Source: Haloflavibacter putidus (lineage in GTDB: Bacteria; Bacteroidota; Bacteroidia; Flavobacteriales; Flavobacteriaceae). From it: a stretch of DNA of 64,000 nt. The DNA lies in assembly GCF_006546625.1 (NCBI RefSeq), contig NZ_VIAR01000004.1, positions 62,001-126,000 on the forward strand, written 5' to 3'. The notes below the pieces were generated by a model. It had not been told where the DNA came from. It saw nothing but the letters and a program-made list of their open reading frames with translations, and did no database searches. This document shows, piece after piece, positions 1 to 64,000 of this stretch (positions within the stretch are counted from its first letter, which is position 1; every line of letters begins with the position of its first letter). Made by a program: the position numbers and the translations under genes.

Positions 1-513
1 TTTAAGCACTTTTCCGGTTTTATATTCTACTTTTCTTAAACTAGATTTACCGTGCTGCCCGGTACTTTCGTATAAAGTATCTTTATAAAACTCTAAACCT
101 TGGGTAAAAGCCTCATTATCGTGCGGATAAGAATTTATAATTTCGTAACCGTAAACAATAGGTTTGGTTTTGCTGTGCAGGCTTATGTTTTTGTTAATTT
201 CAATTTGAGTATCCTCAAAATAAACAGAGGCTTTTAAAATATTGTTACCAAATGGCTTTTCTAGGTTTACGGAAATTGGCTCATTTTTAATGCTTTTTGC
301 CAATTTATTATTGCCATAAGAGTATACAACAGAATCTATTTGATAATCTTTCTTGCTTTTTACGGAAAGTTTTAAGGCATCTCCCTTCTGTAATGGACCT
401 TTTTTACTATCCGTTTTTAAGATAAAATTCTCTGCTGCATTCTTTGTGTTCTTTCCGCAGGAAAGCAATAAAATGCTTAAACAGAAGAAAACCAATACCT
501 TATATTTTTTCAT
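1..513 (-). CDS. Glutaminyl-peptide cyclotransferase, C-terminally cut by the window edge
   Basis: Reading from the ATG complement at 511-513 the protein begins MKKYKVLVFFCLSILLLSCG, a lipoprotein signal peptide with a lipobox ending LLSC. About 110 residues later comes the block NSYPHDNEAFTQGLEF followed by LYESTGQHGKSSLRKVEY, which is the hallmark start of the bacterial glutamine cyclotransferase beta-propeller family. Such enzymes convert N-terminal glutamine to pyroglutamate on exported proteins. Only the first 171 codons lie inside the window; the propeller continues beyond base 1. The lipobox places it in the envelope, probably anchored by lipid. It is divergent from the SRP RNA gene. 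Family assignment is from motif recognition; activity is inferred. Confidence 0.85.
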   Translation of the reverse strand, partial: MKKYKVLVFFCLSILLLSCGKNTKNAAENFILKTDSKKGPLQKGDALKLSVKSKKDYQIDSVVYSYGNNKLAKSIKNEPISVNLEKPFGNNILKASVYFEDTQIEINKNISLHSKTKPIVYGYEIINSYPHDNEAFTQGLEFYKDTLYESTGQHGKSSLRKVEYKTGKVLK

Positions 514-566
514 AAAAATAAAATTTTTAAAAAAAGCTAATTTAGGTAATTCTATTTAAAAAATAC

Positions 567-596
567 TTGTAAAAATAGATAAACATTGTATATTTG
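567..596 (+). promoter_or_regulatory. Bacteroidota-type promoter for the SRP RNA
   Basis: A TTG at 567-569 and the box TATATTTG at 589-596 match the Bacteroidota sigma-A consensus (TTTG, about 19 bases, TAnnTTTG). The mature RNA begins at about 601, so this site gives an internal ruler: transcription starts some 4-5 bases after the final G of the box. Confidence 0.75.
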
Positions 597-600
597 CAGC

Positions 601-694
601 GGCAAGTCCCACACAACCAGCTCCTGCTGAATCCCCCAGGGCGGGAACGCAGCAAGGGTAAGCGGTCGTAGCGGTGTGATGTGGGTAGCTTGCC
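601..694 (+). ncRNA. ffs: Signal recognition particle RNA, small bacterial type
   Basis: The sequence starts GGCAAGTCCCACACAACCAG and ends GTGGGTAGCTTGCC, so the two ends pair into the closing stem of the 4.5S-type RNA. The internal segment CAGGGCGGGAACGCAGCAAG and the following GGTAAGCGGTCG form the conserved domain IV helix with its asymmetric loop bound by Ffh. The RNA guides ribosomes making membrane and secreted proteins to the Sec machinery. At about 94 nucleotides it is the small type lacking the Alu domain, as usual in Bacteroidota. A T-rich tract follows at 695-700 and may end the transcript. Confidence 0.95.
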
Positions 695-786
695 ATTTTT
701 TATTCCCTATATTTTCCTTTTATTTTTTATTGGTTAGTCGGTATTTTACATAGAAAAAGTAGATATTTGCCACAGAAATTTACTAA

Positions 787-1593
787 ATGAATCAAGAAGT
801 AGTACTCATTACCGGAGCTTCTTCGGGAATAGGAAAAGCTATTGGCAATTTTTTATACCAAAAAGGCTATAAAGTGTACGGCACTAGTAGAAATCCCAAA
901 CAAAAAGAGCAAGACGGTATTTGTTTTGTTGCCTTAGATGTAACTAAAAAAGAAAGCATTCTTACCGCCGTAGAAGAGGTGCTTAAAGCCGAAGGAAAAA
1001 TAGATTTTCTTATTAATAATGCCGGAATGGGCATTACCGGACCTTTAGAAGAAACCCCCGATGAAGAAATTCAAAAAGTTTTTGATACCAATTATTTTGG
1101 CGTTTTACGGGTAATTAAAGCGGTTTTACCGTCTATGCGGAAAAGAAAAACGGGTTTTATAATTAATATCACATCTATTGCCGGTTATATGGGCTTGCCG
1201 TATCGTGGCATTTACTCCGCCACCAAAGGCGCTTTAGAGCTTACCACCGAAGCTTACCGAATGGAGCTGAAAGAATTCAACATAAAAATGACCAATATTG
1301 CACCAGGCGATTTTGCCACTAATATTGCTGCCGGTAGGTATCACGCTCCTGTAAAAGAAGCTTCTCCCTATGCCAAAAACTACAAACGCACGTTAGAATT
1401 GATGGATGAGCACGTAGATAAGGGAAAAGATCCTATTATTATGGCTCAAAAAGTCTATGCCGTAATGCAGGAAGATAATCCAACTATTCATTATAAAGTA
1501 GGAGAGTGGTTGCAAAAATTCAGTATAGCATTAAAACACATTTTGCCAGATAAATGGTATGAGAAAATGCTAATGAAACATTATAAACTGTAA
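787..1593 (+). CDS. SDR family NAD(P)-dependent oxidoreductase
   Basis: A 268-residue classical short-chain dehydrogenase/reductase. The cofactor loop TGASSGIG is at residues 9-16, NNAG at 77-80, catalytic Ser130, and the YSATK active site (Tyr143, Lys147). The Rossmann fold occupies roughly residues 4-190; the remaining C-terminal part is substrate-specific. SDRs of this shape oxidise or reduce alcohols, ketones or sugars, but the substrate cannot be read from the sequence. It lies between the SRP RNA and the transaldolase-family gene, which has its own promoter box overlapping this stop codon, so the two may be transcribed separately. The ATG start is well placed directly before the first beta strand. 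Confidence 0.9.
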   Translation: MNQEVVLITGASSGIGKAIGNFLYQKGYKVYGTSRNPKQKEQDGICFVALDVTKKESILTAVEEVLKAEGKIDFLINNAGMGITGPLEETPDEEIQKVFDTNYFGVLRVIKAVLPSMRKRKTGFIINITSIAGYMGLPYRGIYSATKGALELTTEAYRMELKEFNIKMTNIAPGDFATNIAAGRYHAPVKEASPYAKNYKRTLELMDEHVDKGKDPIIMAQKVYAVMQEDNPTIHYKVGEWLQKFSIALKHILPDKWYEKMLMKHYKL

Positions 1594-1598
1594 CTTTG
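1591..1598 (+). promoter_or_regulatory. Candidate promoter box for the transaldolase-family gene
   Basis: TAACTTTG fits TAnnTTTG and overlaps the stop codon of the SDR gene. It would give a leader of about 25 bases before the ATG at 1628. No clear TTG is seen at the -33 position, so this is a moderate call. Confidence 0.45.
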
Positions 1599-1627
1599 TA
1601 AACAAGAAAAAATAAAATCAACACAAC

Positions 1628-2284
1628 ATGAAATTTTTTATAGACACAGCTAATTTAGAGCAGATTAAAGAAGCACAAGATTTAGGCGTTTTAGACGGCG
1701 TTACCACAAACCCTTCTTTAATGGCAAAAGAAGGTATTACCGGAAGAGACAATATTATCAAACATTATAAAGACATTTGCGAGATTGTAGATGGCGATGT
1801 GAGCGCAGAAGTTATTGCTACCAATTATGACGATATTATAAAAGAAGGAGAAGAATTGGCCGCTTTGCACGAGCAAATTGTCGTAAAAGTCCCCATGATA
1901 AAAGACGGCATAAAAGCCATAAAATATTTTAGCGATAACGGTATAAAAACCAATTGTACTTTAGTGTTTTCTGCAGGACAAGCTTTGTTGGCAGCAAAGG
2001 CCGGCGCAACTTACGTATCGCCATTTATTGGTAGATTAGATGATATTTCTACAGATGGGTTAAATTTAATTGCAGAAATACGCGGTATTTATGACAATTA
2101 TGGTTTTGAAACCGAAATTCTTGCAGCTTCTATTCGCCATACAATGCACGTAATAGATTGTGCTAAAATTGGCGCAGATGTTATGACAGGACCATTATCT
2201 TCTATAGATGGCTTACTAAAACACCCTTTAACCGATATTGGTTTAGAGAAATTTTTAGCAGATTATAAAAAAGGAAATAAATAG
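1628..2284 (+). CDS. fsa: Fructose-6-phosphate aldolase / small transaldolase
   Basis: A 218-residue protein beginning [20 protein letters not shown], with the TTNPSL motif at 26-31 and the Schiff-base lysine in VVKVPM (Lys87). These are diagnostic of the short transaldolase subfamily (TalC/FSA type), TIM barrels of about 215-220 residues, so it is full length. It is expected to be cytosolic and to act either as a pentose-phosphate-pathway transaldolase or as an aldolase cleaving fructose 6-phosphate; sequence alone does not separate these. In Bacteroidota this small form may be the main transaldolase, which is an inference. A strong terminator follows 18 bases after the stop. Confidence 0.9.
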
Positions 2285-2302
2285 TTTTTTTACATTATAA
2301 TT

Positions 2303-2340
2303 TAATTAAAAAGCCTTCTGTATAGAGGGCTTTTTAATTA
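2303..2340. terminator. Bidirectional intrinsic terminator
   Basis: The 13-base arms TAATTAAAAAGCC (2303-2315) and GGCTTTTTAATTA (2328-2340) are perfectly complementary and extend inward with a further four pairs to a GTAT loop. It sits between converging genes and has T-runs on both strands, so it should serve the transaldolase gene and the thioredoxin-fold lipoprotein gene. Confidence 0.85.
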
Positions 2341-2399
2341 CGGTAATTTAAGATCAATATATCTTGATAAAAGAAAGAAAACTACTACTAAGATTCTTT

Positions 2400-3815
2400 T
2401 TACATGTTTAAAAACTGTAAAATATAATCTTCCAGATTAGAGTCGTCCAGTTGTAACCTACCATCTTTAATAATAGAATTGCCGTTAACAAAAAGAATGT
2501 TGTTTAGGTAATTTCTATAAAGTGGTTTTTTGTTGCCTACATCAACAATTTGATATTCAAACTCTTCGTGGTAGTCAAAATTCTCTATTGTTTTTTGCCA
2601 AAGTTCGGTTTCTCCGGCATCTATATTTATTCCTATAAAGGCTATTTCCGGATATTTGTTTCGTAACTTATTTATAATAGCGTGTTGACGCTTGTGTTGT
2701 TCTCCAGAGTAAATAGACCAGTAAAATAAAACCTTGGGTTTGTCGCTAATGTTTTTAAAAGCTACTTTCTCTAACGTGTTGTCTAATATAGTTTTATTAG
2801 AAATATCATGACCGGTTAAAAAAGAGCTTTGTATTTCGGCTAAGTCTCGTAGTTTTTGCTTGTTTTCGGCACTTAGATCAAAATCATTAATAACTTGTAA
2901 TGCCGTGTCTATATCTGCAGGTTTTTCAGAATAAATTATTTCTCTTTTTGCGAAGCTTTTTACAAATCGGTGTTTTAAATCGGGTAGACTAAAGATAGAA
3001 TCTGCCAGGCGTATTCTGCGTTGCAAATTGTTTATGCTATGTAACCGAAAACAATTTCTATCCATATTGTTTTCCAAACAATAATCTATCGACTTATTTT
3101 TAAGAAAATTATCCAAAAAACGTCTATAAATATAATGCCCTTGCAAATCTTTATCGTTAAAATCTACTTGATTTCTATAAGCATAAAAACCTTCAGGAAA
3201 TTGATTTTGAAATGCTTCTACATACTTTTTTATCAAAAACGAGTAGCGTTCTAACAAACCATAAAACTCATAATCTATGGTTTTTTGTGCCAAGCTTTTA
3301 AAGCTATCAGAAAAAGTATGTTTTGTAGCCAATTGGTTTAAGCGTATTTCTCTTCGTTTTTTTATAGAGTCTGTTTTGGCAGCAAAATCACTAGGCGGTA
3401 TTTTATAATATGAAAATAACAAGTCATTATTGGCTTCGTTAAGTAAGAACATTTCCATTAAGAAATTATTTTTGGCTGCTCCTTTGCCACTATACATCAT
3501 AGATTCGTCGAACTCTAAAGTATTTAAATGCACTAAAAGGCTGTCGCCTTTTTCAATATAGAAAATTTGTGTCTCCGGTGCGTGCCTAAAAGTGTATAAT
3601 CCTTCTGCATCTTCAGAAAATTGATATGAAAATTTGTTTTTGTCGTTTAGATAAATACTATCTACAATAATATCTTGTCTTTCTAGGGTAAGTAAATCAG
3701 AAGTAGGATTAACTATCTCTCCAGAAAAATAAGTTCTTATTGGTTCACTTTCATCTTCGCAAGAAAGAAAAATAAAAGAAATACTGCTAAGAAGTACTAA
3801 AAGTGAAAATCGCAT
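2400..3815 (-). CDS. Lipoprotein with C-terminal thioredoxin fold lacking the CxxC pair
   Basis: An upstream in-frame start at 3845 exists, but the ATG at 3815 directly precedes a lipoprotein signal (MRFSLLVLLSSISFIFLSC) and is preferred, giving about 471 residues. The N-terminal 100 residues resemble the beta-rich domain found before TlpA-like thioredoxins in Bacteroidota, the middle is helical, and the last 120 residues (KPKVLFYWSIYSGEQHKRQ, then AFIGINID) follow the TlpA fold. Where TlpA has WCxxC this protein reads FYWSIYSGE, so disulfide chemistry is unlikely. It is probably an envelope binding or chaperone-like protein; the function is unknown. Confidence 0.75.
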   Translation of the reverse strand: MRFSLLVLLSSISFIFLSCEDESEPIRTYFSGEIVNPTSDLLTLERQDIIVDSIYLNDKNKFSYQFSEDAEGLYTFRHAPETQIFYIEKGDSLLVHLNTLEFDESMMYSGKGAAKNNFLMEMFLLNEANNDLLFSYYKIPPSDFAAKTDSIKKRREIRLNQLATKHTFSDSFKSLAQKTIDYEFYGLLERYSFLIKKYVEAFQNQFPEGFYAYRNQVDFNDKDLQGHYIYRRFLDNFLKNKSIDYCLENNMDRNCFRLHSINNLQRRIRLADSIFSLPDLKHRFVKSFAKREIIYSEKPADIDTALQVINDFDLSAENKQKLRDLAEIQSSFLTGHDISNKTILDNTLEKVAFKNISDKPKVLFYWSIYSGEQHKRQHAIINKLRNKYPEIAFIGINIDAGETELWQKTIENFDYHEEFEYQIVDVGNKKPLYRNYLNNILFVNGNSIIKDGRLQLDDSNLEDYILQFLNM

Positions 3816-3842
3816 AGTGGTTTTAAATAGTAGGCTCTCGCA

Positions 3843-3850
3843 CAAATATA
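3843..3850 (-). promoter_or_regulatory. Candidate promoter box for the thioredoxin-fold lipoprotein
   Basis: On the minus strand this reads TATATTTG, a perfect TAnnTTTG. Transcription would start near 3838, leaving a leader of about 23 bases to the ATG at 3815. This supports the downstream start, because the longer ORF start at 3845 overlaps the promoter box itself. Confidence 0.55.
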
Positions 3851-3934
3851 GGTGCTGAAAGATATTGCTAATGTTAACTCATCGTTAAAACCAAAACTTA
3901 AAAGTTAATCTTTCCGGAAGTAGTTTTATTTAGT

Positions 3935-3942
3935 TATTTTTG
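3935..3942 (+). promoter_or_regulatory. Candidate promoter box for the ABC-F gene
   Basis: TATTTTTG fits TAnnTTTG and would place the transcript start near 3947, some 11 bases before the ATG at 3958. No convincing TTG is present at -33. Confidence 0.5.
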
Positions 3943-3954
3943 CAAAAAATTTAG

Positions 3955-5583
<1,629 letters not shown>

Positions 5584-5597
5584 TTAGTTGGGTGCAT

Positions 5598-5690
5598 CCC
5601 TTTTTTATTTCATAAATTAAAAAGGGTCGGGTTATCCGCTATATCTTTTTTTGCTTTTAGAAGCAAAAAAAGGATGCCGCTACTACCCCT
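5598..5690. repeat. Structured intergenic element with two hairpins and CCGCTA repeats
   Basis: Downstream of the ABC-F gene, CCCTTTTT (5598-5605) pairs with AAAAAGGG (5619-5626). A second hairpin has arms CTTTTTTTGCTT (5645-5656) and AAGCAAAAAAAG (5661-5672). The second hairpin is flanked by TTATCCGCTATAT and GATGCCGCTACTACCCC, and a GGGT (5629-5632) can pair with ACCC (5685-5688). From memory this resembles an element seen after genes in several flavobacteria, but I cannot confirm it here. It may be a repeat or a structured 3' RNA. Confidence 0.4.
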
Positions 5691-5714
5691 TGCACAAAAG
5701 AAACAGTTATTTTT

Positions 5715-5750
5715 AAAAACCTTTTTGCTTAGAGTAAAAAGGTTTTTTTA
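5715..5750 (+). terminator. Intrinsic terminator
   Basis: Arms AAAAACCTTTTT (5715-5726) and AAAAAGGTTTTT (5736-5747) enclose a nine-base loop and run into T residues. It is the likely end of the ABC-F transcript, lying after the structured element. Confidence 0.7.
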
Positions 5751-5773
5751 TAATACAAAAGCTGAGAGTTAAT

Positions 5774-5810
5774 CATTAAAAAGGCCGTCGTAAACACGAC
5801 AGCCTTAATT
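5774..5810 (-). terminator. Intrinsic terminator of the membrane-protein gene
   Basis: A hairpin built on GGC-GTCGT pairing with ACGAC-GCC across an AAAC loop. Read on the minus strand it is followed by TTTTTAAT, and it lies 22 bases beyond the stop of the minus-strand gene that ends at 5832. Confidence 0.7.
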
Positions 5811-5831
5811 AAAAATAAGTTTATTAAAATT

Positions 5832-6521
5832 TTAAACCTCTACTTTTCTTATAGCAAAATAAAGAAATACCAAACTAAAAATTAAGATAATAGTTAGTAG
5901 GTAAAAGTCCAATCCATTTAAAAAGAAAATAGCGAGCAAAAAAGCTATTCCCGTAGCTATTACACGACTTTTATAGTCATAGCTTAACAACTTTTTTCGT
6001 TGCTTATAAATTAAAAGTAAAGAAACTAAACTTGCAACGCCTATAAATATTACTAAAGCATTATCGTCTTTATTTTGCTGTTGTGTGGTTCCAAAAAAAA
6101 TTAAAGCCAGAGAGATTAAAGTACCCAATAATAAATTGGGAAGATTTGGCTTTGATTTTTTCATCTGCTTTACGGCCTTTTCATAAAAATCCAAATTAAA
6201 TTTATCAAACGATTTTTTATCAACTAATTTGCCAGTTAAACATTTACGCTTAAATAAATCAAAATATTTAATAGGGAAACTGTCTCTAAAATCTAAATAA
6301 GATATTAAATAAATATTGTCGTTTTCTTTTGGTAATTTAATTTTAGATTTAAAATAATCCAGTTTAAGTATAACAAATTCTGTAGAACTAGAGATGTTTA
6401 TAGACTTTTGTTCACAATGATTTAAATGGGTTATTAATTCATCTTTATCATCGTATATTTTTACTTTTCTGTATTGGTACCAATTATATGGAAAAACTAA
6501 CTTTATGTGTAAATGTTTCAT
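5832..6521 (-). CDS. Hypothetical membrane protein
   Basis: A 229-residue protein I do not recognise. The first 125 residues are soluble, rich in lysine, aspartate and aromatic residues, with no signal peptide. Four hydrophobic segments follow at roughly 127-145, 152-170, 184-200 and 203-222, separated by the basic loop KQRKKLLSYDYKSR. This predicts a cytosolic N-terminal domain on a four-helix membrane anchor. It stands alone between convergent or divergent neighbours with its own terminator. The coding region is more AT-rich than its neighbours (many AAA, AAT and TTA codons), which may indicate weaker constraint or acquisition. No function is proposed. Confidence 0.65.
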   Translation of the reverse strand: MKHLHIKLVFPYNWYQYRKVKIYDDKDELITHLNHCEQKSINISSSTEFVILKLDYFKSKIKLPKENDNIYLISYLDFRDSFPIKYFDLFKRKCLTGKLVDKKSFDKFNLDFYEKAVKQMKKSKPNLPNLLLGTLISLALIFFGTTQQQNKDDNALVIFIGVASLVSLLLIYKQRKKLLSYDYKSRVIATGIAFLLAIFFLNGLDFYLLTIILIFSLVFLYFAIRKVEV

Positions 6522-6708
6522 TATTCTAACTATTTATACAAAAAATTAAATATTACTTTACCTTTAAATAATTCTTTTTGACATTCCTCGATTTAAGAAA
6601 GTCTAATTTATAGAAAATTATAAAAAAACAAAAATTATATTTTAATATGGTCGGCAGTGCAATATGAAAAGGTTTTTTTATTTTTATCGGTCAAATTAAT
6701 ATTATAAA

Positions 6709-8028
6709 ATGAGCAACCTTCCTAAAGGAAACAAAAAACTACTTCACGCTTGGGCCTTTTACGATTGGGCCAATTCGGTTTATAACCTGGTTATTTCTTC
6801 GGCTATTTTTCCCATATTTTATGGCGCGCTTACCATTGTAAAAAATGAAGAAGGCCAGATTATTTCCGATACGGTAAACTTTTTAGGAATTACTTGGAAT
6901 AACGATACCTTAATTAGTTATACCACCGGGTTGGCGTTTTTAATGGTTTCTGTTTTATCACCGTTTTTAAGTGGTATTGCAGATTATGTGGGTAACAAGA
7001 AAGCTTTTATGAAGTTTTTTAATTATTTAGGTGCCTTGAGTTGTATTGGTCTTTTTTGGTTCGATTTAGATTTTCTTTGGCTGGGTTTATTATGTTATTT
7101 TTTAGCGCTTATCGGGTTTTGGGGAAGCTTGGTTTTTTATAATTCTTACCTGCCAGATATTGCTTTTCCGCAACAGCAAGATAAAATTAGCGCCAAAGGT
7201 TTTTCTTTAGGTTATATAGGCAGCGTTATTTTATTGCTTATCTGTCTTGCCCTAATTATGTTTTACGACAGTTTTGGTTTTGAAAGTAAAGACTTACCAA
7301 CACGATTGTCCTTTATTTTAACCGGTATTTGGTGGCTTGGGTTTAGCCAGTATACCTATTTATATCTTCCGCGTGGCAATAGAAGACAAAAATTAAGCAA
7401 AAATGTATTGTTTAACGGTTTTAAAGAACTTAAAAAAATAGCTTCCAGACTTACCAAAAATCTTAGGTTGCGTCGGTATTTATATGCGTTCTTTCTTTAT
7501 TCTATGGCAGTGCAAACCATTATGCTAATCGCAACTTACTTTGGAATAGAAGAATTAAATTGGGGCAAGCAAGATCCTACCGTTGGTCTTATTGTTAGTA
7601 TTTTATTAATACAATTGGTGGCAATTATAGGAGCAACTTTTACGGCAAAAGCTTCTAAAAAGTGGGGCAATATTCAAACTTTAATTGCCATAAATTGCAT
7701 TTGGGTAGTTATTTGCGTTTATGCTTATTTTATAACCACGCCCAATCAGTTTTATGTTGCTGCTGCTGCCGTTGGTTTGGTAATGGGCGGTATTCAATCG
7801 CTTTCCAGAAGTACTTACTCCAAATTATTGCCAGAAAATGCTATAGATACTGCTTCCTATTTTAGCTTTTACGATGTATCGGAAAAGATAGGTATTGTTA
7901 TTGGCATGTTTTCTTATGGTCTGGTAGCGCAGATTACCGGTAGCATTAGGTATTCTATTTTATTGCTAACTGTCTTTTTTGTAGCAGGTATTTTTCTTTT
8001 GCTACGCGTACCAAAAACAAGATTTTAG
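6709..8028 (+). CDS. MFS transporter, UMF1 (Atg22-like) family
   Basis: A 439-residue protein with about twelve hydrophobic segments. It opens with HAWAFYDWANSVYNLVISSA, the signature of the UMF1 family related to the fungal vacuolar amino acid effluxer Atg22. The central basic segment (RQKLSKNVLFNGFKELKKIA) is the usual cytoplasmic loop between helices 6 and 7. The QSLSRSTYSKLLPE motif near the C-terminus is also family-typical. It resides in the inner membrane; bacterial UMF1 substrates are not established. It appears monocistronic, since the following lipoprotein gene has its own promoter box. Confidence 0.88.
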   Translation: MSNLPKGNKKLLHAWAFYDWANSVYNLVISSAIFPIFYGALTIVKNEEGQIISDTVNFLGITWNNDTLISYTTGLAFLMVSVLSPFLSGIADYVGNKKAFMKFFNYLGALSCIGLFWFDLDFLWLGLLCYFLALIGFWGSLVFYNSYLPDIAFPQQQDKISAKGFSLGYIGSVILLLICLALIMFYDSFGFESKDLPTRLSFILTGIWWLGFSQYTYLYLPRGNRRQKLSKNVLFNGFKELKKIASRLTKNLRLRRYLYAFFLYSMAVQTIMLIATYFGIEELNWGKQDPTVGLIVSILLIQLVAIIGATFTAKASKKWGNIQTLIAINCIWVVICVYAYFITTPNQFYVAAAAVGLVMGGIQSLSRSTYSKLLPENAIDTASYFSFYDVSEKIGIVIGMFSYGLVAQITGSIRYSILLLTVFFVAGIFLLLRVPKTRF

Positions 8029-8044
8029 TTTAGAATTTTTTGTT

Positions 8045-8052
8045 TAAGTTTG
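8045..8052 (+). promoter_or_regulatory. Candidate promoter box for the three-repeat lipoprotein
   Basis: TAAGTTTG fits TAnnTTTG and would give a leader of about 30 bases before the ATG at 8087. There is no clear -33 element. Confidence 0.4.
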
Positions 8053-8086
8053 TGAAACCCAATTATTAATTTACTTAAACTTATTT

Positions 8087-9418
8087 ATGAAAAAATACAC
8101 CCTATTAAGTTTTGCGGCAGCAATTTTTGCTTTTTTTGCATTAAGTAGCTGCGATAACGAACCCTTGGAAGGAGAATTTGGTCCGGGACCCAATCCGCCC
8201 GGCGGTGGTGGTAATGCCAATTCAAGCTTCGAAGCTGTTGTAGATTCTACCAATTTTGTAGCTAGTTTTTCCAATGCTATTACAGAAAACGATATGACCA
8301 TCATTTCAGGCTCTTTAGCAGATGGTACTTCCATTCAGCTGACCTATGCCGGTTTTGGAACGGGAGATTTTACGCTCTCAGATTATGTAGAAGGAGATGG
8401 TATAGCAAGCTATATGGAGATGGGGCAAAACCAACAATATATAACCAGTCCGCCAGATGCGACGGGAAGTTTAGCCGTAACTGAGTATGATGCGGAAGCT
8501 GGCGTTATTTCCGGTAACTTTTCGTTTACCGCACAAAAAGAAGTAGAGCAGGAAGATGGTAGTTTTCAAACCGTAACCGTAGAAGTTACGCAAGGTGTTT
8601 TTATCAATGTTAATTTAGAATCTGACCAAACTCCGCCAACAGGAGGAGGAGACGCTACTTTTGAAGTAAAATTAGACGGCGAGCTCTTTAGCGATAATCA
8701 AGTAAATGCAAATAATAACGAAGATGGTTTTGTAATGGAAGCCACTGTTGGCAATCAACAAATGATCGTGCAGGTTTTTAATCCGGCAGAAGGCACTTTT
8801 AATTTAGGAAACGGCGCAGATGCCGATGCTTTAATTTTATACAACGTAGATTCTACCAACGAGGAAAGCCCGGTTTATACAAGTACAGAAGGTACGTTGA
8901 CTATTACTTCTTTTGATACTACCAACAAAACTGCCAGCGGTACTTTTAACGGTACTTTAGTAGATAGCTTTGGCGAAGAACCAGAAATTAGTATGACAGA
9001 AGGAGTTTTTGAAAACGTAAGCTTTGGTGTGGCAGAATCGCCAAATTCGGCTACAGCTTTAATAGACGGAGAGCCTTTTGAAGCGAGTATATTTTCTGTT
9101 TTTGAAGCTGGAGGTGATACTATCGGAATTTCGTTTGACTCAGATTTAGATGTGTCTATTCAACTTACACTGCCGCAAAATATAGAAACAGGAACTTTTG
9201 CTATAACTGCGGCGCCGGCAGCATATTCGGCCAATATCTTTTACGAAGAAGGCAATTCTACTTTAGATTATGCTTCTTTACCAGATACAGGAGAAATCAC
9301 AATTACGAGTGTAAATGGCGATATGGTAAGCGGTATTTTTAATTTTACTGCAGAAACTGGAAATGGCGATACGCTAACGGTAACCGAAGGCGAATTTACA
9401 ATGGATGTAAGTATGTAA
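8087..9418 (+). CDS. Lipoprotein with three DUF6252-like beta repeats
   Basis: A 443-residue protein with a lipoprotein signal (ending FALSSC), a glycine/proline-rich tether (GPGPNPPGGGG) and three divergent copies of one domain at about 46-172, 188-310 and 316-443. Each copy starts with a short strand plus NFV, LFS or PFE (for example FEVKLDGELF), has a GTF or GDF strand in the middle, then a strand like GTLTITSFD, and ends GxF followed by a hydrophobic strand. This matches the DUF6252-type surface lipoproteins of Flavobacteriia. It is very acidic and has few cysteines. It is probably surface exposed, with no known ligand. Confidence 0.78.
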   Translation: MKKYTLLSFAAAIFAFFALSSCDNEPLEGEFGPGPNPPGGGGNANSSFEAVVDSTNFVASFSNAITENDMTIISGSLADGTSIQLTYAGFGTGDFTLSDYVEGDGIASYMEMGQNQQYITSPPDATGSLAVTEYDAEAGVISGNFSFTAQKEVEQEDGSFQTVTVEVTQGVFINVNLESDQTPPTGGGDATFEVKLDGELFSDNQVNANNNEDGFVMEATVGNQQMIVQVFNPAEGTFNLGNGADADALILYNVDSTNEESPVYTSTEGTLTITSFDTTNKTASGTFNGTLVDSFGEEPEISMTEGVFENVSFGVAESPNSATALIDGEPFEASIFSVFEAGGDTIGISFDSDLDVSIQLTLPQNIETGTFAITAAPAAYSANIFYEEGNSTLDYASLPDTGEITITSVNGDMVSGIFNFTAETGNGDTLTVTEGEFTMDVSM

Positions 9419-9439
9419 ACGGCATTGAAAAATTTAGAG

Positions 9440-9537
9440 TAGCTGTCTCAAAGCTTCGGTAATGCTATTGCGAGTAAAATTTAGAAAATAATTTTCCTTT
9501 AATAAAATAGTAATTCGGGAAAATTTTGAGACAGCTA
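9440..9537. repeat. Long-loop inverted-repeat element, AGCTGTCTCAAA family, copy 1
   Basis: TAGCTGTCTCAAA (9440-9452) is the exact reverse complement of TTTGAGACAGCTA (9525-9537). Inside the 72-base loop a second pair AATTTTCC / GGAAAATT (9490-9497, 9518-9525) forms a nested stem. A T-run follows. The same arm sequence recurs at 52326-52449 with an unrelated loop. It may be a terminator that became mobile, or a MITE carrying insertion-sequence-like ends. Confidence 0.6.
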
Positions 9538-9584
9538 TTTTTTTGAGGGAATTTTATTTTATGCTTTTTAAAGCACTTTTACTG

Positions 9585-9624
9585 TTCCGTAAACAAAAAA
9601 AAACGTGTAAATTTCTTTACGGAA
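9585..9624. terminator. Inverted pair of the TTTACGGAA word, possible terminator
   Basis: TTCCGTAAA (9585-9593) and TTTACGGAA (9616-9624) are exact reverse complements separated by 22 bases. They lie 30 bases past the stop codon of the minus-strand DUF6095/murQ operon. On the minus strand the loop contains a T9 run. The position suits a terminator, and the arms are the word over-represented throughout the window. Confidence 0.5.
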
Positions 9625-9653
9625 ATAATCCGGCTTTAAAAAATAAGGTAGAC

Positions 9654-9878
9654 TTAATCAAAAAGCGCTTTAATCAAAGTGTTTACTCCTTTAAACATTA
9701 AAAAAATGGCGCCACCACAAGCAATAAGTCCTAAAATTAAAACAGCTATATAAAAAGGATGATCTTGGTTGCTAAACGCACTATGTAAAATTACCGGGCC
9801 AATAAACGCTGTAGGAAGCGCGGCCGCTAAATACTTTAAACCTTTTGCTAAAAATTCTTTATTAGTGTGCTTTCTCAT
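9654..9878 (-). CDS. DUF6095-like small membrane protein
   Basis: A 74-residue protein with a basic N-terminus (MRKHTNKEFLAKGLKYLAAA) and two hydrophobic segments at about 15-34 and 41-65 separated by the polar turn SNQDHPF. This is the layout of the DUF6095 family of Flavobacteriia. It overlaps the end of murQ by 17 bases, so it is translationally coupled to it and is the last gene of the TonB receptor/DUF4249/murQ/DUF6095 group. It is an inner-membrane protein of unknown role. Confidence 0.75.
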   Translation of the reverse strand: MRKHTNKEFLAKGLKYLAAALPTAFIGPVILHSAFSNQDHPFYIAVLILGLIACGGAIFLMFKGVNTLIKALFD

Positions 9879-10689
9879 TACTTAGATTTTTTATTGTTTT
9901 TCTAACACTTCCATGTTTTTCTAAAGCTTTAGCAGCTTTTTCGTGGTTGACTTCTACTCTTTCCTGAATCATTTTTATACCGCGTTCTACCAGTTTACGA
10001 TTGCTTAGCTGCATATCTACCATTTTGTTGTCTTCCACTCTTCCTAACTGAATCATCGTTGCGGTAGATAGCATATTGAGTACCATTTTTTGTGCGGTTC
10101 CGGCTTTCATTCTAGAACTTCCGGTTATAAATTCCGGTCCAACAACTACTTCAATAGGAAATTTAGCCGTTTTTCCTAACGGACTGCCGGCATTGCAGGT
10201 TATACAGCCCGTAATAATGTTTTCTTGATTACATTTTTCTAATCCTCCAATTACATAAGGCGTGGTGCCAGAAGCCGCAATACCAACTACCACATCTTTT
10301 TCTGAAATATAATGATTTTCTAAGTCTTTCCAGGCTTGGTTATAATCATCTTCGGCAAATTCTACGGCATCTCTAATGGCGGTATCTCCGCCGGCAATCA
10401 ATCCAATTACGAGGTCTTTAGATACGCCAAAAGTAGGCGGACATTCACTGGCATCTAAAATACCCAATCTACCACTTGTGCCGGCGCCAATATAAAATAA
10501 ACGGCCGCCATCTTGCAACTTTGCTGTAATTTGTGTTACCAAAGCTTCAATAGCAGGAATAACTTTTTCTACCGCAAAAGCAACAGATTGATCTTCTTTA
10601 TTTATGGCCAAGAGTAAATCTTTAACCGATTTTTTTTCTAAATCGTGGTGATTCGATTCTTGCTCGGTGGTTTTTATAAAATCTACCAT
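9862..10689 (-). CDS. murQ: N-acetylmuramic acid 6-phosphate etherase
   Basis: The ATG at 10689 lies one base beyond the stop of the preceding gene and gives 275 residues starting MVDFIKTTEQESNHHDLEKK; the longer ORF start would overlap that gene and is rejected. The SIS-domain phosphosugar loop FYIGAGTSGRLGILDASECP and the block EFITGSSRMKAGTAQKMVLN are diagnostic of MurQ. The enzyme cleaves the lactyl ether of MurNAc 6-phosphate to give GlcNAc 6-phosphate and D-lactate in peptidoglycan recycling, in the cytosol. Its position in a minus-strand run behind the TonB receptor suggests co-transcription, although no functional link is evident. Confidence 0.95.
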   Translation of the reverse strand: MVDFIKTTEQESNHHDLEKKSVKDLLLAINKEDQSVAFAVEKVIPAIEALVTQITAKLQDGGRLFYIGAGTSGRLGILDASECPPTFGVSKDLVIGLIAGGDTAIRDAVEFAEDDYNQAWKDLENHYISEKDVVVGIAASGTTPYVIGGLEKCNQENIITGCITCNAGSPLGKTAKFPIEVVVGPEFITGSSRMKAGTAQKMVLNMLSTATMIQLGRVEDNKMVDMQLSNRKLVERGIKMIQERVEVNHEKAAKALEKHGSVRKTIKNLSNEKAH

Positions 10690-10690
10690 A

Positions 10691-11494
10691 TTATTCAATT
10701 GTATAAGTGGTTTGGTAGGCTTGCGAAATTCTAAAATAGCCCAACGCAAAATTATCGGGATTATCTAAATTTTCAAAATTACCGCGCACAATTGCCGGCG
10801 CGCTGCTAAACGGATTGCCGCTATTGCTGCTTAAAGCCGAAATTGTCGAAAAATACGTGTCAAATTGCAAACTTATACCCTGTATTGTAATATAAATTAT
10901 ATCTCCCGAATCAAATTCTTCGGCATAAAAAGTAGAAATCTGGTTTCCGTTAAATAATTGGTCGTCAATATTATCATAAGAATTACCGTGCCGTTCTGAG
11001 TAAAATTGAAAATAGTAAGCATTTCCTAATTCTTCCGGATCTGTAAAATAAGCATTAATGCTCACTAAATCTTCGTCTATACTGGTATTTTCGTCTTGCG
11101 TTACATAATCTATCGGGACGGTTTTTACAAGTTGGGTGGTAGCTTGATAATTTTGATTGTCTACTTTAACGTTTAATCGGTAAGATAAACTATCTGCCAT
11201 AGAAATCGCCAATTGGTACATCCCGGGATCTTCAGCGGGTGGCACAGAAAAAGTATTCTCTGCGATTTGAATTGTTACTTCTGCATTATTTACAAAAATT
11301 TCATCTTCCGTAAAGAAAGGAGAAGTTTTGGTTAACCTGACGCTTAAAATTCCTTGTTGATTTTCATCCTGCTGTATGCCGGTGGCTTCTATTACCAATC
11401 TGGGTTTGTCTTGCTCCAAATCTACACTTATCGGATCTTCGCAACCCGTTAAAAAAAATAGCGTTGGTAATAAAAATAAAAGGAAATTTCGCAT
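10691..11494 (-). CDS. DUF4249 domain lipoprotein
   Basis: A 267-residue lipoprotein, signal MRNFLLFLLPTLFFLTGC followed by EDPISVDLEQDKPRLVIEA, the typical opening of DUF4249. The remainder is beta-rich with PGMYQL and YYFQFYSE strands. In Bacteroidota DUF4249 genes sit beside TonB-dependent receptors, as here (3 bases downstream of the receptor stop), and the lipoprotein is thought to be the surface partner of the receptor, loosely comparable to SusD. The ligand is unknown. It ends 1 base before the murQ start. Confidence 0.85.
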   Translation of the reverse strand: MRNFLLFLLPTLFFLTGCEDPISVDLEQDKPRLVIEATGIQQDENQQGILSVRLTKTSPFFTEDEIFVNNAEVTIQIAENTFSVPPAEDPGMYQLAISMADSLSYRLNVKVDNQNYQATTQLVKTVPIDYVTQDENTSIDEDLVSINAYFTDPEELGNAYYFQFYSERHGNSYDNIDDQLFNGNQISTFYAEEFDSGDIIYITIQGISLQFDTYFSTISALSSNSGNPFSSAPAIVRGNFENLDNPDNFALGYFRISQAYQTTYTIE

Positions 11495-11497
11495 TGC

Positions 11498-13924
11498 TTA
11501 AAATTTAAAATTGTAAGTAACCGAAGGTATAATACCAAAGATAGACAATCTGGTAGCCTCCGGCAATCCGCTATCTTCATTTTTCCCGAAATTTATAGAA
11601 GCGGCATTTTTTCGGTTATAGATATTATAAATTCCAAAAACCCATTCTGCTTGCCAGCCGTTGTTTTTATCTGGTTTTGGTGTATAGGTGGCAGATAGGT
11701 CTAAACGGTGGTAAGCCGGAAGCCTGTTGGCGTTTCTAAAACTATAATTGGGCACAATCAAATTATCGTAAACGTATTTGGAGTTAGGGTAAGTAGCCGC
11801 CCGCCCCGTCTGAAAAATAAAATTGCTACTCAAACGCCATTTTTTATTGATAGGATATTGCGCCGTAACCGAAATATCGTGCGTCCTATCCCAAGCGGTA
11901 TTGTACCAATTACCGTTATTAATGCCAGGCTCTTCAGGTGTTCTGCCGGGTGTTTTTTGTTCGCTTTTAGAAAGCGTGTACGATAACCAGCCGGTAAGTT
12001 TTCCTACAGACTTTTTAGCCAAAAATTCTAAACCGTACGCGCGTTGTTTTCCGTTTAAAATAACTTGTTCTATGGCTTCGTTGGCAATAAGTTGTGCGCC
12101 ATTTATATAATCTATTCGGTTAGCTACTTCTTTATAGAAAACTTCGGTTTCTAAGAGAATTCCCCATTTCTCTAAAAACGTAAAATAACCCAACGCAATT
12201 TGATCTGCCTGTTGTGGTTGTATATACCTGCCACTTGGCGCCCAAACATCTAAAGGCGTGGGAGCATTGGCGTTGCTAATAAGATGTAAATATTGGTGTA
12301 AACGGTGATAGCTTGCCTTTACGGAATTATTTTCGTCTATTTCATACGCAATTGCAAGGCGAGGTTCTACATTGAAAAAACTTTTTTCTATTGTCCATTT
12401 ATCCGAAGAATAAGTGCTTGTAACCGGCGCTTTCTCATATATTTCTAAATTAGAATTAAAAGCTACCGGCATATCGTTGGCATAATTGTTAATTTGTGTT
12501 TGTCCTAAACGATTAAAATTATTTAAACGCAAGCCGGCATTTACTCGCAACTTTTCAGATAGCTTTACGGAAGCAGATAAAAAAGCAGCATTTTGCCAAG
12601 CATACTTTTTTACCAGCTGCTTTTTGCTTATGCCAGAATTTTCTCTAGAAGGCTCTAAATAACCGGGATTAAAAGAATAGTGCGAAGTAATTAAACCATA
12701 ATCTAACTTTACGGAAGTAGACAAAGAATGCTCAAAAGAATAATCTAAATCCCATTTTCTAATGCCGCTATCCCAATTAAAACCAACAAAATCTAAGGTT
12801 AAACCAAAATAAAAATCGGTAAGCGAAAGTTGTAAATCGCTCTGTAAATTTTCAGAAAAAATATGTTCCCAATTACCGGCTAAAACTGCATTACCGTAAG
12901 TATTTTTAAAACTTTCGTTTAAATTAAAAACATCGCGCCCAAAATAACCGGAGAATTCGAGGCTGTTTTTTTCGTCCAGTAAGAAATTTAGTTTGGTGTT
13001 TACATCATAAAAATAACCGGAATTAGGGTTGTCTGCCAGTTTTAAAAATAAATGCGCATAAGAACTCCTACCCGAAACCAAATACGAACTTTTATTTTTC
13101 TCTATAGAACCTTGTGCAGTTATTCTGCTGGAAACCACGCCAATACCGCCTTCTATCTGTAGCGAATCTAAATTTCCCGTTTTTTGTTGTATAGCCAATA
13201 CCGAAGATGTTCTATTACCATATTCTGCCGGAAGACCGCCTTTATATAAATCGAGTTTTTGCACTGCATCCGGATTAAAAACCGAAAAGAAGCCAAAAAG
13301 ATGCGAATCGTTAAATAAGGTAACCTTGTCTAAAAGGACCAGATTTTGGTCGGCGGCACCACCCCGAACGTTAAAACCACCCGAACCTTCGCCACTGTTA
13401 GAAACGCCCGGAAGCAATAAAATAGATTTAATAATGTCTTTTTCGCCCAAAACGCTTGGCAATTCTTTTATTTTTTTTGCCGTTAAGGTATTTACGCTCA
13501 TTTGCGTGCTGCTTATTTTCTTTTTATCAACATTTTGCCGAATAAGCACTTCTTCCAAATCTTGAGAAGCCGATTGCATAGAAATTTGCAGATTTTTATT
13601 GGCAACAATTTCGCCACTTTCCGTAAAGTCTTTATAACCCAAATAGGTTATGATAAGTTGGTAGTCTCCTTTTTTAAGAAAAAGTTCAAAATTGCCGTTT
13701 ACATCTGTACTGGTTCCTTTGCCACTGTTTACTTCAAAAATGTTTACTTCAGATAAAGCTTGCTGACTTTCTGCCTCTGTAATTTTACCGCTTAGGCGGA
13801 AAGTAGTTTGAGCGGAAAGCAAGACCGGAAAAAACAAAAGTAGAAAACTGCAGAAGGCTTTGATACAAATAGTTTTGAAGGTTTGAAGCGCAAAAATAAA
13901 GTTTAAAAAGCAAACAAATGCCAA
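11498..13924 (-). CDS. TonB-dependent receptor with carboxypeptidase-like N-terminal domain
   Basis: A protein of up to 808 residues. After a hydrophobic export signal ending LLSAQ it has a carboxypeptidase-regulatory-like domain (FRLSGKITEAESQQALSEVN, then GSGKGTSTDVNGNFELFLKK, about 43-125), a plug domain with LPSVLGEKDIIKSILLLPGV and GGFNVRGG, and a long beta-barrel ending in the aromatic strand SVTYNFKF. It imports a ligand across the outer membrane using TonB-ExbBD energy. It pairs with the downstream DUF4249 lipoprotein. The start is uncertain: a TAnnTTTG-like box (13891-13898, minus strand) lies inside the first codons of the ORF, and a downstream non-ATG start is possible. Confidence 0.9.
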   Translation of the reverse strand: MAFVCFLNFIFALQTFKTICIKAFCSFLLLFFPVLLSAQTTFRLSGKITEAESQQALSEVNIFEVNSGKGTSTDVNGNFELFLKKGDYQLIITYLGYKDFTESGEIVANKNLQISMQSASQDLEEVLIRQNVDKKKISSTQMSVNTLTAKKIKELPSVLGEKDIIKSILLLPGVSNSGEGSGGFNVRGGAADQNLVLLDKVTLFNDSHLFGFFSVFNPDAVQKLDLYKGGLPAEYGNRTSSVLAIQQKTGNLDSLQIEGGIGVVSSRITAQGSIEKNKSSYLVSGRSSYAHLFLKLADNPNSGYFYDVNTKLNFLLDEKNSLEFSGYFGRDVFNLNESFKNTYGNAVLAGNWEHIFSENLQSDLQLSLTDFYFGLTLDFVGFNWDSGIRKWDLDYSFEHSLSTSVKLDYGLITSHYSFNPGYLEPSRENSGISKKQLVKKYAWQNAAFLSASVKLSEKLRVNAGLRLNNFNRLGQTQINNYANDMPVAFNSNLEIYEKAPVTSTYSSDKWTIEKSFFNVEPRLAIAYEIDENNSVKASYHRLHQYLHLISNANAPTPLDVWAPSGRYIQPQQADQIALGYFTFLEKWGILLETEVFYKEVANRIDYINGAQLIANEAIEQVILNGKQRAYGLEFLAKKSVGKLTGWLSYTLSKSEQKTPGRTPEEPGINNGNWYNTAWDRTHDISVTAQYPINKKWRLSSNFIFQTGRAATYPNSKYVYDNLIVPNYSFRNANRLPAYHRLDLSATYTPKPDKNNGWQAEWVFGIYNIYNRKNAASINFGKNEDSGLPEATRLSIFGIIPSVTYNFKF

Positions 13925-13952
13925 GTTTATGCTAAAAGCTAAAGAAACGCTA

Positions 13953-14030
13953 AATTATGTAAAAATTTAATTTTCGTTATTGTCTATGTCTTTTTTCTTA
14001 AGCTCAGATAGCAAGCAGTTTTACATAATT
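13953..14030. other. Inverted repeat in the divergent region
   Basis: AATTATGTAAAA (13953-13964) and TTTTACATAATT (14019-14030) are exact reverse complements separated by 54 bases, between the TonB receptor gene and the lysozyme-like gene. It could be an operator or chance in AT-rich DNA. The rest of this 266-base gap shows only the promoter box at 14125. Confidence 0.3.
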
Positions 14031-14124
14031 AAGCGGTTTAATTAATTGATTTATAGCTTGTTAAAATTTATTGTGTTTTCCCTAAACTTTAACATTTGGC
14101 GTTTTTTCGGAAAAAAAATTAATC

Positions 14125-14132
14125 TATATTTG
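14125..14132 (+). promoter_or_regulatory. Candidate promoter box for the lysozyme-like gene
   Basis: TATATTTG is a perfect TAnnTTTG. The predicted start near 14137 leaves a leader of about 54 bases to the TTG start at 14191. The nearest TTTG upstream (14095-14098) is too far away for the usual spacing. Confidence 0.5.
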
Positions 14133-14190
14133 CCCCGCAAAATTAAAGGCAGTTTTATAACGTATAAAAGTCCTTTAGAAAAATGCTGAT

Positions 14191-14874
14191 TTGAATAAGA
14201 AAGTACTAAGAATATCAGTTTTACCAGCAATTGGAGCACTGATTTTTTTAAGCTTTTCCAAAAAAGAAAAAGCAAACAATGCGGTAGATCTGTTCGAAGA
14301 ATTTAAAGTAGAACTAAATACTACTGATTTGCCGGACTATTTTACGGTTTTACCGGAAATAGAAACCACTGAAAATATTTTTAAGCCCTTGCTTAAAAAA
14401 GATTATATCGGATTTAAAGAAGCAGTAGGCTTTAAAGAATCCGGAAACGATTATGGCGTTATCAATCAATTTGGGTATTTAGGAAAATACCAATTTGGTG
14501 CCGGCACTTTGCAACTCATCGGAATTTACAATACCAAAGACTTTTTAAACCAACCGGCTTTGCAAGAAGCGGCTTTTTATGCAAATGCTGCACGCAACAA
14601 ATGGATTTTGCGCCGCGAGATTAAACGATTTGCAAATAAAACAGTTGGGGGCGTTAAAGTAACCGAATCTGGTATTTTGGCAGCCGCACACTTGGCAGGT
14701 CCCGGTAGTGTAAAAAAGTTTTTACGAAGCGGTGGCGCGCAAGGTTTTGCAGATGCTTTTGGTACTAGCATTAAGTATTACTTAAAAAGATTTGCAGGTT
14801 ACGATACATCTATTGTGCCATCTAACCGTAAAGCAAAAGCGGTTACTTTTCTTTCTAAATCTGAATTGTTGTAG
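14191..14874 (+). CDS. Lysozyme-like peptidoglycan-active protein
   Basis: A 227-residue protein with an apparent TTG start; the nearest ATG upstream is out of frame and quickly stopped. An N-terminal hydrophobic stretch (residues 6-22) suggests an export signal or anchor. The core reads GFKESGNDYGVINQFGYLGK followed by YQFGAGTL, where the glutamate in KESGNDY fits the catalytic acid of lysozyme-fold lytic transglycosylases, and AAHLAGPGSVKKFL resembles the second half of that fold. It would act on peptidoglycan in the periplasm. It converges with the methyltransferase gene, only 3 bases separating the two stop codons. Confidence 0.7.
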   Translation: MNKKVLRISVLPAIGALIFLSFSKKEKANNAVDLFEEFKVELNTTDLPDYFTVLPEIETTENIFKPLLKKDYIGFKEAVGFKESGNDYGVINQFGYLGKYQFGAGTLQLIGIYNTKDFLNQPALQEAAFYANAARNKWILRREIKRFANKTVGGVKVTESGILAAAHLAGPGSVKKFLRSGGAQGFADAFGTSIKYYLKRFAGYDTSIVPSNRKAKAVTFLSKSELL

Positions 14875-14877
14875 GTT

Positions 14878-15609
14878 TTAAGCACCCTTTTGAAAAATAA
14901 AAATACTTGGTCTTTTGTGTAGATCGGGTTTAGATTTTTGCCATTGCGCAACGGTTTTAGTTTGGATAAACTCACTTGGTAAAGTTACTTCACAGCCAAT
15001 ACAAAGCTTGGTTTCCGGATGCAATTGACTTAGTAAAAAATCTAATAATTTATCGTTTCTATACGGCGTTTCTATAAAAATCTGCGCTTGTTGCCTTTCT
15101 TGCGACAATCTTTCCAGTTGTTTAACGCTATGCTTTCTTTCTTGTTTATCTATGGGTAAATAGCCGTTAAAAGCAAAATTCTGCCCGTTTAAACCACTAC
15201 TCATTAGCGTAAGAAAAATAGAGGAAGGACCAACCAAAGGTATAACCCGAATATTTTTTTCGTGGGCAATTTTTACAATTTCGGCACCCGGATCTGCAAT
15301 TCCGGGGCAACCGGCTTCGCTAAGCAAACCGGTATCTATGCCTTCTAAACAAGGCTCTAAAAAACTTGGCAATTCCGAAGCATCGGTAAATTTATTTAAT
15401 GCATAAAAATGTAAAGAAGGTTGCGATTTGCCGGGTACAATTTTCTTGATAAACCTACGAGCGGTTTTTTCGTTTTCGGCAATATAATAATCTATTTCTT
15501 CAATTTTTTTCTTTACGGAAAGCGGCAAAATCTCTAAAGGAGGTTGGTCTCCCAATAAAGAAGGGATCAAATATAAATTGCCTTTTGAAGAATTGGTGTT
15601 TTTTTCCAT
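14878..15609 (-). CDS. SAM-dependent methyltransferase, RsmI-like tetrapyrrole methylase fold
   Basis: A 243-residue protein with the tetrapyrrole-methylase architecture: N-terminal GNLYLIPSLLGDQPP, the SAM-binding segment LLSEAGCPGIADPGAEIV, then VIPLVGPSSIFLTLMSSGLN and the C-terminal half with FIETPYRND. This layout resembles RsmI, the 16S rRNA C1402 ribose methyltransferase, but the sequence is the diverged paralogue common in Bacteroidota, so the substrate is unproven. It lies 64 bases downstream of the phosphatase gene in the dnaA group. Confidence 0.85.
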   Translation of the reverse strand: MEKNTNSSKGNLYLIPSLLGDQPPLEILPLSVKKKIEEIDYYIAENEKTARRFIKKIVPGKSQPSLHFYALNKFTDASELPSFLEPCLEGIDTGLLSEAGCPGIADPGAEIVKIAHEKNIRVIPLVGPSSIFLTLMSSGLNGQNFAFNGYLPIDKQERKHSVKQLERLSQERQQAQIFIETPYRNDKLLDFLLSQLHPETKLCIGCEVTLPSEFIQTKTVAQWQKSKPDLHKRPSIFIFQKGA

Positions 15610-15673
15610 AACCCGTGCTATTTATGTCACTGTCTAAAAATTAGAAACGCACAAGTTACTAAAAACTTTTGTG

Positions 15674-16138
15674 CTAGTTGGCTTCTTGGTTGAGTTCTTT
15701 GGCTATTACACTGGTAGCTTCGTCTAACATTTGGTAGACGTTTTCAAAACCGTGTTCGCCTCCGTGGTATGGGTCCGGTACGTCCGCGTTTTCGTTTGGA
15801 AACAATTTATTTAGAATAATTTCTACCTTTTCTTTAGCTTCCGCGGAAGCAGCCAGTTTTACAACATCTTCATAATTAGAATTATCCATCACATAAATAT
15901 GATCAAACTCGTTAAAATCTTCTGCAGTAAATTGTCTGCCGCGTTGATCTGTAATATCTAAACCGTAGCGTTTTGCAACGGCTATAGAACGCGGGTCCGG
16001 AGAATCGTCTACGTGATAATTGGAAGTGCCGGCAGAGTCTACTTTTACTTTGCTACTATCTACTTTAGCTTTTAAAAGACCTTCTGCCAAAGGCGATCTG
16101 CAAATATTTCCTAAACAAACCATTACGACTTTAATCAT
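15674..16138 (-). CDS. Low-molecular-weight protein-tyrosine phosphatase
   Basis: The ATG at 16138 (two bases past the dnaA stop) is chosen over a TTG at 16144; it gives 154 residues. The P-loop CLGNICRSP (Cys8 to Arg14) and the later general-acid motif DVPDPYHGG match low-molecular-weight tyrosine phosphatases, and the length is standard. It dephosphorylates phosphotyrosine or small phosphoesters in the cytosol. The order dnaA, this gene, then the RsmI-like methyltransferase points to one transcript. Confidence 0.93.
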   Translation of the reverse strand: MIKVVMVCLGNICRSPLAEGLLKAKVDSSKVKVDSAGTSNYHVDDSPDPRSIAVAKRYGLDITDQRGRQFTAEDFNEFDHIYVMDNSNYEDVVKLAASAEAKEKVEIILNKLFPNENADVPDPYHGGEHGFENVYQMLDEATSVIAKELNQEAN

Positions 16139-16140
16139 AA

Positions 16141-17568
16141 TCAAACAATTAATTTTTTATCTAAATCGTCTACAAAGCGTTTAAATTCTTTATCTGTGGT
16201 AGTAAGGTTTTTTACCGTTTTGCAAGCGTGCAAAACCGTAGCGTGATCTCTTTTGCCAATTTGCGTGCCAATGCTGGCCAAAGAGGCTTTGGTGAGCTTT
16301 TTTGCAAAAAACATAGCTATTTGTCTGGCTTGTACAATGTGACGCTTGCGGGTTTTAGATTGTAGCGTGTCTACATCCATCTGAAAATAATCACTTACCA
16401 CTTTTTGTATATGATCTATAGAAATTTCTTTCTTAGTGCATTTTACATAGTTTTCTACAATTTTCCGCGCCAGCTCTATCGTAATATCTTTTTTATTGAA
16501 AGAAGAATGCGCGATTAACGAGATAATGGCACCTTCTAATTCTCTAATATTGGTTTTTATATTGTTGGCTAGATAATCTATAATCTCTTCCGGCATTTCT
16601 ACGCCGTCTCTATAAAGTTTGTTGCAAATTATTGAAACCCGGGTTTCAAAATCAGGTTGTTGCAACTCTGCCGAAAGCCCCCATTTAAAACGCGACAAAA
16701 GTCTTTGCTCTATATCTTGCATATCTACCGGCGCTTTATCGCTGGTTAAAATTACCTGCTTGCCGTTTTGGTGCAAATGGTTAAAAATATGGAAGAAAAC
16801 ATCTTGCGTACCAGATTTACCAGATAGCAACTGAATATCATCTACAATTAAAACATCTATAATTTGATAAAAATGTATAAAATCGTTACGGTTGTTTTTT
16901 CTAACCGATTCTATATGTTGTTGCGTAAATTTTTCTGCAGAAATATATAAAACCGTTTTTTCGGGATATTTATCTTTTATTTCTACCCCAATAGCGTGTG
17001 CCAAGTGCGTTTTGCCTAAACCAACCCCACCAAAAATTAATAACGGATTAAAAGATGTACCGCCGGGTTTATTGGCAACGGCTTGTCCCGCAGATCTTGC
17101 CAAACGATTGCTGTCTCCTTCTAAAAAATTGTCGAAACTATAGTTCGGGTTTAGCTGCGAGTCTACTTTTACGTTTCGAATTCCCGGAATTATAAAAGGG
17201 TTTTTTAACTCGGGGCTTTTATTTTTTAAGGGTACGTTTACCTCTTGCGAAGAAACATTGCTGCGTTGCGAGCTGGGAATCTTTTCCGTAAAGGGTTGTT
17301 TATTGCCATAAGTGTTTTCCATTTTTATAACATAAACCAGTTTTGCTTTTTCGCCAAGTTCTTTGGTAAGCGAAACTTTTAGCAATTTTACGTAATGCTC
17401 TTCCAGCCATTCATAGAAAAATTTTGACGGTACCTGAATGCTTAAAGCATTATCGGTAAGTTTAACTGCTTTAATAGGTTCAAACCATGTTTTGTAGGCT
17501 TGTGGAGTGATATTGTCTTCTATAAATTGTAGACAATTTATCCAAACTGATTCAGCAGTTTTACCCAT
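16141..17568 (-). CDS. dnaA: Chromosomal replication initiator protein DnaA
   Basis: A 475-residue protein with all four DnaA domains: domain I (WINCLQFIEDNITPQAYKTWF), a short linker, the AAA+ domain with Walker A GGVGLGKTH and Walker B VLIVDDIQLL, and the C-terminal DNA-binding signature RDHATVLHACKTV. It binds DnaA boxes at oriC and melts the origin. No cluster of DnaA boxes is visible in the flanking 200 bases, so the origin is probably not right here. It heads a minus-strand group with the phosphatase and methyltransferase. Confidence 0.97.
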   Translation of the reverse strand: MGKTAESVWINCLQFIEDNITPQAYKTWFEPIKAVKLTDNALSIQVPSKFFYEWLEEHYVKLLKVSLTKELGEKAKLVYVIKMENTYGNKQPFTEKIPSSQRSNVSSQEVNVPLKNKSPELKNPFIIPGIRNVKVDSQLNPNYSFDNFLEGDSNRLARSAGQAVANKPGGTSFNPLLIFGGVGLGKTHLAHAIGVEIKDKYPEKTVLYISAEKFTQQHIESVRKNNRNDFIHFYQIIDVLIVDDIQLLSGKSGTQDVFFHIFNHLHQNGKQVILTSDKAPVDMQDIEQRLLSRFKWGLSAELQQPDFETRVSIICNKLYRDGVEMPEEIIDYLANNIKTNIRELEGAIISLIAHSSFNKKDITIELARKIVENYVKCTKKEISIDHIQKVVSDYFQMDVDTLQSKTRKRHIVQARQIAMFFAKKLTKASLASIGTQIGKRDHATVLHACKTVKNLTTTDKEFKRFVDDLDKKLIV

Positions 17569-17781
17569 AATATTTTCCGGATATTTTATTGATTAATTAA
17601 AAAACGATACTCAAAAGTCGAGAAGTTTTTACAACCCCGCGCTTTATTTTGACAAAGCAAATATGTGAACAAAAAAGCTAATAAAAAAACCAAAATGCTA
17701 TTGAATATATCGTTTTTTTTTCCCATACTTAAATTCCCCATAAACATACAAAATCTTATTCATAAAATATTAGAAAAAACC

Positions 17782-18180
17782 ATGAAATATCATACAAGTA
17801 AAATAAGAGTGCGTTATGCCGAAACCGATCAAATGGGAGTAGTTCACCACGGGAATTACGCGCAATACCTAGAGTTAGCAAGAATTGAGTGGATGGACCA
17901 ATTTGGAATATCTTATAAAAGTATGGAAAAAAGTGGTATTATGCTACCGGTTTATGAAATGAATTTTAAATTTAAGAAACCAGCACATTTTGACGATATT
18001 TTAAGCATTGAAACCGGTTTACGAGAGGAACCTTCTGTGCGTATAATTTTTGATTATAAAATTAGAAATAAAGAGGGGAAATTATTAACTACTGCAACAA
18101 CAACTTTGGTTTTTATGGATGCAAAAACCAAGCAGCCAATTTCTTGCCCACAAAATATTTTAAAAGCGATTAATTTTTAG
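17782..18180 (+). CDS. Acyl-CoA thioesterase, hotdog fold (YbgC/FadM-like)
   Basis: The ATG at 17782 starts MKYHTSKIRVRYAETDQMGV; an upstream in-frame start adds 39 atypical residues and is rejected. The 132-residue length fits a single hotdog domain. ETDQMGVVHHGNY carries the catalytic aspartate region of the 4-hydroxybenzoyl-CoA thioesterase family, followed by YLELARIEWM. It hydrolyses acyl-CoA thioesters in the cytosol. It is divergent from dnaA, an arrangement common in Flavobacteriia. Confidence 0.9.
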   Translation: MKYHTSKIRVRYAETDQMGVVHHGNYAQYLELARIEWMDQFGISYKSMEKSGIMLPVYEMNFKFKKPAHFDDILSIETGLREEPSVRIIFDYKIRNKEGKLLTTATTTLVFMDAKTKQPISCPQNILKAINF

Positions 18181-18276
18181 TCTAGAAAAAAATGATAAGA
18201 AATTTTAACAATTGTTATACCTAATAGACTTAATTTTTTTTCATCTCAATACTAATTACTCAATACTCAATACTAT

Positions 18277-18885
18277 TTATTCCAACTCTTTAATCTTTAC
18301 GCCATAAATTCCGTCAAAAATACTAAATATGTCTTCGGCGGTTTTTTCGCGTACGGCAAGAATTATTTTGCAGCGTATTAAAAACTCCTGTTCTATCACT
18401 TTTAGTTTTTTTTCTTTTATCACGCGCATTACTTTATTCATATCGGGATAATCAAAAGTCACCTCAAATTCGGTTTTAATGGTTTTGGTAAGGATTTTTG
18501 CAGCTTCCAATGCCATTTTTGCCGAAGTTTTATAGGCCGTTATCAAGCCGCCAACGCCCAATTTTGTTCCGCCAAAATAACGTACCACGACTACCAAAAC
18601 ATTGGTAACTTCAAAAGCTTGTAATTGTCCGTAAATTGGCATTCCGGCAGAGTTGGAAGGCTCGCCATCATCGTTGGCGCGATAATGTTCGTAATTTTTA
18701 CCCAGTTGCCACGCATAACACCAATGTCTGGCTTTGTGGTGTTTGGTTTTTAATTCTTCCAATCGGGCATTAATGTCTTCTTCGGTTGTAACCGGAAAAG
18801 CGTAGCCGTAAAATTTGCTTCCTTTTTCTTTAAACAGCGTTTCTTTGCCGGCTTGTAAAATGGTTTTATAAACGTCTTTCTCCAA
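18277..18885 (-). CDS. YigZ/IMPACT family protein
   Basis: A 202-residue protein with KGSKFYGYAFPV near the start, then HHKARHWCYAW, DDGEPSNSAGMPI and VVVVRYFGGTKLGVGGL, all hallmarks of the UPF0029/YigZ family. The N-terminal domain resembles the IMPACT regulator and the C-terminal part is a ferredoxin-like domain. Its biochemical role in bacteria is not settled. It is the last gene of a tightly packed run ribD, HAD, EamA, YigZ. Confidence 0.92.
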   Translation of the reverse strand: MEKDVYKTILQAGKETLFKEKGSKFYGYAFPVTTEEDINARLEELKTKHHKARHWCYAWQLGKNYEHYRANDDGEPSNSAGMPIYGQLQAFEVTNVLVVVVRYFGGTKLGVGGLITAYKTSAKMALEAAKILTKTIKTEFEVTFDYPDMNKVMRVIKEKKLKVIEQEFLIRCKIILAVREKTAEDIFSIFDGIYGVKIKELE

Positions 18886-18887
18886 AA

Positions 18888-19757
18888 TTATCGGGTTGTA
18901 TAAGCGACTAAAATAATACTTACAACTGCCAGCGCAATACCAATCCAGTTTTTTCTAAGTAATCTTTCCTTAAAAAAAGCAATTCCCAATAAGGTAGAAA
19001 GTACCACAATAGCAACGTTGTTGATTACAAATACAACAGAATCGTTGGTGTAGCTTCGTAAAGCCAAAACAAAAAAGTGAATGGAAAAATAGTTGGGAAC
19101 GCCCAGTAAAATTCCGCCAAGGAGCTCTTTATAGGTAAATTTTATTTTTTTACGTTGGTACTGAATAAATCCGGCAACAACGCCAACACCGGCTGCGCAA
19201 ACAAATAAAGTCATAGAAAATAAGGCTACATCGGTCTCGGCTACGTAGTTTTGTTCTAAAAATTTAATCAACGTTTCAATTATTCCGCTTCCTAAAAATA
19301 CGGCTAAAGGAAAAATAAGGTTTTTCCACTCTATTTGAATGCCTTTTTTTGTCTTTATAGAAGCAAGGTAAACGGCAACCAAAGCCAACAAAATCCCAAG
19401 TACTTTTAAAACCCCAAGCGACTCTTTATAATATATAATGACAAAAGTAACGGGAATGGCAACGCTCATTTTACTGGCTACCGAAACGACCGATAGTCCG
19501 CTGCGCTTGGTAGTTTCGGCCATTAGCCTAAAAACGCTAATAAACATGACGCCTAAAATTATTGCGCCCCAAAGCCAAGATTGCCCAATGGTGTCTTTTA
19601 TAGAAAACTCACGCTCCAACAGTAAAAATCCTGCAATAAGTGCCGTGAAATAATTGACTATAATAGCGTATAGCGTGTTTATTTTTTTTTGATCTATGAT
19701 TTTGAACATAACATAAATCAAGCTGGACGATAAAATGCTGAGTAAAAGATATATCAA
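18888..19757 (-). CDS. EamA/DMT family transporter
   Basis: A 289-residue membrane protein with about ten hydrophobic helices in two homologous halves, the pattern of the drug/metabolite transporter superfamily. It opens MIYLLLSILSSSLIYVMFKI and has SVASKMSVAIPVTFVIIYYK at the end of the first EamA repeat. The substrate is unknown. It overlaps the HAD gene by 4 bases and ends 2 bases before YigZ starts, so co-translation is likely. Confidence 0.88.
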   Translation of the reverse strand: MIYLLLSILSSSLIYVMFKIIDQKKINTLYAIIVNYFTALIAGFLLLEREFSIKDTIGQSWLWGAIILGVMFISVFRLMAETTKRSGLSVVSVASKMSVAIPVTFVIIYYKESLGVLKVLGILLALVAVYLASIKTKKGIQIEWKNLIFPLAVFLGSGIIETLIKFLEQNYVAETDVALFSMTLFVCAAGVGVVAGFIQYQRKKIKFTYKELLGGILLGVPNYFSIHFFVLALRSYTNDSVVFVINNVAIVVLSTLLGIAFFKERLLRKNWIGIALAVVSIILVAYTTR

Positions 19758-20362
19758 AATAAATCTGCTTTATGCGAAAACAAATCTACAACATCTTGTT
19801 TTGCCGGGTCTATATTCCAAGTGCGAAAACCCAATTTTTTTGCGGCTTCTGTATTGTCTTCAGTGTCGTCTACAAACAAAGTTTCTTCCGGATTTAAATC
19901 GTGTCTTCTTGCTACAAATTTATAAATAGCCGGGTCTGGTTTTCTAAAATTAATTTCGTGCGAAAGATAAAAAGCGTCAAAGCAATTCTTAAATTCCGTA
20001 AAGTTTTTGATGTTCTTTTTTACCCATTTTATATGTAAATCGTTGGTGTTGCTAAGTAAAATAAGTTGGTATTTCCCCTCTTTTTTTAATTGTTGTAAAA
20101 ACTCCAATCTATGCTGTGGGAAATCTAATAAAATTGCATTCCAAGCTTGCACAAGCGCAGAATCTTTTTGCTTTGGAAAGTGCTTTTGATAAAACTTTAA
20201 AAATTCTTCGGTAGAAAGTTTGCCTACTTCATAAGCTTTGTTGGTTGCCACCATTTCGTTAGAGAAATCGCCTAAGCCAAGTTTTTTTAACTCTTCTAAA
20301 GTGGCAGGTTTATCTAAGTTTAGAAAAACGTCACCAAAATCAAAAATTAAGGTTTTTATCAT
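19754..20362 (-). CDS. HAD family hydrolase
   Basis: A 202-residue haloacid-dehalogenase-superfamily protein. Motif I is FDFGDV (nucleophile Asp8; the D+2 position is Gly as in the YihX-type subgroup), motif II is LLSNTND, motif III lies around RKPDPAIYK and motif IV is LFVDDTEDN. A helical cap lies between motifs I and II. It is probably a sugar-phosphate or nucleotide phosphatase of the HAD-IA type. It overlaps ribD by 23 bases, so it may supply the phosphatase step of riboflavin synthesis, which is only inference from position. Confidence 0.88.
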   Translation of the reverse strand: MIKTLIFDFGDVFLNLDKPATLEELKKLGLGDFSNEMVATNKAYEVGKLSTEEFLKFYQKHFPKQKDSALVQAWNAILLDFPQHRLEFLQQLKKEGKYQLILLSNTNDLHIKWVKKNIKNFTEFKNCFDAFYLSHEINFRKPDPAIYKFVARRHDLNPEETLFVDDTEDNTEAAKKLGFRTWNIDPAKQDVVDLFSHKADLF

Positions 20363-21407
20363 TTTTATAAATATGCAGTTGATTGTTTATAATTTTTTCT
20401 TCTCCTATTCTTTTCGCGCTAAAAGTGGGTGCTTTTACGCCATTTTTAAATCGGATATTACCTGTAAAAACGCGTGCTTCGTCCCATAAATTAGCATCGA
20501 TAAAAGTTTGTAAGGTTTGCTTGCCACCTTCTATAATTACAGATTGTAGTTGATGCTTGTACAAAATTTCACTTATTTGAGTAGCTAAATTATCTTCAAA
20601 ATTAATAGTTTCTATTTTTATGTTTTCTTTTTTAAGGTTGTCAGGAATTTTCGTTTCCACGGAAGTGAGAATGATAGTTTTTATACTATTATCCAACAAA
20701 TGCGATTGCTCCGGAATACGAAGGTTTTTGTCTAAAACCAACCGAACCGGATTTTTTCCGTGCCATAAACGCGTGTTTAATTTCGGGTTGTCTTTTACCG
20801 CGGTTTGCGTTCCTACCAAAATACTTTGTTCTTGGCTTCGCCATTTATGCACCAATTGTTTGGCATACTTGTTAGAAATCCAGACCGGTTCTCGTTTATC
20901 TTGCTGTTTTGGCGCTATAAAGCCGTTTTGGGTTTGTGCCCATTTTAATATAATATAAGGACGCTTTTCTTTATGGAAAGTAAAAAAACGCTTGTTCAGC
21001 TCTTGGCATTCTTTTTCCAGGACGCCAACAACCACATCGCAACCGGCTTGCATTAATTTTTTTATGCCGCGGCCGGCAACTTTTACAAACGGGTCTGTGG
21101 TGCCAATTACCACTTTTTTTATGCCTTTTTCTATAATCAAATCGCTGCACGGTGGCGTTTTCCCGTAATGGCTGCAAGGTTCTAAACTTACATAAATAGT
21201 GGATTCTTTAAGTAATTGGGCGTTTTTTACGGCATTTATGGCGTTTACTTCTGCGTGAGCTTTTCCGGCTTCTTGGTGCCAACCTTCGCCAATTATTTTG
21301 TTTTTATGCACGATTACGCTGCCTACCAGCGGATTGGGATAGGTGTTTCCCAAACCGTTTTTGGCCAACTCGATACAGCGTTTTATATATTTTTCTTGTA
21401 TTTTCAC
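20340..21407 (-). CDS. ribD: Bifunctional riboflavin deaminase/reductase RibD
   Basis: A 355-residue fusion. The N-terminal deaminase domain has the zinc ligands HAEVNA and PCSHYGKTPPCSD; the C-terminal reductase domain begins near LKWAQTQNGFIA and ends with IIEGGKQTLQTFI. It performs the second and third steps of riboflavin synthesis in the cytosol. No FMN riboswitch is visible: only 27 bases separate it from the divergent GNAT gene, so its promoter must lie inside that gene. Confidence 0.96.
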   Translation of the reverse strand: MKIQEKYIKRCIELAKNGLGNTYPNPLVGSVIVHKNKIIGEGWHQEAGKAHAEVNAINAVKNAQLLKESTIYVSLEPCSHYGKTPPCSDLIIEKGIKKVVIGTTDPFVKVAGRGIKKLMQAGCDVVVGVLEKECQELNKRFFTFHKEKRPYIILKWAQTQNGFIAPKQQDKREPVWISNKYAKQLVHKWRSQEQSILVGTQTAVKDNPKLNTRLWHGKNPVRLVLDKNLRIPEQSHLLDNSIKTIILTSVETKIPDNLKKENIKIETINFEDNLATQISEILYKHQLQSVIIEGGKQTLQTFIDANLWDEARVFTGNIRFKNGVKAPTFSAKRIGEEKIINNQLHIYKNDKNLNF

Positions 21408-21434
21408 GCTTTAAAAATAGCAAGTTTTTTTACA

Positions 21435-21926
21435 ATGCAAGACATAAATATTCGTTTAATACAGCCGGATGATAATCAGCAAATTGCTCGTGTAATTCGG
21501 GAAGTGTTGGTAGAAAGCGGCGCGCCAAAAACCGGTACGGCTTACGAAGATAAAAGTTTAGACCAACTTTTTGAAACCTATCGAAATCCCGGCGAAGCTT
21601 ATTTTGTAGTAGAAAAAAATCGAGAAATTTTGGGCGGGGCAGGAATCGCGGCTTTAGAAGTAGAAAACGAAAATTATTGTGAGCTGCAAAAAATGTATTT
21701 TTTAAAAACTATTCGCGGTTGCGGAATTGGCTCTGCAATGATGCAAAAATGCTTGCAATTTGCCAAAGAAAACGCTTACACCCATTGTTATATAGAAACC
21801 TTGCCATATATGAAAGCTGCGCAAAAGTTGTATCAACGCAGCGGTTTTAACTACATAAACCAACGTTTGGGAAATACCGGCCACCACAATTGCGATGTTT
21901 GGATGCTAAAAAATTTAAGGGAATAA
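21435..21926 (+). CDS. GNAT family N-acetyltransferase
   Basis: The ATG at 21435 gives 163 residues starting MQDINIRLIQPDDNQQIARV; the longer ORF begins within ribD antisense and is rejected. The acetyl-CoA loop reads LKTIRGCGIGSAMMQKCL, a standard GNAT motif A, followed by CYIETLPYMKAAQKLYQRSG. The substrate is unknown. It starts the plus-strand run GNAT, prmC, LOG, VOC, ligA. Confidence 0.9.
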   Translation: MQDINIRLIQPDDNQQIARVIREVLVESGAPKTGTAYEDKSLDQLFETYRNPGEAYFVVEKNREILGGAGIAALEVENENYCELQKMYFLKTIRGCGIGSAMMQKCLQFAKENAYTHCYIETLPYMKAAQKLYQRSGFNYINQRLGNTGHHNCDVWMLKNLRE

Positions 21927-21928
21927 AA

Positions 21929-22771
21929 ATGACCATAAACCAATTTAAAATAGAATTTTTACAAGCTTTAAAAACCCATTATCCGGCTACCGAAATCGAG
22001 TCGTTTTTGTATTGGCTTACCGAAGCTTTTTTAGGTAAAAAACGTTTGGATGTTGCTATAAATCCCGAGTACGAACTTTCTACGGAAGAAGAGCAACAGC
22101 TAAAACAGGCTTTAAACCGACTAAAAGATTACGAGCCTATACAATATATCGTGGGCGAAACCGAGTTTTATGGCTTGCCGTTTAAAGTAAATCCTTCGGT
22201 TTTAATTCCCAGACCGGAAACCGAAGAATTGGTTGCTTGGATTTTACAAGATTATTCGCAAAGCAATCTTCAGATTTTAGATGTTGGTACCGGCAGCGGT
22301 TGCATTCCTGTTAGTTTGGCAAAAAATTTATCCGAAGCCAAAATTACTTCTATAGATATTTCCGCGAAAGCGATAGAAACTGCTAAGCAAAATGCAGCTT
22401 TAAACAACGTAAAAATTAAATTTTTAAAGCAAGATATTTTACAAACCGAAAGTTTGGGGCAAGAATACGATGTTATTGTTTCCAATCCGCCATACGTGCG
22501 CGAGCTCGAAAAAGCCAAAATGCAACAAAACGTTTTAAAGTTTGAACCGGCCAAAGCTTTGTATGTAAAAGACGAGAATCCTTTGATTTTTTACGAAAAA
22601 ATCGCAAAATTAGCAATTGTTAATTTACGGAAAAACGGGAGTTTGTATTTTGAAATTAACGAGTTTCTAGCCAAAGATTTAGAAGTTTTAGTAGAGACTA
22701 TTGGTTTCACTTCCGTGGAAACGAAAAAAGATATTTACGGCAACGACAGAATGCTAAAAGCAAAAATTTAA
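21929..22771 (+). CDS. prmC: Peptide chain release factor N5-glutamine methyltransferase
   Basis: The ATG at 21929 lies two bases after the GNAT stop and gives 280 residues. The SAM site reads ILDVGTGSGCIPVSLA and the catalytic motif is VSNPPYV, preceded by FKVNPSVLIPRPETEELVAW, all diagnostic of PrmC/HemK. It methylates the GGQ glutamine of release factors RF1 and RF2. Length and both domains are complete. Confidence 0.96.
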   Translation: MTINQFKIEFLQALKTHYPATEIESFLYWLTEAFLGKKRLDVAINPEYELSTEEEQQLKQALNRLKDYEPIQYIVGETEFYGLPFKVNPSVLIPRPETEELVAWILQDYSQSNLQILDVGTGSGCIPVSLAKNLSEAKITSIDISAKAIETAKQNAALNNVKIKFLKQDILQTESLGQEYDVIVSNPPYVRELEKAKMQQNVLKFEPAKALYVKDENPLIFYEKIAKLAIVNLRKNGSLYFEINEFLAKDLEVLVETIGFTSVETKKDIYGNDRMLKAKI

Positions 22772-22782
22772 TAGCGAAAGAA

Positions 22783-23391
22783 ATGGAAGAAAAAGCAGAA
22801 AAAAACTATATAAAAAGTATTGCTGTTTTTTGCGGAAGCAGCGAAGGCAATAAAAAAGCAATTATAAACCACGCTTTTAAACTGGGCGAAACTTTGGCGA
22901 AACAAAATATCGATTTGGTTTTTGGCGGAAGTAAACTTGGTTTGATGGGGCAAGTTGCCGATGGCGCTTTAGAAAACGACGGACTCGTATTTGGGGTTAT
23001 TCCGGAGTTTTTAAAACGAAAAGAAGTCGTGCACCGCAATTTAACCGAGCTAATCACTACGCAAGATATGCAGCAGCGCAAGCTTAAAATGCACGAAATG
23101 AGCGATGGTTTTATTATGATGCCGGGCGGTTTTGGAACCTTGGAAGAGTTTTTTGAAATCTTAACTTGGTCGCAATTAGGCTTACACCAAAAACCAATTG
23201 GTTTGCTAAACTGCGAAGGTTATTTTAACGATTTGATTAGCATGATGAACACGATGGTTACGCGTGGTTTCTTAAAAACCGAAAATTTAGAGCTGGTAGT
23301 AATTTCGGATGATGTTGACGATTTACTCGAAAAAATGCATTATTTTAAACCCAAACCGCGTCCAAAATGGATAACTAAAGAACAAACCTAA
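22783..23391 (+). CDS. LOG family protein (TIGR00730 type Rossmann fold)
   Basis: A 202-residue protein with AVFCGSSEGN near the start, GGSKLGLMGQVADGAL and the signature PGGFGTLEEFFE. These define the LOG family, whose members hydrolyse nucleoside 5'-monophosphates or cytokinin riboside monophosphates to free base. In bacteria it may be a nucleotide-salvage hydrolase. The stop codon TAATG overlaps the next gene by one base. Confidence 0.9.
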   Translation: MEEKAEKNYIKSIAVFCGSSEGNKKAIINHAFKLGETLAKQNIDLVFGGSKLGLMGQVADGALENDGLVFGVIPEFLKRKEVVHRNLTELITTQDMQQRKLKMHEMSDGFIMMPGGFGTLEEFFEILTWSQLGLHQKPIGLLNCEGYFNDLISMMNTMVTRGFLKTENLELVVISDDVDDLLEKMHYFKPKPRPKWITKEQT

Positions 23392-24062
23392 TGCGTATAA
23401 ATCACATACATATTTATAGTCCGAATTTAACGGCGCAATTAGAATTTTATGAAGATGTGATGGAGTTGCCGGTAGTGCATCTTTCGGAAACCAAAATTAA
23501 AATAACAATAGGATTTTCTGAATTGCTTATAGAAGAAAACCGCGATGCTACGCCTTATCATATTGCTTTTCATATTCCGCCAAAGCAAGAAGAAAAAGCT
23601 TTAAGCTGGTTAAAAAAACGTGTAGAAATTCAGGGTTTTAAAGGCGATGAAATTATAGATTTTAGCAGTTGGAATGCAAAATCCATTTATTTTTACGATC
23701 AGGATAAAAACATTTTAGAATTTATTGGTCGGGAAGATTATTTTCAAAAAAGCGAACTTGAATTTTCTTCCAAAAGCATTTTGGGTATTGCTGAAGTTGG
23801 CTTGGCAACCAATAATGTAGCGGAAAAGCATGAGAATTTGACCAAAGATTTTCCGTTAAGAAAATACAGCGGCAACTTAGAAGAATTTTGCCCAATTGGC
23901 GATGACGAAGGCTTGCTAATTGTGATAGATGTAGATAAAAAAGATTGGTTTCCTACCAACGATAAAGCCTATGCTTCGCCTTTTGAAATTAGCTTTACGG
24001 AAGAAAAAAAGCAATATAAATTCAGCTTTAGCAACAATAAAATAACAAAACTTTCTCTCTAA
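23391..24062 (+). CDS. VOC superfamily protein (glyoxalase-like)
   Basis: A 223-residue protein. It opens MRINHIHIYSPNLTAQLEFY, a vicinal-oxygen-chelate module start, and the N-terminal half ends YDQDKNILEFIGRED, where the glutamate aligns with a metal ligand. The second half is shorter and less conserved. The activity (lyase, dioxygenase or binding) cannot be assigned. It is translationally coupled to the LOG gene by the TAATG overlap. Confidence 0.82.
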   Translation: MRINHIHIYSPNLTAQLEFYEDVMELPVVHLSETKIKITIGFSELLIEENRDATPYHIAFHIPPKQEEKALSWLKKRVEIQGFKGDEIIDFSSWNAKSIYFYDQDKNILEFIGREDYFQKSELEFSSKSILGIAEVGLATNNVAEKHENLTKDFPLRKYSGNLEEFCPIGDDEGLLIVIDVDKKDWFPTNDKAYASPFEISFTEEKKQYKFSFSNNKITKLSL

Positions 24063-26063
<2,001 letters not shown>

Positions 26064-26213
26064 GTTCTGACTTGTAAAAATCGAGGAGTTGGTATTTTAG
26101 GAAATAACTTATTTATACGAAAGTTAACAAAGAAATAAAAAAGTTAAATTATTGTAAATTTTTTTAATAAATATTTAGGTTTAGTAGGTTTAATTGGTTT
26201 AAAACTTCTTATT

Positions 26214-26545
26214 ATGATGTTAAAGAGATCTTTTTTAGTTTTATTATGATTTTTGTTAGCTTGAATTTCGCTTGTGAAAGTAATGAATTATTGGAGGATG
26301 CTGAGAAAGTACAAGAACAAAATGCGAAAGAAGAATTTTCTAAAGTTTTTAAAGTTTGGAATCAGTATATATTTAACCAAAATATTAATTCGGTAAAAGA
26401 AAGTGATTCAAATAAAAAAAGCTTCTTAATAACAAGAGATTATTCCATAAGGTTTTTATCAAAGAAAGGCTTTAGTGTAAATGAATTAAATCAATTTAGT
26501 AATGAACAGTTATTTTTGAAAGCTATTGATGAACACTCTAAATAA
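26214..26545 (+). pseudogene. Small lipoprotein gene, apparent 1-base deletion in the signal peptide
   Basis: From ATG 26214 the frame reads MMLKRSFLVLL and stops at TGA 26247. An ATG overlapping that stop (26246) opens the next frame, MIFVSLNFACESNELLEDAE, which lacks a basic N-terminus. Adding one T to the T6 run at 26231-26236 would join them as MMLKRSFFSFIMIFVSLNFA followed by CESNE, a typical lipoprotein signal with a lipobox cysteine, and a product of about 110 residues. The charged C-terminal part matches no family I know. Explanations are a sequencing error, a recent inactivating deletion or slippage-based switching. An unprocessed 99-residue protein from 26246 is also possible. Confidence 0.55.
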
Positions 26546-26562
26546 ATCAACAAATAAAAATT

Positions 26563-27041
26563 ATGAAAAAATATCTTCTTTATTTAGGTCTATTATCTTG
26601 TACTCAATTGTTTGCTCAGAAAAGTTTGAAAGTAGTTAATAATACAGGTGAGAACATTAATATTTTTCTTTTTGCCAGTGGCAATCAACCTGCTTTTGGT
26701 TGTATTGGTTGTGACAATGATTTGGAATCGGATGTTTTTACGATAGAGCCCGGCACAACTGATTATCAAGCTTTTTCAGATGTGCCAAGCGGAGTTCAGT
26801 ATATTGGTGTTAGTCCATGTACTCACAACTCGCCTTGCAATGGTGTGCAAAGTGATGTTATTTGCGGTAATCCTCAATGGCAAATGATTGGTTTTTCTTA
26901 CCCTGTGGTAGTAGTGGATGTTGCTTAAGTCGAATAGGTAGCGACGAATGTGGTTACTCTACAAGTTTTTCCCAAGGTAGTTTTACAGCTACTTGGACAA
27001 CCGTTTCTTCTTCAGATATCTTAGTTGTTTTCGACTTATAA
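26563..27041 (+). pseudogene. Cysteine-rich secreted protein gene with an apparent frameshift
   Basis: The first 121 codons (26563-26928) give a signal peptide (MKKYLLYLGLLSCTQLFAQ) and a secreted domain starting KSLKVVNNTGENINIFLF, with cysteines in GCIGCD, SPCTHNSPCN and VICGN. The frame ends VVVVDVA at 26928. A second frame is open across 26886-27041 and encodes PCGSSGCCLSRIGSDECGYS, then SFTATWTTVSSSDILVVFDL. One extra T in the T5 run at 26892-26896 would fuse both into about 159 residues ending in a plausible beta strand. I do not recognise the family. It sits between the damaged lipoprotein gene and the T9SS propeller gene. Confidence 0.5.
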
Positions 27042-27055
27042 ATTTCTATTTTGTC

Positions 27056-28834
27056 ATGAACTTAAAAATAAAAATTTTCTTATTATTATTGTTGTTTAGT
27101 CAATTTTTATTGGCGCAAACGGCAGACGATTATGTAAGGGAGTGGGGAACTTATTTTCCCGATCCAAGAGATTCTGCTTTAGACGAAAATAATAATTTAT
27201 GGGTTGTTGGGGGCATACACTCTAATAATTACACTGTTTTTTCCAGTTTAATTAGTGCTAATGCGCATCAAGAAAATTATAACGGTGAGAAAGAAATTTA
27301 TCTTGCTAAAATTTCTAGTGATGGTTCATTAATGTATGCTACTTATTTTGGAGGAGTTAAAAATGATATACCTTATGGTATTGAAGTGAAAAACAACTAT
27401 GTATATATAGTTGGAAGCACAAAAAGTACCAGTAATATTGCTACTGCAAATGGTTATGATACAGTCTTAGATCAAAATTATGCCCCCGATGGTACAGAGT
27501 GGCAAAAAACAGCTGGTTTCTTGGCCAAATTTGACACCCAAGGAGCGTTGGTTTGGAGTACATATATTCAAGGAGATATTTTTACAGAGGCTATTTATAG
27601 CGTTGCGATAAATGATAATGATGATATTCACCTTTGGGGGAGCACCAAAAGTACTAATTTGGCAACCGAGAATTCATTTAGGCAAACTATTCCGGGACCT
27701 TATTTGGAAGAAACAACTAACACCTATAAATCTGATAGTTTTCCTTTTATGATGAAAATGAATTCTTCCGGTCAAATAGAATGGAGTACGTATTATGGTC
27801 CGGATGATGCAACTGTTTTTCCAGAAGGTGGTATTGTCGTAGATAACTTAGATAATGTGTACGTGTGTGGAAGAACGGATGATACTGTAAGCTATTATGG
27901 CACAACAGGTATACACCAAACCCAAAGTGGAGGAGGTACAGATACATTTTTCAGTAAATTTTCGGCTACGGGTAATAGGATTTGGAGTACTTACTACGGT
28001 GGAAACGGTTCTGAAGTTGCACCGTTCATACATATTGGCAGAAACGGATCTTTTTATATTACCGGTTTGACAACAAGTGCAAATAATATTGCTACTAATG
28101 GTGTATTTCAGGAAAATTTAATAAATCCTTTAGCAAATTATTTAGCCATGTTTAATAACAATGGTCAGCGTCTTTGGGGGTCGTATTTTAATATAGGCTC
28201 AAATGGTGGTGGTTTTGCCACTCCTTGTTTTGTAGATACTGAAGGCGAAATTTTATTAAGTGGTCGGACTTCTTCTACAACTAACACAGCGACCGAAGGA
28301 AGCTGGCAGGAGAATTTTGGAGGCGGTAGTACCGATGCTTATGTGGTAAAGTTTAATTACGATGGCAGTGATGTGCTATGGGGAACTTATTTTGGCGGAA
28401 CCGGCTTAGAATTTCCTTTTCACGGTGGTATGCAACTTACTACAAATGACCAATTTTATATATGTGGTATGACTACTAGTTATAATGCAGAGGCAATTGC
28501 AACCGAAAATGCTATAGAAACTAACGGATCTATTGGTGCGGGTTTATATTCAGGATATTTAGCAAAATTCGTGCAATCTAGTGATCTCTCGTTTCTTGAC
28601 CTAAACTCAGCCCAAATAAAAATATGGCCTAATCCAGTTTCTTCTGTTCTAATTGTTGAAGGCTTGGAAGGTTATAATTCGTTCTATATAGAAATTTATG
28701 ATTTTCAAGGTAAGTTAATTTTAGAAAAAATCAATAGTAATATAGTAAATGTAGAAAGTCTTGCAACGGGTGAATATTTTTTAAGAATTAACTCAAAAAC
28801 TATGCAGAAAAACCTGCCATTTATAGTCAGATAA
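27056..28834 (+). CDS. Secreted beta-propeller protein with T9SS C-terminal sorting domain
   Basis: The ATG at 27056 gives a clean signal peptide (MNLKIKIFLLLLLFSQFLLA) and 592 residues; the upstream start is rejected. At least five repeats of the SBBP type follow, recognisable by WSTYYGG- or WGTYFGG-like strands with GNGSE, ITGLTTSANNIAT and FYICGMTTS segments. The last 75 residues (IKIWPNPVSSVLIVEG to NLPFIVR) form a type A T9SS sorting domain, so the protein is exported across the outer membrane and probably anchored. Its role may be adhesion or ligand binding. The nucleotide composition is more AT-rich and it lacks the TTTACGGAA word. Confidence 0.85.
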   Translation: MNLKIKIFLLLLLFSQFLLAQTADDYVREWGTYFPDPRDSALDENNNLWVVGGIHSNNYTVFSSLISANAHQENYNGEKEIYLAKISSDGSLMYATYFGGVKNDIPYGIEVKNNYVYIVGSTKSTSNIATANGYDTVLDQNYAPDGTEWQKTAGFLAKFDTQGALVWSTYIQGDIFTEAIYSVAINDNDDIHLWGSTKSTNLATENSFRQTIPGPYLEETTNTYKSDSFPFMMKMNSSGQIEWSTYYGPDDATVFPEGGIVVDNLDNVYVCGRTDDTVSYYGTTGIHQTQSGGGTDTFFSKFSATGNRIWSTYYGGNGSEVAPFIHIGRNGSFYITGLTTSANNIATNGVFQENLINPLANYLAMFNNNGQRLWGSYFNIGSNGGGFATPCFVDTEGEILLSGRTSSTTNTATEGSWQENFGGGSTDAYVVKFNYDGSDVLWGTYFGGTGLEFPFHGGMQLTTNDQFYICGMTTSYNAEAIATENAIETNGSIGAGLYSGYLAKFVQSSDLSFLDLNSAQIKIWPNPVSSVLIVEGLEGYNSFYIEIYDFQGKLILEKINSNIVNVESLATGEYFLRINSKTMQKNLPFIVR

Positions 28835-28887
28835 TTTGTTTAAGAAATATTTCTCTCAAGATCTGATATTTACCGGAGCAAAGATAG

Positions 28888-28971
28888 GTTAAAGCATTTG
28901 AAGAAGATAATTTAAGCACTGCTACCAATAACCACGACGGTATTACGAGTAAATTTGCAGAAGTAAAATAA
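28888..28971 (+). pseudogene. Gene fragment of about 27 codons
   Basis: Immediately after an in-frame TAG, a short reading frame reads KAFEEDNLSTATNNHDGITS followed by KFAEVK and a stop. The composition is that of a real protein end, not of AT-rich noise, and there is no start codon. It looks like the 3' remnant of a lost gene; the parent family is not recognised. The rest of the 28835-29010 gap holds nothing I can identify. Confidence 0.35.
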
Positions 28972-29010
28972 ACTCCTTTTTCCTAAAACCTATTACCCAA
29001 TAAAACCCAA

Positions 29011-29925
29011 TTACACCAGAATAGTAGCGCCTTTACCGCTAACGTTATTTTTATCGTCTAAATAGAAATCTATACGACCTAAATTAATACCTGCCCAACC
29101 TACTTGGTTTACCAGTACATTTTTGTCTTCGGCATTTTTTGTAATGGTGGGTTTTTCTAAAAAAGTATGCGTATGTCCGCCAATAATCAAATCTATATTT
29201 TTGGTTTGTTTGGCAAGCTTTAAATCGTCTATTTTATCGTGTTCGTAATGGTAGCCAAGGTGCGAAAGACAAATTACCAAATCGCAATTTTCTTCTTCTT
29301 TTAAACGCTTTACAATGTCTTGACTTACCCCAACCGGATCTTGATAAACGGTTTCTTTATACATTTTTTTGTTAACCAAACCTTTCAATTGAATGCCAAG
29401 TCCAAAAACCCCAATTTTTACGCCTGCTTTTTCAAACACCTGGTAAGGCTTTATTTGTCCGTCGAGAACCGTATCCGAGAAATCATAATTACTGCTAAGC
29501 ATACTAAATTTAGCATTGGGCAATTGCGCGTTTAAACCATCTATGCCATTGTCAAAATCGTGGTTGCCAATGGTGGCGGCATCGTAACCAAGTTTGCTCA
29601 TTAATTTAAACTCCAATTCGCCTCCGTAGAAATTAAAAAACGGTGTTCCCTGAAAAATATCGCCGGCATCTAAAAGTAAAGTATCAGGGTTTTCTTTACG
29701 GATTTTTTCTATAAGCGTATAACGTTTTGCCACGCCACCAACGCCCGGATAATCTGCGTTAGATTTAGAAAAAGGCTCGATATGGCTGTGCACATCGTTG
29801 GTGTGCAAAATAGTAATGTGTTTTTTACTATTGGCTATAAAACTACTGTTTAAAAGCGCAGTACCGCCCAAACCGGTTAACAAACCCGCAGCAGCTGTTT
29901 TCTGTATAAAATCTCTTCTTTTCAT
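29011..29925 (-). CDS. Metallophosphatase, 5'-nucleotidase N-terminal-type domain
   Basis: A 304-residue protein with a Tat-like leader (MKRRDFIQKTAAAGLLTGLG). The metallophosphoesterase motifs are ILHTNDVHSHIEP, LLLDAGDIFQGTP, TIGNHDFDNG, LSHLGYHYE and GGHTHT. This equals the catalytic domain of UshA-type 5'-nucleotidases but without their C-terminal substrate domain, which is supplied by the gene 3 bases upstream. Together they should hydrolyse nucleotides in the periplasm or at the cell surface. It is the second gene of a two-gene operon. Confidence 0.9.
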   Translation of the reverse strand: MKRRDFIQKTAAAGLLTGLGGTALLNSSFIANSKKHITILHTNDVHSHIEPFSKSNADYPGVGGVAKRYTLIEKIRKENPDTLLLDAGDIFQGTPFFNFYGGELEFKLMSKLGYDAATIGNHDFDNGIDGLNAQLPNAKFSMLSSNYDFSDTVLDGQIKPYQVFEKAGVKIGVFGLGIQLKGLVNKKMYKETVYQDPVGVSQDIVKRLKEEENCDLVICLSHLGYHYEHDKIDDLKLAKQTKNIDLIIGGHTHTFLEKPTITKNAEDKNVLVNQVGWAGINLGRIDFYLDDKNNVSGKGATILV

Positions 29926-29928
29926 AGC

Positions 29929-30693
29929 TTATTCTTGAATAAAACGTTGGTCGCGCACCGGATTTATGGTATCGTGTTTTTTAAAATAGTCAATAAAAAT
30001 ATTGCGTAATTTATAGTCTAAATAAGTCTGACTTTCACGTTTGCCAAAGAAATACATTCGGTCGCCGCCTTCCATCAAATAATCGTTGGTAGCAATGTAG
30101 TAGGTTGTGTCGGGTTCAATTTTTTTTCCTTGAATACTGGCAGATTTTATAGCACCGTTTTTATCTAAAGTAAGCTGCATCCCGGCAATTGGGTGCGCAA
30201 TTTGATTTTTGGCCAGATAAACAAACATTTTTTGAACTTGCGTGCCTTTTAAACCAATTATAACTGCTTCGTTTTCAAACGGCATAATATTAAAACCGGT
30301 TTTGGTGGTAATATCTCCTTTGCTAATTATAGAACGAATCCCGCCGTGATTCAGTAAAACGCCATCTATCGTATTGCCTGTACGTTTTTTAAAAATTGGG
30401 TTAGCCATTTCTAAAACGGCATCTGCCATCATATTACCAATTGCGGTATTATATTTTCCGTCTTCTTTAGAAAGCGTTGTTGGCGTGTAAGACAAAACCG
30501 TGTTCATTTCTTCTTCAATACGGTTTTTATAAGGCTCGATAAAGTTTTTTATAGAGTCGTTTTCTTTAATAGAAGCTTCTATGCGCAGTTGCTTTCCTTC
30601 TATTTTAGATACTTCCAGTTCTTCTTTTTCTTCTTTGCACGAATTGATGAGTAAAAGCGTTACACTGAAAATAACAAAAAGTGTGCGTTTCAT
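29929..30693 (-). CDS. 5'-nucleotidase C-terminal domain lipoprotein
   Basis: A 254-residue lipoprotein (MKRTLFVIFSVTLLLINSC). The mature part carries NTAIGNMMADAVLEMA, DGVLLNHGGIRSII and NIMPFENEAVIIGLKG, then YYIATNDYLMEGGDRMYFFG, all typical of the substrate-binding C-terminal domain of 5'-nucleotidases. There is no metallophosphatase motif in it. The catalytic half is the next gene. A split of UshA-like enzymes into two proteins recurs in Flavobacteriia as far as I recall. Confidence 0.9.
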   Translation of the reverse strand: MKRTLFVIFSVTLLLINSCKEEKEELEVSKIEGKQLRIEASIKENDSIKNFIEPYKNRIEEEMNTVLSYTPTTLSKEDGKYNTAIGNMMADAVLEMANPIFKKRTGNTIDGVLLNHGGIRSIISKGDITTKTGFNIMPFENEAVIIGLKGTQVQKMFVYLAKNQIAHPIAGMQLTLDKNGAIKSASIQGKKIEPDTTYYIATNDYLMEGGDRMYFFGKRESQTYLDYKLRNIFIDYFKKHDTINPVRDQRFIQE

Positions 30694-30715
30694 ATTTTTA
30701 TAAAAAATTATGCTG

Positions 30716-30723
30716 CAAAGATA
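30716..30723 (-). promoter_or_regulatory. Candidate promoter box for the split 5'-nucleotidase operon
   Basis: On the minus strand this is TATCTTTG, a perfect TAnnTTTG, about 23 bases before the ATG at 30693. A leader of about 18 bases is expected. Confidence 0.5.
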
Positions 30724-30837
30724 ATTAGAATTACCTATTTATAGCTTCGTTTTAAAAACTCCGTTAAAAATTGTTGCATCCAATGTAACAATTTCGGTTT
30801 TTTGCAGTCTTACAAGTAACACGTAAAAAATCTTTGT

Positions 30838-32700
30838 ATGAGAAAAATATTTTATGGCCTTGTTTTGGCAATAACTATGATTGGCTGTAAGGCTACACAA
30901 CAAACTGCTGAAGATAGCACGGTAATGACCAATATAGATTTGGTAAATGTGCAAGACGATAAAGTAATAGTAAGTTTAGACCCCGGAAAATTTACCACAA
31001 CTACCACCACTTTTTATATCCCGAAAACCGTACCCGGAACTTATTCTACAGATAATTACGGAAAATTTATGGAAAACCTGCAAGCCTACGATTATGACGG
31101 CAACCAAATGAATGTTACCCGACTAAACCACAATAGCTGGCAGATAGACCAAGCAGGAAATTTAGATAAAGTTACTTATTGGGTAAACGATTCCTTTGAT
31201 GTAGAAGGCGAGGAAGGAGTTTTTTCCCCGGCAGGGACAAACATAGAAAAAGACGAAAATTTTATGTTGAATTTACACGGGTTTGTGGGTTATTTTGAAG
31301 GACTTTCAGAAAATGCGTACCAACTTAGCATAAAACATCCAACTAATTTAACTGCTGGAACTTCGTTACAAAAATTTTCTACGCCCGAAAGTCAGAGCAA
31401 CACAGGTTTAGATGTATTCCGCGCAAAGCGTTATTTTGAGATTACAGACAATCCTATTATGTATGCAGATAGCGATATGGTGACTTTTAATTTGGATGGG
31501 ATGGAAGTTGAGCTGCAAGTATATTCTCCTAATAACGCCTATACTGCAGAAGATCTAAAGCCTAATATGCAAAAGGTTTTACAAGCTCAAAAAGACTTTT
31601 TAGGCGATGTAAATAGTACAGATAAATATGTTATTTTGCTGTATTTGGCAGATATGCAAGAATTAGATGCGCGTGGTTTTGGTGCCTTAGAACACCATAC
31701 CTCTACCAGCGTTGTCTTACCGGAAACTATGCCGTTAGAAACTTTAAACGAAACGATGACAGATGTAGTTTCGCACGAATTTTTTCATATTATCACACCG
31801 TTGAGCGTTCACTCTAAAGAAGTACATTATTTTGATTATAACAATCCAAAAATGTCGCAACATCTTTGGATGTACGAAGGTGTAACCGAATATTTTGCGA
31901 ATCTTTTTCAGGTAAAACAAGACTTGATAGATAACCAAGCTTTTTACGAGCGTATGTCTGAAAAAATAGCGACTGCGCAAAGTTTTGACGATACAATGCC
32001 CTTTACGGAATTGAGCAAAAACGTTTTAAAAGACAAGTATAAAGACAGCTATTATAACGTATATATGAAAGGTGCTTTAATAGGGATGACCTTAGATATA
32101 CGCTTGCGCGAATTGAGTAATGGTGAGATGGGAATTTTAGATTTAATGAAGAAATTGAGCAACAAATACGGGCAAAACAAACCATTTGAAGATAATGAGT
32201 TAATTCCGACAATTGTAGAGATGACTTATCCTGAAATTCAGACTTATTTTGACAAATATGTTATCGGTAGTACGCCAATTCCGTACGATGAGTTTTTTGC
32301 TAAAGTTGGTGTAGAAAAAGCAGAAACTACTATAAATACCAGTTATTTCTTAAAAGGACAAGTACCTTATATAGATGGCAAACCAGAAACAAACGAATTG
32401 TATTTTAGAGAAGGCATTGCGTATAATTCTTTTTTAAATGATTTAGGCGTAGAACCAAACGATATTATTAAAACCATTAACGGCAAAAAGTACGGCATAG
32501 ATAACGTTTACGGCTTAATTGTAAGTTCGCAAGGCTGGACAAAAGACGATACGATTACAATGGTGGTAGAACGCGATGGCGAAGAAATAGAACTTTCGGC
32601 GAAAGCCAAAAAGCCAACAGCTATAAAAACCAGCTTAAAAGAAATGGATTTGCCCGCAACAGACAAACGGGTGCAACTTAGAAAAGCCTGGTTAAATTAA
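30838..32700 (+). CDS. M61 family metallopeptidase lipoprotein with PDZ domain
   Basis: A 620-residue lipoprotein (MRKIFYGLVLAITMIGC). The N-terminal beta domain (about 25-180) is followed by the catalytic domain with zinc motif HEFFH at about 313-317 and the downstream EGVTEYF segment (Glu347 on), matching M61 glycyl-aminopeptidase-like enzymes. The last 120 residues contain a PDZ-like domain (NDLGVEPNDIIKTINGKKYG). It probably acts as an aminopeptidase in the periplasm or outer envelope. It is divergent from the split 5'-nucleotidase operon. Confidence 0.92.
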   Translation: MRKIFYGLVLAITMIGCKATQQTAEDSTVMTNIDLVNVQDDKVIVSLDPGKFTTTTTTFYIPKTVPGTYSTDNYGKFMENLQAYDYDGNQMNVTRLNHNSWQIDQAGNLDKVTYWVNDSFDVEGEEGVFSPAGTNIEKDENFMLNLHGFVGYFEGLSENAYQLSIKHPTNLTAGTSLQKFSTPESQSNTGLDVFRAKRYFEITDNPIMYADSDMVTFNLDGMEVELQVYSPNNAYTAEDLKPNMQKVLQAQKDFLGDVNSTDKYVILLYLADMQELDARGFGALEHHTSTSVVLPETMPLETLNETMTDVVSHEFFHIITPLSVHSKEVHYFDYNNPKMSQHLWMYEGVTEYFANLFQVKQDLIDNQAFYERMSEKIATAQSFDDTMPFTELSKNVLKDKYKDSYYNVYMKGALIGMTLDIRLRELSNGEMGILDLMKKLSNKYGQNKPFEDNELIPTIVEMTYPEIQTYFDKYVIGSTPIPYDEFFAKVGVEKAETTINTSYFLKGQVPYIDGKPETNELYFREGIAYNSFLNDLGVEPNDIIKTINGKKYGIDNVYGLIVSSQGWTKDDTITMVVERDGEEIELSAKAKKPTAIKTSLKEMDLPATDKRVQLRKAWLN

Positions 32701-32725
32701 TGGCTTAATTTATTAATAAACAAGA

Positions 32726-32772
32726 TGGTATAAAGCAGTTGCAGCAAAGCCTGTTGTAATTGCTTTATACTA
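32726..32772. other. Long perfect hairpin without T-run
   Basis: Bases 32726-32746 pair with 32752-32772 around the five-base loop AAGCC. The 21 pairs contain only G-T wobbles (four) and no mismatch; the outer ten bases GTATAAAGCA / TGCTTTATAC are exact. Neither strand has a T-tract after the stem, so it is not a classical terminator. It lies between the M61 peptidase gene and the DUF6913 gene. Confidence 0.6.
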
Positions 32773-32803
32773 CTTATCTTTCTGCAAAAAAATAACACAC
32801 CTC

Positions 32804-33304
32804 TTGCGATTATATAATTATCAAACACGTTTAAATACTGCTATAAAAAAACACCAAGCGGGTTCTATTAGCTCGTTAAAAAAAGTTGGTATTTTAATAG
32901 ATACGCAAGCAATGCCAGATTGTAAAGCTTATACAATATTGCAAAAAGAATTGGCAGAAAATAATACACAATTTGAAGTCTTGTTTTACGTTTCTAAAGA
33001 AAGCGATGTTACGGCAGATACAGAAAAATGGTTTTCTAAAAAAGCTTTAAACCTTTACGGAAAATTTAAAAAAGAGGGAACGGCAAAGAGCTTTGAGCAA
33101 CAAAATTTTGACTTATTGATAAATTATTTTGTAAAGCCGCCAGAAGCCTTATTATTGCTTAGCGCTTTGGTAAACGCAAAATTAAAAGTTGGTTTTGAAT
33201 TAGAATGTACAGGCTTAAACGATTTAAGCATAGCCACAGACCCTAAAAACACAAAGCTTTTTGCGCAAGAAGTAAAAAAATATTTATCGATTATAAATCA
33301 GTAA
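32804..33304 (+). CDS. DUF6913-like protein
   Basis: A 166-residue cytosolic protein with a TTG start at 32804 ([20 protein letters not shown]); no ATG is available nearby. It has an alternating alpha/beta pattern with [29 protein letters not shown] and VGFELECTG strands, as in the DUF6913 family of Flavobacteriia. Its function is unknown. It ends 2 bases before dapA and is probably cotranscribed with it, a pairing I believe is common in this clade. Confidence 0.75.
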
Positions 33305-33306
33305 TT

Positions 33307-34185
33307 ATGAAAAAATTTACCGGTACCGGTGTAGCATTAATCACGCCTTTCAAAGAAGATAAAAGCGTAGATTTTGAAGCTTTAAAAAGAGTAGTGCAAT
33401 TTCAGTTAGAAAACGGTGTAGATTATTTGGTAGTTTTAGGTACCACAGGAGAATATGCAGTTTTAACCAACGAAGAACGAGAAAAAGTAAAACAATTTAT
33501 TGTTACCCAAGTAAACGGGAAGTTGCCTTTGGTACTTGGTATTGGCGGCAACAATACCCAGGCTGTGATAGAACGCTTAAAAACCGAAAGTGTAAAAGGT
33601 TTTGACGCTATTTTATCGGTTTCTCCTTATTATAACAAACCTTCGCAAGAAGGTATTTTTAGACACTTTACGGAAGTTTCAAATGCTGCACCTTTACCAA
33701 TAATTTTATATAATGTTCCCGGCAGAACAGCTTCTAACATGCTACCCGAAACCGTAGCACGTTTGGCCGAACATAAAAATATTATTGGTATAAAAGAAGC
33801 CGCCGGCAGTATGGATCAAGCTATGAAAATGATAGCCCAAACCCCAAAAGATTTCTTGGTAATTTCTGGCGAAGATATGCTTGCTTTACCAATGGTTTTG
33901 GCCGGTGGGGCAGGAGTAATATCTGTTGTGGCGCAAGGTTTTCCAAAAGAATTTTCTAAAATGTTACGTTTAGGCTTAGAAAGAAAAGTAGACGAAGCTT
34001 TTGCAATTCATTACCAATTAGCCCCGGTAATAGATATGGTTTTTGCAGAAGGAAACCCGGCTGGTATAAAAGCGGTTTTTAAAGACTTAGGTTTGGCAGA
34101 AAATTGTGTACGATTACCTTTGGTAGAAGCCAGCCATGCGTTAAGCAAAGTAATTTCTACTTTTTGCAAAGAGCAACAAGTTTAA
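33307..34185 (+). CDS. dapA: 4-hydroxy-tetrahydrodipicolinate synthase
   Basis: A 292-residue TIM barrel of normal length. It shows [16 protein letters not shown] (pyruvate carboxylate binding), the catalytic tyrosine in ILYNVPGRT and the Schiff-base lysine in IIGIKEAAG. It condenses pyruvate with aspartate semialdehyde in the lysine and diaminopimelate pathway, which feeds peptidoglycan. It is the second gene after the DUF6913 gene; bamD follows with its own promoter box. Confidence 0.96.
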
Positions 34186-34252
34186 ATAAACCTAAGCAAG
34201 TCAAGAAAAAACCAAAATTTCTTTTTCGTTTTTTAAATACGATTTAATACCC

Positions 34253-34260
34253 TACTTTTG
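34253..34260 (+). promoter_or_regulatory. Candidate promoter box for the bamD operon
   Basis: TACTTTTG is a perfect TAnnTTTG, 16 bases before the ATG at 34277, giving a leader of about 12 bases. The -33 region is only T-rich. Confidence 0.55.
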
Positions 34261-34276
34261 CAAGATATTTGTGTAT

Positions 34277-35098
34277 ATGATTAAAAAGATAATTTTTTTA
34301 GCCTTAACCGGTGTGCTTTTAACAAGTTGTAGTCAATACCAAAAGGTGTTGAAAAACGACGATATTAAAGCAAAATACGAGATGGCTGCTAAGCTTTACG
34401 AAGAAGGCAAAGCAGAAGATAAGAACAGTAAATACAAAAAATCCTTACGGTTGGTAGAGCAAATTTTGCCACAGTATAGTGGTAAGCCACAAGGGGAAAA
34501 AATAAGGTTTATTTACGCAGATTTATTTTATCGCTTAGAATCTTATTTTGATTCCGGTTACCAATTTGAACGTTTTACAAAAGCTCACGCCCAAAGCGAA
34601 AAAGCAGAAGAAGCTTTGTTTAAATCTGCTAAGAGTTATTATTACATTTCACCGCGTTATAGTTTAGACCAAAAAGAAACGCATACCGGTATATCAAAAT
34701 TACAAACTTATATATCGCAATATCCAGATGGTGAATATATAGGCGAAGCTAATGAGTTGGTACGCGAATTGCAGGAGAAACTAGAGAAAAAAGCTTTTTT
34801 AATTGCAAGGCAGTATTACCATTTAGAAGATTATAAAGCCAGTATGGCTGCGATGGAGAATTTTATAGAAAATTATCCCGGCTCTAAATATATAGAAAAA
34901 GCCTATTATTATAAGATGGATGCGGCCTATCTTTTGGCAATAAACAGTTACCAGTATTTGGTGCAAGAACGTTTAAATACCGCAAAAGATTATTACCAAG
35001 ATTATATAAAATTTTATCCTGAAGGCGAATTTAATGAAGAGGTAAGGTCTACTTCAGAAGATATTGAAACCCGTTTAGAAAACTTTCAAAAAAGTTAA
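34277..35098 (+). CDS. bamD: Outer membrane assembly lipoprotein BamD
   Basis: The ATG at 34277 is preferred over the GTG at 34271. The protein has about 273 residues, a lipoprotein signal (MIKKIIFLALTGVLLTSC) and TPR-type helical repeats, with YEMAAKLYEEGKAEDKNSKY, SAKSYYYISPRYSLDQ and FIENYPGSKYIEKAYYY. This matches BamD, the essential partner of BamA in beta-barrel insertion. It starts the block bamD, rpoZ, coaBC, porD, recN. Confidence 0.92.
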   Translation: MIKKIIFLALTGVLLTSCSQYQKVLKNDDIKAKYEMAAKLYEEGKAEDKNSKYKKSLRLVEQILPQYSGKPQGEKIRFIYADLFYRLESYFDSGYQFERFTKAHAQSEKAEEALFKSAKSYYYISPRYSLDQKETHTGISKLQTYISQYPDGEYIGEANELVRELQEKLEKKAFLIARQYYHLEDYKASMAAMENFIENYPGSKYIEKAYYYKMDAAYLLAINSYQYLVQERLNTAKDYYQDYIKFYPEGEFNEEVRSTSEDIETRLENFQKS

Positions 35099-35101
35099 AT
35101 T

Positions 35102-35437
35102 ATGAGTACAGATTTAAAGAACACAACTGCTCCGGTTACCACTACCACTATAGATAAAAATAGAGTAGATGCCCCAACCGATAATATTTATGAAGCTATT
35201 TCGATTATTGCAAAAAGAGCAACGCAAATCAATACCGAAATTAAAAAAGAGCTTTTAGAAAAGTTAGACGAATTTGCTACCTATAACGATAGCTTAGACG
35301 AAATTTTCGAAAATAAAGAGCAAATAGAAGTTTCTAAATTTTACGAGCGTTTGCCAAAACCACAAGCTTTAGCCGTAGAAGAATGGTTAGAAGGTAAAAT
35401 TTATTACAGAAATACCAACACAACTACAGAAGAGTAA
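35102..35437 (+). CDS. rpoZ: RNA polymerase omega subunit
   Basis: A 111-residue protein with DNIYEAISIIAKRATQINTE, the Bacteroidota form of the omega signature (normally an ARRAxQI-like helix), followed by an extended acidic C-terminus. It assists assembly of the beta' subunit. It starts 3 bases after bamD and ends 5 bases before coaBC. Confidence 0.88.
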   Translation: MSTDLKNTTAPVTTTTIDKNRVDAPTDNIYEAISIIAKRATQINTEIKKELLEKLDEFATYNDSLDEIFENKEQIEVSKFYERLPKPQALAVEEWLEGKIYYRNTNTTTEE

Positions 35438-35442
35438 TTTTT

Positions 35443-36642
35443 ATGGAAGTCTTAAGCGGTAAAAATATACTTTTGGGCATTACCGCCGGTATTGCCGCTT
35501 ATAAAACTTCTTTTTTGGTACGACTTTTTATAAAAGCCGGTGCCAACGTAAAAGTGGTTATGACACCGCAGGCCAAAGAGTTCGTTACTCCTTTAACGCT
35601 TTCTACACTTTCTAAAAACCCGGTTATAAGCAGCTTTACGGAAGAAGAAGGCGAAGTTTGGAACAATCATGTAGATTTAGGTCTTTGGGCAGATATTATG
35701 CTTATTGCGCCCGCTACGGCCAATACGTTATCTAAAATGGCCAACGGCCAGTGCGATAACTTTTTGCTGGCTACTTATTTGTCTGCTAAATGTCCGGTGT
35801 ATTTTGCGCCGGCGATGGATTTGGATATGTACCAACACCCCAGCACCAAAGAAAGTCTTAAGAAATTACAAGAATTTGGCAACCATATAATTCCCGCAGA
35901 AAGCGGCGAACTTGCCAGCGGTTTATCCGGAAAAGGAAGAATGGCAGAGCCTGAAACCATTGTAAAAGCAATAAGCAATTCCGTAAAGAAAAATTTACCG
36001 CTTTACAATAAAAAATTCTTGATTACCGCCGGACCAACATACGAAGCTATAGATCCGGTGCGATTTATAGGCAACCATTCTAGCGGCAAAATGGGGTTTG
36101 CTTTGGCTGAAGAAGCTGCAAAATTGGGCGCTACGGTTTTTTTAATTTCCGGCCCTACGGCATTAACCGCAAAATCTTCTTCCGTAAAGCAAATAAATGT
36201 AACTTCTACCGCAGAAATGTTGCAAGCAACAGAAAGCTATTTTGATGAGGTAGATGTTGCTATTGCTGCAGCGGCGGTTTCGGATTATAGACCGGTAAAA
36301 GCGGCAGATCAAAAAATAAAAAAGTCAGAGAAGACGCTTTCGCTGGAATTGGAAAAAACAGAAGATATTTTGCTGGCGATGGGTAAACGCAAAAAAAAGC
36401 AGTTATTGGTAGGCTTTGCCCTAGAAACCGAAAACGAAGTAGAAAACGCTACTGCCAAATTGGACAAGAAAAATTTAGATTTTATTGTTTTAAACAGTTT
36501 GCGCGATAAAGGAGCTGGTTTTAAAGAAGATACCAACAAAATAAAAATTATTAGTAAAACAAACAGCCTTGATTTTGCGTTAAAACCAAAACAAGAAGTT
36601 GCAAAAGACATTATTCTGCAGGTTATAGAACGCCTGTCTTAA
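35443..36642 (+). CDS. coaBC: Bifunctional CoaBC (phosphopantothenoylcysteine decarboxylase/synthetase)
   Basis: A 399-residue fusion. The CoaC half has GITAGIAAYK, IAPATANTLSKMANG and PAMDLDMYQHP; the CoaB half has ITAGPTYEAIDPVRFIGNHS and AAAVSDYRP. It makes 4'-phosphopantetheine from phosphopantothenate and cysteine with CTP and FMN. At the site of the E. coli CoaC cysteine (ACGDIG in that protein) this one reads ASGLSGKGRM, so serine replaces the cysteine; other CoaBC proteins also show this, as I recall. It partners with coaE at 54429 in CoA synthesis. Confidence 0.95.
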   Translation: MEVLSGKNILLGITAGIAAYKTSFLVRLFIKAGANVKVVMTPQAKEFVTPLTLSTLSKNPVISSFTEEEGEVWNNHVDLGLWADIMLIAPATANTLSKMANGQCDNFLLATYLSAKCPVYFAPAMDLDMYQHPSTKESLKKLQEFGNHIIPAESGELASGLSGKGRMAEPETIVKAISNSVKKNLPLYNKKFLITAGPTYEAIDPVRFIGNHSSGKMGFALAEEAAKLGATVFLISGPTALTAKSSSVKQINVTSTAEMLQATESYFDEVDVAIAAAAVSDYRPVKAADQKIKKSEKTLSLELEKTEDILLAMGKRKKKQLLVGFALETENEVENATAKLDKKNLDFIVLNSLRDKGAGFKEDTNKIKIISKTNSLDFALKPKQEVAKDIILQVIERLS

Positions 36643-36654
36643 TTCCGTGAAGAA

Positions 36655-37548
36655 ATGCGTAGATATATTTTTGTTCTCCTGTTAAGTTTTGTTGTTGGTT
36701 TTAGTAGCCAAGCACAAGAGGTAAATTGTAGCGTAAAAGTAAATGCAGAACAAACCGGGCGTACAAAACTGTCTATTTTTAACACGCTAGAATCTGCCTT
36801 GCAAGAGTTTGTGTCAGAAAACACGTGGACAAAGTTAAATCTACAAGAGCACGAAAAGATAAACTGCAATATTTTTATTAACATCACCTCTTACGATTCT
36901 AATAACTTTAAGGCTACATTGCAAATACAGTCTTCGCGACCAATTTTTGGTTCTGTTGCTACTACGCCGGTGTTTAATTTTAAAGACAACGATTTTGATT
37001 TTGAGTACACCGAATATCAAAATTTAGATTATAGTCCTAATACCTTCAATTCTAATTTGGTTTCTGGCATTAGCTTTTATATTTACACCATTTTAGGCTT
37101 AGATGCAGATACTTTTGAGTTACAAGGCGGCCAAGCTTATTATGAAGAAGCACGACAAATAGTAAATACCGCCCAGCAAAGCAATTATGAAGGTTGGCGT
37201 GCCGGCGGAAACAACAAAAGCAGGTTTCGTTTAAATAGCGATTTACTTTCCAACAATTTTACCGGTTACAGAGATGCTTTGTATACCTATCATAGATTAG
37301 GTTTAGACAAAATGCACGAAGATGTAGAAGAAGGTAAACAAAAAATAGCAGAGGCTATCTTGGCTTTAAAACAAGTAAATAATACACGACCAAATTCTTT
37401 ACTTATTCGTACGTTTTTTGATGCTAAAGCAGACGAGATAGAAAAGATTTTTAGCGGCGGACCTTCCGTTCCTATAACAGAAGTTGTAGAAACTTTAAAC
37501 AGAATTGCGCCTTTATATAGCAAAAACTGGTCTTCTATAAAGTATTAA
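36655..37548 (+). CDS. porD: DUF4835 family protein, T9SS-linked PorD
   Basis: A 297-residue exported protein (signal MRRYIFVLLLSFVVGFSSQA). The mature start QEVNCSVKVNAEQTGRTKLS and the later NLVSGISFYIYTILGLDADT are characteristic of the DUF4835 family, which is named PorD in some type IX secretion annotations. Its position between coaBC and recN is conserved in Flavobacteriia. The link to T9SS is family knowledge and is not shown by this sequence; it fits the four T9SS cargo genes in the window. Confidence 0.82.
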   Translation: MRRYIFVLLLSFVVGFSSQAQEVNCSVKVNAEQTGRTKLSIFNTLESALQEFVSENTWTKLNLQEHEKINCNIFINITSYDSNNFKATLQIQSSRPIFGSVATTPVFNFKDNDFDFEYTEYQNLDYSPNTFNSNLVSGISFYIYTILGLDADTFELQGGQAYYEEARQIVNTAQQSNYEGWRAGGNNKSRFRLNSDLLSNNFTGYRDALYTYHRLGLDKMHEDVEEGKQKIAEAILALKQVNNTRPNSLLIRTFFDAKADEIEKIFSGGPSVPITEVVETLNRIAPLYSKNWSSIKY

Positions 37549-37604
37549 TTATTTTGGTGGCAGCAATAAATTTCGTTTTATCTTTACGGAAAAATTAAAC
37601 CGAT

Positions 37605-39257
37605 TTGCTCACTTCACTTTCCATAAAGAATTTTGCATTAATAGAAGATGTACAGCTTTCTCTGCAAGATAAATTTACAACAATCACGGGCGAGACCGGC
37701 GCCGGAAAATCTATTCTGTTAGGAGCTCTCTCTTTGTTATTAGGTAAACGTGCAGATTTAAACGCCATTCGAAATTCTGAAAAAAAATGCATTATAGAAG
37801 GCATTTTTACCATAGCCGATTATAAATTAGAAGGTTTTTTTGCAAAACAAGATTTAGATTACGACAAGCAAAGTATAATTAGGCGCGAAATTTTACCTTC
37901 GGGCAAATCGCGTGCTTTTATAAACGATACTCCCGTAAAGTTGCAAGTTTTAACCAGATTAGGGCAAAACTTGGTAGATATTCACAGTCAGCATGAAACT
38001 TTGTTTGTAGGCGATGCTAATTACCAATATCGCATTATAGACAGTCTGGCCAATAATCAATCACTTTTAGCTACTTATAAAGAAGCTTTACAGAATTATG
38101 AGAATCTACAACACCGTTTAAAAAAACATCAATTAGAGCAACAACAAGCTGCCGCTACATACGATTATAATTTGTATTTAATGCGTGAGTTGCAAGAAGC
38201 AGAGTTAGCAGAAGGTATGCAAGAAGAATTGGAGCAACAACAAAACGAGTTGAGTAATGTAGAAGCTCTAAAAGAAAATTTAATGGCTGCCGCACATTTG
38301 TTAGAGCAGGATGATGTGGGCGTTACGGAAGTTTTAAAAGAAGTTAACCAGCGTTTGGGCAGTATTGAAAATTTTGGAGATACGTATAAAAATTTTAAAG
38401 AGCGTTTGCAAAGCGTGTTGCTAGAATTAGAAGATCTAACGATGGAAATTGCCAACCAGCAAGAAAACGTAGAAGCAGATCCGGCAAGTTTGGAGCAAGT
38501 AAATGAAAAATTGCGAAAACTTTATGCACTACAAAAGAAACACGGAATTACTTCCGAAAAGGAGTTGTTGGATTTGCAAAAGGAGCTGGAAGAAAAAATA
38601 GATGCAAGTGAAAACTCAGATGCGGTTGTAGAAGAATTGCAAAAAGAAATTGTCCGAGCCAAACAAGAAGCTTTGGGCTTGGCAAAAGAACTTCACCAAA
38701 AAAGACAGCAGCAAACCAAAACTTTTATTCAGCAAGTAGAAAACATTTTAGCACAAGTAGGTATGCCCGATGCACGCTTAAAAATTATAATAGAATTTAC
38801 AGAAAAACTTGGTAAAAATGGCGCCGATACTATGCAATGGCAACTTGCGGCTAATAAAGGCGGTAAGTATGCAGAACTAAAAAAAGCAGCTTCTGGCGGA
38901 GAGTTGTCTAGAATAACTTTAGCAATAAAGAGTATTTTGGCCAAGTACAGCAGCTTGCCAACCTTAATTTTTGACGAGATAGACACGGGGGTTTCTGGAG
39001 ATATTGCGCAGAAAATGGGTGATATTATGCGCACTATGGGAGAGAATTTACAGGTTGTGGCAATTACACATTTGCCGCAAATTGCTGCCAAAGGTCAACA
39101 ACAATTAAAAGTTTTTAAAGAAACAAAGCAAAATACTACGGTAACCAATATTGTAAATTTAAACCAAGAAAGCCGTATTAATGAATTGGCAGAAATGTTA
39201 GGCGGAAAAGAAAAACCTGCTTCGGCAGTAGCTCACGCAAAAGCTTTGTTAAACTAA
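37605..39257 (+). CDS. recN: DNA repair protein RecN
   Basis: A 550-residue SMC-like ATPase with a TTG start (MLTSLSIKNFALIEDVQLSL). Walker A is GETGAGKS, a long coiled coil rich in Gln and Glu spans about 150-370, and the C-terminal half has SGGELSRITLAIKSIL and LIFDEIDTGVSG. It organises DNA ends in recombinational repair of double-strand breaks. A TTTACGGAA word lies 14 bases upstream at 37583-37591. Confidence 0.96.
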   Translation: MLTSLSIKNFALIEDVQLSLQDKFTTITGETGAGKSILLGALSLLLGKRADLNAIRNSEKKCIIEGIFTIADYKLEGFFAKQDLDYDKQSIIRREILPSGKSRAFINDTPVKLQVLTRLGQNLVDIHSQHETLFVGDANYQYRIIDSLANNQSLLATYKEALQNYENLQHRLKKHQLEQQQAAATYDYNLYLMRELQEAELAEGMQEELEQQQNELSNVEALKENLMAAAHLLEQDDVGVTEVLKEVNQRLGSIENFGDTYKNFKERLQSVLLELEDLTMEIANQQENVEADPASLEQVNEKLRKLYALQKKHGITSEKELLDLQKELEEKIDASENSDAVVEELQKEIVRAKQEALGLAKELHQKRQQQTKTFIQQVENILAQVGMPDARLKIIIEFTEKLGKNGADTMQWQLAANKGGKYAELKKAASGGELSRITLAIKSILAKYSSLPTLIFDEIDTGVSGDIAQKMGDIMRTMGENLQVVAITHLPQIAAKGQQQLKVFKETKQNTTVTNIVNLNQESRINELAEMLGGKEKPASAVAHAKALLN

Positions 39258-39304
39258 ACAAGTATTTACTATATTTACACCTTAAATTAATAAAAGATTT
39301 TACT

Positions 39305-40129
39305 ATGGCTTATAACCTACTAAAAGGAAAAAAAGGAATTATTTTTGGAGCTTTAGACGAGAACTCCATCGCTTGGAAAGTTGCTGAAAAAGTACACGAA
39401 GAAGGCGGTAGCTTTGTTCTAACCAATGCCCCCATAGCTTTACGAATGGGAAAGATAAAAGAATTGGCAGAGAAAACAGGAGCAGAATTAATACCGGCAG
39501 ATGCTACCAAAATAGAAGACTTAGAAAATTTGGTAGAAAAAGCCACAGAAGTTTTAGGCGGTAAATTAGATTTCGTATTGCATTCTATTGGCATGTCTGT
39601 AAACGTTAGAAAAGGAAACCATTATACAGACATGAATTACGATTTTACCACCAAAGGCTGGGATATTTCGGCAGTATCTTTCCATAAAACGATGCAAACG
39701 CTCTATAAAAAAGATGCAATGAACGAGTGGGGAAGCATAGTAGCACTTACTTATATGGCAGCGCAACGCGTATTTCCAGATTATAACGATATGGCAGATA
39801 ATAAAGCTTATTTAGAGTCTATAGCCAGAAGTTTCGGGTATTTCTTTGGTAGTGAAAAGAAAGTACGTGTAAACACCATTTCTCAATCGCCAACTCCTAC
39901 AACTGCTGGGCAGGGTGTAAAAGGTTTTGATGGCTTTATCGCTTACGCAGATAAAATGTCTCCTTTGGGGAATGCTACCGCAGATGAATGTGCTGACTAT
40001 ACCTTAACCTTATTTTCAGATTTAACCAAAAAAGTTACGTTGCAAAATTTATATAATGATGGCGGATTTTCCAATATGGGAGTAAGTCAACAAGTTATGG
40101 ATACTTTTATGAAAGAAGAAGATTCATAG
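39305..40129 (+). CDS. fabI: Enoyl-ACP reductase FabI
   Basis: A 274-residue protein. GIIFGALDENSIAWKVAE is the FabI variant of the dinucleotide loop, and Tyr150, Tyr160 and Lys167 fit the FabI catalytic pattern (Y-x6-K). It reduces enoyl-ACP with NADH in the last step of each fatty acid elongation cycle. It appears monocistronic with a clear terminator. It is a classical single-copy housekeeping gene. Confidence 0.96.
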   Translation: MAYNLLKGKKGIIFGALDENSIAWKVAEKVHEEGGSFVLTNAPIALRMGKIKELAEKTGAELIPADATKIEDLENLVEKATEVLGGKLDFVLHSIGMSVNVRKGNHYTDMNYDFTTKGWDISAVSFHKTMQTLYKKDAMNEWGSIVALTYMAAQRVFPDYNDMADNKAYLESIARSFGYFFGSEKKVRVNTISQSPTPTTAGQGVKGFDGFIAYADKMSPLGNATADECADYTLTLFSDLTKKVTLQNLYNDGGFSNMGVSQQVMDTFMKEEDS

Positions 40130-40157
40130 TAGGTATATTTTATAAATTATTTAATAG

Positions 40158-40180
40158 AAACCGCCTTAGGGCGGTTTTTT
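40158..40180 (+). terminator. Intrinsic terminator after fabI
   Basis: AAACCGCC (40158-40165) pairs with GGCGGTTT (40170-40177) across a TTAG loop and runs into six T residues, 28 bases past the fabI stop. Confidence 0.9.
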
Positions 40181-40264
40181 GGTTATAATAGTTCTTATTT
40201 TTAACGCTTATTTGGTTTATATTTCTTATTTTTAGCATTCGTTTAACTAAAATTTTAACTATTT

Positions 40265-43200
40265 ATGAAAAGAATTACTATGCTTCTAATGGCGTTTATG
40301 TTCTGGACCTTTGGTCACGCACAGGATGCTATTATAACAGGCTATGTAGATTCCCCCTGTTCGGGTGCCGATGGTAGAACCGTCGAAATCTATGTCAACG
40401 GTACCGTTGATTTTACAGGTTGGAATCTAGTACGACAATCAAATGGTGGCGGATTTACCACCAATTTAGATCTTTCTTCCTTAGGAAGTTTAACAGATGA
40501 GTTTGCTTACCTCACTAACGATGAAGCAACATTGGATGCAGAATTTTCAATCAACTCTACCAATGATAACGTCATAGAAAATGGCGGAATCTCTAGTAAT
40601 GGTGACGATGCTTTCCAACTTGTAGATGCTTCAGACGTTGTGATAGACCGTTTTGGAGAAGACGGTGTAGATGGTTCCGGTACAGACTGGGAACACACAG
40701 ACACTTATTATTATCGTAACGATGGTGCAACTGCTAATGCGGGTGTTTTTGATGCGATTAATTGGACAATCGGTGCATTGGATGCTTTAGACGGTCAAGG
40801 TACTTGTAATGGCGAAGCAGCTTTAAGCACAATTGTTCCTCTTGGCAGTTATACGCCAAATCTATCTTCGTCGGGAGAAACTTGTGCAAACCCTATTGCT
40901 ATTACTGGTTTGCCTTATACCACTTCAGACGATACAGCCAATTATGGTAACAATTATGATAATGGCGACAGTCCCTGTACGGCTTATTATTTAAATGGAG
41001 ATGATGTAATCTATGCATATACCCCTGCAGCAGACATAATAGTTAATTTCTCTTTAACAAATCTTGGCTCTAGTTGGTCTGCAATACATGTATTAGATGC
41101 TTGTTTAGATAGCTCTCCCAATTGTGTAGCTTTTGAAGGGAATTCGAATTCGAACGATCGTTTTTTAGAAGGGGTGATGCTAACTGGAGGAACCACCTAT
41201 TTTATTGTGATTTCAACTTGGGCTGCGCCGCAATCGACAACATACGATTTAAATATCGAAGAGGTAACTTGTCCTAAAATTACAGATGTTGTGGTAAATA
41301 ATGTAACCTCATCTTCTGCCGATATTTCTTGGACGGAAAATGGTTCTGCCACAGAGTGGGAAATTCTTTACGGAGAAGAAGGATTTGATCCGACTACCGA
41401 GGGTACGAGCGTTACGGATAATGATGGTACTTTAGGGGAAACTTTAAGCGGGTTAAATGTTGATACAACTTATGATGTTTATGTGCGTGCAAATTGTGGT
41501 TCGGGAGATTTAAGTGACTGGACTGGTCCAGTAGAGTTCCAAACAGATTGTGCTGTATATGTACCAGATTATTCAGAAGATTTTGCTAACTTTTTACCAG
41601 ATTGCTGGAGAGAAGCAGGTAGTGGTTTACCGGCAGACGGGCCGTCAGATTTGGGAACCGGGGCCTGGTTCTCTGATGAGTTTCTAAATACTGGCTCAAA
41701 CAATGCTGCTACAATAAACTTATACACAACAGGCAGAGAAGAGTGGTTAATCTCTCCATCCTTTGATTTATCTGCTGATTCGTATGAATTAGTGTACAAA
41801 ACTGCCGTTACGAATTACTCAAGTTCAGCTCCTTCCGATATGGGATCAGACGATGAAGTACAATTGCTTATATCAGAAGATAATGGGGTAACTTGGTCTA
41901 ATTTAATGACTTATGATGCTTCTAATACTCCTTCGGCTACTGGCCAAGAAGAAATAGTAGATTTAAGTGCATATTCTGGTACTGTAAAACTTGCATTTTG
42001 GGCAACAGATGGTACAGTTGACGATACAGAAGACTACGATTTTTTTGTAGATGATTTTAAAGTAAGGGTTCCGCCATCTTGTTTAGCACCATCAGATATT
42101 GTAATAGATAATATAACCGCAGATTCTGCTAATATTTCTTGGACAGCTAACGGTTCCGAAACCGAATGGGAAATCCTTTACGGGGAAACTGGCTTTGATC
42201 CGGTAACAGAAGGTACTAGTGTAACAGATGACGATGGCACTTTAGGAGAGACTTTAAGCGGATTGATGGAGGCTACAGAATACGATGTTTATGTACGTGC
42301 AGTATGCGCACCTGGAAACGAAAGTGAATGGGTAGGTCCGATAACTTTTGAGACAGAGTGTGCTATTTTTACCGCACCTTTCACAGAAGATTTTGAAACC
42401 TCTATGGATGCAACACCAGATTGCTGGAGTAATACGAGTTCTACCTCTAAAATTTGGGAGTTTGATACAGAACCCACTTTTGGTAACGATTATGCAGATC
42501 ATACAACCGGGAGCGGTTATTTAGCTTTCGTAGATGCATCAACCACTACTACCACGCCAGACGCTACTTTGGCAACGCCTTTTATAGACGTTTCTGCTTT
42601 AACAACACCATATCTAGAATTTTATGTTTATCATTTTGCAAATGATGGCGATTCTAATAAAATAACCTTAGAAGTTTGGGATGGCGCAGCTTGGAATGAA
42701 GTGTATATGGATGATAATGGCGATGTAGATGCTTGGGAAAAAGTTGGTATATCACTAGAAGGCTTAACCATCACAGGGCCTATTCAAGTTAGGTTTATTG
42801 TAGATACCGTAATTGGTGATAATTATGAAAATGATATCGCTATAGATGATGTAAGCGTTAAGGAGGCACCTTCTTGTTTTAGTCCATCAAGTTTGGCCGT
42901 AAGTAATATAACAGATACTTCAGCAGACCTTATGTGGACAGAAAATGGTTCTGCAACAGAATGGGAAATCCTTTATGGAGAAGCTGGTTTTGATCCTGCC
43001 ACAGAAGGAACCAGCGTTATGGATGATGACGGCACTTTAGGTATAACTTTAAATGGGTTGTCAAGCGCTACAGAATACGACGTATACGTTCGTGCAATTT
43101 GTGCGCCTGGTGATGAAAGTGAGGGGACAGGTCCAATTGCTTTTGAAACCGAATGTGCAGTATACGTGCCAGATTACTTAGAAGATTTCACTACATTCTT

Positions 43201-46200
43201 ACCAGATTGTTGGGAAGAAGCAGGTAGTGGTATACCAACAGATGGCCCATCAGATTTTGGAACCGGGGCATGGTTTTCTGAAGAGTTTTTAAATACTGGC
43301 TCAAACGATGCTGCTGCAATTAATTTGTATACAACAGGAAGAGAAGAATGGTTAATTTCACCATCTTTCGATTTATCTGGAGGTACATATGAATTGGCTT
43401 ATACAACCGCTGTTACTAATTATTCAAGTTCAGCCCCTTCCGATATGGGATCAGACGATGAGGTTCAACTGCTTATATCAGAAGACGATGGAGCAACTTG
43501 GTCTAACTTATTGACTTATGATGCTTCTAACACTCCTTCCGCTACCGGTCAAGAAGAAATAGTAGATTTAAGTGCCTATTCTGGTACTGTAAAATTTGCT
43601 TTCTGGGCTACCGATGGAACAGTTAACGATTCAGAAGATTATGATTTCTTTGTAGATGATTTTAAAGTAAGGGTTCCGCCAACTTGTGCAGCACCATCAG
43701 AAATTGTATTTGATGCTATTACTGCAACTACTGTAGATATAAGTTGGACAGAAAATGGTTCTGCAACAGAATGGGAAATTCTTTATGGAGAAGCTGGTTT
43801 TGATCCTGCCACAGAAGGAACCAACGTTATGGATGATGACGGCACTTTAGGTATAACTTTGAATGGGTTGTCAAGCGCTACAGAATACGACGTATACGTT
43901 CGTGCAATTTGTGCGCCTGGTGATGAAAGTGAGTGGACAGGTCCAATCGCTTTTGAAACCGAATGTGCAGTATACGTGCCAGATTACTTAGAAGATTTCA
44001 CTACATTCTTACCAGATTGTTGGGAAGAAGCAGGTAGTGGTATTCCAACAGATGGTCCATCAGATTTTGGAACCGGAGCTTGGTTCTCTGATGAATTTTT
44101 GAATACAGGTTCTAATGATGCAGCAACAATTAATTTGTTTACTACAGGAAGAGAAGAATGGTTAATTTCACCATCTTTCGATTTATCTGGAGGTACATAT
44201 GAATTGGCTTATACAACCGCTGTTACTAATTATTCAAGTTCAGCCCCTTCCGATATGGGATCAGACGATGAGGTTCAATTGCTTATATCAGAAGATGATG
44301 GAGCAACTTGGTCTAACTTATTGACTTATGATGCTTCTAACACTCCTTCGGCCACCGGTCAAGAAGAAATAGTAGATTTAAGTGCCTATTCTGGTACTGT
44401 AAAATTTGCTTTCTGGGCTACCGATGGAACAGTTAACGATTCAGAAGATTATGATTTCTTCGTAGATGACTTTAAAGTAAGGGTTCCGCCAACTTGTGCA
44501 GCACCATCAGATATTGTATTTGATGCTATTACTACAACTACTGTAGATATAAGTTGGACAGAAAATGGTTCTGCAACAGAATGGGAAATTCTTTATGGAG
44601 AAGCTGGTTTTGATCCTATCACAGAAGGAACCAGTGTGTCTGACGATGATGGTACTTTAGGAGAAACTTTAACAGGTTTAAGTCCTAGCACACTTTACGA
44701 TATATATATACGTTCTGTTTGTGCTCCAGGCGATGAGAGCGAATGGATAGGACCGGAAAGTTTTGCAACAGAGTGTGAGGTTATAAACACCGCTTATACG
44801 CAAGATTTTGAGAGTTCTACCAATTTACCAACTTGTTGGTCAATAATCAATCTAGGAGATACTAATGGATGGGAAAATTCTTCCGATATAACCGGAGACG
44901 CTCATAGTGGAACTAATGCAGCTTCTATTTCTTTTGGCTCTGTGGCACACGATGACTATTTAATTACACCACAGATAGAAATAGTTTCTGGAGTTAACGA
45001 TTTATTCTCTTTTTGGATTAAATCTAGAAGTTCTTCTTATTTAGAACCTTATGAAGTTTTATTATCAACTACAGATACTCAAGCCGCTTCCTTTGACGTG
45101 GTTTTACAAGCAGAAGAAGAAGCTGCGGACGTTTGGACTAAGAAAGAGTTTGATCTTTCTAGCTATGCTGGTCAAACAATTTATATCGCTATCCGCGCAA
45201 CAGGAACAAATGAATTTGAGTTATATGCAGACGACTTTGTTTTTGAAGCTTTTGTTGAACCTTGCGCTGCTCCAACAGATATTGTAGTAAGTACTATTAC
45301 AGATACTTCTGCAGATATTTCTTGGACAGAAAACGGTTCTGCAACAGAATGGGAGATTCTTTACGGAGAAGCAGGATTTGATCCGCTTACCGAAGGAATT
45401 TCGATTTCAGATACTGATGCGTTAGGAGAAAGCCTTACAGGTTTGACACCAGATACCAATTATGACGTTTATGTACGTGCAATTTGTGCAGCAGACGACG
45501 AAAGTGATTGGGCTGGACCAGAAACCTTTACAACTACTGTAGCCAGTGGTGGAACTACCGAGGATTGTGGTCAAACACAAGTAAGCAATGGTTTTGAAGA
45601 TGGGTCGTTTATGGAAGAAGCCGGTACCCAAATGGTAGCTAACGACTTTATTGTTAGCGCTAATACCACTATATTTAGCGTAGATAATATAACTGTTAAT
45701 ATATTATCGCAAGGTGGTATAGATACGATGGATATTATTTTCTATGAAGATAATGATGGAGTTCCAGGAACTGAAATTCAAACCATTGAAGATGTTGTGC
45801 CAAATTCTCAAGCAATAATAGGAACTGCTTTTGGCTATGATGTACACGAAGTAGTACTAGATTTCTCAACTCCTATTGATTTTGCTGGAGACGGTAATGC
45901 TAGCGGTACTACTTATTGGGTAGAACTTAGTGGTGTTCCTACTAGTGCAGGTACACAATTGGCATGGGAAACTACAACCGTAGACGCTATTGGTAATAAT
46001 ATGGTTTTTAATAATGAAAATACCACAAGCTGGGTAGAAAGCGCGGATGCTGATGGTGTGTTTAGTATTACTGGAGAATGTACTTTGGCAGATGTAGATT
46101 GTTTTGCGCCAGAAAACTTAGCTGTAACAAATCTTACAGAAAATAGTGCAGATGTAGAATGGACAACTATTGGGGATGAAACCCAATGGACAGTTGAGTA

Positions 46201-47377
46201 CGGTCCTGTAGGATTTTCACTAGGTTCTGGGACTACAGAAGTAGCAACTGGAACACCTGGAATAACCATAACAGGATTGGATAGTTTGACAGAGTATGAT
46301 TTCTATGTAACGGCAAATTGTTCCAGCGCAGATAGTGCTACCGCTGGGCCGGTAAGTGCTACTACAGCAGATATATATTGTGAAGTAGAATTCCCTAATG
46401 TAGAACCAATTACTTACGTAGAATTATCAGATATCTCTAATACTTCATCGGAAGCTACAGATAGCCCTGCTCACGAATACTTTTTAGATATGGTAGGAAA
46501 TGTAGAACAAGGAGAAACCTATACTGTTACAATAGAAGCTTACACCGGTGGTGATTATGTTAACACCATTACCTTGTTTGCAGATTGGAACCAAAATGGA
46601 AGTATGGACGATGATGGAGAACGCTACGACCTAGGTACTATTGAAAACTCTAGTGGTGTAGATGGTGTCCAATTAGTTGCAGATATTACTGTTCCTGCTG
46701 GAGCTACTTTAGGTAATACAAGAATGCGCGTAATTAAACGTTATTCATTTGATGGCAGTTTCCCAAATGATAGTTGTGATGCCGGTTCCACTTTTGGTCA
46801 GGCAGAAGACTATACATTAAATGTACTACAATCTACCGTAACTTGTCCAGCACCAACAGATGTTGCAATAAGTAATATCGGTGATTTTACTGCTGATATA
46901 ACTTGGACAGAGAATGGTACCGCCGTAGAGTGGGAAATTCTTTACGGAGAAGCAGGATTTGATCCGCTTACAGAGGGAACTTCTGTTATAGACGCAGATG
47001 GAGATCCAGCCTATTCACTTAGCGGTCTTACAGCAAATACAGATTACGAAGTTTATGTTCGTGCTATTTGTGATGTAAATGACGAAAGTGATTGGGCCGG
47101 ACCAGAACCATTTACTACCACTAATTTAAGTGTAGATTCAGTAAACTTTGAAGGATTCTCTTATTACCCTAATCCGGTAAAGAACCAATTGTTTATTGAA
47201 GCTACCAACACAATTACACAAGTAGAAGTTTATAACCTACTTGGCCAGGTAGTTATGAGTAAGAAAGTTAACCAATTAGATACACAATTTGATGTTGCTA
47301 ATTTAGCGTCAGGTACCTATTTAATGCAGGTTAGAATAAATAATTCGGTAAAAACTTTTAAATTAATTAAAGAATAA
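40265..47377 (+). CDS. Giant T9SS-exported fibronectin-III adhesin-like protein
   Basis: A 2370-residue protein with signal peptide (MKRITMLLMAFMFWTFGHAQ), a lamin-tail-like domain (about 20-200), a PPC-like jelly roll (200-335), then alternating FN3 domains (eight; core WTENGSATEWEILYGE and YDVYVRA) and MAM/cleaved-adhesin-like domains (VPDYSEDFANFLPDCW), a GEVED-type domain near 2040-2190, and a type A T9SS sorting domain from about 2290 (YYPNPVKNQLFIEA to FKLIKE). No catalytic motif is seen, so it is probably a surface adhesin or matrix protein. Residues of about 890-1430 are a near-identical tandem duplication. It is highly acidic and cysteine-poor outside conserved pairs. Downstream lie two related genes. 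Confidence 0.85.
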   Translation: MKRITMLLMAFMFWTFGHAQDAIITGYVDSPCSGADGRTVEIYVNGTVDFTGWNLVRQSNGGGFTTNLDLSSLGSLTDEFAYLTNDEATLDAEFSINSTNDNVIENGGISSNGDDAFQLVDASDVVIDRFGEDGVDGSGTDWEHTDTYYYRNDGATANAGVFDAINWTIGALDALDGQGTCNGEAALSTIVPLGSYTPNLSSSGETCANPIAITGLPYTTSDDTANYGNNYDNGDSPCTAYYLNGDDVIYAYTPAADIIVNFSLTNLGSSWSAIHVLDACLDSSPNCVAFEGNSNSNDRFLEGVMLTGGTTYFIVISTWAAPQSTTYDLNIEEVTCPKITDVVVNNVTSSSADISWTENGSATEWEILYGEEGFDPTTEGTSVTDNDGTLGETLSGLNVDTTYDVYVRANCGSGDLSDWTGPVEFQTDCAVYVPDYSEDFANFLPDCWREAGSGLPADGPSDLGTGAWFSDEFLNTGSNNAATINLYTTGREEWLISPSFDLSADSYELVYKTAVTNYSSSAPSDMGSDDEVQLLISEDNGVTWSNLMTYDASNTPSATGQEEIVDLSAYSGTVKLAFWATDGTVDDTEDYDFFVDDFKVRVPPSCLAPSDIVIDNITADSANISWTANGSETEWEILYGETGFDPVTEGTSVTDDDGTLGETLSGLMEATEYDVYVRAVCAPGNESEWVGPITFETECAIFTAPFTEDFETSMDATPDCWSNTSSTSKIWEFDTEPTFGNDYADHTTGSGYLAFVDASTTTTTPDATLATPFIDVSALTTPYLEFYVYHFANDGDSNKITLEVWDGAAWNEVYMDDNGDVDAWEKVGISLEGLTITGPIQVRFIVDTVIGDNYENDIAIDDVSVKEAPSCFSPSSLAVSNITDTSADLMWTENGSATEWEILYGEAGFDPATEGTSVMDDDGTLGITLNGLSSATEYDVYVRAICAPGDESEGTGPIAFETECAVYVPDYLEDFTTFLPDCWEEAGSGIPTDGPSDFGTGAWFSEEFLNTGSNDAAAINLYTTGREEWLISPSFDLSGGTYELAYTTAVTNYSSSAPSDMGSDDEVQLLISEDDGATWSNLLTYDASNTPSATGQEEIVDLSAYSGTVKFAFWATDGTVNDSEDYDFFVDDFKVRVPPTCAAPSEIVFDAITATTVDISWTENGSATEWEILYGEAGFDPATEGTNVMDDDGTLGITLNGLSSATEYDVYVRAICAPGDESEWTGPIAFETECAVYVPDYLEDFTTFLPDCWEEAGSGIPTDGPSDFGTGAWFSDEFLNTGSNDAATINLFTTGREEWLISPSFDLSGGTYELAYTTAVTNYSSSAPSDMGSDDEVQLLISEDDGATWSNLLTYDASNTPSATGQEEIVDLSAYSGTVKFAFWATDGTVNDSEDYDFFVDDFKVRVPPTCAAPSDIVFDAITTTTVDISWTENGSATEWEILYGEAGFDPITEGTSVSDDDGTLGETLTGLSPSTLYDIYIRSVCAPGDESEWIGPESFATECEVINTAYTQDFESSTNLPTCWSIINLGDTNGWENSSDITGDAHSGTNAASISFGSVAHDDYLITPQIEIVSGVNDLFSFWIKSRSSSYLEPYEVLLSTTDTQAASFDVVLQAEEEAADVWTKKEFDLSSYAGQTIYIAIRATGTNEFELYADDFVFEAFVEPCAAPTDIVVSTITDTSADISWTENGSATEWEILYGEAGFDPLTEGISISDTDALGESLTGLTPDTNYDVYVRAICAADDESDWAGPETFTTTVASGGTTEDCGQTQVSNGFEDGSFMEEAGTQMVANDFIVSANTTIFSVDNITVNILSQGGIDTMDIIFYEDNDGVPGTEIQTIEDVVPNSQAIIGTAFGYDVHEVVLDFSTPIDFAGDGNASGTTYWVELSGVPTSAGTQLAWETTTVDAIGNNMVFNNENTTSWVESADADGVFSITGECTLADVDCFAPENLAVTNLTENSADVEWTTIGDETQWTVEYGPVGFSLGSGTTEVATGTPGITITGLDSLTEYDFYVTANCSSADSATAGPVSATTADIYCEVEFPNVEPITYVELSDISNTSSEATDSPAHEYFLDMVGNVEQGETYTVTIEAYTGGDYVNTITLFADWNQNGSMDDDGERYDLGTIENSSGVDGVQLVADITVPAGATLGNTRMRVIKRYSFDGSFPNDSCDAGSTFGQAEDYTLNVLQSTVTCPAPTDVAISNIGDFTADITWTENGTAVEWEILYGEAGFDPLTEGTSVIDADGDPAYSLSGLTANTDYEVYVRAICDVNDESDWAGPEPFTTTNLSVDSVNFEGFSYYPNPVKNQLFIEATNTITQVEVYNLLGQVVMSKKVNQLDTQFDVANLASGTYLMQVRINNSVKTFKLIKE
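42935..44634 (+). repeat. 810-bp tandem duplication inside the giant adhesin gene
   Basis: The unit 42935-43744 (FN3 plus MAM-like domain) is repeated nearly identically at 43745-44554 with an offset of exactly 810 bases (270 codons), and a partial third copy of about 80 bases follows from 44555. The reading frame is preserved. Differences are mostly synonymous, with one Trp-to-Gly change at 43124-43126. The high identity implies a recent event or gene conversion. Confidence 0.85.
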
Positions 47378-47403
47378 TAGCCGTATTATTTTTATAAATA
47401 ATT

Positions 47404-47433
47404 GGGGGAGCTGTTAAAGCTTCCCCTTTTTTT
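47404..47433 (+). terminator. Intrinsic terminator of the giant adhesin gene
   Basis: GGGGGAGCT (47404-47412) pairs with AGCTTCCCC (47418-47426) through one G-T wobble and is followed by seven T residues. Confidence 0.85.
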
Positions 47434-47500
47434 ATGAAATATTTAGTATGTTTAGTGTTAATAATTATTAACTTTAGCAATTAATCGAAAACTTTTAATT

Positions 47501-49783
47501 ATGAAAAAAATTACTTTTTTAAGCGTTTTTTGCTTACTGTTTACGGTAAGTTTAAGTGCGCAAGTTATTTTTCAGGAAGACTTTACAAATGGTCTTACTG
47601 GATGGACAACCTTAGATCTGGACGGGAACACGCCCGCAGATGGTGTTAGTTTCATTACAGATGGATGGAATGTTTTAGATAAAGAAGGACCAGATGGTAA
47701 CTTTGGCGGTCCCGCTGGAGATATGGCTGCAATGAGTACTTCTTGGTATACACCTCCGGGAACTTCGAATGATTGGCTTATCTCACCACAAATTACTTTA
47801 ACTACAAATAACCAAGTAGTTTATGAAGTTAAAGCGCAAGATCCAGATTATCCAGATGGTTATGAATTAAGAATTTCTACTACGGGTACAGATCCAGCAG
47901 ATTTTACCGATGTATTATTTTCAATTGCCGAAGAATATTCACCTCCTGCAGATGAAACTGATGTTTACAAAACTAGAAGGTTTAATCTATCAGATTATGA
48001 TGGGGAAGATGTTTACCTGGCTTGGGTAAATAATTCTACAGATATGTTTATGTTAATAGTAGATAATGTGGTTGTTGAAGAAGCGCCAGATTGTCAAGCA
48101 CCACTTGATTTAGAAGTGACTAATATTACAGACAATTCTGCAGATATTTCTTGGGAAGAAGAAGCATCGGCAACCAGCGGTTACGAAGTAGCAGTTTACA
48201 ATGCGGGAGACGATCCAACAGCAGATACGCCAGTATTTGAAGATACTGCAGTACCAGCGGGTACAACAACAGTTGCTGCAACCGGATTAGTGGCAATTAC
48301 AGATTATGATGTTTATGTTTATTCTCTTTGTGCTAGCGGTATATCAGACCCTGAAATGGCTCAGTTTACTACCTTGGCAACTCCTCCAGATAATGATGAG
48401 TGTGTAGATGCAACAGCATTAACAGTAGGTATGGTATTTGACGATAATGCAATAACGGCCTCAAACTTAGAAGGTACCGGCTCAACCACTATGCCAGCGC
48501 CAGAGTGCGGAGCTTTTGATAGCAATAGTAGTTCTGATGTTTGGTTTACAGTAGAAGTTCCTGCTAGTGGAAATGTAATAATTGAAACACAACAAGATAC
48601 TAATACAAGTTCAGATATTGCAGATACTGCTATAGAAGCTTACACAGGTACAGATTGTACAGATTTAACTGCAATTGAATGTAATGACGATAATGCAAAT
48701 ACCGGTGAAGCATTCTCTTATCTTTATTTAACCAATCAAACAGTTGGCGAGACAATTTATGTAAGAGCTTGGGGGTATTTAGACGGTCAAGGAGAATTCT
48801 TGATTTCTGCTTATGAGCCAGCTTGTCCTGCTCCAACAGATATTACTTTTGATAATTATACCGCAAATTCTGTAGATATTTCTTGGACAGAAAACGGTTC
48901 GGCTACAGAGTGGGAGATTATTTACGGAGAAGCAGGATTTGATCCGGAAGCAGAAGGAACTACTATTGTAGATACAGATGCGTTAGGAGAAACAATTAGC
49001 GGATTGGTAGAAGGAGTTGGATATGAAGCTTATGTTAGAGCAACATGCTCGACTACAGACAGTAGTACCTGGACGGGACCAGTTGCATTTGGTGTTCCAC
49101 CGGCTAATGATGCTTTATGTGATGCTATCATGCTAACTATAGACCAAACTTGTAGTGGTGATGCGTATACTAATATTAACGCTACTATAGAAGCAAATGA
49201 ACCATCAGGTTCTTGCTGGTTCTCTAGTGATTTAGCCAGTAATTCTGTATGGTTTTCTTTTGAAGCACCAAGTAGTGGAGAGGTAACCTTAACTACAGAT
49301 ATAGAGCCAAACGATTTAAGCGATACACAATTGGCGGTTTATACAGTTGGAGATTGTACAGATATGACAAGTCTTACAGAAATTGCTTGTGATGAAGATG
49401 GTGGCGAGACAATTAGTTTAAGCTCTGTTATACAACTGGAAAACTTAACGCCTGGAGAAATTTATTATGTACAGGCAGATGGTTATGGTACAGGTCAAGG
49501 AACCTTCTGTATTGAAGCAAGAGAAGGTGTGTTAGCAACAGATAACTTTACACAAGTTACTTTTGATTATTATCCTAACCCTACAAGAGGAATGTTGAAT
49601 ATAGAATCTTCTAAACAAGTAGAAAGCATTCAAGTATTTAACTTATTAGGGCAGCAAGTAATGCAAACTGCACCAAAAACAACAAGTCCTGCAGTAGATA
49701 TGAACAGCTTAGAAGCTGGAGTTTATTTAGTAAAAGCAATTATTGGTAACGAAACAAAAACTTTTAAAGTAGTTAAACAATAG
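47501..49783 (+). CDS. T9SS-exported FN3 protein, second of three
   Basis: A 760-residue protein: signal peptide (MKKITFLSVFCLLFTVSLSA), an N-terminal cleaved-adhesin / choice-of-anchor J-like domain (about 20-200, with FQEDFTNGLTGWTT and SNDWLISPQI), an FN3 domain (about 201-290), a PPC-like domain (PPDNDECVDATALTVG), a second FN3 domain, a second PPC-like domain, and a T9SS type A sorting domain from about 680 (YYPNPTRGMLNIES to FKVVKQ). No enzyme motif is present. Domain style and position mark it as a paralogue of its neighbours. It is probably a surface adhesin or matrix-binding protein. Confidence 0.85.
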   Translation: MKKITFLSVFCLLFTVSLSAQVIFQEDFTNGLTGWTTLDLDGNTPADGVSFITDGWNVLDKEGPDGNFGGPAGDMAAMSTSWYTPPGTSNDWLISPQITLTTNNQVVYEVKAQDPDYPDGYELRISTTGTDPADFTDVLFSIAEEYSPPADETDVYKTRRFNLSDYDGEDVYLAWVNNSTDMFMLIVDNVVVEEAPDCQAPLDLEVTNITDNSADISWEEEASATSGYEVAVYNAGDDPTADTPVFEDTAVPAGTTTVAATGLVAITDYDVYVYSLCASGISDPEMAQFTTLATPPDNDECVDATALTVGMVFDDNAITASNLEGTGSTTMPAPECGAFDSNSSSDVWFTVEVPASGNVIIETQQDTNTSSDIADTAIEAYTGTDCTDLTAIECNDDNANTGEAFSYLYLTNQTVGETIYVRAWGYLDGQGEFLISAYEPACPAPTDITFDNYTANSVDISWTENGSATEWEIIYGEAGFDPEAEGTTIVDTDALGETISGLVEGVGYEAYVRATCSTTDSSTWTGPVAFGVPPANDALCDAIMLTIDQTCSGDAYTNINATIEANEPSGSCWFSSDLASNSVWFSFEAPSSGEVTLTTDIEPNDLSDTQLAVYTVGDCTDMTSLTEIACDEDGGETISLSSVIQLENLTPGEIYYVQADGYGTGQGTFCIEAREGVLATDNFTQVTFDYYPNPTRGMLNIESSKQVESIQVFNLLGQQVMQTAPKTTSPAVDMNSLEAGVYLVKAIIGNETKTFKVVKQ

Positions 49784-49806
49784 ATTTAAATAGCTTTTTC
49801 AAAATT

Positions 49807-49837
49807 AAAGACCCGGACATAGCGTTCGGGTCTTTTT
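49807..49837 (+). terminator. Intrinsic terminator
   Basis: AAAGACCCG (49807-49815) pairs with CGGGTCTTT (49827-49835) and is followed by a T-run, 23 bases past the stop codon. Confidence 0.9.
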
Positions 49838-49945
49838 TTATGGCAAAACGTTATAATATTCTTAGCATTTATTTGGAATTTATTAAGTTCATGCAGCCCT
49901 TGCTTTCCGTAACTTCGTTGTAATCTAACCAAATTCACTAACGTT

Positions 49946-52306
49946 ATGTATAAAACTACAATTCTCTCTCTTCTATTTTTTTGTGTTACTTCTATAGGAC
50001 TGGCACAAATAGATCTAAATGAAAACTTTAACGAAAATAACGCGATACCAGCAGATTGGTCTACTAATGGTGAATTTGCAAGCACGCCGGTAGCTACTTG
50101 CGAAGGAAATTCTTTACGTGATAATCTATGGACTAATAGTACTTTAGGATACTTGTATACACCAAATCTTCAAAATCAATCTACTGGCACAATAGTAGAG
50201 ATTAATTTTGATTATAAAATTGTAGACTATATTTCTTCCGGACTTCCAAATCAACCAACACAGCCAGGATGGGGTAATATGAAAATTGCCTACACGATAG
50301 ATGGAGGAAATAACTGGATAAACATTCATACCATAAATGACTCTAATCACACCACTTCCAACACTTGCGCTAATGTAAATTTAACCATTCCTGAAGGTGA
50401 TGTTCCCTCAGGAAGTGATTTTCAATTGCGCTTTGAAACCAATTGGAACAGTGGCGATTTTTATATTTATATTGATAATGTATCCATTATTCAAGACGTT
50501 ACTACTCCACCCAATTGCGATCTAACCTTGATAAACCCTACAGAGGGCGTGACTAATGCTTCCACAGATGGTAATATAAGCTGGACTCCTGCAAGTGGTG
50601 GGGTTATTGGTTACGAATTAAACGTAGGGACAACTTCTGGAGGAACCAATGTTGTAGAAAATGTAATTTTAAATAGCGGCGAGACTTCTTATAGTTTAGG
50701 GCAATTGGTTGAAACTACTACGTATTACGTTCAAATAACGCCTTATAATAATATTGGACAAGCTAGTGGCTGCTCAGAATTTAGTTTTACCACAACAAAT
50801 TTACCGGCAAACGATGCTTGTTCTAATGCTATTCAGGTTTATGGTCCTAATTATACCAATACCCAAGATGCATCTAATGCAACCAATAATGATGGTTTCA
50901 TTAATTCTAGCTGTGGAGATATGAACGATGGGGTTTGGTATACTTTTATCGGAGACGGTGGCCAAGTTACCATAACACTGGAAGAAAATACTAATTGGAA
51001 TGCTGCACTTGGTATTTATACCGGAGAATGTTCTGTTTTATTATGTGAGACGGTAGAAGAAACCACAGGCGGAAACTTAAGTGTTTCTTTTGAAAGCGTT
51101 TTAGGCACAACTTATTATTTAAACGTAGGAAACCAAAGTGGAACAACAGATAATCCTGAAGGAGAGTTTACTATCACCTACGAAAGTATTGTTAACCCTT
51201 GTCCAGAACCAAGCAATTTAATGATTAATAACGTAACCCACGAATCTGCTGATGTATCTTGGATAGAAAATGGCGATGCCGTGGAGTGGAATGTAGAATA
51301 TGGCGAACAAGGCTTTACGCCAGGAAGCGGTACCGTAATTTATGATGACGATGCAACTCCAGATACAACACTTATAAATTTAGAAGAAAACACTACTTAT
51401 GATGTTTATGTAAGTTCATTTTGTCCGCCAGATGCAGAAAGTGATCCTATTGGTCCGGTAAGTTTCACCACCTTAGTAAATCCGCAACCTTGTGCACAAC
51501 CCTCTAATATAATTGTAGCTATAGAAGATCCGCAAACGGCAGAAGTTACTTGGACAGAAAATGGCAACTCAACAGAATGGGAAATCCTTTACGGAACAAT
51601 AGGGTTTGATCCGGATACAGAAGGAGATTTAATAGTTAACGATAGTGGCACACCATCGCAAACATTAAACAGTCTAACACCATCAAGTTCTTATGATGTT
51701 TACGTTCGTGCAGTTTGTGAGAATGAAACCACAGATTGGACAGGTCCGGAAACTTTTACTATGCCATCCAGTATTTGTGCAGATCCTTCAGATATTGTAG
51801 TGCAAGAGCTTACCAACTCGAGTGTTCAAGTTACGTGGACAGAAAATGGTTCTGCAAACGAGTGGAAAGTAGAATATGGCCTTAGCGGATTTGATCCGGA
51901 GACAGAAGGAACCACTTTAATAGACGACAATGGAGAACTAGGAGTAAGCATAACTGGCTTACAGGAAGATCAAGCCTATGACGTTTACGTTACTGCCATT
52001 TGCGGCGATGCAGAAAGCGAGAGAATTGGTCCAAAAACTTTTACCATAGAATTGATTGGGGTAGAAAATACCAATTTTGCAAACTTTACAATGTATCCTA
52101 ACCCGGCAAAGCAATTTGTAAACTTTAAAGCAGAAGAAAAAATAGAAACTATTACACTATTTGACCTTAAAGGTAGAGTAATAAAAACTAAAAACATGCG
52201 TGCTAAAGAAGCTAGGTTAAACGTACAAGATTTGGCAGCCGGTATTTATTTAGTGAAAATTAGAATAAAAGATAAAACAAAAACCCTTAAATTTATAAAA
52301 GAGTAA
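49946..52306 (+). CDS. T9SS-exported FN3 protein, third of three
   Basis: A 786-residue protein: signal peptide (MYKTTILSLLFFCVTSIGLA), an N-terminal jelly roll (about 20-185, LRFETNWNSGDFYIYIDNVS), an FN3-like domain, a PPC-like domain (LPANDACSNAIQVYGPNYTN), three FN3 domains with WIENGDAVEWNVEYGEQGF and WTENGNSTEWEILYGTIGF cores, and a T9SS type A sorting domain from about 706 (MYPNPAKQFVNFKA to LKFIKE). No catalytic motif is seen. It appears to have its own transcription unit, closed by the inverted-repeat element at 52326. Confidence 0.85.
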   Translation: MYKTTILSLLFFCVTSIGLAQIDLNENFNENNAIPADWSTNGEFASTPVATCEGNSLRDNLWTNSTLGYLYTPNLQNQSTGTIVEINFDYKIVDYISSGLPNQPTQPGWGNMKIAYTIDGGNNWINIHTINDSNHTTSNTCANVNLTIPEGDVPSGSDFQLRFETNWNSGDFYIYIDNVSIIQDVTTPPNCDLTLINPTEGVTNASTDGNISWTPASGGVIGYELNVGTTSGGTNVVENVILNSGETSYSLGQLVETTTYYVQITPYNNIGQASGCSEFSFTTTNLPANDACSNAIQVYGPNYTNTQDASNATNNDGFINSSCGDMNDGVWYTFIGDGGQVTITLEENTNWNAALGIYTGECSVLLCETVEETTGGNLSVSFESVLGTTYYLNVGNQSGTTDNPEGEFTITYESIVNPCPEPSNLMINNVTHESADVSWIENGDAVEWNVEYGEQGFTPGSGTVIYDDDATPDTTLINLEENTTYDVYVSSFCPPDAESDPIGPVSFTTLVNPQPCAQPSNIIVAIEDPQTAEVTWTENGNSTEWEILYGTIGFDPDTEGDLIVNDSGTPSQTLNSLTPSSSYDVYVRAVCENETTDWTGPETFTMPSSICADPSDIVVQELTNSSVQVTWTENGSANEWKVEYGLSGFDPETEGTTLIDDNGELGVSITGLQEDQAYDVYVTAICGDAESERIGPKTFTIELIGVENTNFANFTMYPNPAKQFVNFKAEEKIETITLFDLKGRVIKTKNMRAKEARLNVQDLAAGIYLVKIRIKDKTKTLKFIKE

Positions 52307-52325
52307 CTTATATCTTTTAACAATA

Positions 52326-52449
52326 AAGCTGTCTCAAAAAATAGATTAATCATAAAGTATTCAATAATCTTTGGTTTTTTTACTGAATGCTTAGCTGTAA
52401 TAATTAAGTTTATTGTGGCAAAACAGATTCTAACTTTTTGAGGCAGCTT
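52326..52449. repeat. Long-loop inverted-repeat element, AGCTGTCTCAAA family, copy 2
   Basis: AAGCTGTCTCAAAAA (52326-52340) pairs with TTTTTGAGGCAGCTT (52435-52449), 15 pairs with one G-T wobble and a 94-base loop. The loop holds a nested stem AAGTATTCA / TGAATGCTT. A T-run follows at 52451-52456. The arms match copy 1 at 9440-9537 while the loops are unrelated. Confidence 0.65.
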
Positions 52450-52463
52450 CTTTTTTGAATGCC

Positions 52464-52471
52464 TATCTTTG
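52464..52471 (+). promoter_or_regulatory. Promoter box giving a near-leaderless glycosyltransferase transcript
   Basis: TATCTTTG is a perfect TAnnTTTG ending 9 bases before the ATG at 52480. Using the SRP RNA spacing, transcription would begin about 4 bases before the start codon. Confidence 0.5.
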
Positions 52472-52479
52472 CGCGTTAG

Positions 52480-53472
52480 ATGGAGTACTCTTTTATCATA
52501 CCAGTTTACAACAGGCCAAATGAAATTGAAGAATTGTTGGAGAGTTTTGTGGCGCAAAACACAAAATTAAACTACGAAGTGGTAATTATAGAAGATGGCT
52601 CTACAATAACTTCAAAAGAAATAATAGAAAAATTTCAGGAACAACTACAGATTAGCTATTATTTCAAACAAAATTCTGGTCCGGGAGATTCTAGAAATTA
52701 CGGTATGCAAAGAGCTCAGGCCAAATATTTTATAATTTTAGATAGCGATGTGGTTTTACCGCCAAATTATTTAAGCAATGCAGATAGTTATTTAAAACAA
52801 AACTTTTTACACTGTTTTGGAGGTCCAGATGCAGCTGCAAAGCAATTCTCACCGGTTCAAAAAGCTATTAATTTTGCTATGACAAGCTTTATTACCACCG
52901 GTGGCATAAGAGGAAAAAAAAATGCTGTAAAAAAATTTGAGCCTAGAAGCTTTAATATGGGACTGTCTAAAAAAGCATTTCTGGCAAGTGATGGTTTTGG
53001 GAAAATTCATCCGGGAGAAGACCCAGAATTGGTTATGCGTTTAAGAAAACAAAACTTCTCTGTTGGTTTTATTCCTGAGGCTTTTGTTTACCACAAACGT
53101 AGAATAGACTGGCCCAAATTTTATCAACAGGTTTACAAATTTGGTTTAGTTAGACCTATTCTAACTAGTTGGCACCCACAAACCGCAAATATTAGTTTTT
53201 GGTTTCCGGCGGTGTTTACAATTGGGTTTTTTGTAGCTTTGGTGAGCATACTTTTTAATTGGTACTTGCCTTTTTTACTCTATTTGTTTTATTTTATATT
53301 AGTAATGCTGTTGGCAAGTATTCAAAGTAAAAATTTTTATATTGGTTTATTAAGCCTACGCGCTGTAATTACGATGTTTGCCGGTTACGGTTTTGGATTT
53401 TTAAAAGCTACTTACAGAGTAAGAATATTAAATAAAAATCCAGAAAAAACATTTCCTAATCTATTTTTTTAA
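52480..53472 (+). CDS. Family 2 glycosyltransferase
   Basis: A 330-residue protein. The GT-A domain opens YSFIIPVYNRPNEIEELLES, has IIEDGSTITS and the DxD-type IILDSDVVLPP, then HPGEDPELVMRLRKQ near 175-190. The C-terminal part has two to three hydrophobic helices (about 245-310), so it is attached to the inner membrane on the cytosolic side. It probably transfers a sugar to a lipid-linked or polysaccharide acceptor; donor and acceptor are unknown. It begins the short run with the YbbR-like gene and coaE. Confidence 0.88.
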   Translation: MEYSFIIPVYNRPNEIEELLESFVAQNTKLNYEVVIIEDGSTITSKEIIEKFQEQLQISYYFKQNSGPGDSRNYGMQRAQAKYFIILDSDVVLPPNYLSNADSYLKQNFLHCFGGPDAAAKQFSPVQKAINFAMTSFITTGGIRGKKNAVKKFEPRSFNMGLSKKAFLASDGFGKIHPGEDPELVMRLRKQNFSVGFIPEAFVYHKRRIDWPKFYQQVYKFGLVRPILTSWHPQTANISFWFPAVFTIGFFVALVSILFNWYLPFLLYLFYFILVMLLASIQSKNFYIGLLSLRAVITMFAGYGFGFLKATYRVRILNKNPEKTFPNLFF

Positions 53473-53475
53473 TAA

Positions 53476-54432
53476 ATGAAAAAGAATTTCAAGAAAATAA
53501 ACAGAACAATCTTTAAAACCACCAATTTTAAAGCATTTTCCTTCTTTTTACTATTTTCATTTATTATCTGGGTTTTAGTACAGTTCTCGAAAACCTATCA
53601 AGAAACAATTCAAGTGCCGGTAGAATTTTATAATCCGCCAAAAGATAAAATTGTAACCAAAAAAGAAGGTCATTTAAACTTACGAGTACGTGACAACGGT
53701 TTTGTTTTAGCGTGGTTTTCTATGTTTAAACCCAAGGTACGAGTAAATCTTAATACCTTGCCCGTAGAAAATACTTATTTGGTTTTTAATGTAGAAGAAC
53801 AAGAAAACGATCCAAATAATTTGCTTTCTATAAACTTTATGGAAGCTACAATTACCAACAAAATTCAAAAGATTCCTTTTAAACAAAAAGAAATAAAAAA
53901 AGTACCCGTTCAACTACAGACAGATATTAATTATGCCCCGGGTTACTCTTCCAACAAAGAATATAAAATCACACCAGATTCCGTAAAGATAAGCGGACCA
54001 AAAAATAAATTAGATACTATAAAGCAAATAAAAACTTTGGTTTTTAGTCAGAAAAACGTAAAAAAAGACATTGATGAAAAGCTAAAACTAGATATCAAAA
54101 AATATAAAGATATCTCTTTTTATACTTCTGAAGTAAACTATTTTCAAGCTGTAGAAAAATTTACGGAAGGTAGGGTAGAAGTACCCATTACTTTAATTAA
54201 TGCTCCGGAAGATAGAATAACCAAGATTTTTCCTAAAAAAATAGTAGTGGTTTTTAAAGTGAGTTTAGAAAATTATGACAAAATAGGAAAAAACGATTTT
54301 ATTGTAGTTTGTGATTTTGGCGAGTTGGCCGATAATCAAAACTTTCTAATTCCAAAATTAGTTAAGCAACCAAATATGGTAACCTCTGCACGTTTAAACA
54401 GTAACAAAATACAATTTGTAATAAAAAAATGA
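53476..54432 (+). CDS. YbbR-like domain protein
   Basis: A 318-residue protein with one N-terminal transmembrane helix (about 20-38, FSFFLLFSFIIWVLVQFS) followed by extracytoplasmic beta domains with ETIQVPVEFYNPP, YKITPDSVKISGPKNKLDTI and GRVEVPITLINAPE, which are YbbR repeats. Such proteins (CdaR in Firmicutes) often sit beside diadenylate cyclase, but none is present here. Function unknown. It overlaps coaE by 4 bases (ATGA), so coupling is likely. Confidence 0.82.
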   Translation: MKKNFKKINRTIFKTTNFKAFSFFLLFSFIIWVLVQFSKTYQETIQVPVEFYNPPKDKIVTKKEGHLNLRVRDNGFVLAWFSMFKPKVRVNLNTLPVENTYLVFNVEEQENDPNNLLSINFMEATITNKIQKIPFKQKEIKKVPVQLQTDINYAPGYSSNKEYKITPDSVKISGPKNKLDTIKQIKTLVFSQKNVKKDIDEKLKLDIKKYKDISFYTSEVNYFQAVEKFTEGRVEVPITLINAPEDRITKIFPKKIVVVFKVSLENYDKIGKNDFIVVCDFGELADNQNFLIPKLVKQPNMVTSARLNSNKIQFVIKK

Positions 54433-55019
54433 TAGTAGTAGGACTTACAGGAGGCATAGGAAGCGGAAAAACTACCGTAGCCAATTTTTTTGAGGCCTTG
54501 GGCGTACCAATTTATATTGCAGATGATGCGGCAAAAAATCTAATGGAAAGCTCTTCTAAAATCCGTAAAGAAATTATTGAATTACTGGGAGAAGAAGCTT
54601 ATACAGAGAATTTACCTAATAGAAAATGGATAGCAAAACAGGTTTTTACAAACGAGGCGTTACTAAATAAATTAAACCAAATAATACATCCGCGTGTAAA
54701 AACTCATTTTAAAATTTGGGCAGAAAATCAACAAGCAAATTATGTATTGTACGAGGCTGCTATTTTATTTGAGAAAGGAGGCTATAAAGATACAGATTAC
54801 AATATTTTGGTGGTAGCTCCCAAAGAAGAAAGAGTAAAACGTCTGCAAAAAAGAGACAATAGTGCAAAAGAAGATATAGAAGCTCGCATGCAAAACCAAT
54901 GGGATGACCAAAAGAAAATAAAACTTGCAGATTTTATTATAGAGAATATACATAAAGCCGATACAAAAACGCAGGTTAAGCGACTTCACGAAACGCTCTC
55001 AGGTATTGCTAATGCTTAA
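54429..55019 (+). CDS. coaE: Dephospho-CoA kinase
   Basis: A 196-residue P-loop kinase, IVVGLTGGIGSGKTTVANFF, with the dephospho-CoA lid region PIYIADDAAK and a C-terminal helix. It phosphorylates dephospho-CoA in the last step of CoA synthesis, complementing coaBC at 35.4 kb. It overlaps the YbbR-like gene by 4 bases. Confidence 0.94.
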   Translation: MIVVGLTGGIGSGKTTVANFFEALGVPIYIADDAAKNLMESSSKIRKEIIELLGEEAYTENLPNRKWIAKQVFTNEALLNKLNQIIHPRVKTHFKIWAENQQANYVLYEAAILFEKGGYKDTDYNILVVAPKEERVKRLQKRDNSAKEDIEARMQNQWDDQKKIKLADFIIENIHKADTKTQVKRLHETLSGIANA

Positions 55020-55074
55020 ACTCCGCTTATGTTAACATTTGGTTAAACCGTTTAAAATCTAAATGTTAAAATCT

Positions 55075-55082
55075 TACTTTTG
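55075..55082 (+). promoter_or_regulatory. Promoter box giving a near-leaderless histidine-kinase transcript
   Basis: TACTTTTG is a perfect TAnnTTTG and ends 6 bases before the ATG at 55088. With the SRP RNA spacing the transcript would begin essentially at the start codon. Confidence 0.5.
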
Positions 55083-55087
55083 GGCAC

Positions 55088-56650
55088 ATGAACAAGAAGT
55101 TATTCTTACTCTTAATATCCTTAATGAGCCTATCATTAATAGGAATAATCTTTGTGCAGGGCTACTGGATTAAAAATACTGTCGAAACAAACGAAGAACA
55201 GTTTTCGTTTAACGCACGACAAGTATTGCTTAATGTAGTAGAACAAGTTGAGCAACAAGAGTTAGATAAATATTATGTGCAGTATGCAACCTTAGCAGAC
55301 TCAGAAAAGCCCACTAGTTCTAGACTTAGTGAGTTGTTTCAAATTAAACAAGACGAGCTTACTAACGAAACTTTTTTCTACTCTAACAGCATTTTGCAGG
55401 AAGATTATAAACTTTCTTCGCAATTTTTAAATAGAGATAAAGATAGCATAGATTTTAAAAAGCTTATTAATCAAAAAGTAACCAGAATTGTTAGAAATGA
55501 CGAAATAGATGGTGAAATAGAATTGAGTGCCGAAGAGAAATTTAAGCGTATTTCACGCCTAGAAGAAAATGAAAAGTTTTTACTTTTGGAAGCTATTCGA
55601 GAAAAAGCAGCACAGCTTCCGGTATATAAACGCGTTAATGTAGATTATTTAGAAGCTTTAATTGAAGCTCAACTTAGCGCCAGAGATATAAAATCTGATT
55701 TTGAATTTGCCATTTTTGATGAAAATTTGGCCACCAAAGTAAAAACAGAAGATTTTAAAAAAGACAGTCCGGCAACCTATGGTACGCCAATTTTTGAGTC
55801 GCCCAATACTAATTATAAGTTCTTGATAAACTTTACAGGTAAAAAGCGCGAAGTACTCTCGTCTATAGCTTTAATGGCTTTACTGAGTATAATTTTTACT
55901 TTAATAATTATCATAGCCTATTACAGCGCTTTATCACAGTTGATAAAGCAGCGACAAATTTCGCAAATTAAAACAGATTTTATAAATAATATGACACACG
56001 AGTTTAAGACGCCAATAGCAACAATAAACCTGGCTCTAGACTCTGTTAAAAACCCTAAGATAGCTAACGACCCAGATAAAATAAAACGCTATATGGGTAT
56101 GATTAGAGACGAAAATAGAAGAATGCACGCACAAGTAGAAAACGTGTTGCGCATTTCAAAATTAGAAAAAAATGAACTAAACATAAAAAAAGAACGATTG
56201 TTGCTACATGAGTTAATAGAAGAGGCTATCCCCCATGTAGAGCTCATTATAGACAATAAAGAAGGTTATGTGCAAACCCATTTTGGCGCATTAAAATCTT
56301 CTATTTTAGCAAACGAAACACATTTTACTAATGTAATTGTAAACATTTTAGAAAACGCAATAAAATACTCACCCGATAAACCCAAAATAGATATTTATAC
56401 CGAAAATGTAAAGAATTATATTATTATGAAAATTCGGGATCAAGGAAAAGGGATGAGCAAGGTAGTTCAAAAGAAAGTTTTTGATAAATTTTATAGAGAA
56501 CATACCGGTAACATTCACGATGTAAAAGGTCACGGTTTGGGGCTTGCCTACGTAAAACAAATTGTAGAAGACCACCACGGCCAAGTAAGCGTTGAGAGTG
56601 AAAAAGGAAAAGGGAGCACATTTATTATTAAATTACCACTAATATCATAA
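55088..56650 (+). CDS. Sensor histidine kinase
   Basis: A 520-residue kinase with two membrane helices (about 5-27 and 258-282) flanking a periplasmic sensor of roughly 230 residues. The H-box is FINNMTHEFKTPIATINLAL with phospho-acceptor His304. The ATPase domain has NILENAIKYS, IRDQGKGMS and GHGLGLAYVK. There is no HAMP domain between the second helix and the H-box. It phosphorylates the response regulator encoded 3 bases downstream. The pair resembles RprX/RprY of Bacteroides. Confidence 0.92.
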   Translation: MNKKLFLLLISLMSLSLIGIIFVQGYWIKNTVETNEEQFSFNARQVLLNVVEQVEQQELDKYYVQYATLADSEKPTSSRLSELFQIKQDELTNETFFYSNSILQEDYKLSSQFLNRDKDSIDFKKLINQKVTRIVRNDEIDGEIELSAEEKFKRISRLEENEKFLLLEAIREKAAQLPVYKRVNVDYLEALIEAQLSARDIKSDFEFAIFDENLATKVKTEDFKKDSPATYGTPIFESPNTNYKFLINFTGKKREVLSSIALMALLSIIFTLIIIIAYYSALSQLIKQRQISQIKTDFINNMTHEFKTPIATINLALDSVKNPKIANDPDKIKRYMGMIRDENRRMHAQVENVLRISKLEKNELNIKKERLLLHELIEEAIPHVELIIDNKEGYVQTHFGALKSSILANETHFTNVIVNILENAIKYSPDKPKIDIYTENVKNYIIMKIRDQGKGMSKVVQKKVFDKFYREHTGNIHDVKGHGLGLAYVKQIVEDHHGQVSVESEKGKGSTFIIKLPLIS

Positions 56651-56653
56651 CAT

Positions 56654-57370
56654 ATGGAAACTGAAAACAAAAAAATCTTATTAGTAGAAGACGATCCAAA
56701 TTTCGGAATCGTTTTAAAAGATTATTTAGCGATGAACGACTATGAAGTTACACACGCTAAAAATGGAATGGAAGGCTTTGAAAAGTTTAAAAAAGACGAT
56801 TTTGATCTTTGCATTCTAGACGTAATGATGCCGTACAAAGACGGTTTTACACTAGCCAAAGAAATAAGAGAAAAGAACGAAGAAATTCCTATTATTTTCC
56901 TTACGGCAAAGGCAATGAAAGAAGACGTGCTAAAAGGCTATAAAGTAGGAGCAGACGATTATCTAAACAAGCCTTTTGATAGCGAAGTGCTTTTAATGAA
57001 AATTAAAGCAATAATGCAACGCAAAGCTACAGATAGTATTGCAGATAGTAAGCAATTTGAGTTTAATATTGGTAACTTTCACCTAAACTCTAAACTGCGT
57101 TTCTTAACTTTTAAAGATGAAGAACCTGCAAAACTATCGCCAAAAGAAAATGAGTTGTTGCGTTTATTGGCTTTGCACGAAAACGATTTAATGCCAAGAG
57201 AATTGGCGCTTACCAAAATCTGGAGAGACGATAACTATTTTACCTCTAGAAGTATGGATGTTTATATTGCCAAACTACGAAAGTACTTGAAAAAAGACGA
57301 AAATGTAGAAATTCTAAATATTCACGGAGAAGGATTTAGATTGGTAATAAGAAATAAAGAAGAAGAATAG
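56654..57370 (+). CDS. OmpR-family response regulator
   Basis: A 238-residue protein. The receiver has LLVEDDPNFG and the phospho-acceptor Asp56 in CILDVMMP, then FLTAKAMK and the lysine in LNKPFD. The C-terminal winged helix has SPKENELLRLLALHENDLMP and SMDVYIAKLRKYLK. It is the output partner of the histidine kinase next to it. Targets are not visible here. The transcript ends at the hairpin 57411-57444. Confidence 0.93.
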   Translation: METENKKILLVEDDPNFGIVLKDYLAMNDYEVTHAKNGMEGFEKFKKDDFDLCILDVMMPYKDGFTLAKEIREKNEEIPIIFLTAKAMKEDVLKGYKVGADDYLNKPFDSEVLLMKIKAIMQRKATDSIADSKQFEFNIGNFHLNSKLRFLTFKDEEPAKLSPKENELLRLLALHENDLMPRELALTKIWRDDNYFTSRSMDVYIAKLRKYLKKDENVEILNIHGEGFRLVIRNKEEE

Positions 57371-57410
57371 TAATTTAAAATTATTGTGATTTTTCAGTTT
57401 CAAAAACTTT

Positions 57411-57444
57411 CCACGGCAAAACTATTGTCGTGGAGAGCTTTTTT
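57411..57444. terminator. Bidirectional terminator overlapping the miaA end
   Basis: CCACGGCA (57411-57418) pairs with TGTCGTGG (57426-57433) with one G-T wobble; T-runs follow on both strands. It lies between the converging response regulator and miaA genes, and its right arm sits inside the last codons of miaA. Confidence 0.75.
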
Positions 57445-58345
57445 GAAGTATATAAGCTCTAATTTCAGATATGGGTGTGTTATGAGCAAACCACTTTATC
57501 TCCTTATCTTTTCTAAACCAAGTTAACTGCCGCTTGGCAAACCTTCTTGTATTTTTTTTAATTTCTTCTACAGCTTTTTCTAAACTTAATTGCCCGTCAA
57601 GATAAAGAAAAAGCTCTTTGTAGCCAACCGTATTTAGCGCATTCCTGTCTCTGTACGCAAACATTTTTTCTGCTTCTTGCAGCAAGCCTTCTGCCATCAT
57701 TTTATCTACGCGTTGTTCTATGCGCTCATAAATTAATTCTCGTGGAGCGGTTAAGCCTATCTTTACGGAAGAAAAATCACGGGTTGGTTTTGGTTTATTT
57801 CTATAATAGGAAAAATTTTTATCTGTGCCACGACAAATTTCTAAAGCACGAATAACCCTTTGCGGATTTTGAAGATCTGCTTTTTCTGAAAATTCCGGAT
57901 CTTTAACCTTTAGTTCTTCTACTAATTCTTCCAATCCGTTTTCTTCAAAAATTTTATTTAACTCTTTACGGATGTTAGGGGAGACCGGCGGAAAATAATC
58001 TAAACCTTTCGTGACGGCGTCTACATAAAGTCCGCTTCCGCCAACTAGAAATATATGCGAATAAGTTTTAAACAAGCGCTCTAACTTCCGTAAAGCATCT
58101 TTTTCAAAATTACCAACAGAGTAGTTTTGCTCTACGGAAAGATGCTGAATAAAATGGTGTTTTACTTGCGCCAGTTCCTCTTTACTCGGCACGGCTGTAC
58201 CAATTTGCATTTCTTTATAAAACTGTCTAGAATCTGCCGAAACTATTTCCGAAGAAAAATGTTTGGCCAGTTTTATTGCAACTGCTGTTTTTCCTATAGC
58301 GGTAGGACCAACTACTGGTATTAAAAAATTACTCTTCATTTTCAT
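57422..58345 (-). CDS. miaA: tRNA dimethylallyltransferase MiaA
   Basis: A 307-residue protein (start at 58345, or the ATG six bases further in). The P-loop is GPTAIGKTAVAIKLA, then SADSRQFYKEMQIGTAVPS and VGGSGLYVDAVTKGLD, diagnostic of MiaA. It adds the dimethylallyl group to A37 of tRNAs reading U-starting codons. The start overlaps the end of the ion-transporter gene, so the two are probably cotranscribed. Confidence 0.95.
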   Translation of the reverse strand: MKMKSNFLIPVVGPTAIGKTAVAIKLAKHFSSEIVSADSRQFYKEMQIGTAVPSKEELAQVKHHFIQHLSVEQNYSVGNFEKDALRKLERLFKTYSHIFLVGGSGLYVDAVTKGLDYFPPVSPNIRKELNKIFEENGLEELVEELKVKDPEFSEKADLQNPQRVIRALEICRGTDKNFSYYRNKPKPTRDFSSVKIGLTAPRELIYERIEQRVDKMMAEGLLQEAEKMFAYRDRNALNTVGYKELFLYLDGQLSLEKAVEEIKKNTRRFAKRQLTWFRKDKEIKWFAHNTPISEIRAYILQKSSPRQ

Positions 58346-59165
58346 TATGCAAATCGTATCCGCAATGGTGGCAATATTTTGCTTTGTCTAAATGCTCTTT
58401 TTCGTTGCAATTATAACAAGATTGCGTGTTGTTTATTTCGGGATTACTGCGTCTAGAATATTCTGCGCTTACAATACCGGTGGGTACAGCTATAATTCCG
58501 TAACCCATAATCATAATTGCACTTGCCAAAAACCTGCCTAAAGGCGTAATGGGGTGAATGTCTCCAAAACCAACGGTGGTTAAGGTTACAATCGTCCAAT
58601 AAACTCCCATTGGTATGCTGGTAAAACCGCCTTCTTCACCTTCTATAAGATACATCATTGTGCCGGCAATTAAAGACAAGACCATAACGGCAAATAGAAA
58701 GACAAGAATTTTTGGACGGCTGTGAGCCAAAGCTTTTTTTAATCTGTTGCCTTCTCCTATATAGCGCGTAATTTTTAAAATTCTGAAAATTCTAAGTAAG
58801 CGTAAAGATCTGAAAGTTAATAAAGCCGCACTTCCTGCAAAGAAAAAAGAGAGATAAAGCGGTATAGTAGAAAGAAAATCTATAATACCGTAAAAGCTAA
58901 AAATGTATCTTTTGGGGCGCTTAATACAGATAATCCTGGCAATATATTCTAGGGTAAAAAGTATGGTTACAACCCATTCACCATAAAGTAAATACGTGTA
59001 TACCCAAGGGTCTAGACCTCTTACGCTTTCTAGCATCACGAAAATTACGCTTAAGAAGATAAAGACGAGTAAAACTATATCAAATAGTTTTCCTGCCGGG
59101 GTTTCTGCTTCATAAATTACTTCGTGCAGCCGTTCACGCCAAGATAAAGTAGATTTGTTTTTCAA
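58329..59165 (-). CDS. Voltage-gated-type ion transporter with C-terminal zinc ribbon
   Basis: A 278-residue six-helix channel subunit. The S4-like helix is FRSLRLLRIFRILKITR with basic residues every third position (Arg119 to Arg134), the pore loop carries the potassium filter TVGFGD (197-202) and the S6 helix follows. The C-terminal tail has Cys250, Cys253, Cys265 and Cys268 (CYNC and CHHC), a zinc-ribbon-like module. It conducts potassium across the inner membrane; the tail might regulate or scaffold the tetramer. Confidence 0.88.
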   Translation of the reverse strand: MKNKSTLSWRERLHEVIYEAETPAGKLFDIVLLVFIFLSVIFVMLESVRGLDPWVYTYLLYGEWVVTILFTLEYIARIICIKRPKRYIFSFYGIIDFLSTIPLYLSFFFAGSAALLTFRSLRLLRIFRILKITRYIGEGNRLKKALAHSRPKILVFLFAVMVLSLIAGTMMYLIEGEEGGFTSIPMGVYWTIVTLTTVGFGDIHPITPLGRFLASAIMIMGYGIIAVPTGIVSAEYSRRSNPEINNTQSCYNCNEKEHLDKAKYCHHCGYDLHNENEE

Positions 59166-59217
59166 TAGATTACAGTTTTAGTAAAAGTACTTAATTTGTA
59201 GGAAATTAAAAAAATCT

Positions 59218-60579
59218 TTAAAATTTGACTATTCTAAGCGGTTTGTTTTTACGCAGGTAATTTTGAATTATATGTTGCGAATCGCGATTACTTTTCATGG
59301 GGGTAATTATATTTTTAACCAACTCTATAGTTGCTATTTGATGGTTAAGATTAAAATAGCCCATGCCTTTAAAGTAACCATTTTCTATAAGGAGAACACT
59401 TTTTTCGTCATAATCCCGACCTCTATCTATAATGAGCATGTTTTTGTCTTTAAAACTATATTTGTCTATTAAGGCTTGTACGCGTTTATTATAATCGGCA
59501 GGAGATTCTTCTTGAATGCAAGCGCCGCTACATTTTTTTATTCCATAATTAAAACACGCCGAAGGGGTTTGGTGCAAGCCACATAATTTTAGACAGAGTT
59601 CCAATTCTTCTACCATTTTATGTAGCCAATTTTTTGCCTGGTCAACATTGGTAAAGGTCGTTATAGGCTGCTTTTGGGCATTAGCTTCTGCAATTTTAAG
59701 TTGTAGATAACCAGCTTCGTTTTTTTCGTGATAAAGGGCGTAGTTAAAAATATCTTTCCGTAAAGCCCGATTATAGATTGGTTTAATTTTTTTTATCTCT
59801 TCGTTTTCTTTCAGTAAAGCTAAAACCTCTACTCCGGTGGCTTCATAAGTAACCGCACTTATTTCTTGCTGAATTTTCTTAGATTTGGGATTGGTATTGG
59901 TAAAATGTTGGGTAAGTCTCTTTTTTATATTTTTGCTTTTACCAACGTAAATAACTTCGCCATTATCGTTGTGCATATAATACACGCCGGTAATTGGCGG
60001 CAATTCTTCTAAAATACGAATTAACTTAGCGTCTAACTGCGTTTTTGGTTTATTCTTTACGGAGGCTGCAATAATTTCTTTTTGCGAATCTTTTTGTAAC
60101 AGCAATTTAAACAATTTTACCGTGGCCAAAGCATCGCCACTTGCGCGGTGTCTGTCTGTTATTGGTATACCCAAATTTTTAACCAATTTGCCTAAACTGT
60201 AGGATGGCATACCGGGCAATAATTTTTTAGACAATTCTACCGTACAAAGCGATTGCCGCTTATATTCGTAACCTAATCTTTGGTATTCTAAACGCAGAAT
60301 CCTGTAATCAAATTTGGCGTTATGCGCAATTAGAACACAGTTGTTGGTAATTTCTATAATGCGTTTTGCTAGTTCGTAAAACTTAGGTGCGTTACGAAGC
60401 ATATCATTATTTATACCGGTTAAACCCACTACAAAAGGTTGTATGGGTCTTTCTGGGTTTACAAGACTTATAAATTGGTCTGTAACTTCTCTTCCGTTGT
60501 ATTTATATATTGCAATTTCGGTAATACCTTCTTGGTTAAATTTACCGCCCGTTGTTTCTATATCTACTATTGCATACAA
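59218..60579 (-). CDS. DEDDh exonuclease fused to GIY-YIG nuclease domain
   Basis: A 453-residue fusion. The exonuclease domain (about 1-165) has Asp6 and Glu8 (VDIETTGG), AHNAKFDYR and the His144/Asp149 pair (HRASGDA), as in DnaQ. The second domain (about 195-280) has GVYYM, YVGKSKNIKKRL and is of the UvrC/Cho GIY-YIG type. A cysteine-containing segment follows (LCLKLCGLHQ and CSGACIQEE), like the UvrC cysteine region. It probably nicks and trims damaged or structured DNA. It is a known combination in bacteria; the exact pathway is uncertain. Confidence 0.9.
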   Translation of the reverse strand: MYAIVDIETTGGKFNQEGITEIAIYKYNGREVTDQFISLVNPERPIQPFVVGLTGINNDMLRNAPKFYELAKRIIEITNNCVLIAHNAKFDYRILRLEYQRLGYEYKRQSLCTVELSKKLLPGMPSYSLGKLVKNLGIPITDRHRASGDALATVKLFKLLLQKDSQKEIIAASVKNKPKTQLDAKLIRILEELPPITGVYYMHNDNGEVIYVGKSKNIKKRLTQHFTNTNPKSKKIQQEISAVTYEATGVEVLALLKENEEIKKIKPIYNRALRKDIFNYALYHEKNEAGYLQLKIAEANAQKQPITTFTNVDQAKNWLHKMVEELELCLKLCGLHQTPSACFNYGIKKCSGACIQEESPADYNKRVQALIDKYSFKDKNMLIIDRGRDYDEKSVLLIENGYFKGMGYFNLNHQIATIELVKNIITPMKSNRDSQHIIQNYLRKNKPLRIVKF

Positions 60580-60594
60580 AAAATATCCTCCTGT

Positions 60595-61257
60595 TTAATT
60601 ATAATTTCTTTCTCCAAAAATTGCACTGCCAATGCGCACCATATTGCTTCCATTTTTTACGGCAATTTGATAATCGCCACTCATACCCATTGACAATATT
60701 TCTAATTCTGGGTAAGTTTCGGAAAATTTATCGAAAGTTGTTTTCAAAAAAGCAAACTCTTCGTTTACTTGCTCTTCATTTTCGGTAAAAGTAGCCATTC
60801 CCATCAAACCAACAATCTGTACATTTTTCATTTTTTGGTAAGTTTCAGATTTTAAGATTTCTAAAGCTTGCTCGGTCGTCATCCCGTATTTAGAATCTTC
60901 TTTGGCAATTTTAATTTGCAGCAGACATTTTATTGTTCGTTCTTCGTTTTTAGCACGTTTGTTAATTTCTTTCAGTAACTTTAATTTATGCACAGCGTGT
61001 ACCAAACTTACATAAGCTGCCATATATTTTACTTTGTTAGACTGCACGTGGCCCACCATATGCCACTCTATATCTTTGGGAAGTTTTTCCCATTTTTCAG
61101 TCATTTCCTGAATTTTATTTTCTCCAAAAATATGTTGTCCTGCATCGTAAGCTTTCTGAATATCTGTAACGGGCTTGGTTTTAGAGATAGCTACGAGTTG
61201 CACTTCCTGCGGAAGCGATTCTTTTAATTGCTTAATATTTTTAGCAATGCTAGTCAT
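60595..61257 (-). CDS. YggS family PLP-binding protein
   Basis: A 220-residue protein with the PLP lysine in VAISKTKPV, then FGENKIQEM, WHMVGHVQSNK and MGMSGDYQIAV near the end, all YggS/PROSC hallmarks. It binds pyridoxal phosphate and maintains its homeostasis. It lies within a minus-strand run with DUF1015, the 3-hydroxyacyl-CoA dehydrogenase and the Gfo/Idh gene. Confidence 0.93.
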   Translation of the reverse strand: MTSIAKNIKQLKESLPQEVQLVAISKTKPVTDIQKAYDAGQHIFGENKIQEMTEKWEKLPKDIEWHMVGHVQSNKVKYMAAYVSLVHAVHKLKLLKEINKRAKNEERTIKCLLQIKIAKEDSKYGMTTEQALEILKSETYQKMKNVQIVGLMGMATFTENEEQVNEEFAFLKTTFDKFSETYPELEILSMGMSGDYQIAVKNGSNMVRIGSAIFGERNYN

Positions 61258-61271
61258 ATTCTTTCCTTGCT

Positions 61272-62510
61272 TTAATATTCGTATATAGTTATGCCACTTC
61301 GTAATTTTGGTTCGATATAGGTGGATTTTGGCGGCATGGTAAGGCCTTCGTTAGCAATTGCTTTCATTTCAGAAACGCTGGCCGGCACCATACCAAAACC
61401 AACTTTAAAAGCGCCACTATCTACCAGACCTTTTACATAGGCCATTCCTTTTTTGCCATGGGCATAATCTAATCTTTTGTTTTTGCGAACATCTTTAATT
61501 CCTAATATAGGTTCTAAAACTGTCTTATGCAAGACTTGTGCATCTAAATGCGAAAGTGCATTTTCTGCTTTAAAATTAAGCTTTCGTAAATGTAAAGAAT
61601 AAAAGTCGCCGTCTAAATACATACTAAAATGATGACGTTCTCGTGGCTTATAATAGGTGCTTTTTCTATTCTGAATACGGAAAGAATTGTCTAGCTTAAT
61701 TAAAAACTCTTCTTTGGTAAGTCCATTTAAATCTTTTACCAATCTGTTAAATTCAAGAATTTTTAAATTGCTTTCCGGAATTATATAACTCATAAAAAAG
61801 TTGTAGGGTTCTTTACCGGTATGCTTCGGATTGTTTTTTTGCATTTCTTCGCAAAACTGGTAAGCAGAGGCACTTCTATGATGACCATCTGCAATATACA
61901 TATGGTCCATCTTATCAAATTCCCGTTTAATTTTTTTTACTGTTTCTTCATCTGCAATTGGCCATAAGTAATGCGTATCTCTATAGGTGGTGGTAAATTC
62001 GTACTCTGGTCTTACGCTAGTTGCTTCTTTTATGATATTTTGCAGATCGTTATTGTCGGGATGCGTTAATAAAACAGGTTCCGAATTAAAACCAACAGTT
62101 TTCAAAAAGTTTTTAAAATCATTTTCTTTATCTGCTATGGTTTCTTCGTGGCGTTTTATCAAATTGCTTTTATAGCTATGCAAGCTAGTAGCGGCAATAA
62201 TTCCAGTGAAGACGTGCTCATCGCTATCTTTTAACCTGTAAATATAAAAGCTTGGCTTGTCGTCCTTGATAAAAATATTGTCTTCTCTAAATTCTTGATA
62301 CCTGTTTTTTACCAATAAATAACGATCCGGGCCAGAAATTTCTTTATGATATTTATATCCGGGATTAACAATATGCAAAAAAGAAAACGGGTTGTTGTCC
62401 AACCGTGCTTCCCTTTCTGCCTGGGTATAATGATGGTATGGCCTAGATGATATAAGACCTACCTTATCTCTTGTAGGTCTTACTGCTCGAAAGGGAAGTA
62501 CTTTTGGCAT
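61272..62510 (-). CDS. DUF1015 family protein
   Basis: A 412-residue protein opening MPKVLPFRAVRPTRDKVGLI. DHMYIADGHHRSASAYQFCE is the conserved core of DUF1015, and the ADGHHR segment may bind metal or a nucleotide. Length is normal. The function is unknown, but DUF1015 genes are widely linked to amino acid and cofactor genes. It ends 14 bases before YggS. Confidence 0.88.
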   Translation of the reverse strand: MPKVLPFRAVRPTRDKVGLISSRPYHHYTQAEREARLDNNPFSFLHIVNPGYKYHKEISGPDRYLLVKNRYQEFREDNIFIKDDKPSFYIYRLKDSDEHVFTGIIAATSLHSYKSNLIKRHEETIADKENDFKNFLKTVGFNSEPVLLTHPDNNDLQNIIKEATSVRPEYEFTTTYRDTHYLWPIADEETVKKIKREFDKMDHMYIADGHHRSASAYQFCEEMQKNNPKHTGKEPYNFFMSYIIPESNLKILEFNRLVKDLNGLTKEEFLIKLDNSFRIQNRKSTYYKPRERHHFSMYLDGDFYSLHLRKLNFKAENALSHLDAQVLHKTVLEPILGIKDVRKNKRLDYAHGKKGMAYVKGLVDSGAFKVGFGMVPASVSEMKAIANEGLTMPPKSTYIEPKLRSGITIYEY

Positions 62511-62519
62511 ATATAATTA

Positions 62520-63407
62520 TTATTGAAATTGTGCAGATACTTTTTCTGCTTTTCTACTTTCGCTATAATCGTAAAAACCTTCGCCAGATTTTACGCCTAA
62601 CTTTCCTGCTTGCACCATATTTACCAATAATGGGCAGGGCGCATATTTTGGATTTTTAAAGCCGTTGTACATTACTTCCAAAATAGAATGACAAACGTCT
62701 AAACCAATAAAATCTGCCAGTTGTAATGGTCCCATTGGGTGCGCCATTCCTAATTTCATTACTGTATCTATTTCTTCTACACCTGCAACCCCATTATAAA
62801 GCGTTTCTATAGCTTCGTTAATCATTGGCATTAAAATACGGTTGGCTACAAAGCCTGGATAATCGTTTACCTCTGTTGGAGTTTTTTTGAGTTTTTTAGA
62901 AAGTTCCATTATCTTATTGGTAATCTCGTCTGATGTGGTGTAGCCACGTATAATTTCTACCAATTTCATAATAGGCACCGGATTCATAAAATGCATACCT
63001 ATAACTTTTTCTGGTCTTTTGGTTACCGAAGCAATTTTGGTAATGGAAATAGAGCTTGTGTTAGAAGCCAAGATGGTGTCTTCTGAACAAGCTTCATCTA
63101 ACTGTTTAAAAATTTTAAGCTTTAAATCTTCGTTTTCTGTAGCGGCTTCTACTACCAAATCTACGGTTTTCACGCCTTCTTCTATTGTAGTATAGGTGGA
63201 AATGCTGTCTAAGGTTTTGCTTTTATCTTCTTCAGAAATCTTTTCTTTTTTTACCATTCTATCCAAATTTTTGGTAATGGTAGCAATTCCTTTATCGAGG
63301 TTTTCTTGTGAAACGTCTATTAAATTAACCTTGTAACCAAATTGGGCGAAGGTATGTGCAATACCATTCCCCATTGTTCCGGCGCCAATTACAGCAATAT
63401 TTTTCAT
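62520..63407 (-). CDS. 3-hydroxybutyryl-CoA dehydrogenase
   Basis: The ATG at 63407 gives about 295 residues starting MKNIAVIGAGTMGNGIAHTF; an upstream TTG is rejected. The Rossmann loop GAGTMGNGIA, SNTSSISITKIA and GMHFMNPVPIMKLVEII are hallmarks of 3-hydroxyacyl-CoA dehydrogenase, and NRILMPMINEAI belongs to the C-terminal domain. It oxidises 3-hydroxyacyl-CoA with NAD in fatty acid degradation or short-chain acyl-CoA metabolism. Confidence 0.92.
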   Translation of the reverse strand: MKNIAVIGAGTMGNGIAHTFAQFGYKVNLIDVSQENLDKGIATITKNLDRMVKKEKISEEDKSKTLDSISTYTTIEEGVKTVDLVVEAATENEDLKLKIFKQLDEACSEDTILASNTSSISITKIASVTKRPEKVIGMHFMNPVPIMKLVEIIRGYTTSDEITNKIMELSKKLKKTPTEVNDYPGFVANRILMPMINEAIETLYNGVAGVEEIDTVMKLGMAHPMGPLQLADFIGLDVCHSILEVMYNGFKNPKYAPCPLLVNMVQAGKLGVKSGEGFYDYSESRKAEKVSAQFQ

Positions 63408-63431
63408 ATTTATCAATTTAAAATTTATAAA

Positions 63432-64000
63432 TTATTCGTCAAAACTTTTTATTACCAATTTAGCTACCCTAAGCGCCTCTGTTGCTTGCTCAAGTGTAAC
63501 TATTGGCGTAGTATCGTGATTAATAGCATCTGCAAATGTTTCTAATTCTTCTAAAATAGCGTTGTTAGCATTTACATCTGGATTATCAAAATATATTTGT
63601 TTTTTTATACCTTCTGCATTTTGCAATATCATATCAAAATCACCGGGATTTTCTGGTGCATCTTTCATTTTTACTACTTCACAGTTTTTCTCTAAGAAAT
63701 CTACAGAAATATAAGCGTCTCTTTGAAAAAATCTAGCTTTACGCATTTGCTTTAAGGAAATTCTACTAGCAGTAAGGTTAGCAACACAGCCATTTTCAAA
63801 TTCTATACGAGCGTTTGCAATATCTGGAGTTGCACTAATTACCGAAACCCCGCTGGCATTTACTTTTTTCACCTTAGATTTTACCACGCTCAAAACGGCA
63901 TCAATATCATGTATCATTAAGTCTAAAACTACGGGAACATCTGTACCACGCGGATTGAACTCTGCCAATCTATGCGCTTCTATAAACATAGGTTGGTCTA
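63432..64000 (-). CDS. Gfo/Idh/MocA family oxidoreductase, N-terminus outside the window
   Basis: The open frame runs through the window edge, and about 189 C-terminal codons are visible. PMFIEAHRLAEFNPRGTDVP followed by VLDLMIHDIDAVLS is the catalytic-face region of Gfo/Idh/MocA proteins (the HDIDA motif contains the active-site histidine), followed by the C-terminal dimerisation sheet. An ATG at 63989 is internal and not the start. The substrate, probably a sugar or sugar nucleotide, is unknown. It is upstream of the dehydrogenase gene in the same direction. Confidence 0.85.
   Translation of the reverse strand, partial: DQPMFIEAHRLAEFNPRGTDVPVVLDLMIHDIDAVLSVVKSKVKKVNASGVSVISATPDIANARIEFENGCVANLTASRISLKQMRKARFFQRDAYISVDFLEKNCEVVKMKDAPENPGDFDMILQNAEGIKKQIYFDNPDVNANNAILEELETFADAINHDTTPIVTLEQATEALRVAKLVIKSFDE

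What the first reader, a model, noticed from the sequence alone, without database searches (positions are those of the whole stretch)
266..59764. The word CTTTACGGAA is strongly over-represented on both strands
Reading both strands by eye I count at least 26 exact copies of TTTACGGAA. Plus-orientation starts: 266, 359, 9616, 12318, 12564, 12708, 15512, 22624, 23994, 32002, 33054, 33667, 35635, 37583, 54160, 57762. Minus-orientation starts: 9585, 11306, 13619, 17284, 19994, 35979, 36180, 53979, 58086, 59756. In 21 copies the preceding base is C. Assuming about 35% G+C, fewer than one copy is expected. Copies fall in different reading frames (Phe-Thr-Glu, Leu-Tyr-Gly, Leu-Arg-Lys, Ser-Val-Lys) and in intergenic DNA, so codon use alone does not explain it. 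Near strand balance (16 to 10) argues against a polar motif such as KOPS. Candidates are a DNA uptake-like word, a recombination hotspot, a methylation or restriction-linked site, or a nucleoid-protein site.
Basis: partly seen in the sequence, partly recalled or inferred. Interest (0 to 1): 0.78.

Follow-up and report, generated by a model that had tools for sequence, protein, structure and literature searches.

The report
Uptake-sequence-like word in Mesonia genomes
A ten-letter DNA word is scattered hundreds of times through the genomes of some marine Mesonia bacteria, kept letter-perfect and changing spelling between related species, which looks like a self-recognition tag for taking up DNA; such tags are well known in the Neisseria and Haemophilus families, and I found none described for this phylum.

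Summary
TTTACGGAA occurs 27 times in the window (dinucleotide shuffles: mean 1.3, maximum 6) and 953 times in the genome, a Mesonia (Flavobacteriaceae) by inference. The core is CTTTACGGAA: 376 forward, 370 reverse, 8 reversed controls. Codon-shuffled genes give about 3 copies where 79 are seen, and all five stop-free frames are enriched. Against a close relative, 20 of 22 window copies are identical (37% of neighbouring 10-mers), and silent codon positions inside the word are identical in 74 of 76 cases against 77% elsewhere, so the DNA word itself is maintained. Within the genus it has spelling variants that form LigA clades and is not enriched in eight of sixteen members. This is the signature of DNA uptake sequences (DUS/USS). 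The genome lacks a type IV pilus ATPase but carries genes of the same architecture as Riemerella's pilus-free transformation genes. Best reading: an uptake sequence, the first I know of in Bacteroidota. Uptake is untested, and the outer-membrane gene pair does not track the word. A Chi-like or other DNA-protein site remains possible.

The parts
265..274 (+). GTTTACGGAA, one-mismatch copy (CTTTACGGAA in relative G005)
358..367 (+). TTTTACGGAA, one-mismatch copy (CTTTACGGAA in G005)
9585..9594 (-). GTTTACGGAA, one-mismatch copy; with 9615 an inverted pair between converging ORFs of at least 150 aa (both copies perfect in G005)
   Evidence: RNA hairpin z -1.15, not significant
9615..9624 (+). CTTTACGGAA, outside the ORFs called
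11306..11315 (-). CTTTACGGAA
12317..12326 (+). CTTTACGGAA (CTTTACAGAA in G005)
12563..12572 (+). CTTTACGGAA
12707..12716 (+). CTTTACGGAA
13619..13628 (-). CTTTACGGAA
15511..15520 (+). CTTTACGGAA (also present at the aligned place in G003)
17284..17293 (-). CTTTACGGAA, inside dnaA
19994..20003 (-). CTTTACGGAA
22623..22632 (+). ATTTACGGAA, one-mismatch copy
23993..24002 (+). CTTTACGGAA
32001..32010 (+). CTTTACGGAA (TTTTACGGAA in G005)
33053..33062 (+). CTTTACGGAA
33666..33675 (+). CTTTACGGAA
35634..35643 (+). CTTTACGGAA
35979..35988 (-). CTTTACGGAA
36180..36189 (-). CTTTACGGAA
37582..37591 (+). CTTTACGGAA, outside the ORFs called
51587..51596 (+).
53979..53988 (-). CTTTACGGAA
54159..54168 (+). 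ATTTACGGAA, one-mismatch copy
57761..57770 (+). CTTTACGGAA
58086..58095 (-). CTTTACGGAA
59756..59765 (-). CTTTACGGAA

Best explanation
CTTTACGGAA is a DNA uptake sequence (DUS/USS-type self-recognition word) of this Mesonia lineage. Naturally competent cells would bind and import double-stranded DNA carrying the word better than other DNA. Imported alleles carrying the word then replace those without it, so copies accumulate by point mutation plus biased uptake, on both strands, and are restored when lost. Import would run through the pilus-free outer-membrane route known genetically from Riemerella (CarboxypepD_reg barrel plus DUF5689-DUF5017 surface protein, HHH periplasmic protein, ComEC, DprA). 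Shown here: the word's abundance, strand balance, independence of codons, maintenance, point-mutational turnover, dialects, and presence of genes of that architecture. Inferred: competence, preferential uptake, orthology of those genes with Riemerella's (judged by domains and adjacency, not by direct comparison), and which protein reads the word.
For: 953 TTTACGGAA and 746 CTTTACGGAA genome-wide, strands balanced, reversed controls 72 and 8. 110 in a 463-kb sample against 2.3 (order-2) and 2.65 (order-3) Markov expectation. 79 in coding DNA against a codon-shuffled mean of 2.9 (maximum 7 in 200 shuffles) or 2.7 (300 shuffles); 5 of 5 stop-free frames enriched. 20 of 22 window copies identical in G005 against 36.8% of local 10-mers; third codon positions 74 of 76 against 14301 of 18658 (P = 8e-7); 6 of 6 G005-only and 2 of 2 G000-only aligned copies are one base from the word in the other genome. 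Dialects within the genus: CTTTACGGAT 169/154/162 in G001/G006/G012 against 70/70/69 CTTTACGGAA; CTTGACGGAA 80 and 57 in G003/G015; CTTAACGGAA and CTTAGCGGAA in samples of the same two; the three groups are LigA clades at 97/97, 100/100, 100/99. Dialect changes fall at tolerant positions (4, 5, 10), not at the intolerant ones (8, 9). Competence-type genes in 17 of 17 genomes (16 of the genus plus Zobellia): ComEC, DprA, DUF5689 with a 909-985-aa ORF directly upstream (domains checked in G000 only), a 289-308-aa frame with two HHH_3 matches. Riemerella needs genes of this architecture for pilus-free transformation (PMC8459023, abstract and passages), and R. columbina prefers its own DNA (PMC7965970 section 16).
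Against: I saw no uptake or transformation data for Mesonia. The candidate genes are also in the eight congeners without clear enrichment, and the barrel/DUF5689 pair falls in lineages that do not follow word presence or dialect, so the reader protein is not identified. PF00437 (type IV pilus/type II secretion ATPase) is over its cut-off in 4 of 17 genomes (G002, G012, G013, G014), not in G000 or G005, unlike the pilus-based Neisseria and Haemophilus systems. Inverted pairs, often terminators in Neisseria, are few: 2 within 70 bases in the sample, about 0.9 expected. A weak excess on the G-rich strand (66 of 110, P = 0.045) could hint at a Chi-like role.
Confidence: 0.66

Rival explanations
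1. A Chi-like recombination hotspot: the word is read on one strand by a RecBCD/AddAB-type helicase-nuclease, which switches to recombination there.
For: Over-representation in coding and noncoding DNA; mild co-orientation with the locally G-rich strand, 66 of 110.
Against: Noncoding copies show no clear polarity (17:14, my tally of the list); one antisense frame is closed by a stop codon, which favours sense copies in genes. The word is not clearly enriched in 8 of 16 congeners and respelled in others, faster than I would expect of a core repair enzyme. Ten bases and a 40- to 50-fold excess exceed the Chi sites I recall (5-8 bases; recalled, no call).
Confidence: 0.13
2. A chromosomal binding site for a nucleoid, segregation or other intracellular DNA-binding protein specific to this clade.
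For: Position-specific tolerance profile like a protein-DNA specificity; random, unclustered spread (gap CV 0.98).
Against: 79 of 110 copies lie inside ORFs in all stop-free frames; copies on both strands within most stretches argue against polar KOPS-type use; I know of few such systems that respell their site within a genus (recalled).
Confidence: 0.11
3. A methylation or restriction-linked site kept abundant by an epigenetic or self-recognition system other than a sequence-only uptake word.
For: Not excluded, as no methylome was available; in Campylobacter jejuni uptake depends on methylated DNA (passage of PMC7965970), so a methylated uptake site is conceivable.
Against: Restriction sites are usually avoided, not accumulated (recalled). 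No cognate enzyme was sought, so this is weakly tested.
Confidence: 0.06
4. Codon usage, a common peptide or a repeat family produces the word.
For: One copy (51588) lies in a peptide repeat family; the sense frame coding FTE is the commonest (31 of 79).
Against: Codon-shuffled genes keep both peptides and codon usage and give 2.7-2.9 against 79; flanks are unrelated and 31 of 110 copies are noncoding.
Confidence: 0.02

Closest known systems
DNA uptake sequences (DUS) of Neisseriaceae
   Same: Short word in very many copies, more conserved than its surroundings, dialects that follow phylogeny, an indispensable short core (PMC3630211 abstract; PMC2397512 passages).
   Different: Unrelated sequence; other phylum; no type IV pilus ATPase over cut-off in the host genome, so no ComP-like pilin reader expected; inverted-pair terminators not clearly enriched; uptake untested.
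Uptake signal sequences (USS) of Pasteurellaceae
   Same: Short core word in excess, arises by mutation rather than copying, subclade-specific spellings, competence genes in all members (PMC1626085 abstract).
   Different: No strong flanking AT-rich repeats here, only weak preferences; about 1 copy per 3.9 kb; half of the genus shows no clear enrichment.
Natural transformation of Riemerella (Flavobacteriales)
   Same: Same gene architecture in Mesonia: CarboxypepD_reg barrel next to a DUF5689-DUF5017 protein, HHH protein, ComEC, DprA; R. columbina prefers its own DNA.
   Different: The published k-mer hunt in Riemerella listed A/T-rich words as the commonest (PMC7965970 Table 3); I found no report of a proven uptake word there. 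Protein sequences were not compared directly.
Chi sites
   Same: Over-represented short oligonucleotide in coding and noncoding DNA (recalled).
   Different: Longer, stronger excess, no clear polarity, not clearly enriched or respelled among congeners.

Membership tests
DNA uptake sequence (DUS/USS) | Massive genome-wide excess over background | tested here: met
   746 CTTTACGGAA against 8 reversed control genome-wide; 110 against 2.3-2.65 Markov expectation in 463 kb
DNA uptake sequence (DUS/USS) | Both strands, all permitted frames, coding and noncoding | tested here: met
   376/370; 5 of 5 stop-free frames enriched, noncoding 31 of 110
DNA uptake sequence (DUS/USS) | Word more conserved than its surroundings among relatives | tested here: met
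   20 of 22 window copies against 36.8% of local 10-mers; third codon positions 74 of 76 against 76.6%, G000 against G005
DNA uptake sequence (DUS/USS) | Arises by point mutation, not insertion | tested here: met
   8 of 8 aligned copies present in only one of G000/G005 are one base away in the other
DNA uptake sequence (DUS/USS) | Clade-specific dialects (seen in Neisseriaceae and Pasteurellaceae) | tested here: met
   Three spellings in three LigA clades; single-gene tree
DNA uptake sequence (DUS/USS) | Competence gene set in the host | tested here: met
   ComEC, DprA, barrel + DUF5689, HHH protein in 17 of 17 genomes; the same genes are in genomes without the word, so presence does not discriminate; ComF, DUF1343, RecA not searched
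DNA uptake sequence (DUS/USS) | Cognate reader protein co-varying with the word | tested here: inconclusive
   Lineages of the barrel/DUF5689 pair do not match word presence; other proteins not tested
DNA uptake sequence (DUS/USS) | DNA with the word is preferentially taken up | not testable with these tools
   Needs an experiment
Type IV pilus/ComP-read DUS | Type IV pilus machinery | tested here: not met
   PF00437 over cut-off in 4 of 17 genomes (G002, G012, G013, G014), not in G000 or G005
Chi site | Orientation bias with replication | tested here: inconclusive
   66 of 110 overall, 17 of 31 noncoding, by GC skew of each stretch; draft genome without a placed origin (partly my tally)
KOPS/FRS polar segregation word | Strong strand polarity along replichores | tested here: not met
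   Of 20 sampled pieces with copies (window and 19 stretches), 17 carry both strands; one-sided are L012 2:0, L014 0:2, L026 0:6
HIP1-like iterated palindrome | Palindromic word | tested here: not met
   CTTTACGGAA is not palindromic (sequence itself)
Restriction/methylation site | Cognate enzyme or modification at the word | not tested
   No methylome available; enzymes not searched

The most novel reading that the evidence does not exclude
Bacteroidota have their own DNA uptake sequences: in Mesonia a 10-bp word with dialects is read by a pilus-free outer-membrane DNA importer (TonB-receptor-like barrel with a DUF5689 surface protein, or a partner), a third independent origin of word-specific DNA uptake and the first not based on type IV pili.
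Probability: 0.45. Interest if true: 0.9.

Novelty: new variant of a known kind. Interest (0 to 1): 0.78.

Why it matters
Word-specific DNA uptake is confined, as far as the papers seen here and my knowledge go, to Neisseriaceae and Pasteurellaceae, both using type IV pili. A third lineage with the same genomic signature but without that pilus would show that uptake words evolve repeatedly and independently of the machinery. It might also explain self-preference in flavobacterial transformation, give a handle for identifying the outer-membrane DNA reader of Bacteroidota, and offer a genus in which presence, respelling and lack of the word can all be compared. It makes a testable prediction: adding one 10-bp word should raise uptake.

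Tried and rejected
(first LigA tree) is void: seven minus-strand loci were translated on the wrong strand; one search repeats it correctly with 15 of 16 genus members plus Zobellia (G014 left out because its LigA match was split).

Type IV pilus reader: rejected for G000. DUF5689/barrel as sole specificity determinant: not supported, since the pair's lineages do not follow the word. Terminator role: 2 inverted pairs within 70 bases among 110 copies, about 0.9 expected, and the window pair 9585/9615 folds little better than shuffles (z -1.15; 24 of 200 shuffles as good). Regular spacing: gaps are random (CV 0.98). Extended flanks: only weak preferences (purine after the word, T-rich before).

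A second word, TCTTCGGAA, was followed in 299 family genomes and in samples of four genomes: in two of them, G027 and G315, it belongs to a nearly palindromic class CTTCNGAA and is probably a different phenomenon, so I did not use it as support. The 80 named loci around dnaA (two of them Mesonia) have 0-1 copies of CTTTACGGAA each. In the family search only the three Mesonia drawn stand out among 299 genomes; next highest G151 59 (control 29), G333 56 (control 16), G114 46 (control 21). G013 is missing from the sampled-sequence comparison, because the contigs fetched were only 1-2 kb; the G100 and G022 contigs were also too short to use. Literature: exact-word and concept searches showed no report of this word or of an uptake word in Bacteroidota. 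One search listed 20 of 511 papers that hold the letters, those listed being on unrelated subjects; one search listed 15 of 936. No bioRxiv preprints and few subscription papers are held. Papers seen: PMC7965970 (one section and passages), PMC8459023 (abstract and passages), PMC2397512 and PMC12236230 (passages), PMC3630211 and PMC1626085 (abstracts and outlines). A PDB sequence search of the DUF5689 protein gave a DUF4955 protein (E 7e-5) for its C-terminal part and a gingipain at E 0.43. Structure prediction was not used, because loci taken by place are not among the inputs its rule lists.


Full report
OBSERVATION. Dinucleotide shuffles give 1.30 on average, never more than 6 in 100. Within the window the word and its neighbour CTTTACGGA are the two commonest 9-mers, ahead of every A/T-rich word, and CTTTACGGAA is the commonest 10-mer. 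The window is C44:62001-126000 of a 2.92-Mb, 53-contig genome. G016 is called Zobellia on the same ground.

GENOME SCALE. TTTACGGAA occurs 493 times forward and 460 reverse; the same letters read backwards 30 and 42 times. CTTTACGGAA occurs 376 and 370 times, control 4 and 4, about one copy per 3.9 kb. In 463 kb of the genome (window plus 20 stretches) it occurs 110 times against 2.3 (order-2) or 2.65 (order-3 Markov). The 10-mers listed with a higher z-score are all pieces of the repeat of one CRISPR-type array. Spacing is random (CV 0.98) and flanks are nearly featureless. Counts in the 20 stretches have mean 4.4 and variance 4.7 (my arithmetic), as a Poisson process would; one stretch (L016) has none.

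NOT CODONS, NOT PEPTIDES. Using simple ORF calls of at least 100 codons, 79 of 110 copies are coding and 31 noncoding, where noncoding DNA is 15.2% of bases (P = 4.6e-4). Shuffling synonymous codons within each gene, which keeps proteins and codon usage, leaves 2.9 copies (maximum 7 in 200 shuffles) or 2.7 (300 shuffles). Observed against shuffled by frame: sense 9/0.26, 14/0.30, 31/1.81; antisense 3/0.19, 0/0, 22/0.17; the empty frame would contain TAA. The closed frame is one ordinary reason for the 54:25 sense excess.

THE DNA WORD ITSELF IS MAINTAINED. G005 is the nearest of the genomes searched (LigA 96%, window DNA 89.2% identical over 60.8 kb). Of 22 CTTTACGGAA in the window 20 are identical there; of neighbouring 10-mers 36.8% are (binomial P = 2e-7). 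Third codon positions are identical in 74 of 76 cases inside words, 14301 of 18658 elsewhere (P = 8e-7) and 415 of 536 in the 40-base flanks. Six aligned copies are in G005 only and two in G000 only; in all eight the other genome is one base away. Copies thus come and go by point mutation and are held against drift. More distant members share almost none of them: 1 of 12 aligned in G003, 0 of 9 in G006, 0 of 14 in G008.

SPECIFICITY PROFILE. With perfect copies masked from the background, one-mismatch words are in excess at positions 4, 5, 6 and 10 (4- to 10-fold), mildly at 1, 3 and 7 (2.5- to 3.5-fold), hardly at 2 (1.7), and not at all at 8 and 9 (2 against 8.5 and 2 against 5.2). The reversed word's neighbours are near expectation (57 against 48). 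This looks like graded recognition with a strict core rather than simple decay.

DIALECTS. Among 16 genomes of the genus CTTTACGGAA counts (reversed control) are: G005 804 (14), G000 746 (8), G015 263 (18), G003 255 (5), G001 70 (16), G006 70 (15), G012 69 (14), G007 27 (8), G008 18 (7), G002 17 (18), G014 11 (13), G009 9 (11), G011 7 (8), G004 5 (10), G013 5 (8), G010 4 (9). So seven are rich, G007 and perhaps G008 slightly raised, and seven at or below control. CTTTACGGAT is commoner than CTTTACGGAA in G001 (169), G006 (154) and G012 (162), with controls of 9-12; it has 102 copies in G005, 97 in G000, 61 in G015, 37 in G003, 29 in G007 and 2-12 elsewhere. CTTGACGGAA has 80 copies in G003, 57 in G015, 41 in G007, 25 in G005, 15 in G000 and 3-11 elsewhere. 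Samples show CTTAACGGAA and CTTAGCGGAA too in G003/G015, and no overall excess of words within two mismatches in sampled genomes without the word (G008: 256 against 260; G002, G004, G009, G010, G011 and G014 pooled: 380 against 385). On a LigA protein tree (15 of 16 members plus Zobellia) the three spellings are clades with support 97/97, 100/100 and 100/99, and all word-bearing members with G007 lie on one side of a weakly supported branch (75/89). The dialect changes are at positions 4, 5 and 10, which the profile in G000 shows as tolerant. Outside the genus the word is not strongly enriched: of 299 family genomes only the three Mesonia drawn stand out; next are G151 with 59 (control 29), G333 with 56 (control 16) and G114 with 46 (control 21).

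WHAT IT MOST LIKELY DOES. This combination (hundreds of strand-balanced copies, all stop-free frames, letter-perfect maintenance, turnover by point mutation, dialects following phylogeny) is what has been reported for DUS and USS: dialects and an indispensable core in Neisseriaceae (PMC3630211, abstract), conservation above surroundings (97% against about 85%) in Neisseria (PMC2397512, passages), and origin by mutation with subclade spellings in Pasteurellaceae (PMC1626085, abstract). [quoted passage not shown] G000 has ComEC and DprA but no type IV pilus ATPase over cut-off. Riemerella transforms without pili: an R. anatipestifer mutant screen found a DUF5689-DUF5017 protein, an adjacent CarboxypepD_reg outer-membrane protein, an HHH protein, a DUF1343 protein, ComEC, DprA, ComF and RecA essential (PMC8459023, abstract and passages). 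G000 has an adjacent pair of the same architecture (929-aa protein with CarboxypepD_reg and a sub-threshold plug match, then a 448-aa DUF5689-DUF5017 protein). In 17 of 17 genomes a 909-985-aa ORF precedes the DUF5689 ORF on the same strand; Pfam domains of the large ORF were checked in G000 only. A 289-308-aa frame with two HHH_3 matches was listed in all 17. None of these proteins was compared directly with Riemerella's, and ComF, DUF1343 and RecA were not searched. R. columbina prefers its own DNA, and its authors' k-mer list, against base composition only, shows A/T-rich words (PMC7965970, section 16).

WHAT SPEAKS AGAINST OR IS OPEN. The genes are the same in congeners without the word, so presence does not discriminate. 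The barrel/DUF5689 pair comes in at least two lineages: G004 (no word) groups loosely with the A and G dialects, while the T dialect and G007 group with G008, G010, G011, G013 and G014, which are poor in the word; G002 and G009 are apart. Either another protein reads the word or a few residues do. Copies run with the G-rich strand of their stretch in 66 of 110 cases (P = 0.045), 17 of 31 for noncoding copies (partly my tally), so weak polarity cannot be excluded. Inverted pairs are few (2 against about 0.9). I had no uptake, methylome or binding data. The tree rests on one gene, and the sample covers 18% of the genome, though the word counts cover all of it.

VERDICT. Confirmed, genome-wide, maintained, and dialect-forming. 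An uptake sequence is the best explanation (0.66), with a Chi-like site (0.13) and another DNA-protein site (0.11) behind. If right it extends a known kind of element to a new phylum and to a host without the usual uptake pilus.

Noticed in passing
other Flavobacteriaceae genomes (G315, G027, G280, G100, G278, G077, G022 and others): TCTTCGGAA is strongly over-represented and strand-balanced in many other genera, e.g. 537/510 copies in G315 against 21/21 for the reversed control (299 genomes searched). In samples of G027 and G315 (25 and 21 coding copies against codon-shuffled 2.6 and 1.1) the underlying class is the near-palindrome CTTCNGAA. It may be a second iterated word of unknown role; any link with CTTTACGGAA (shared CTT..CGGAA) is speculative.
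   Followed up: partly
L055 and L063 (Dokdonia): The palindrome CTTTCGCGAAAG recurs 4 and 3 times in about 21 kb each; 9-mers inside it are the commonest 9-mers with at least four G+C in these loci.
   Followed up: no
L014:14833-18128 (G000:C1, near the contig end): CRISPR-type array of the window's genome: 43 copies of TCAATCGCACCTCATTGGAA, the first 12 spacings 65-68 bases.
   Followed up: no
L016 (G000:C2:20001-40000): The only one of 20 sampled stretches without a single CTTTACGGAA; its larger ORFs look by eye like accessory genes (hydrolases, hypothetical proteins), which would fit recently acquired DNA lacking the word.
   Followed up: partly
window:40265-52306: Three large secreted-type genes with fibronectin-III-like repeats; repeats encoding EILYG..GFDP carry CTTTACGGAG, GGGG or GGAA and account for copy 51588 and several near-matches. 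Domain names by eye.
   Followed up: partly
L165-L168 (G008): Dispersed repeats of the type CACTTCGACA(G/A)GCTCAGTGTGACA are abundant in the sample of this congener.
   Followed up: no
L225:5597-6658: An endonuclease/exonuclease/phosphatase family protein (PF19580) with a signal-peptide-like start is encoded divergently next to the barrel/DUF5689 pair in G000; a possible DNA-processing partner.
   Followed up: no
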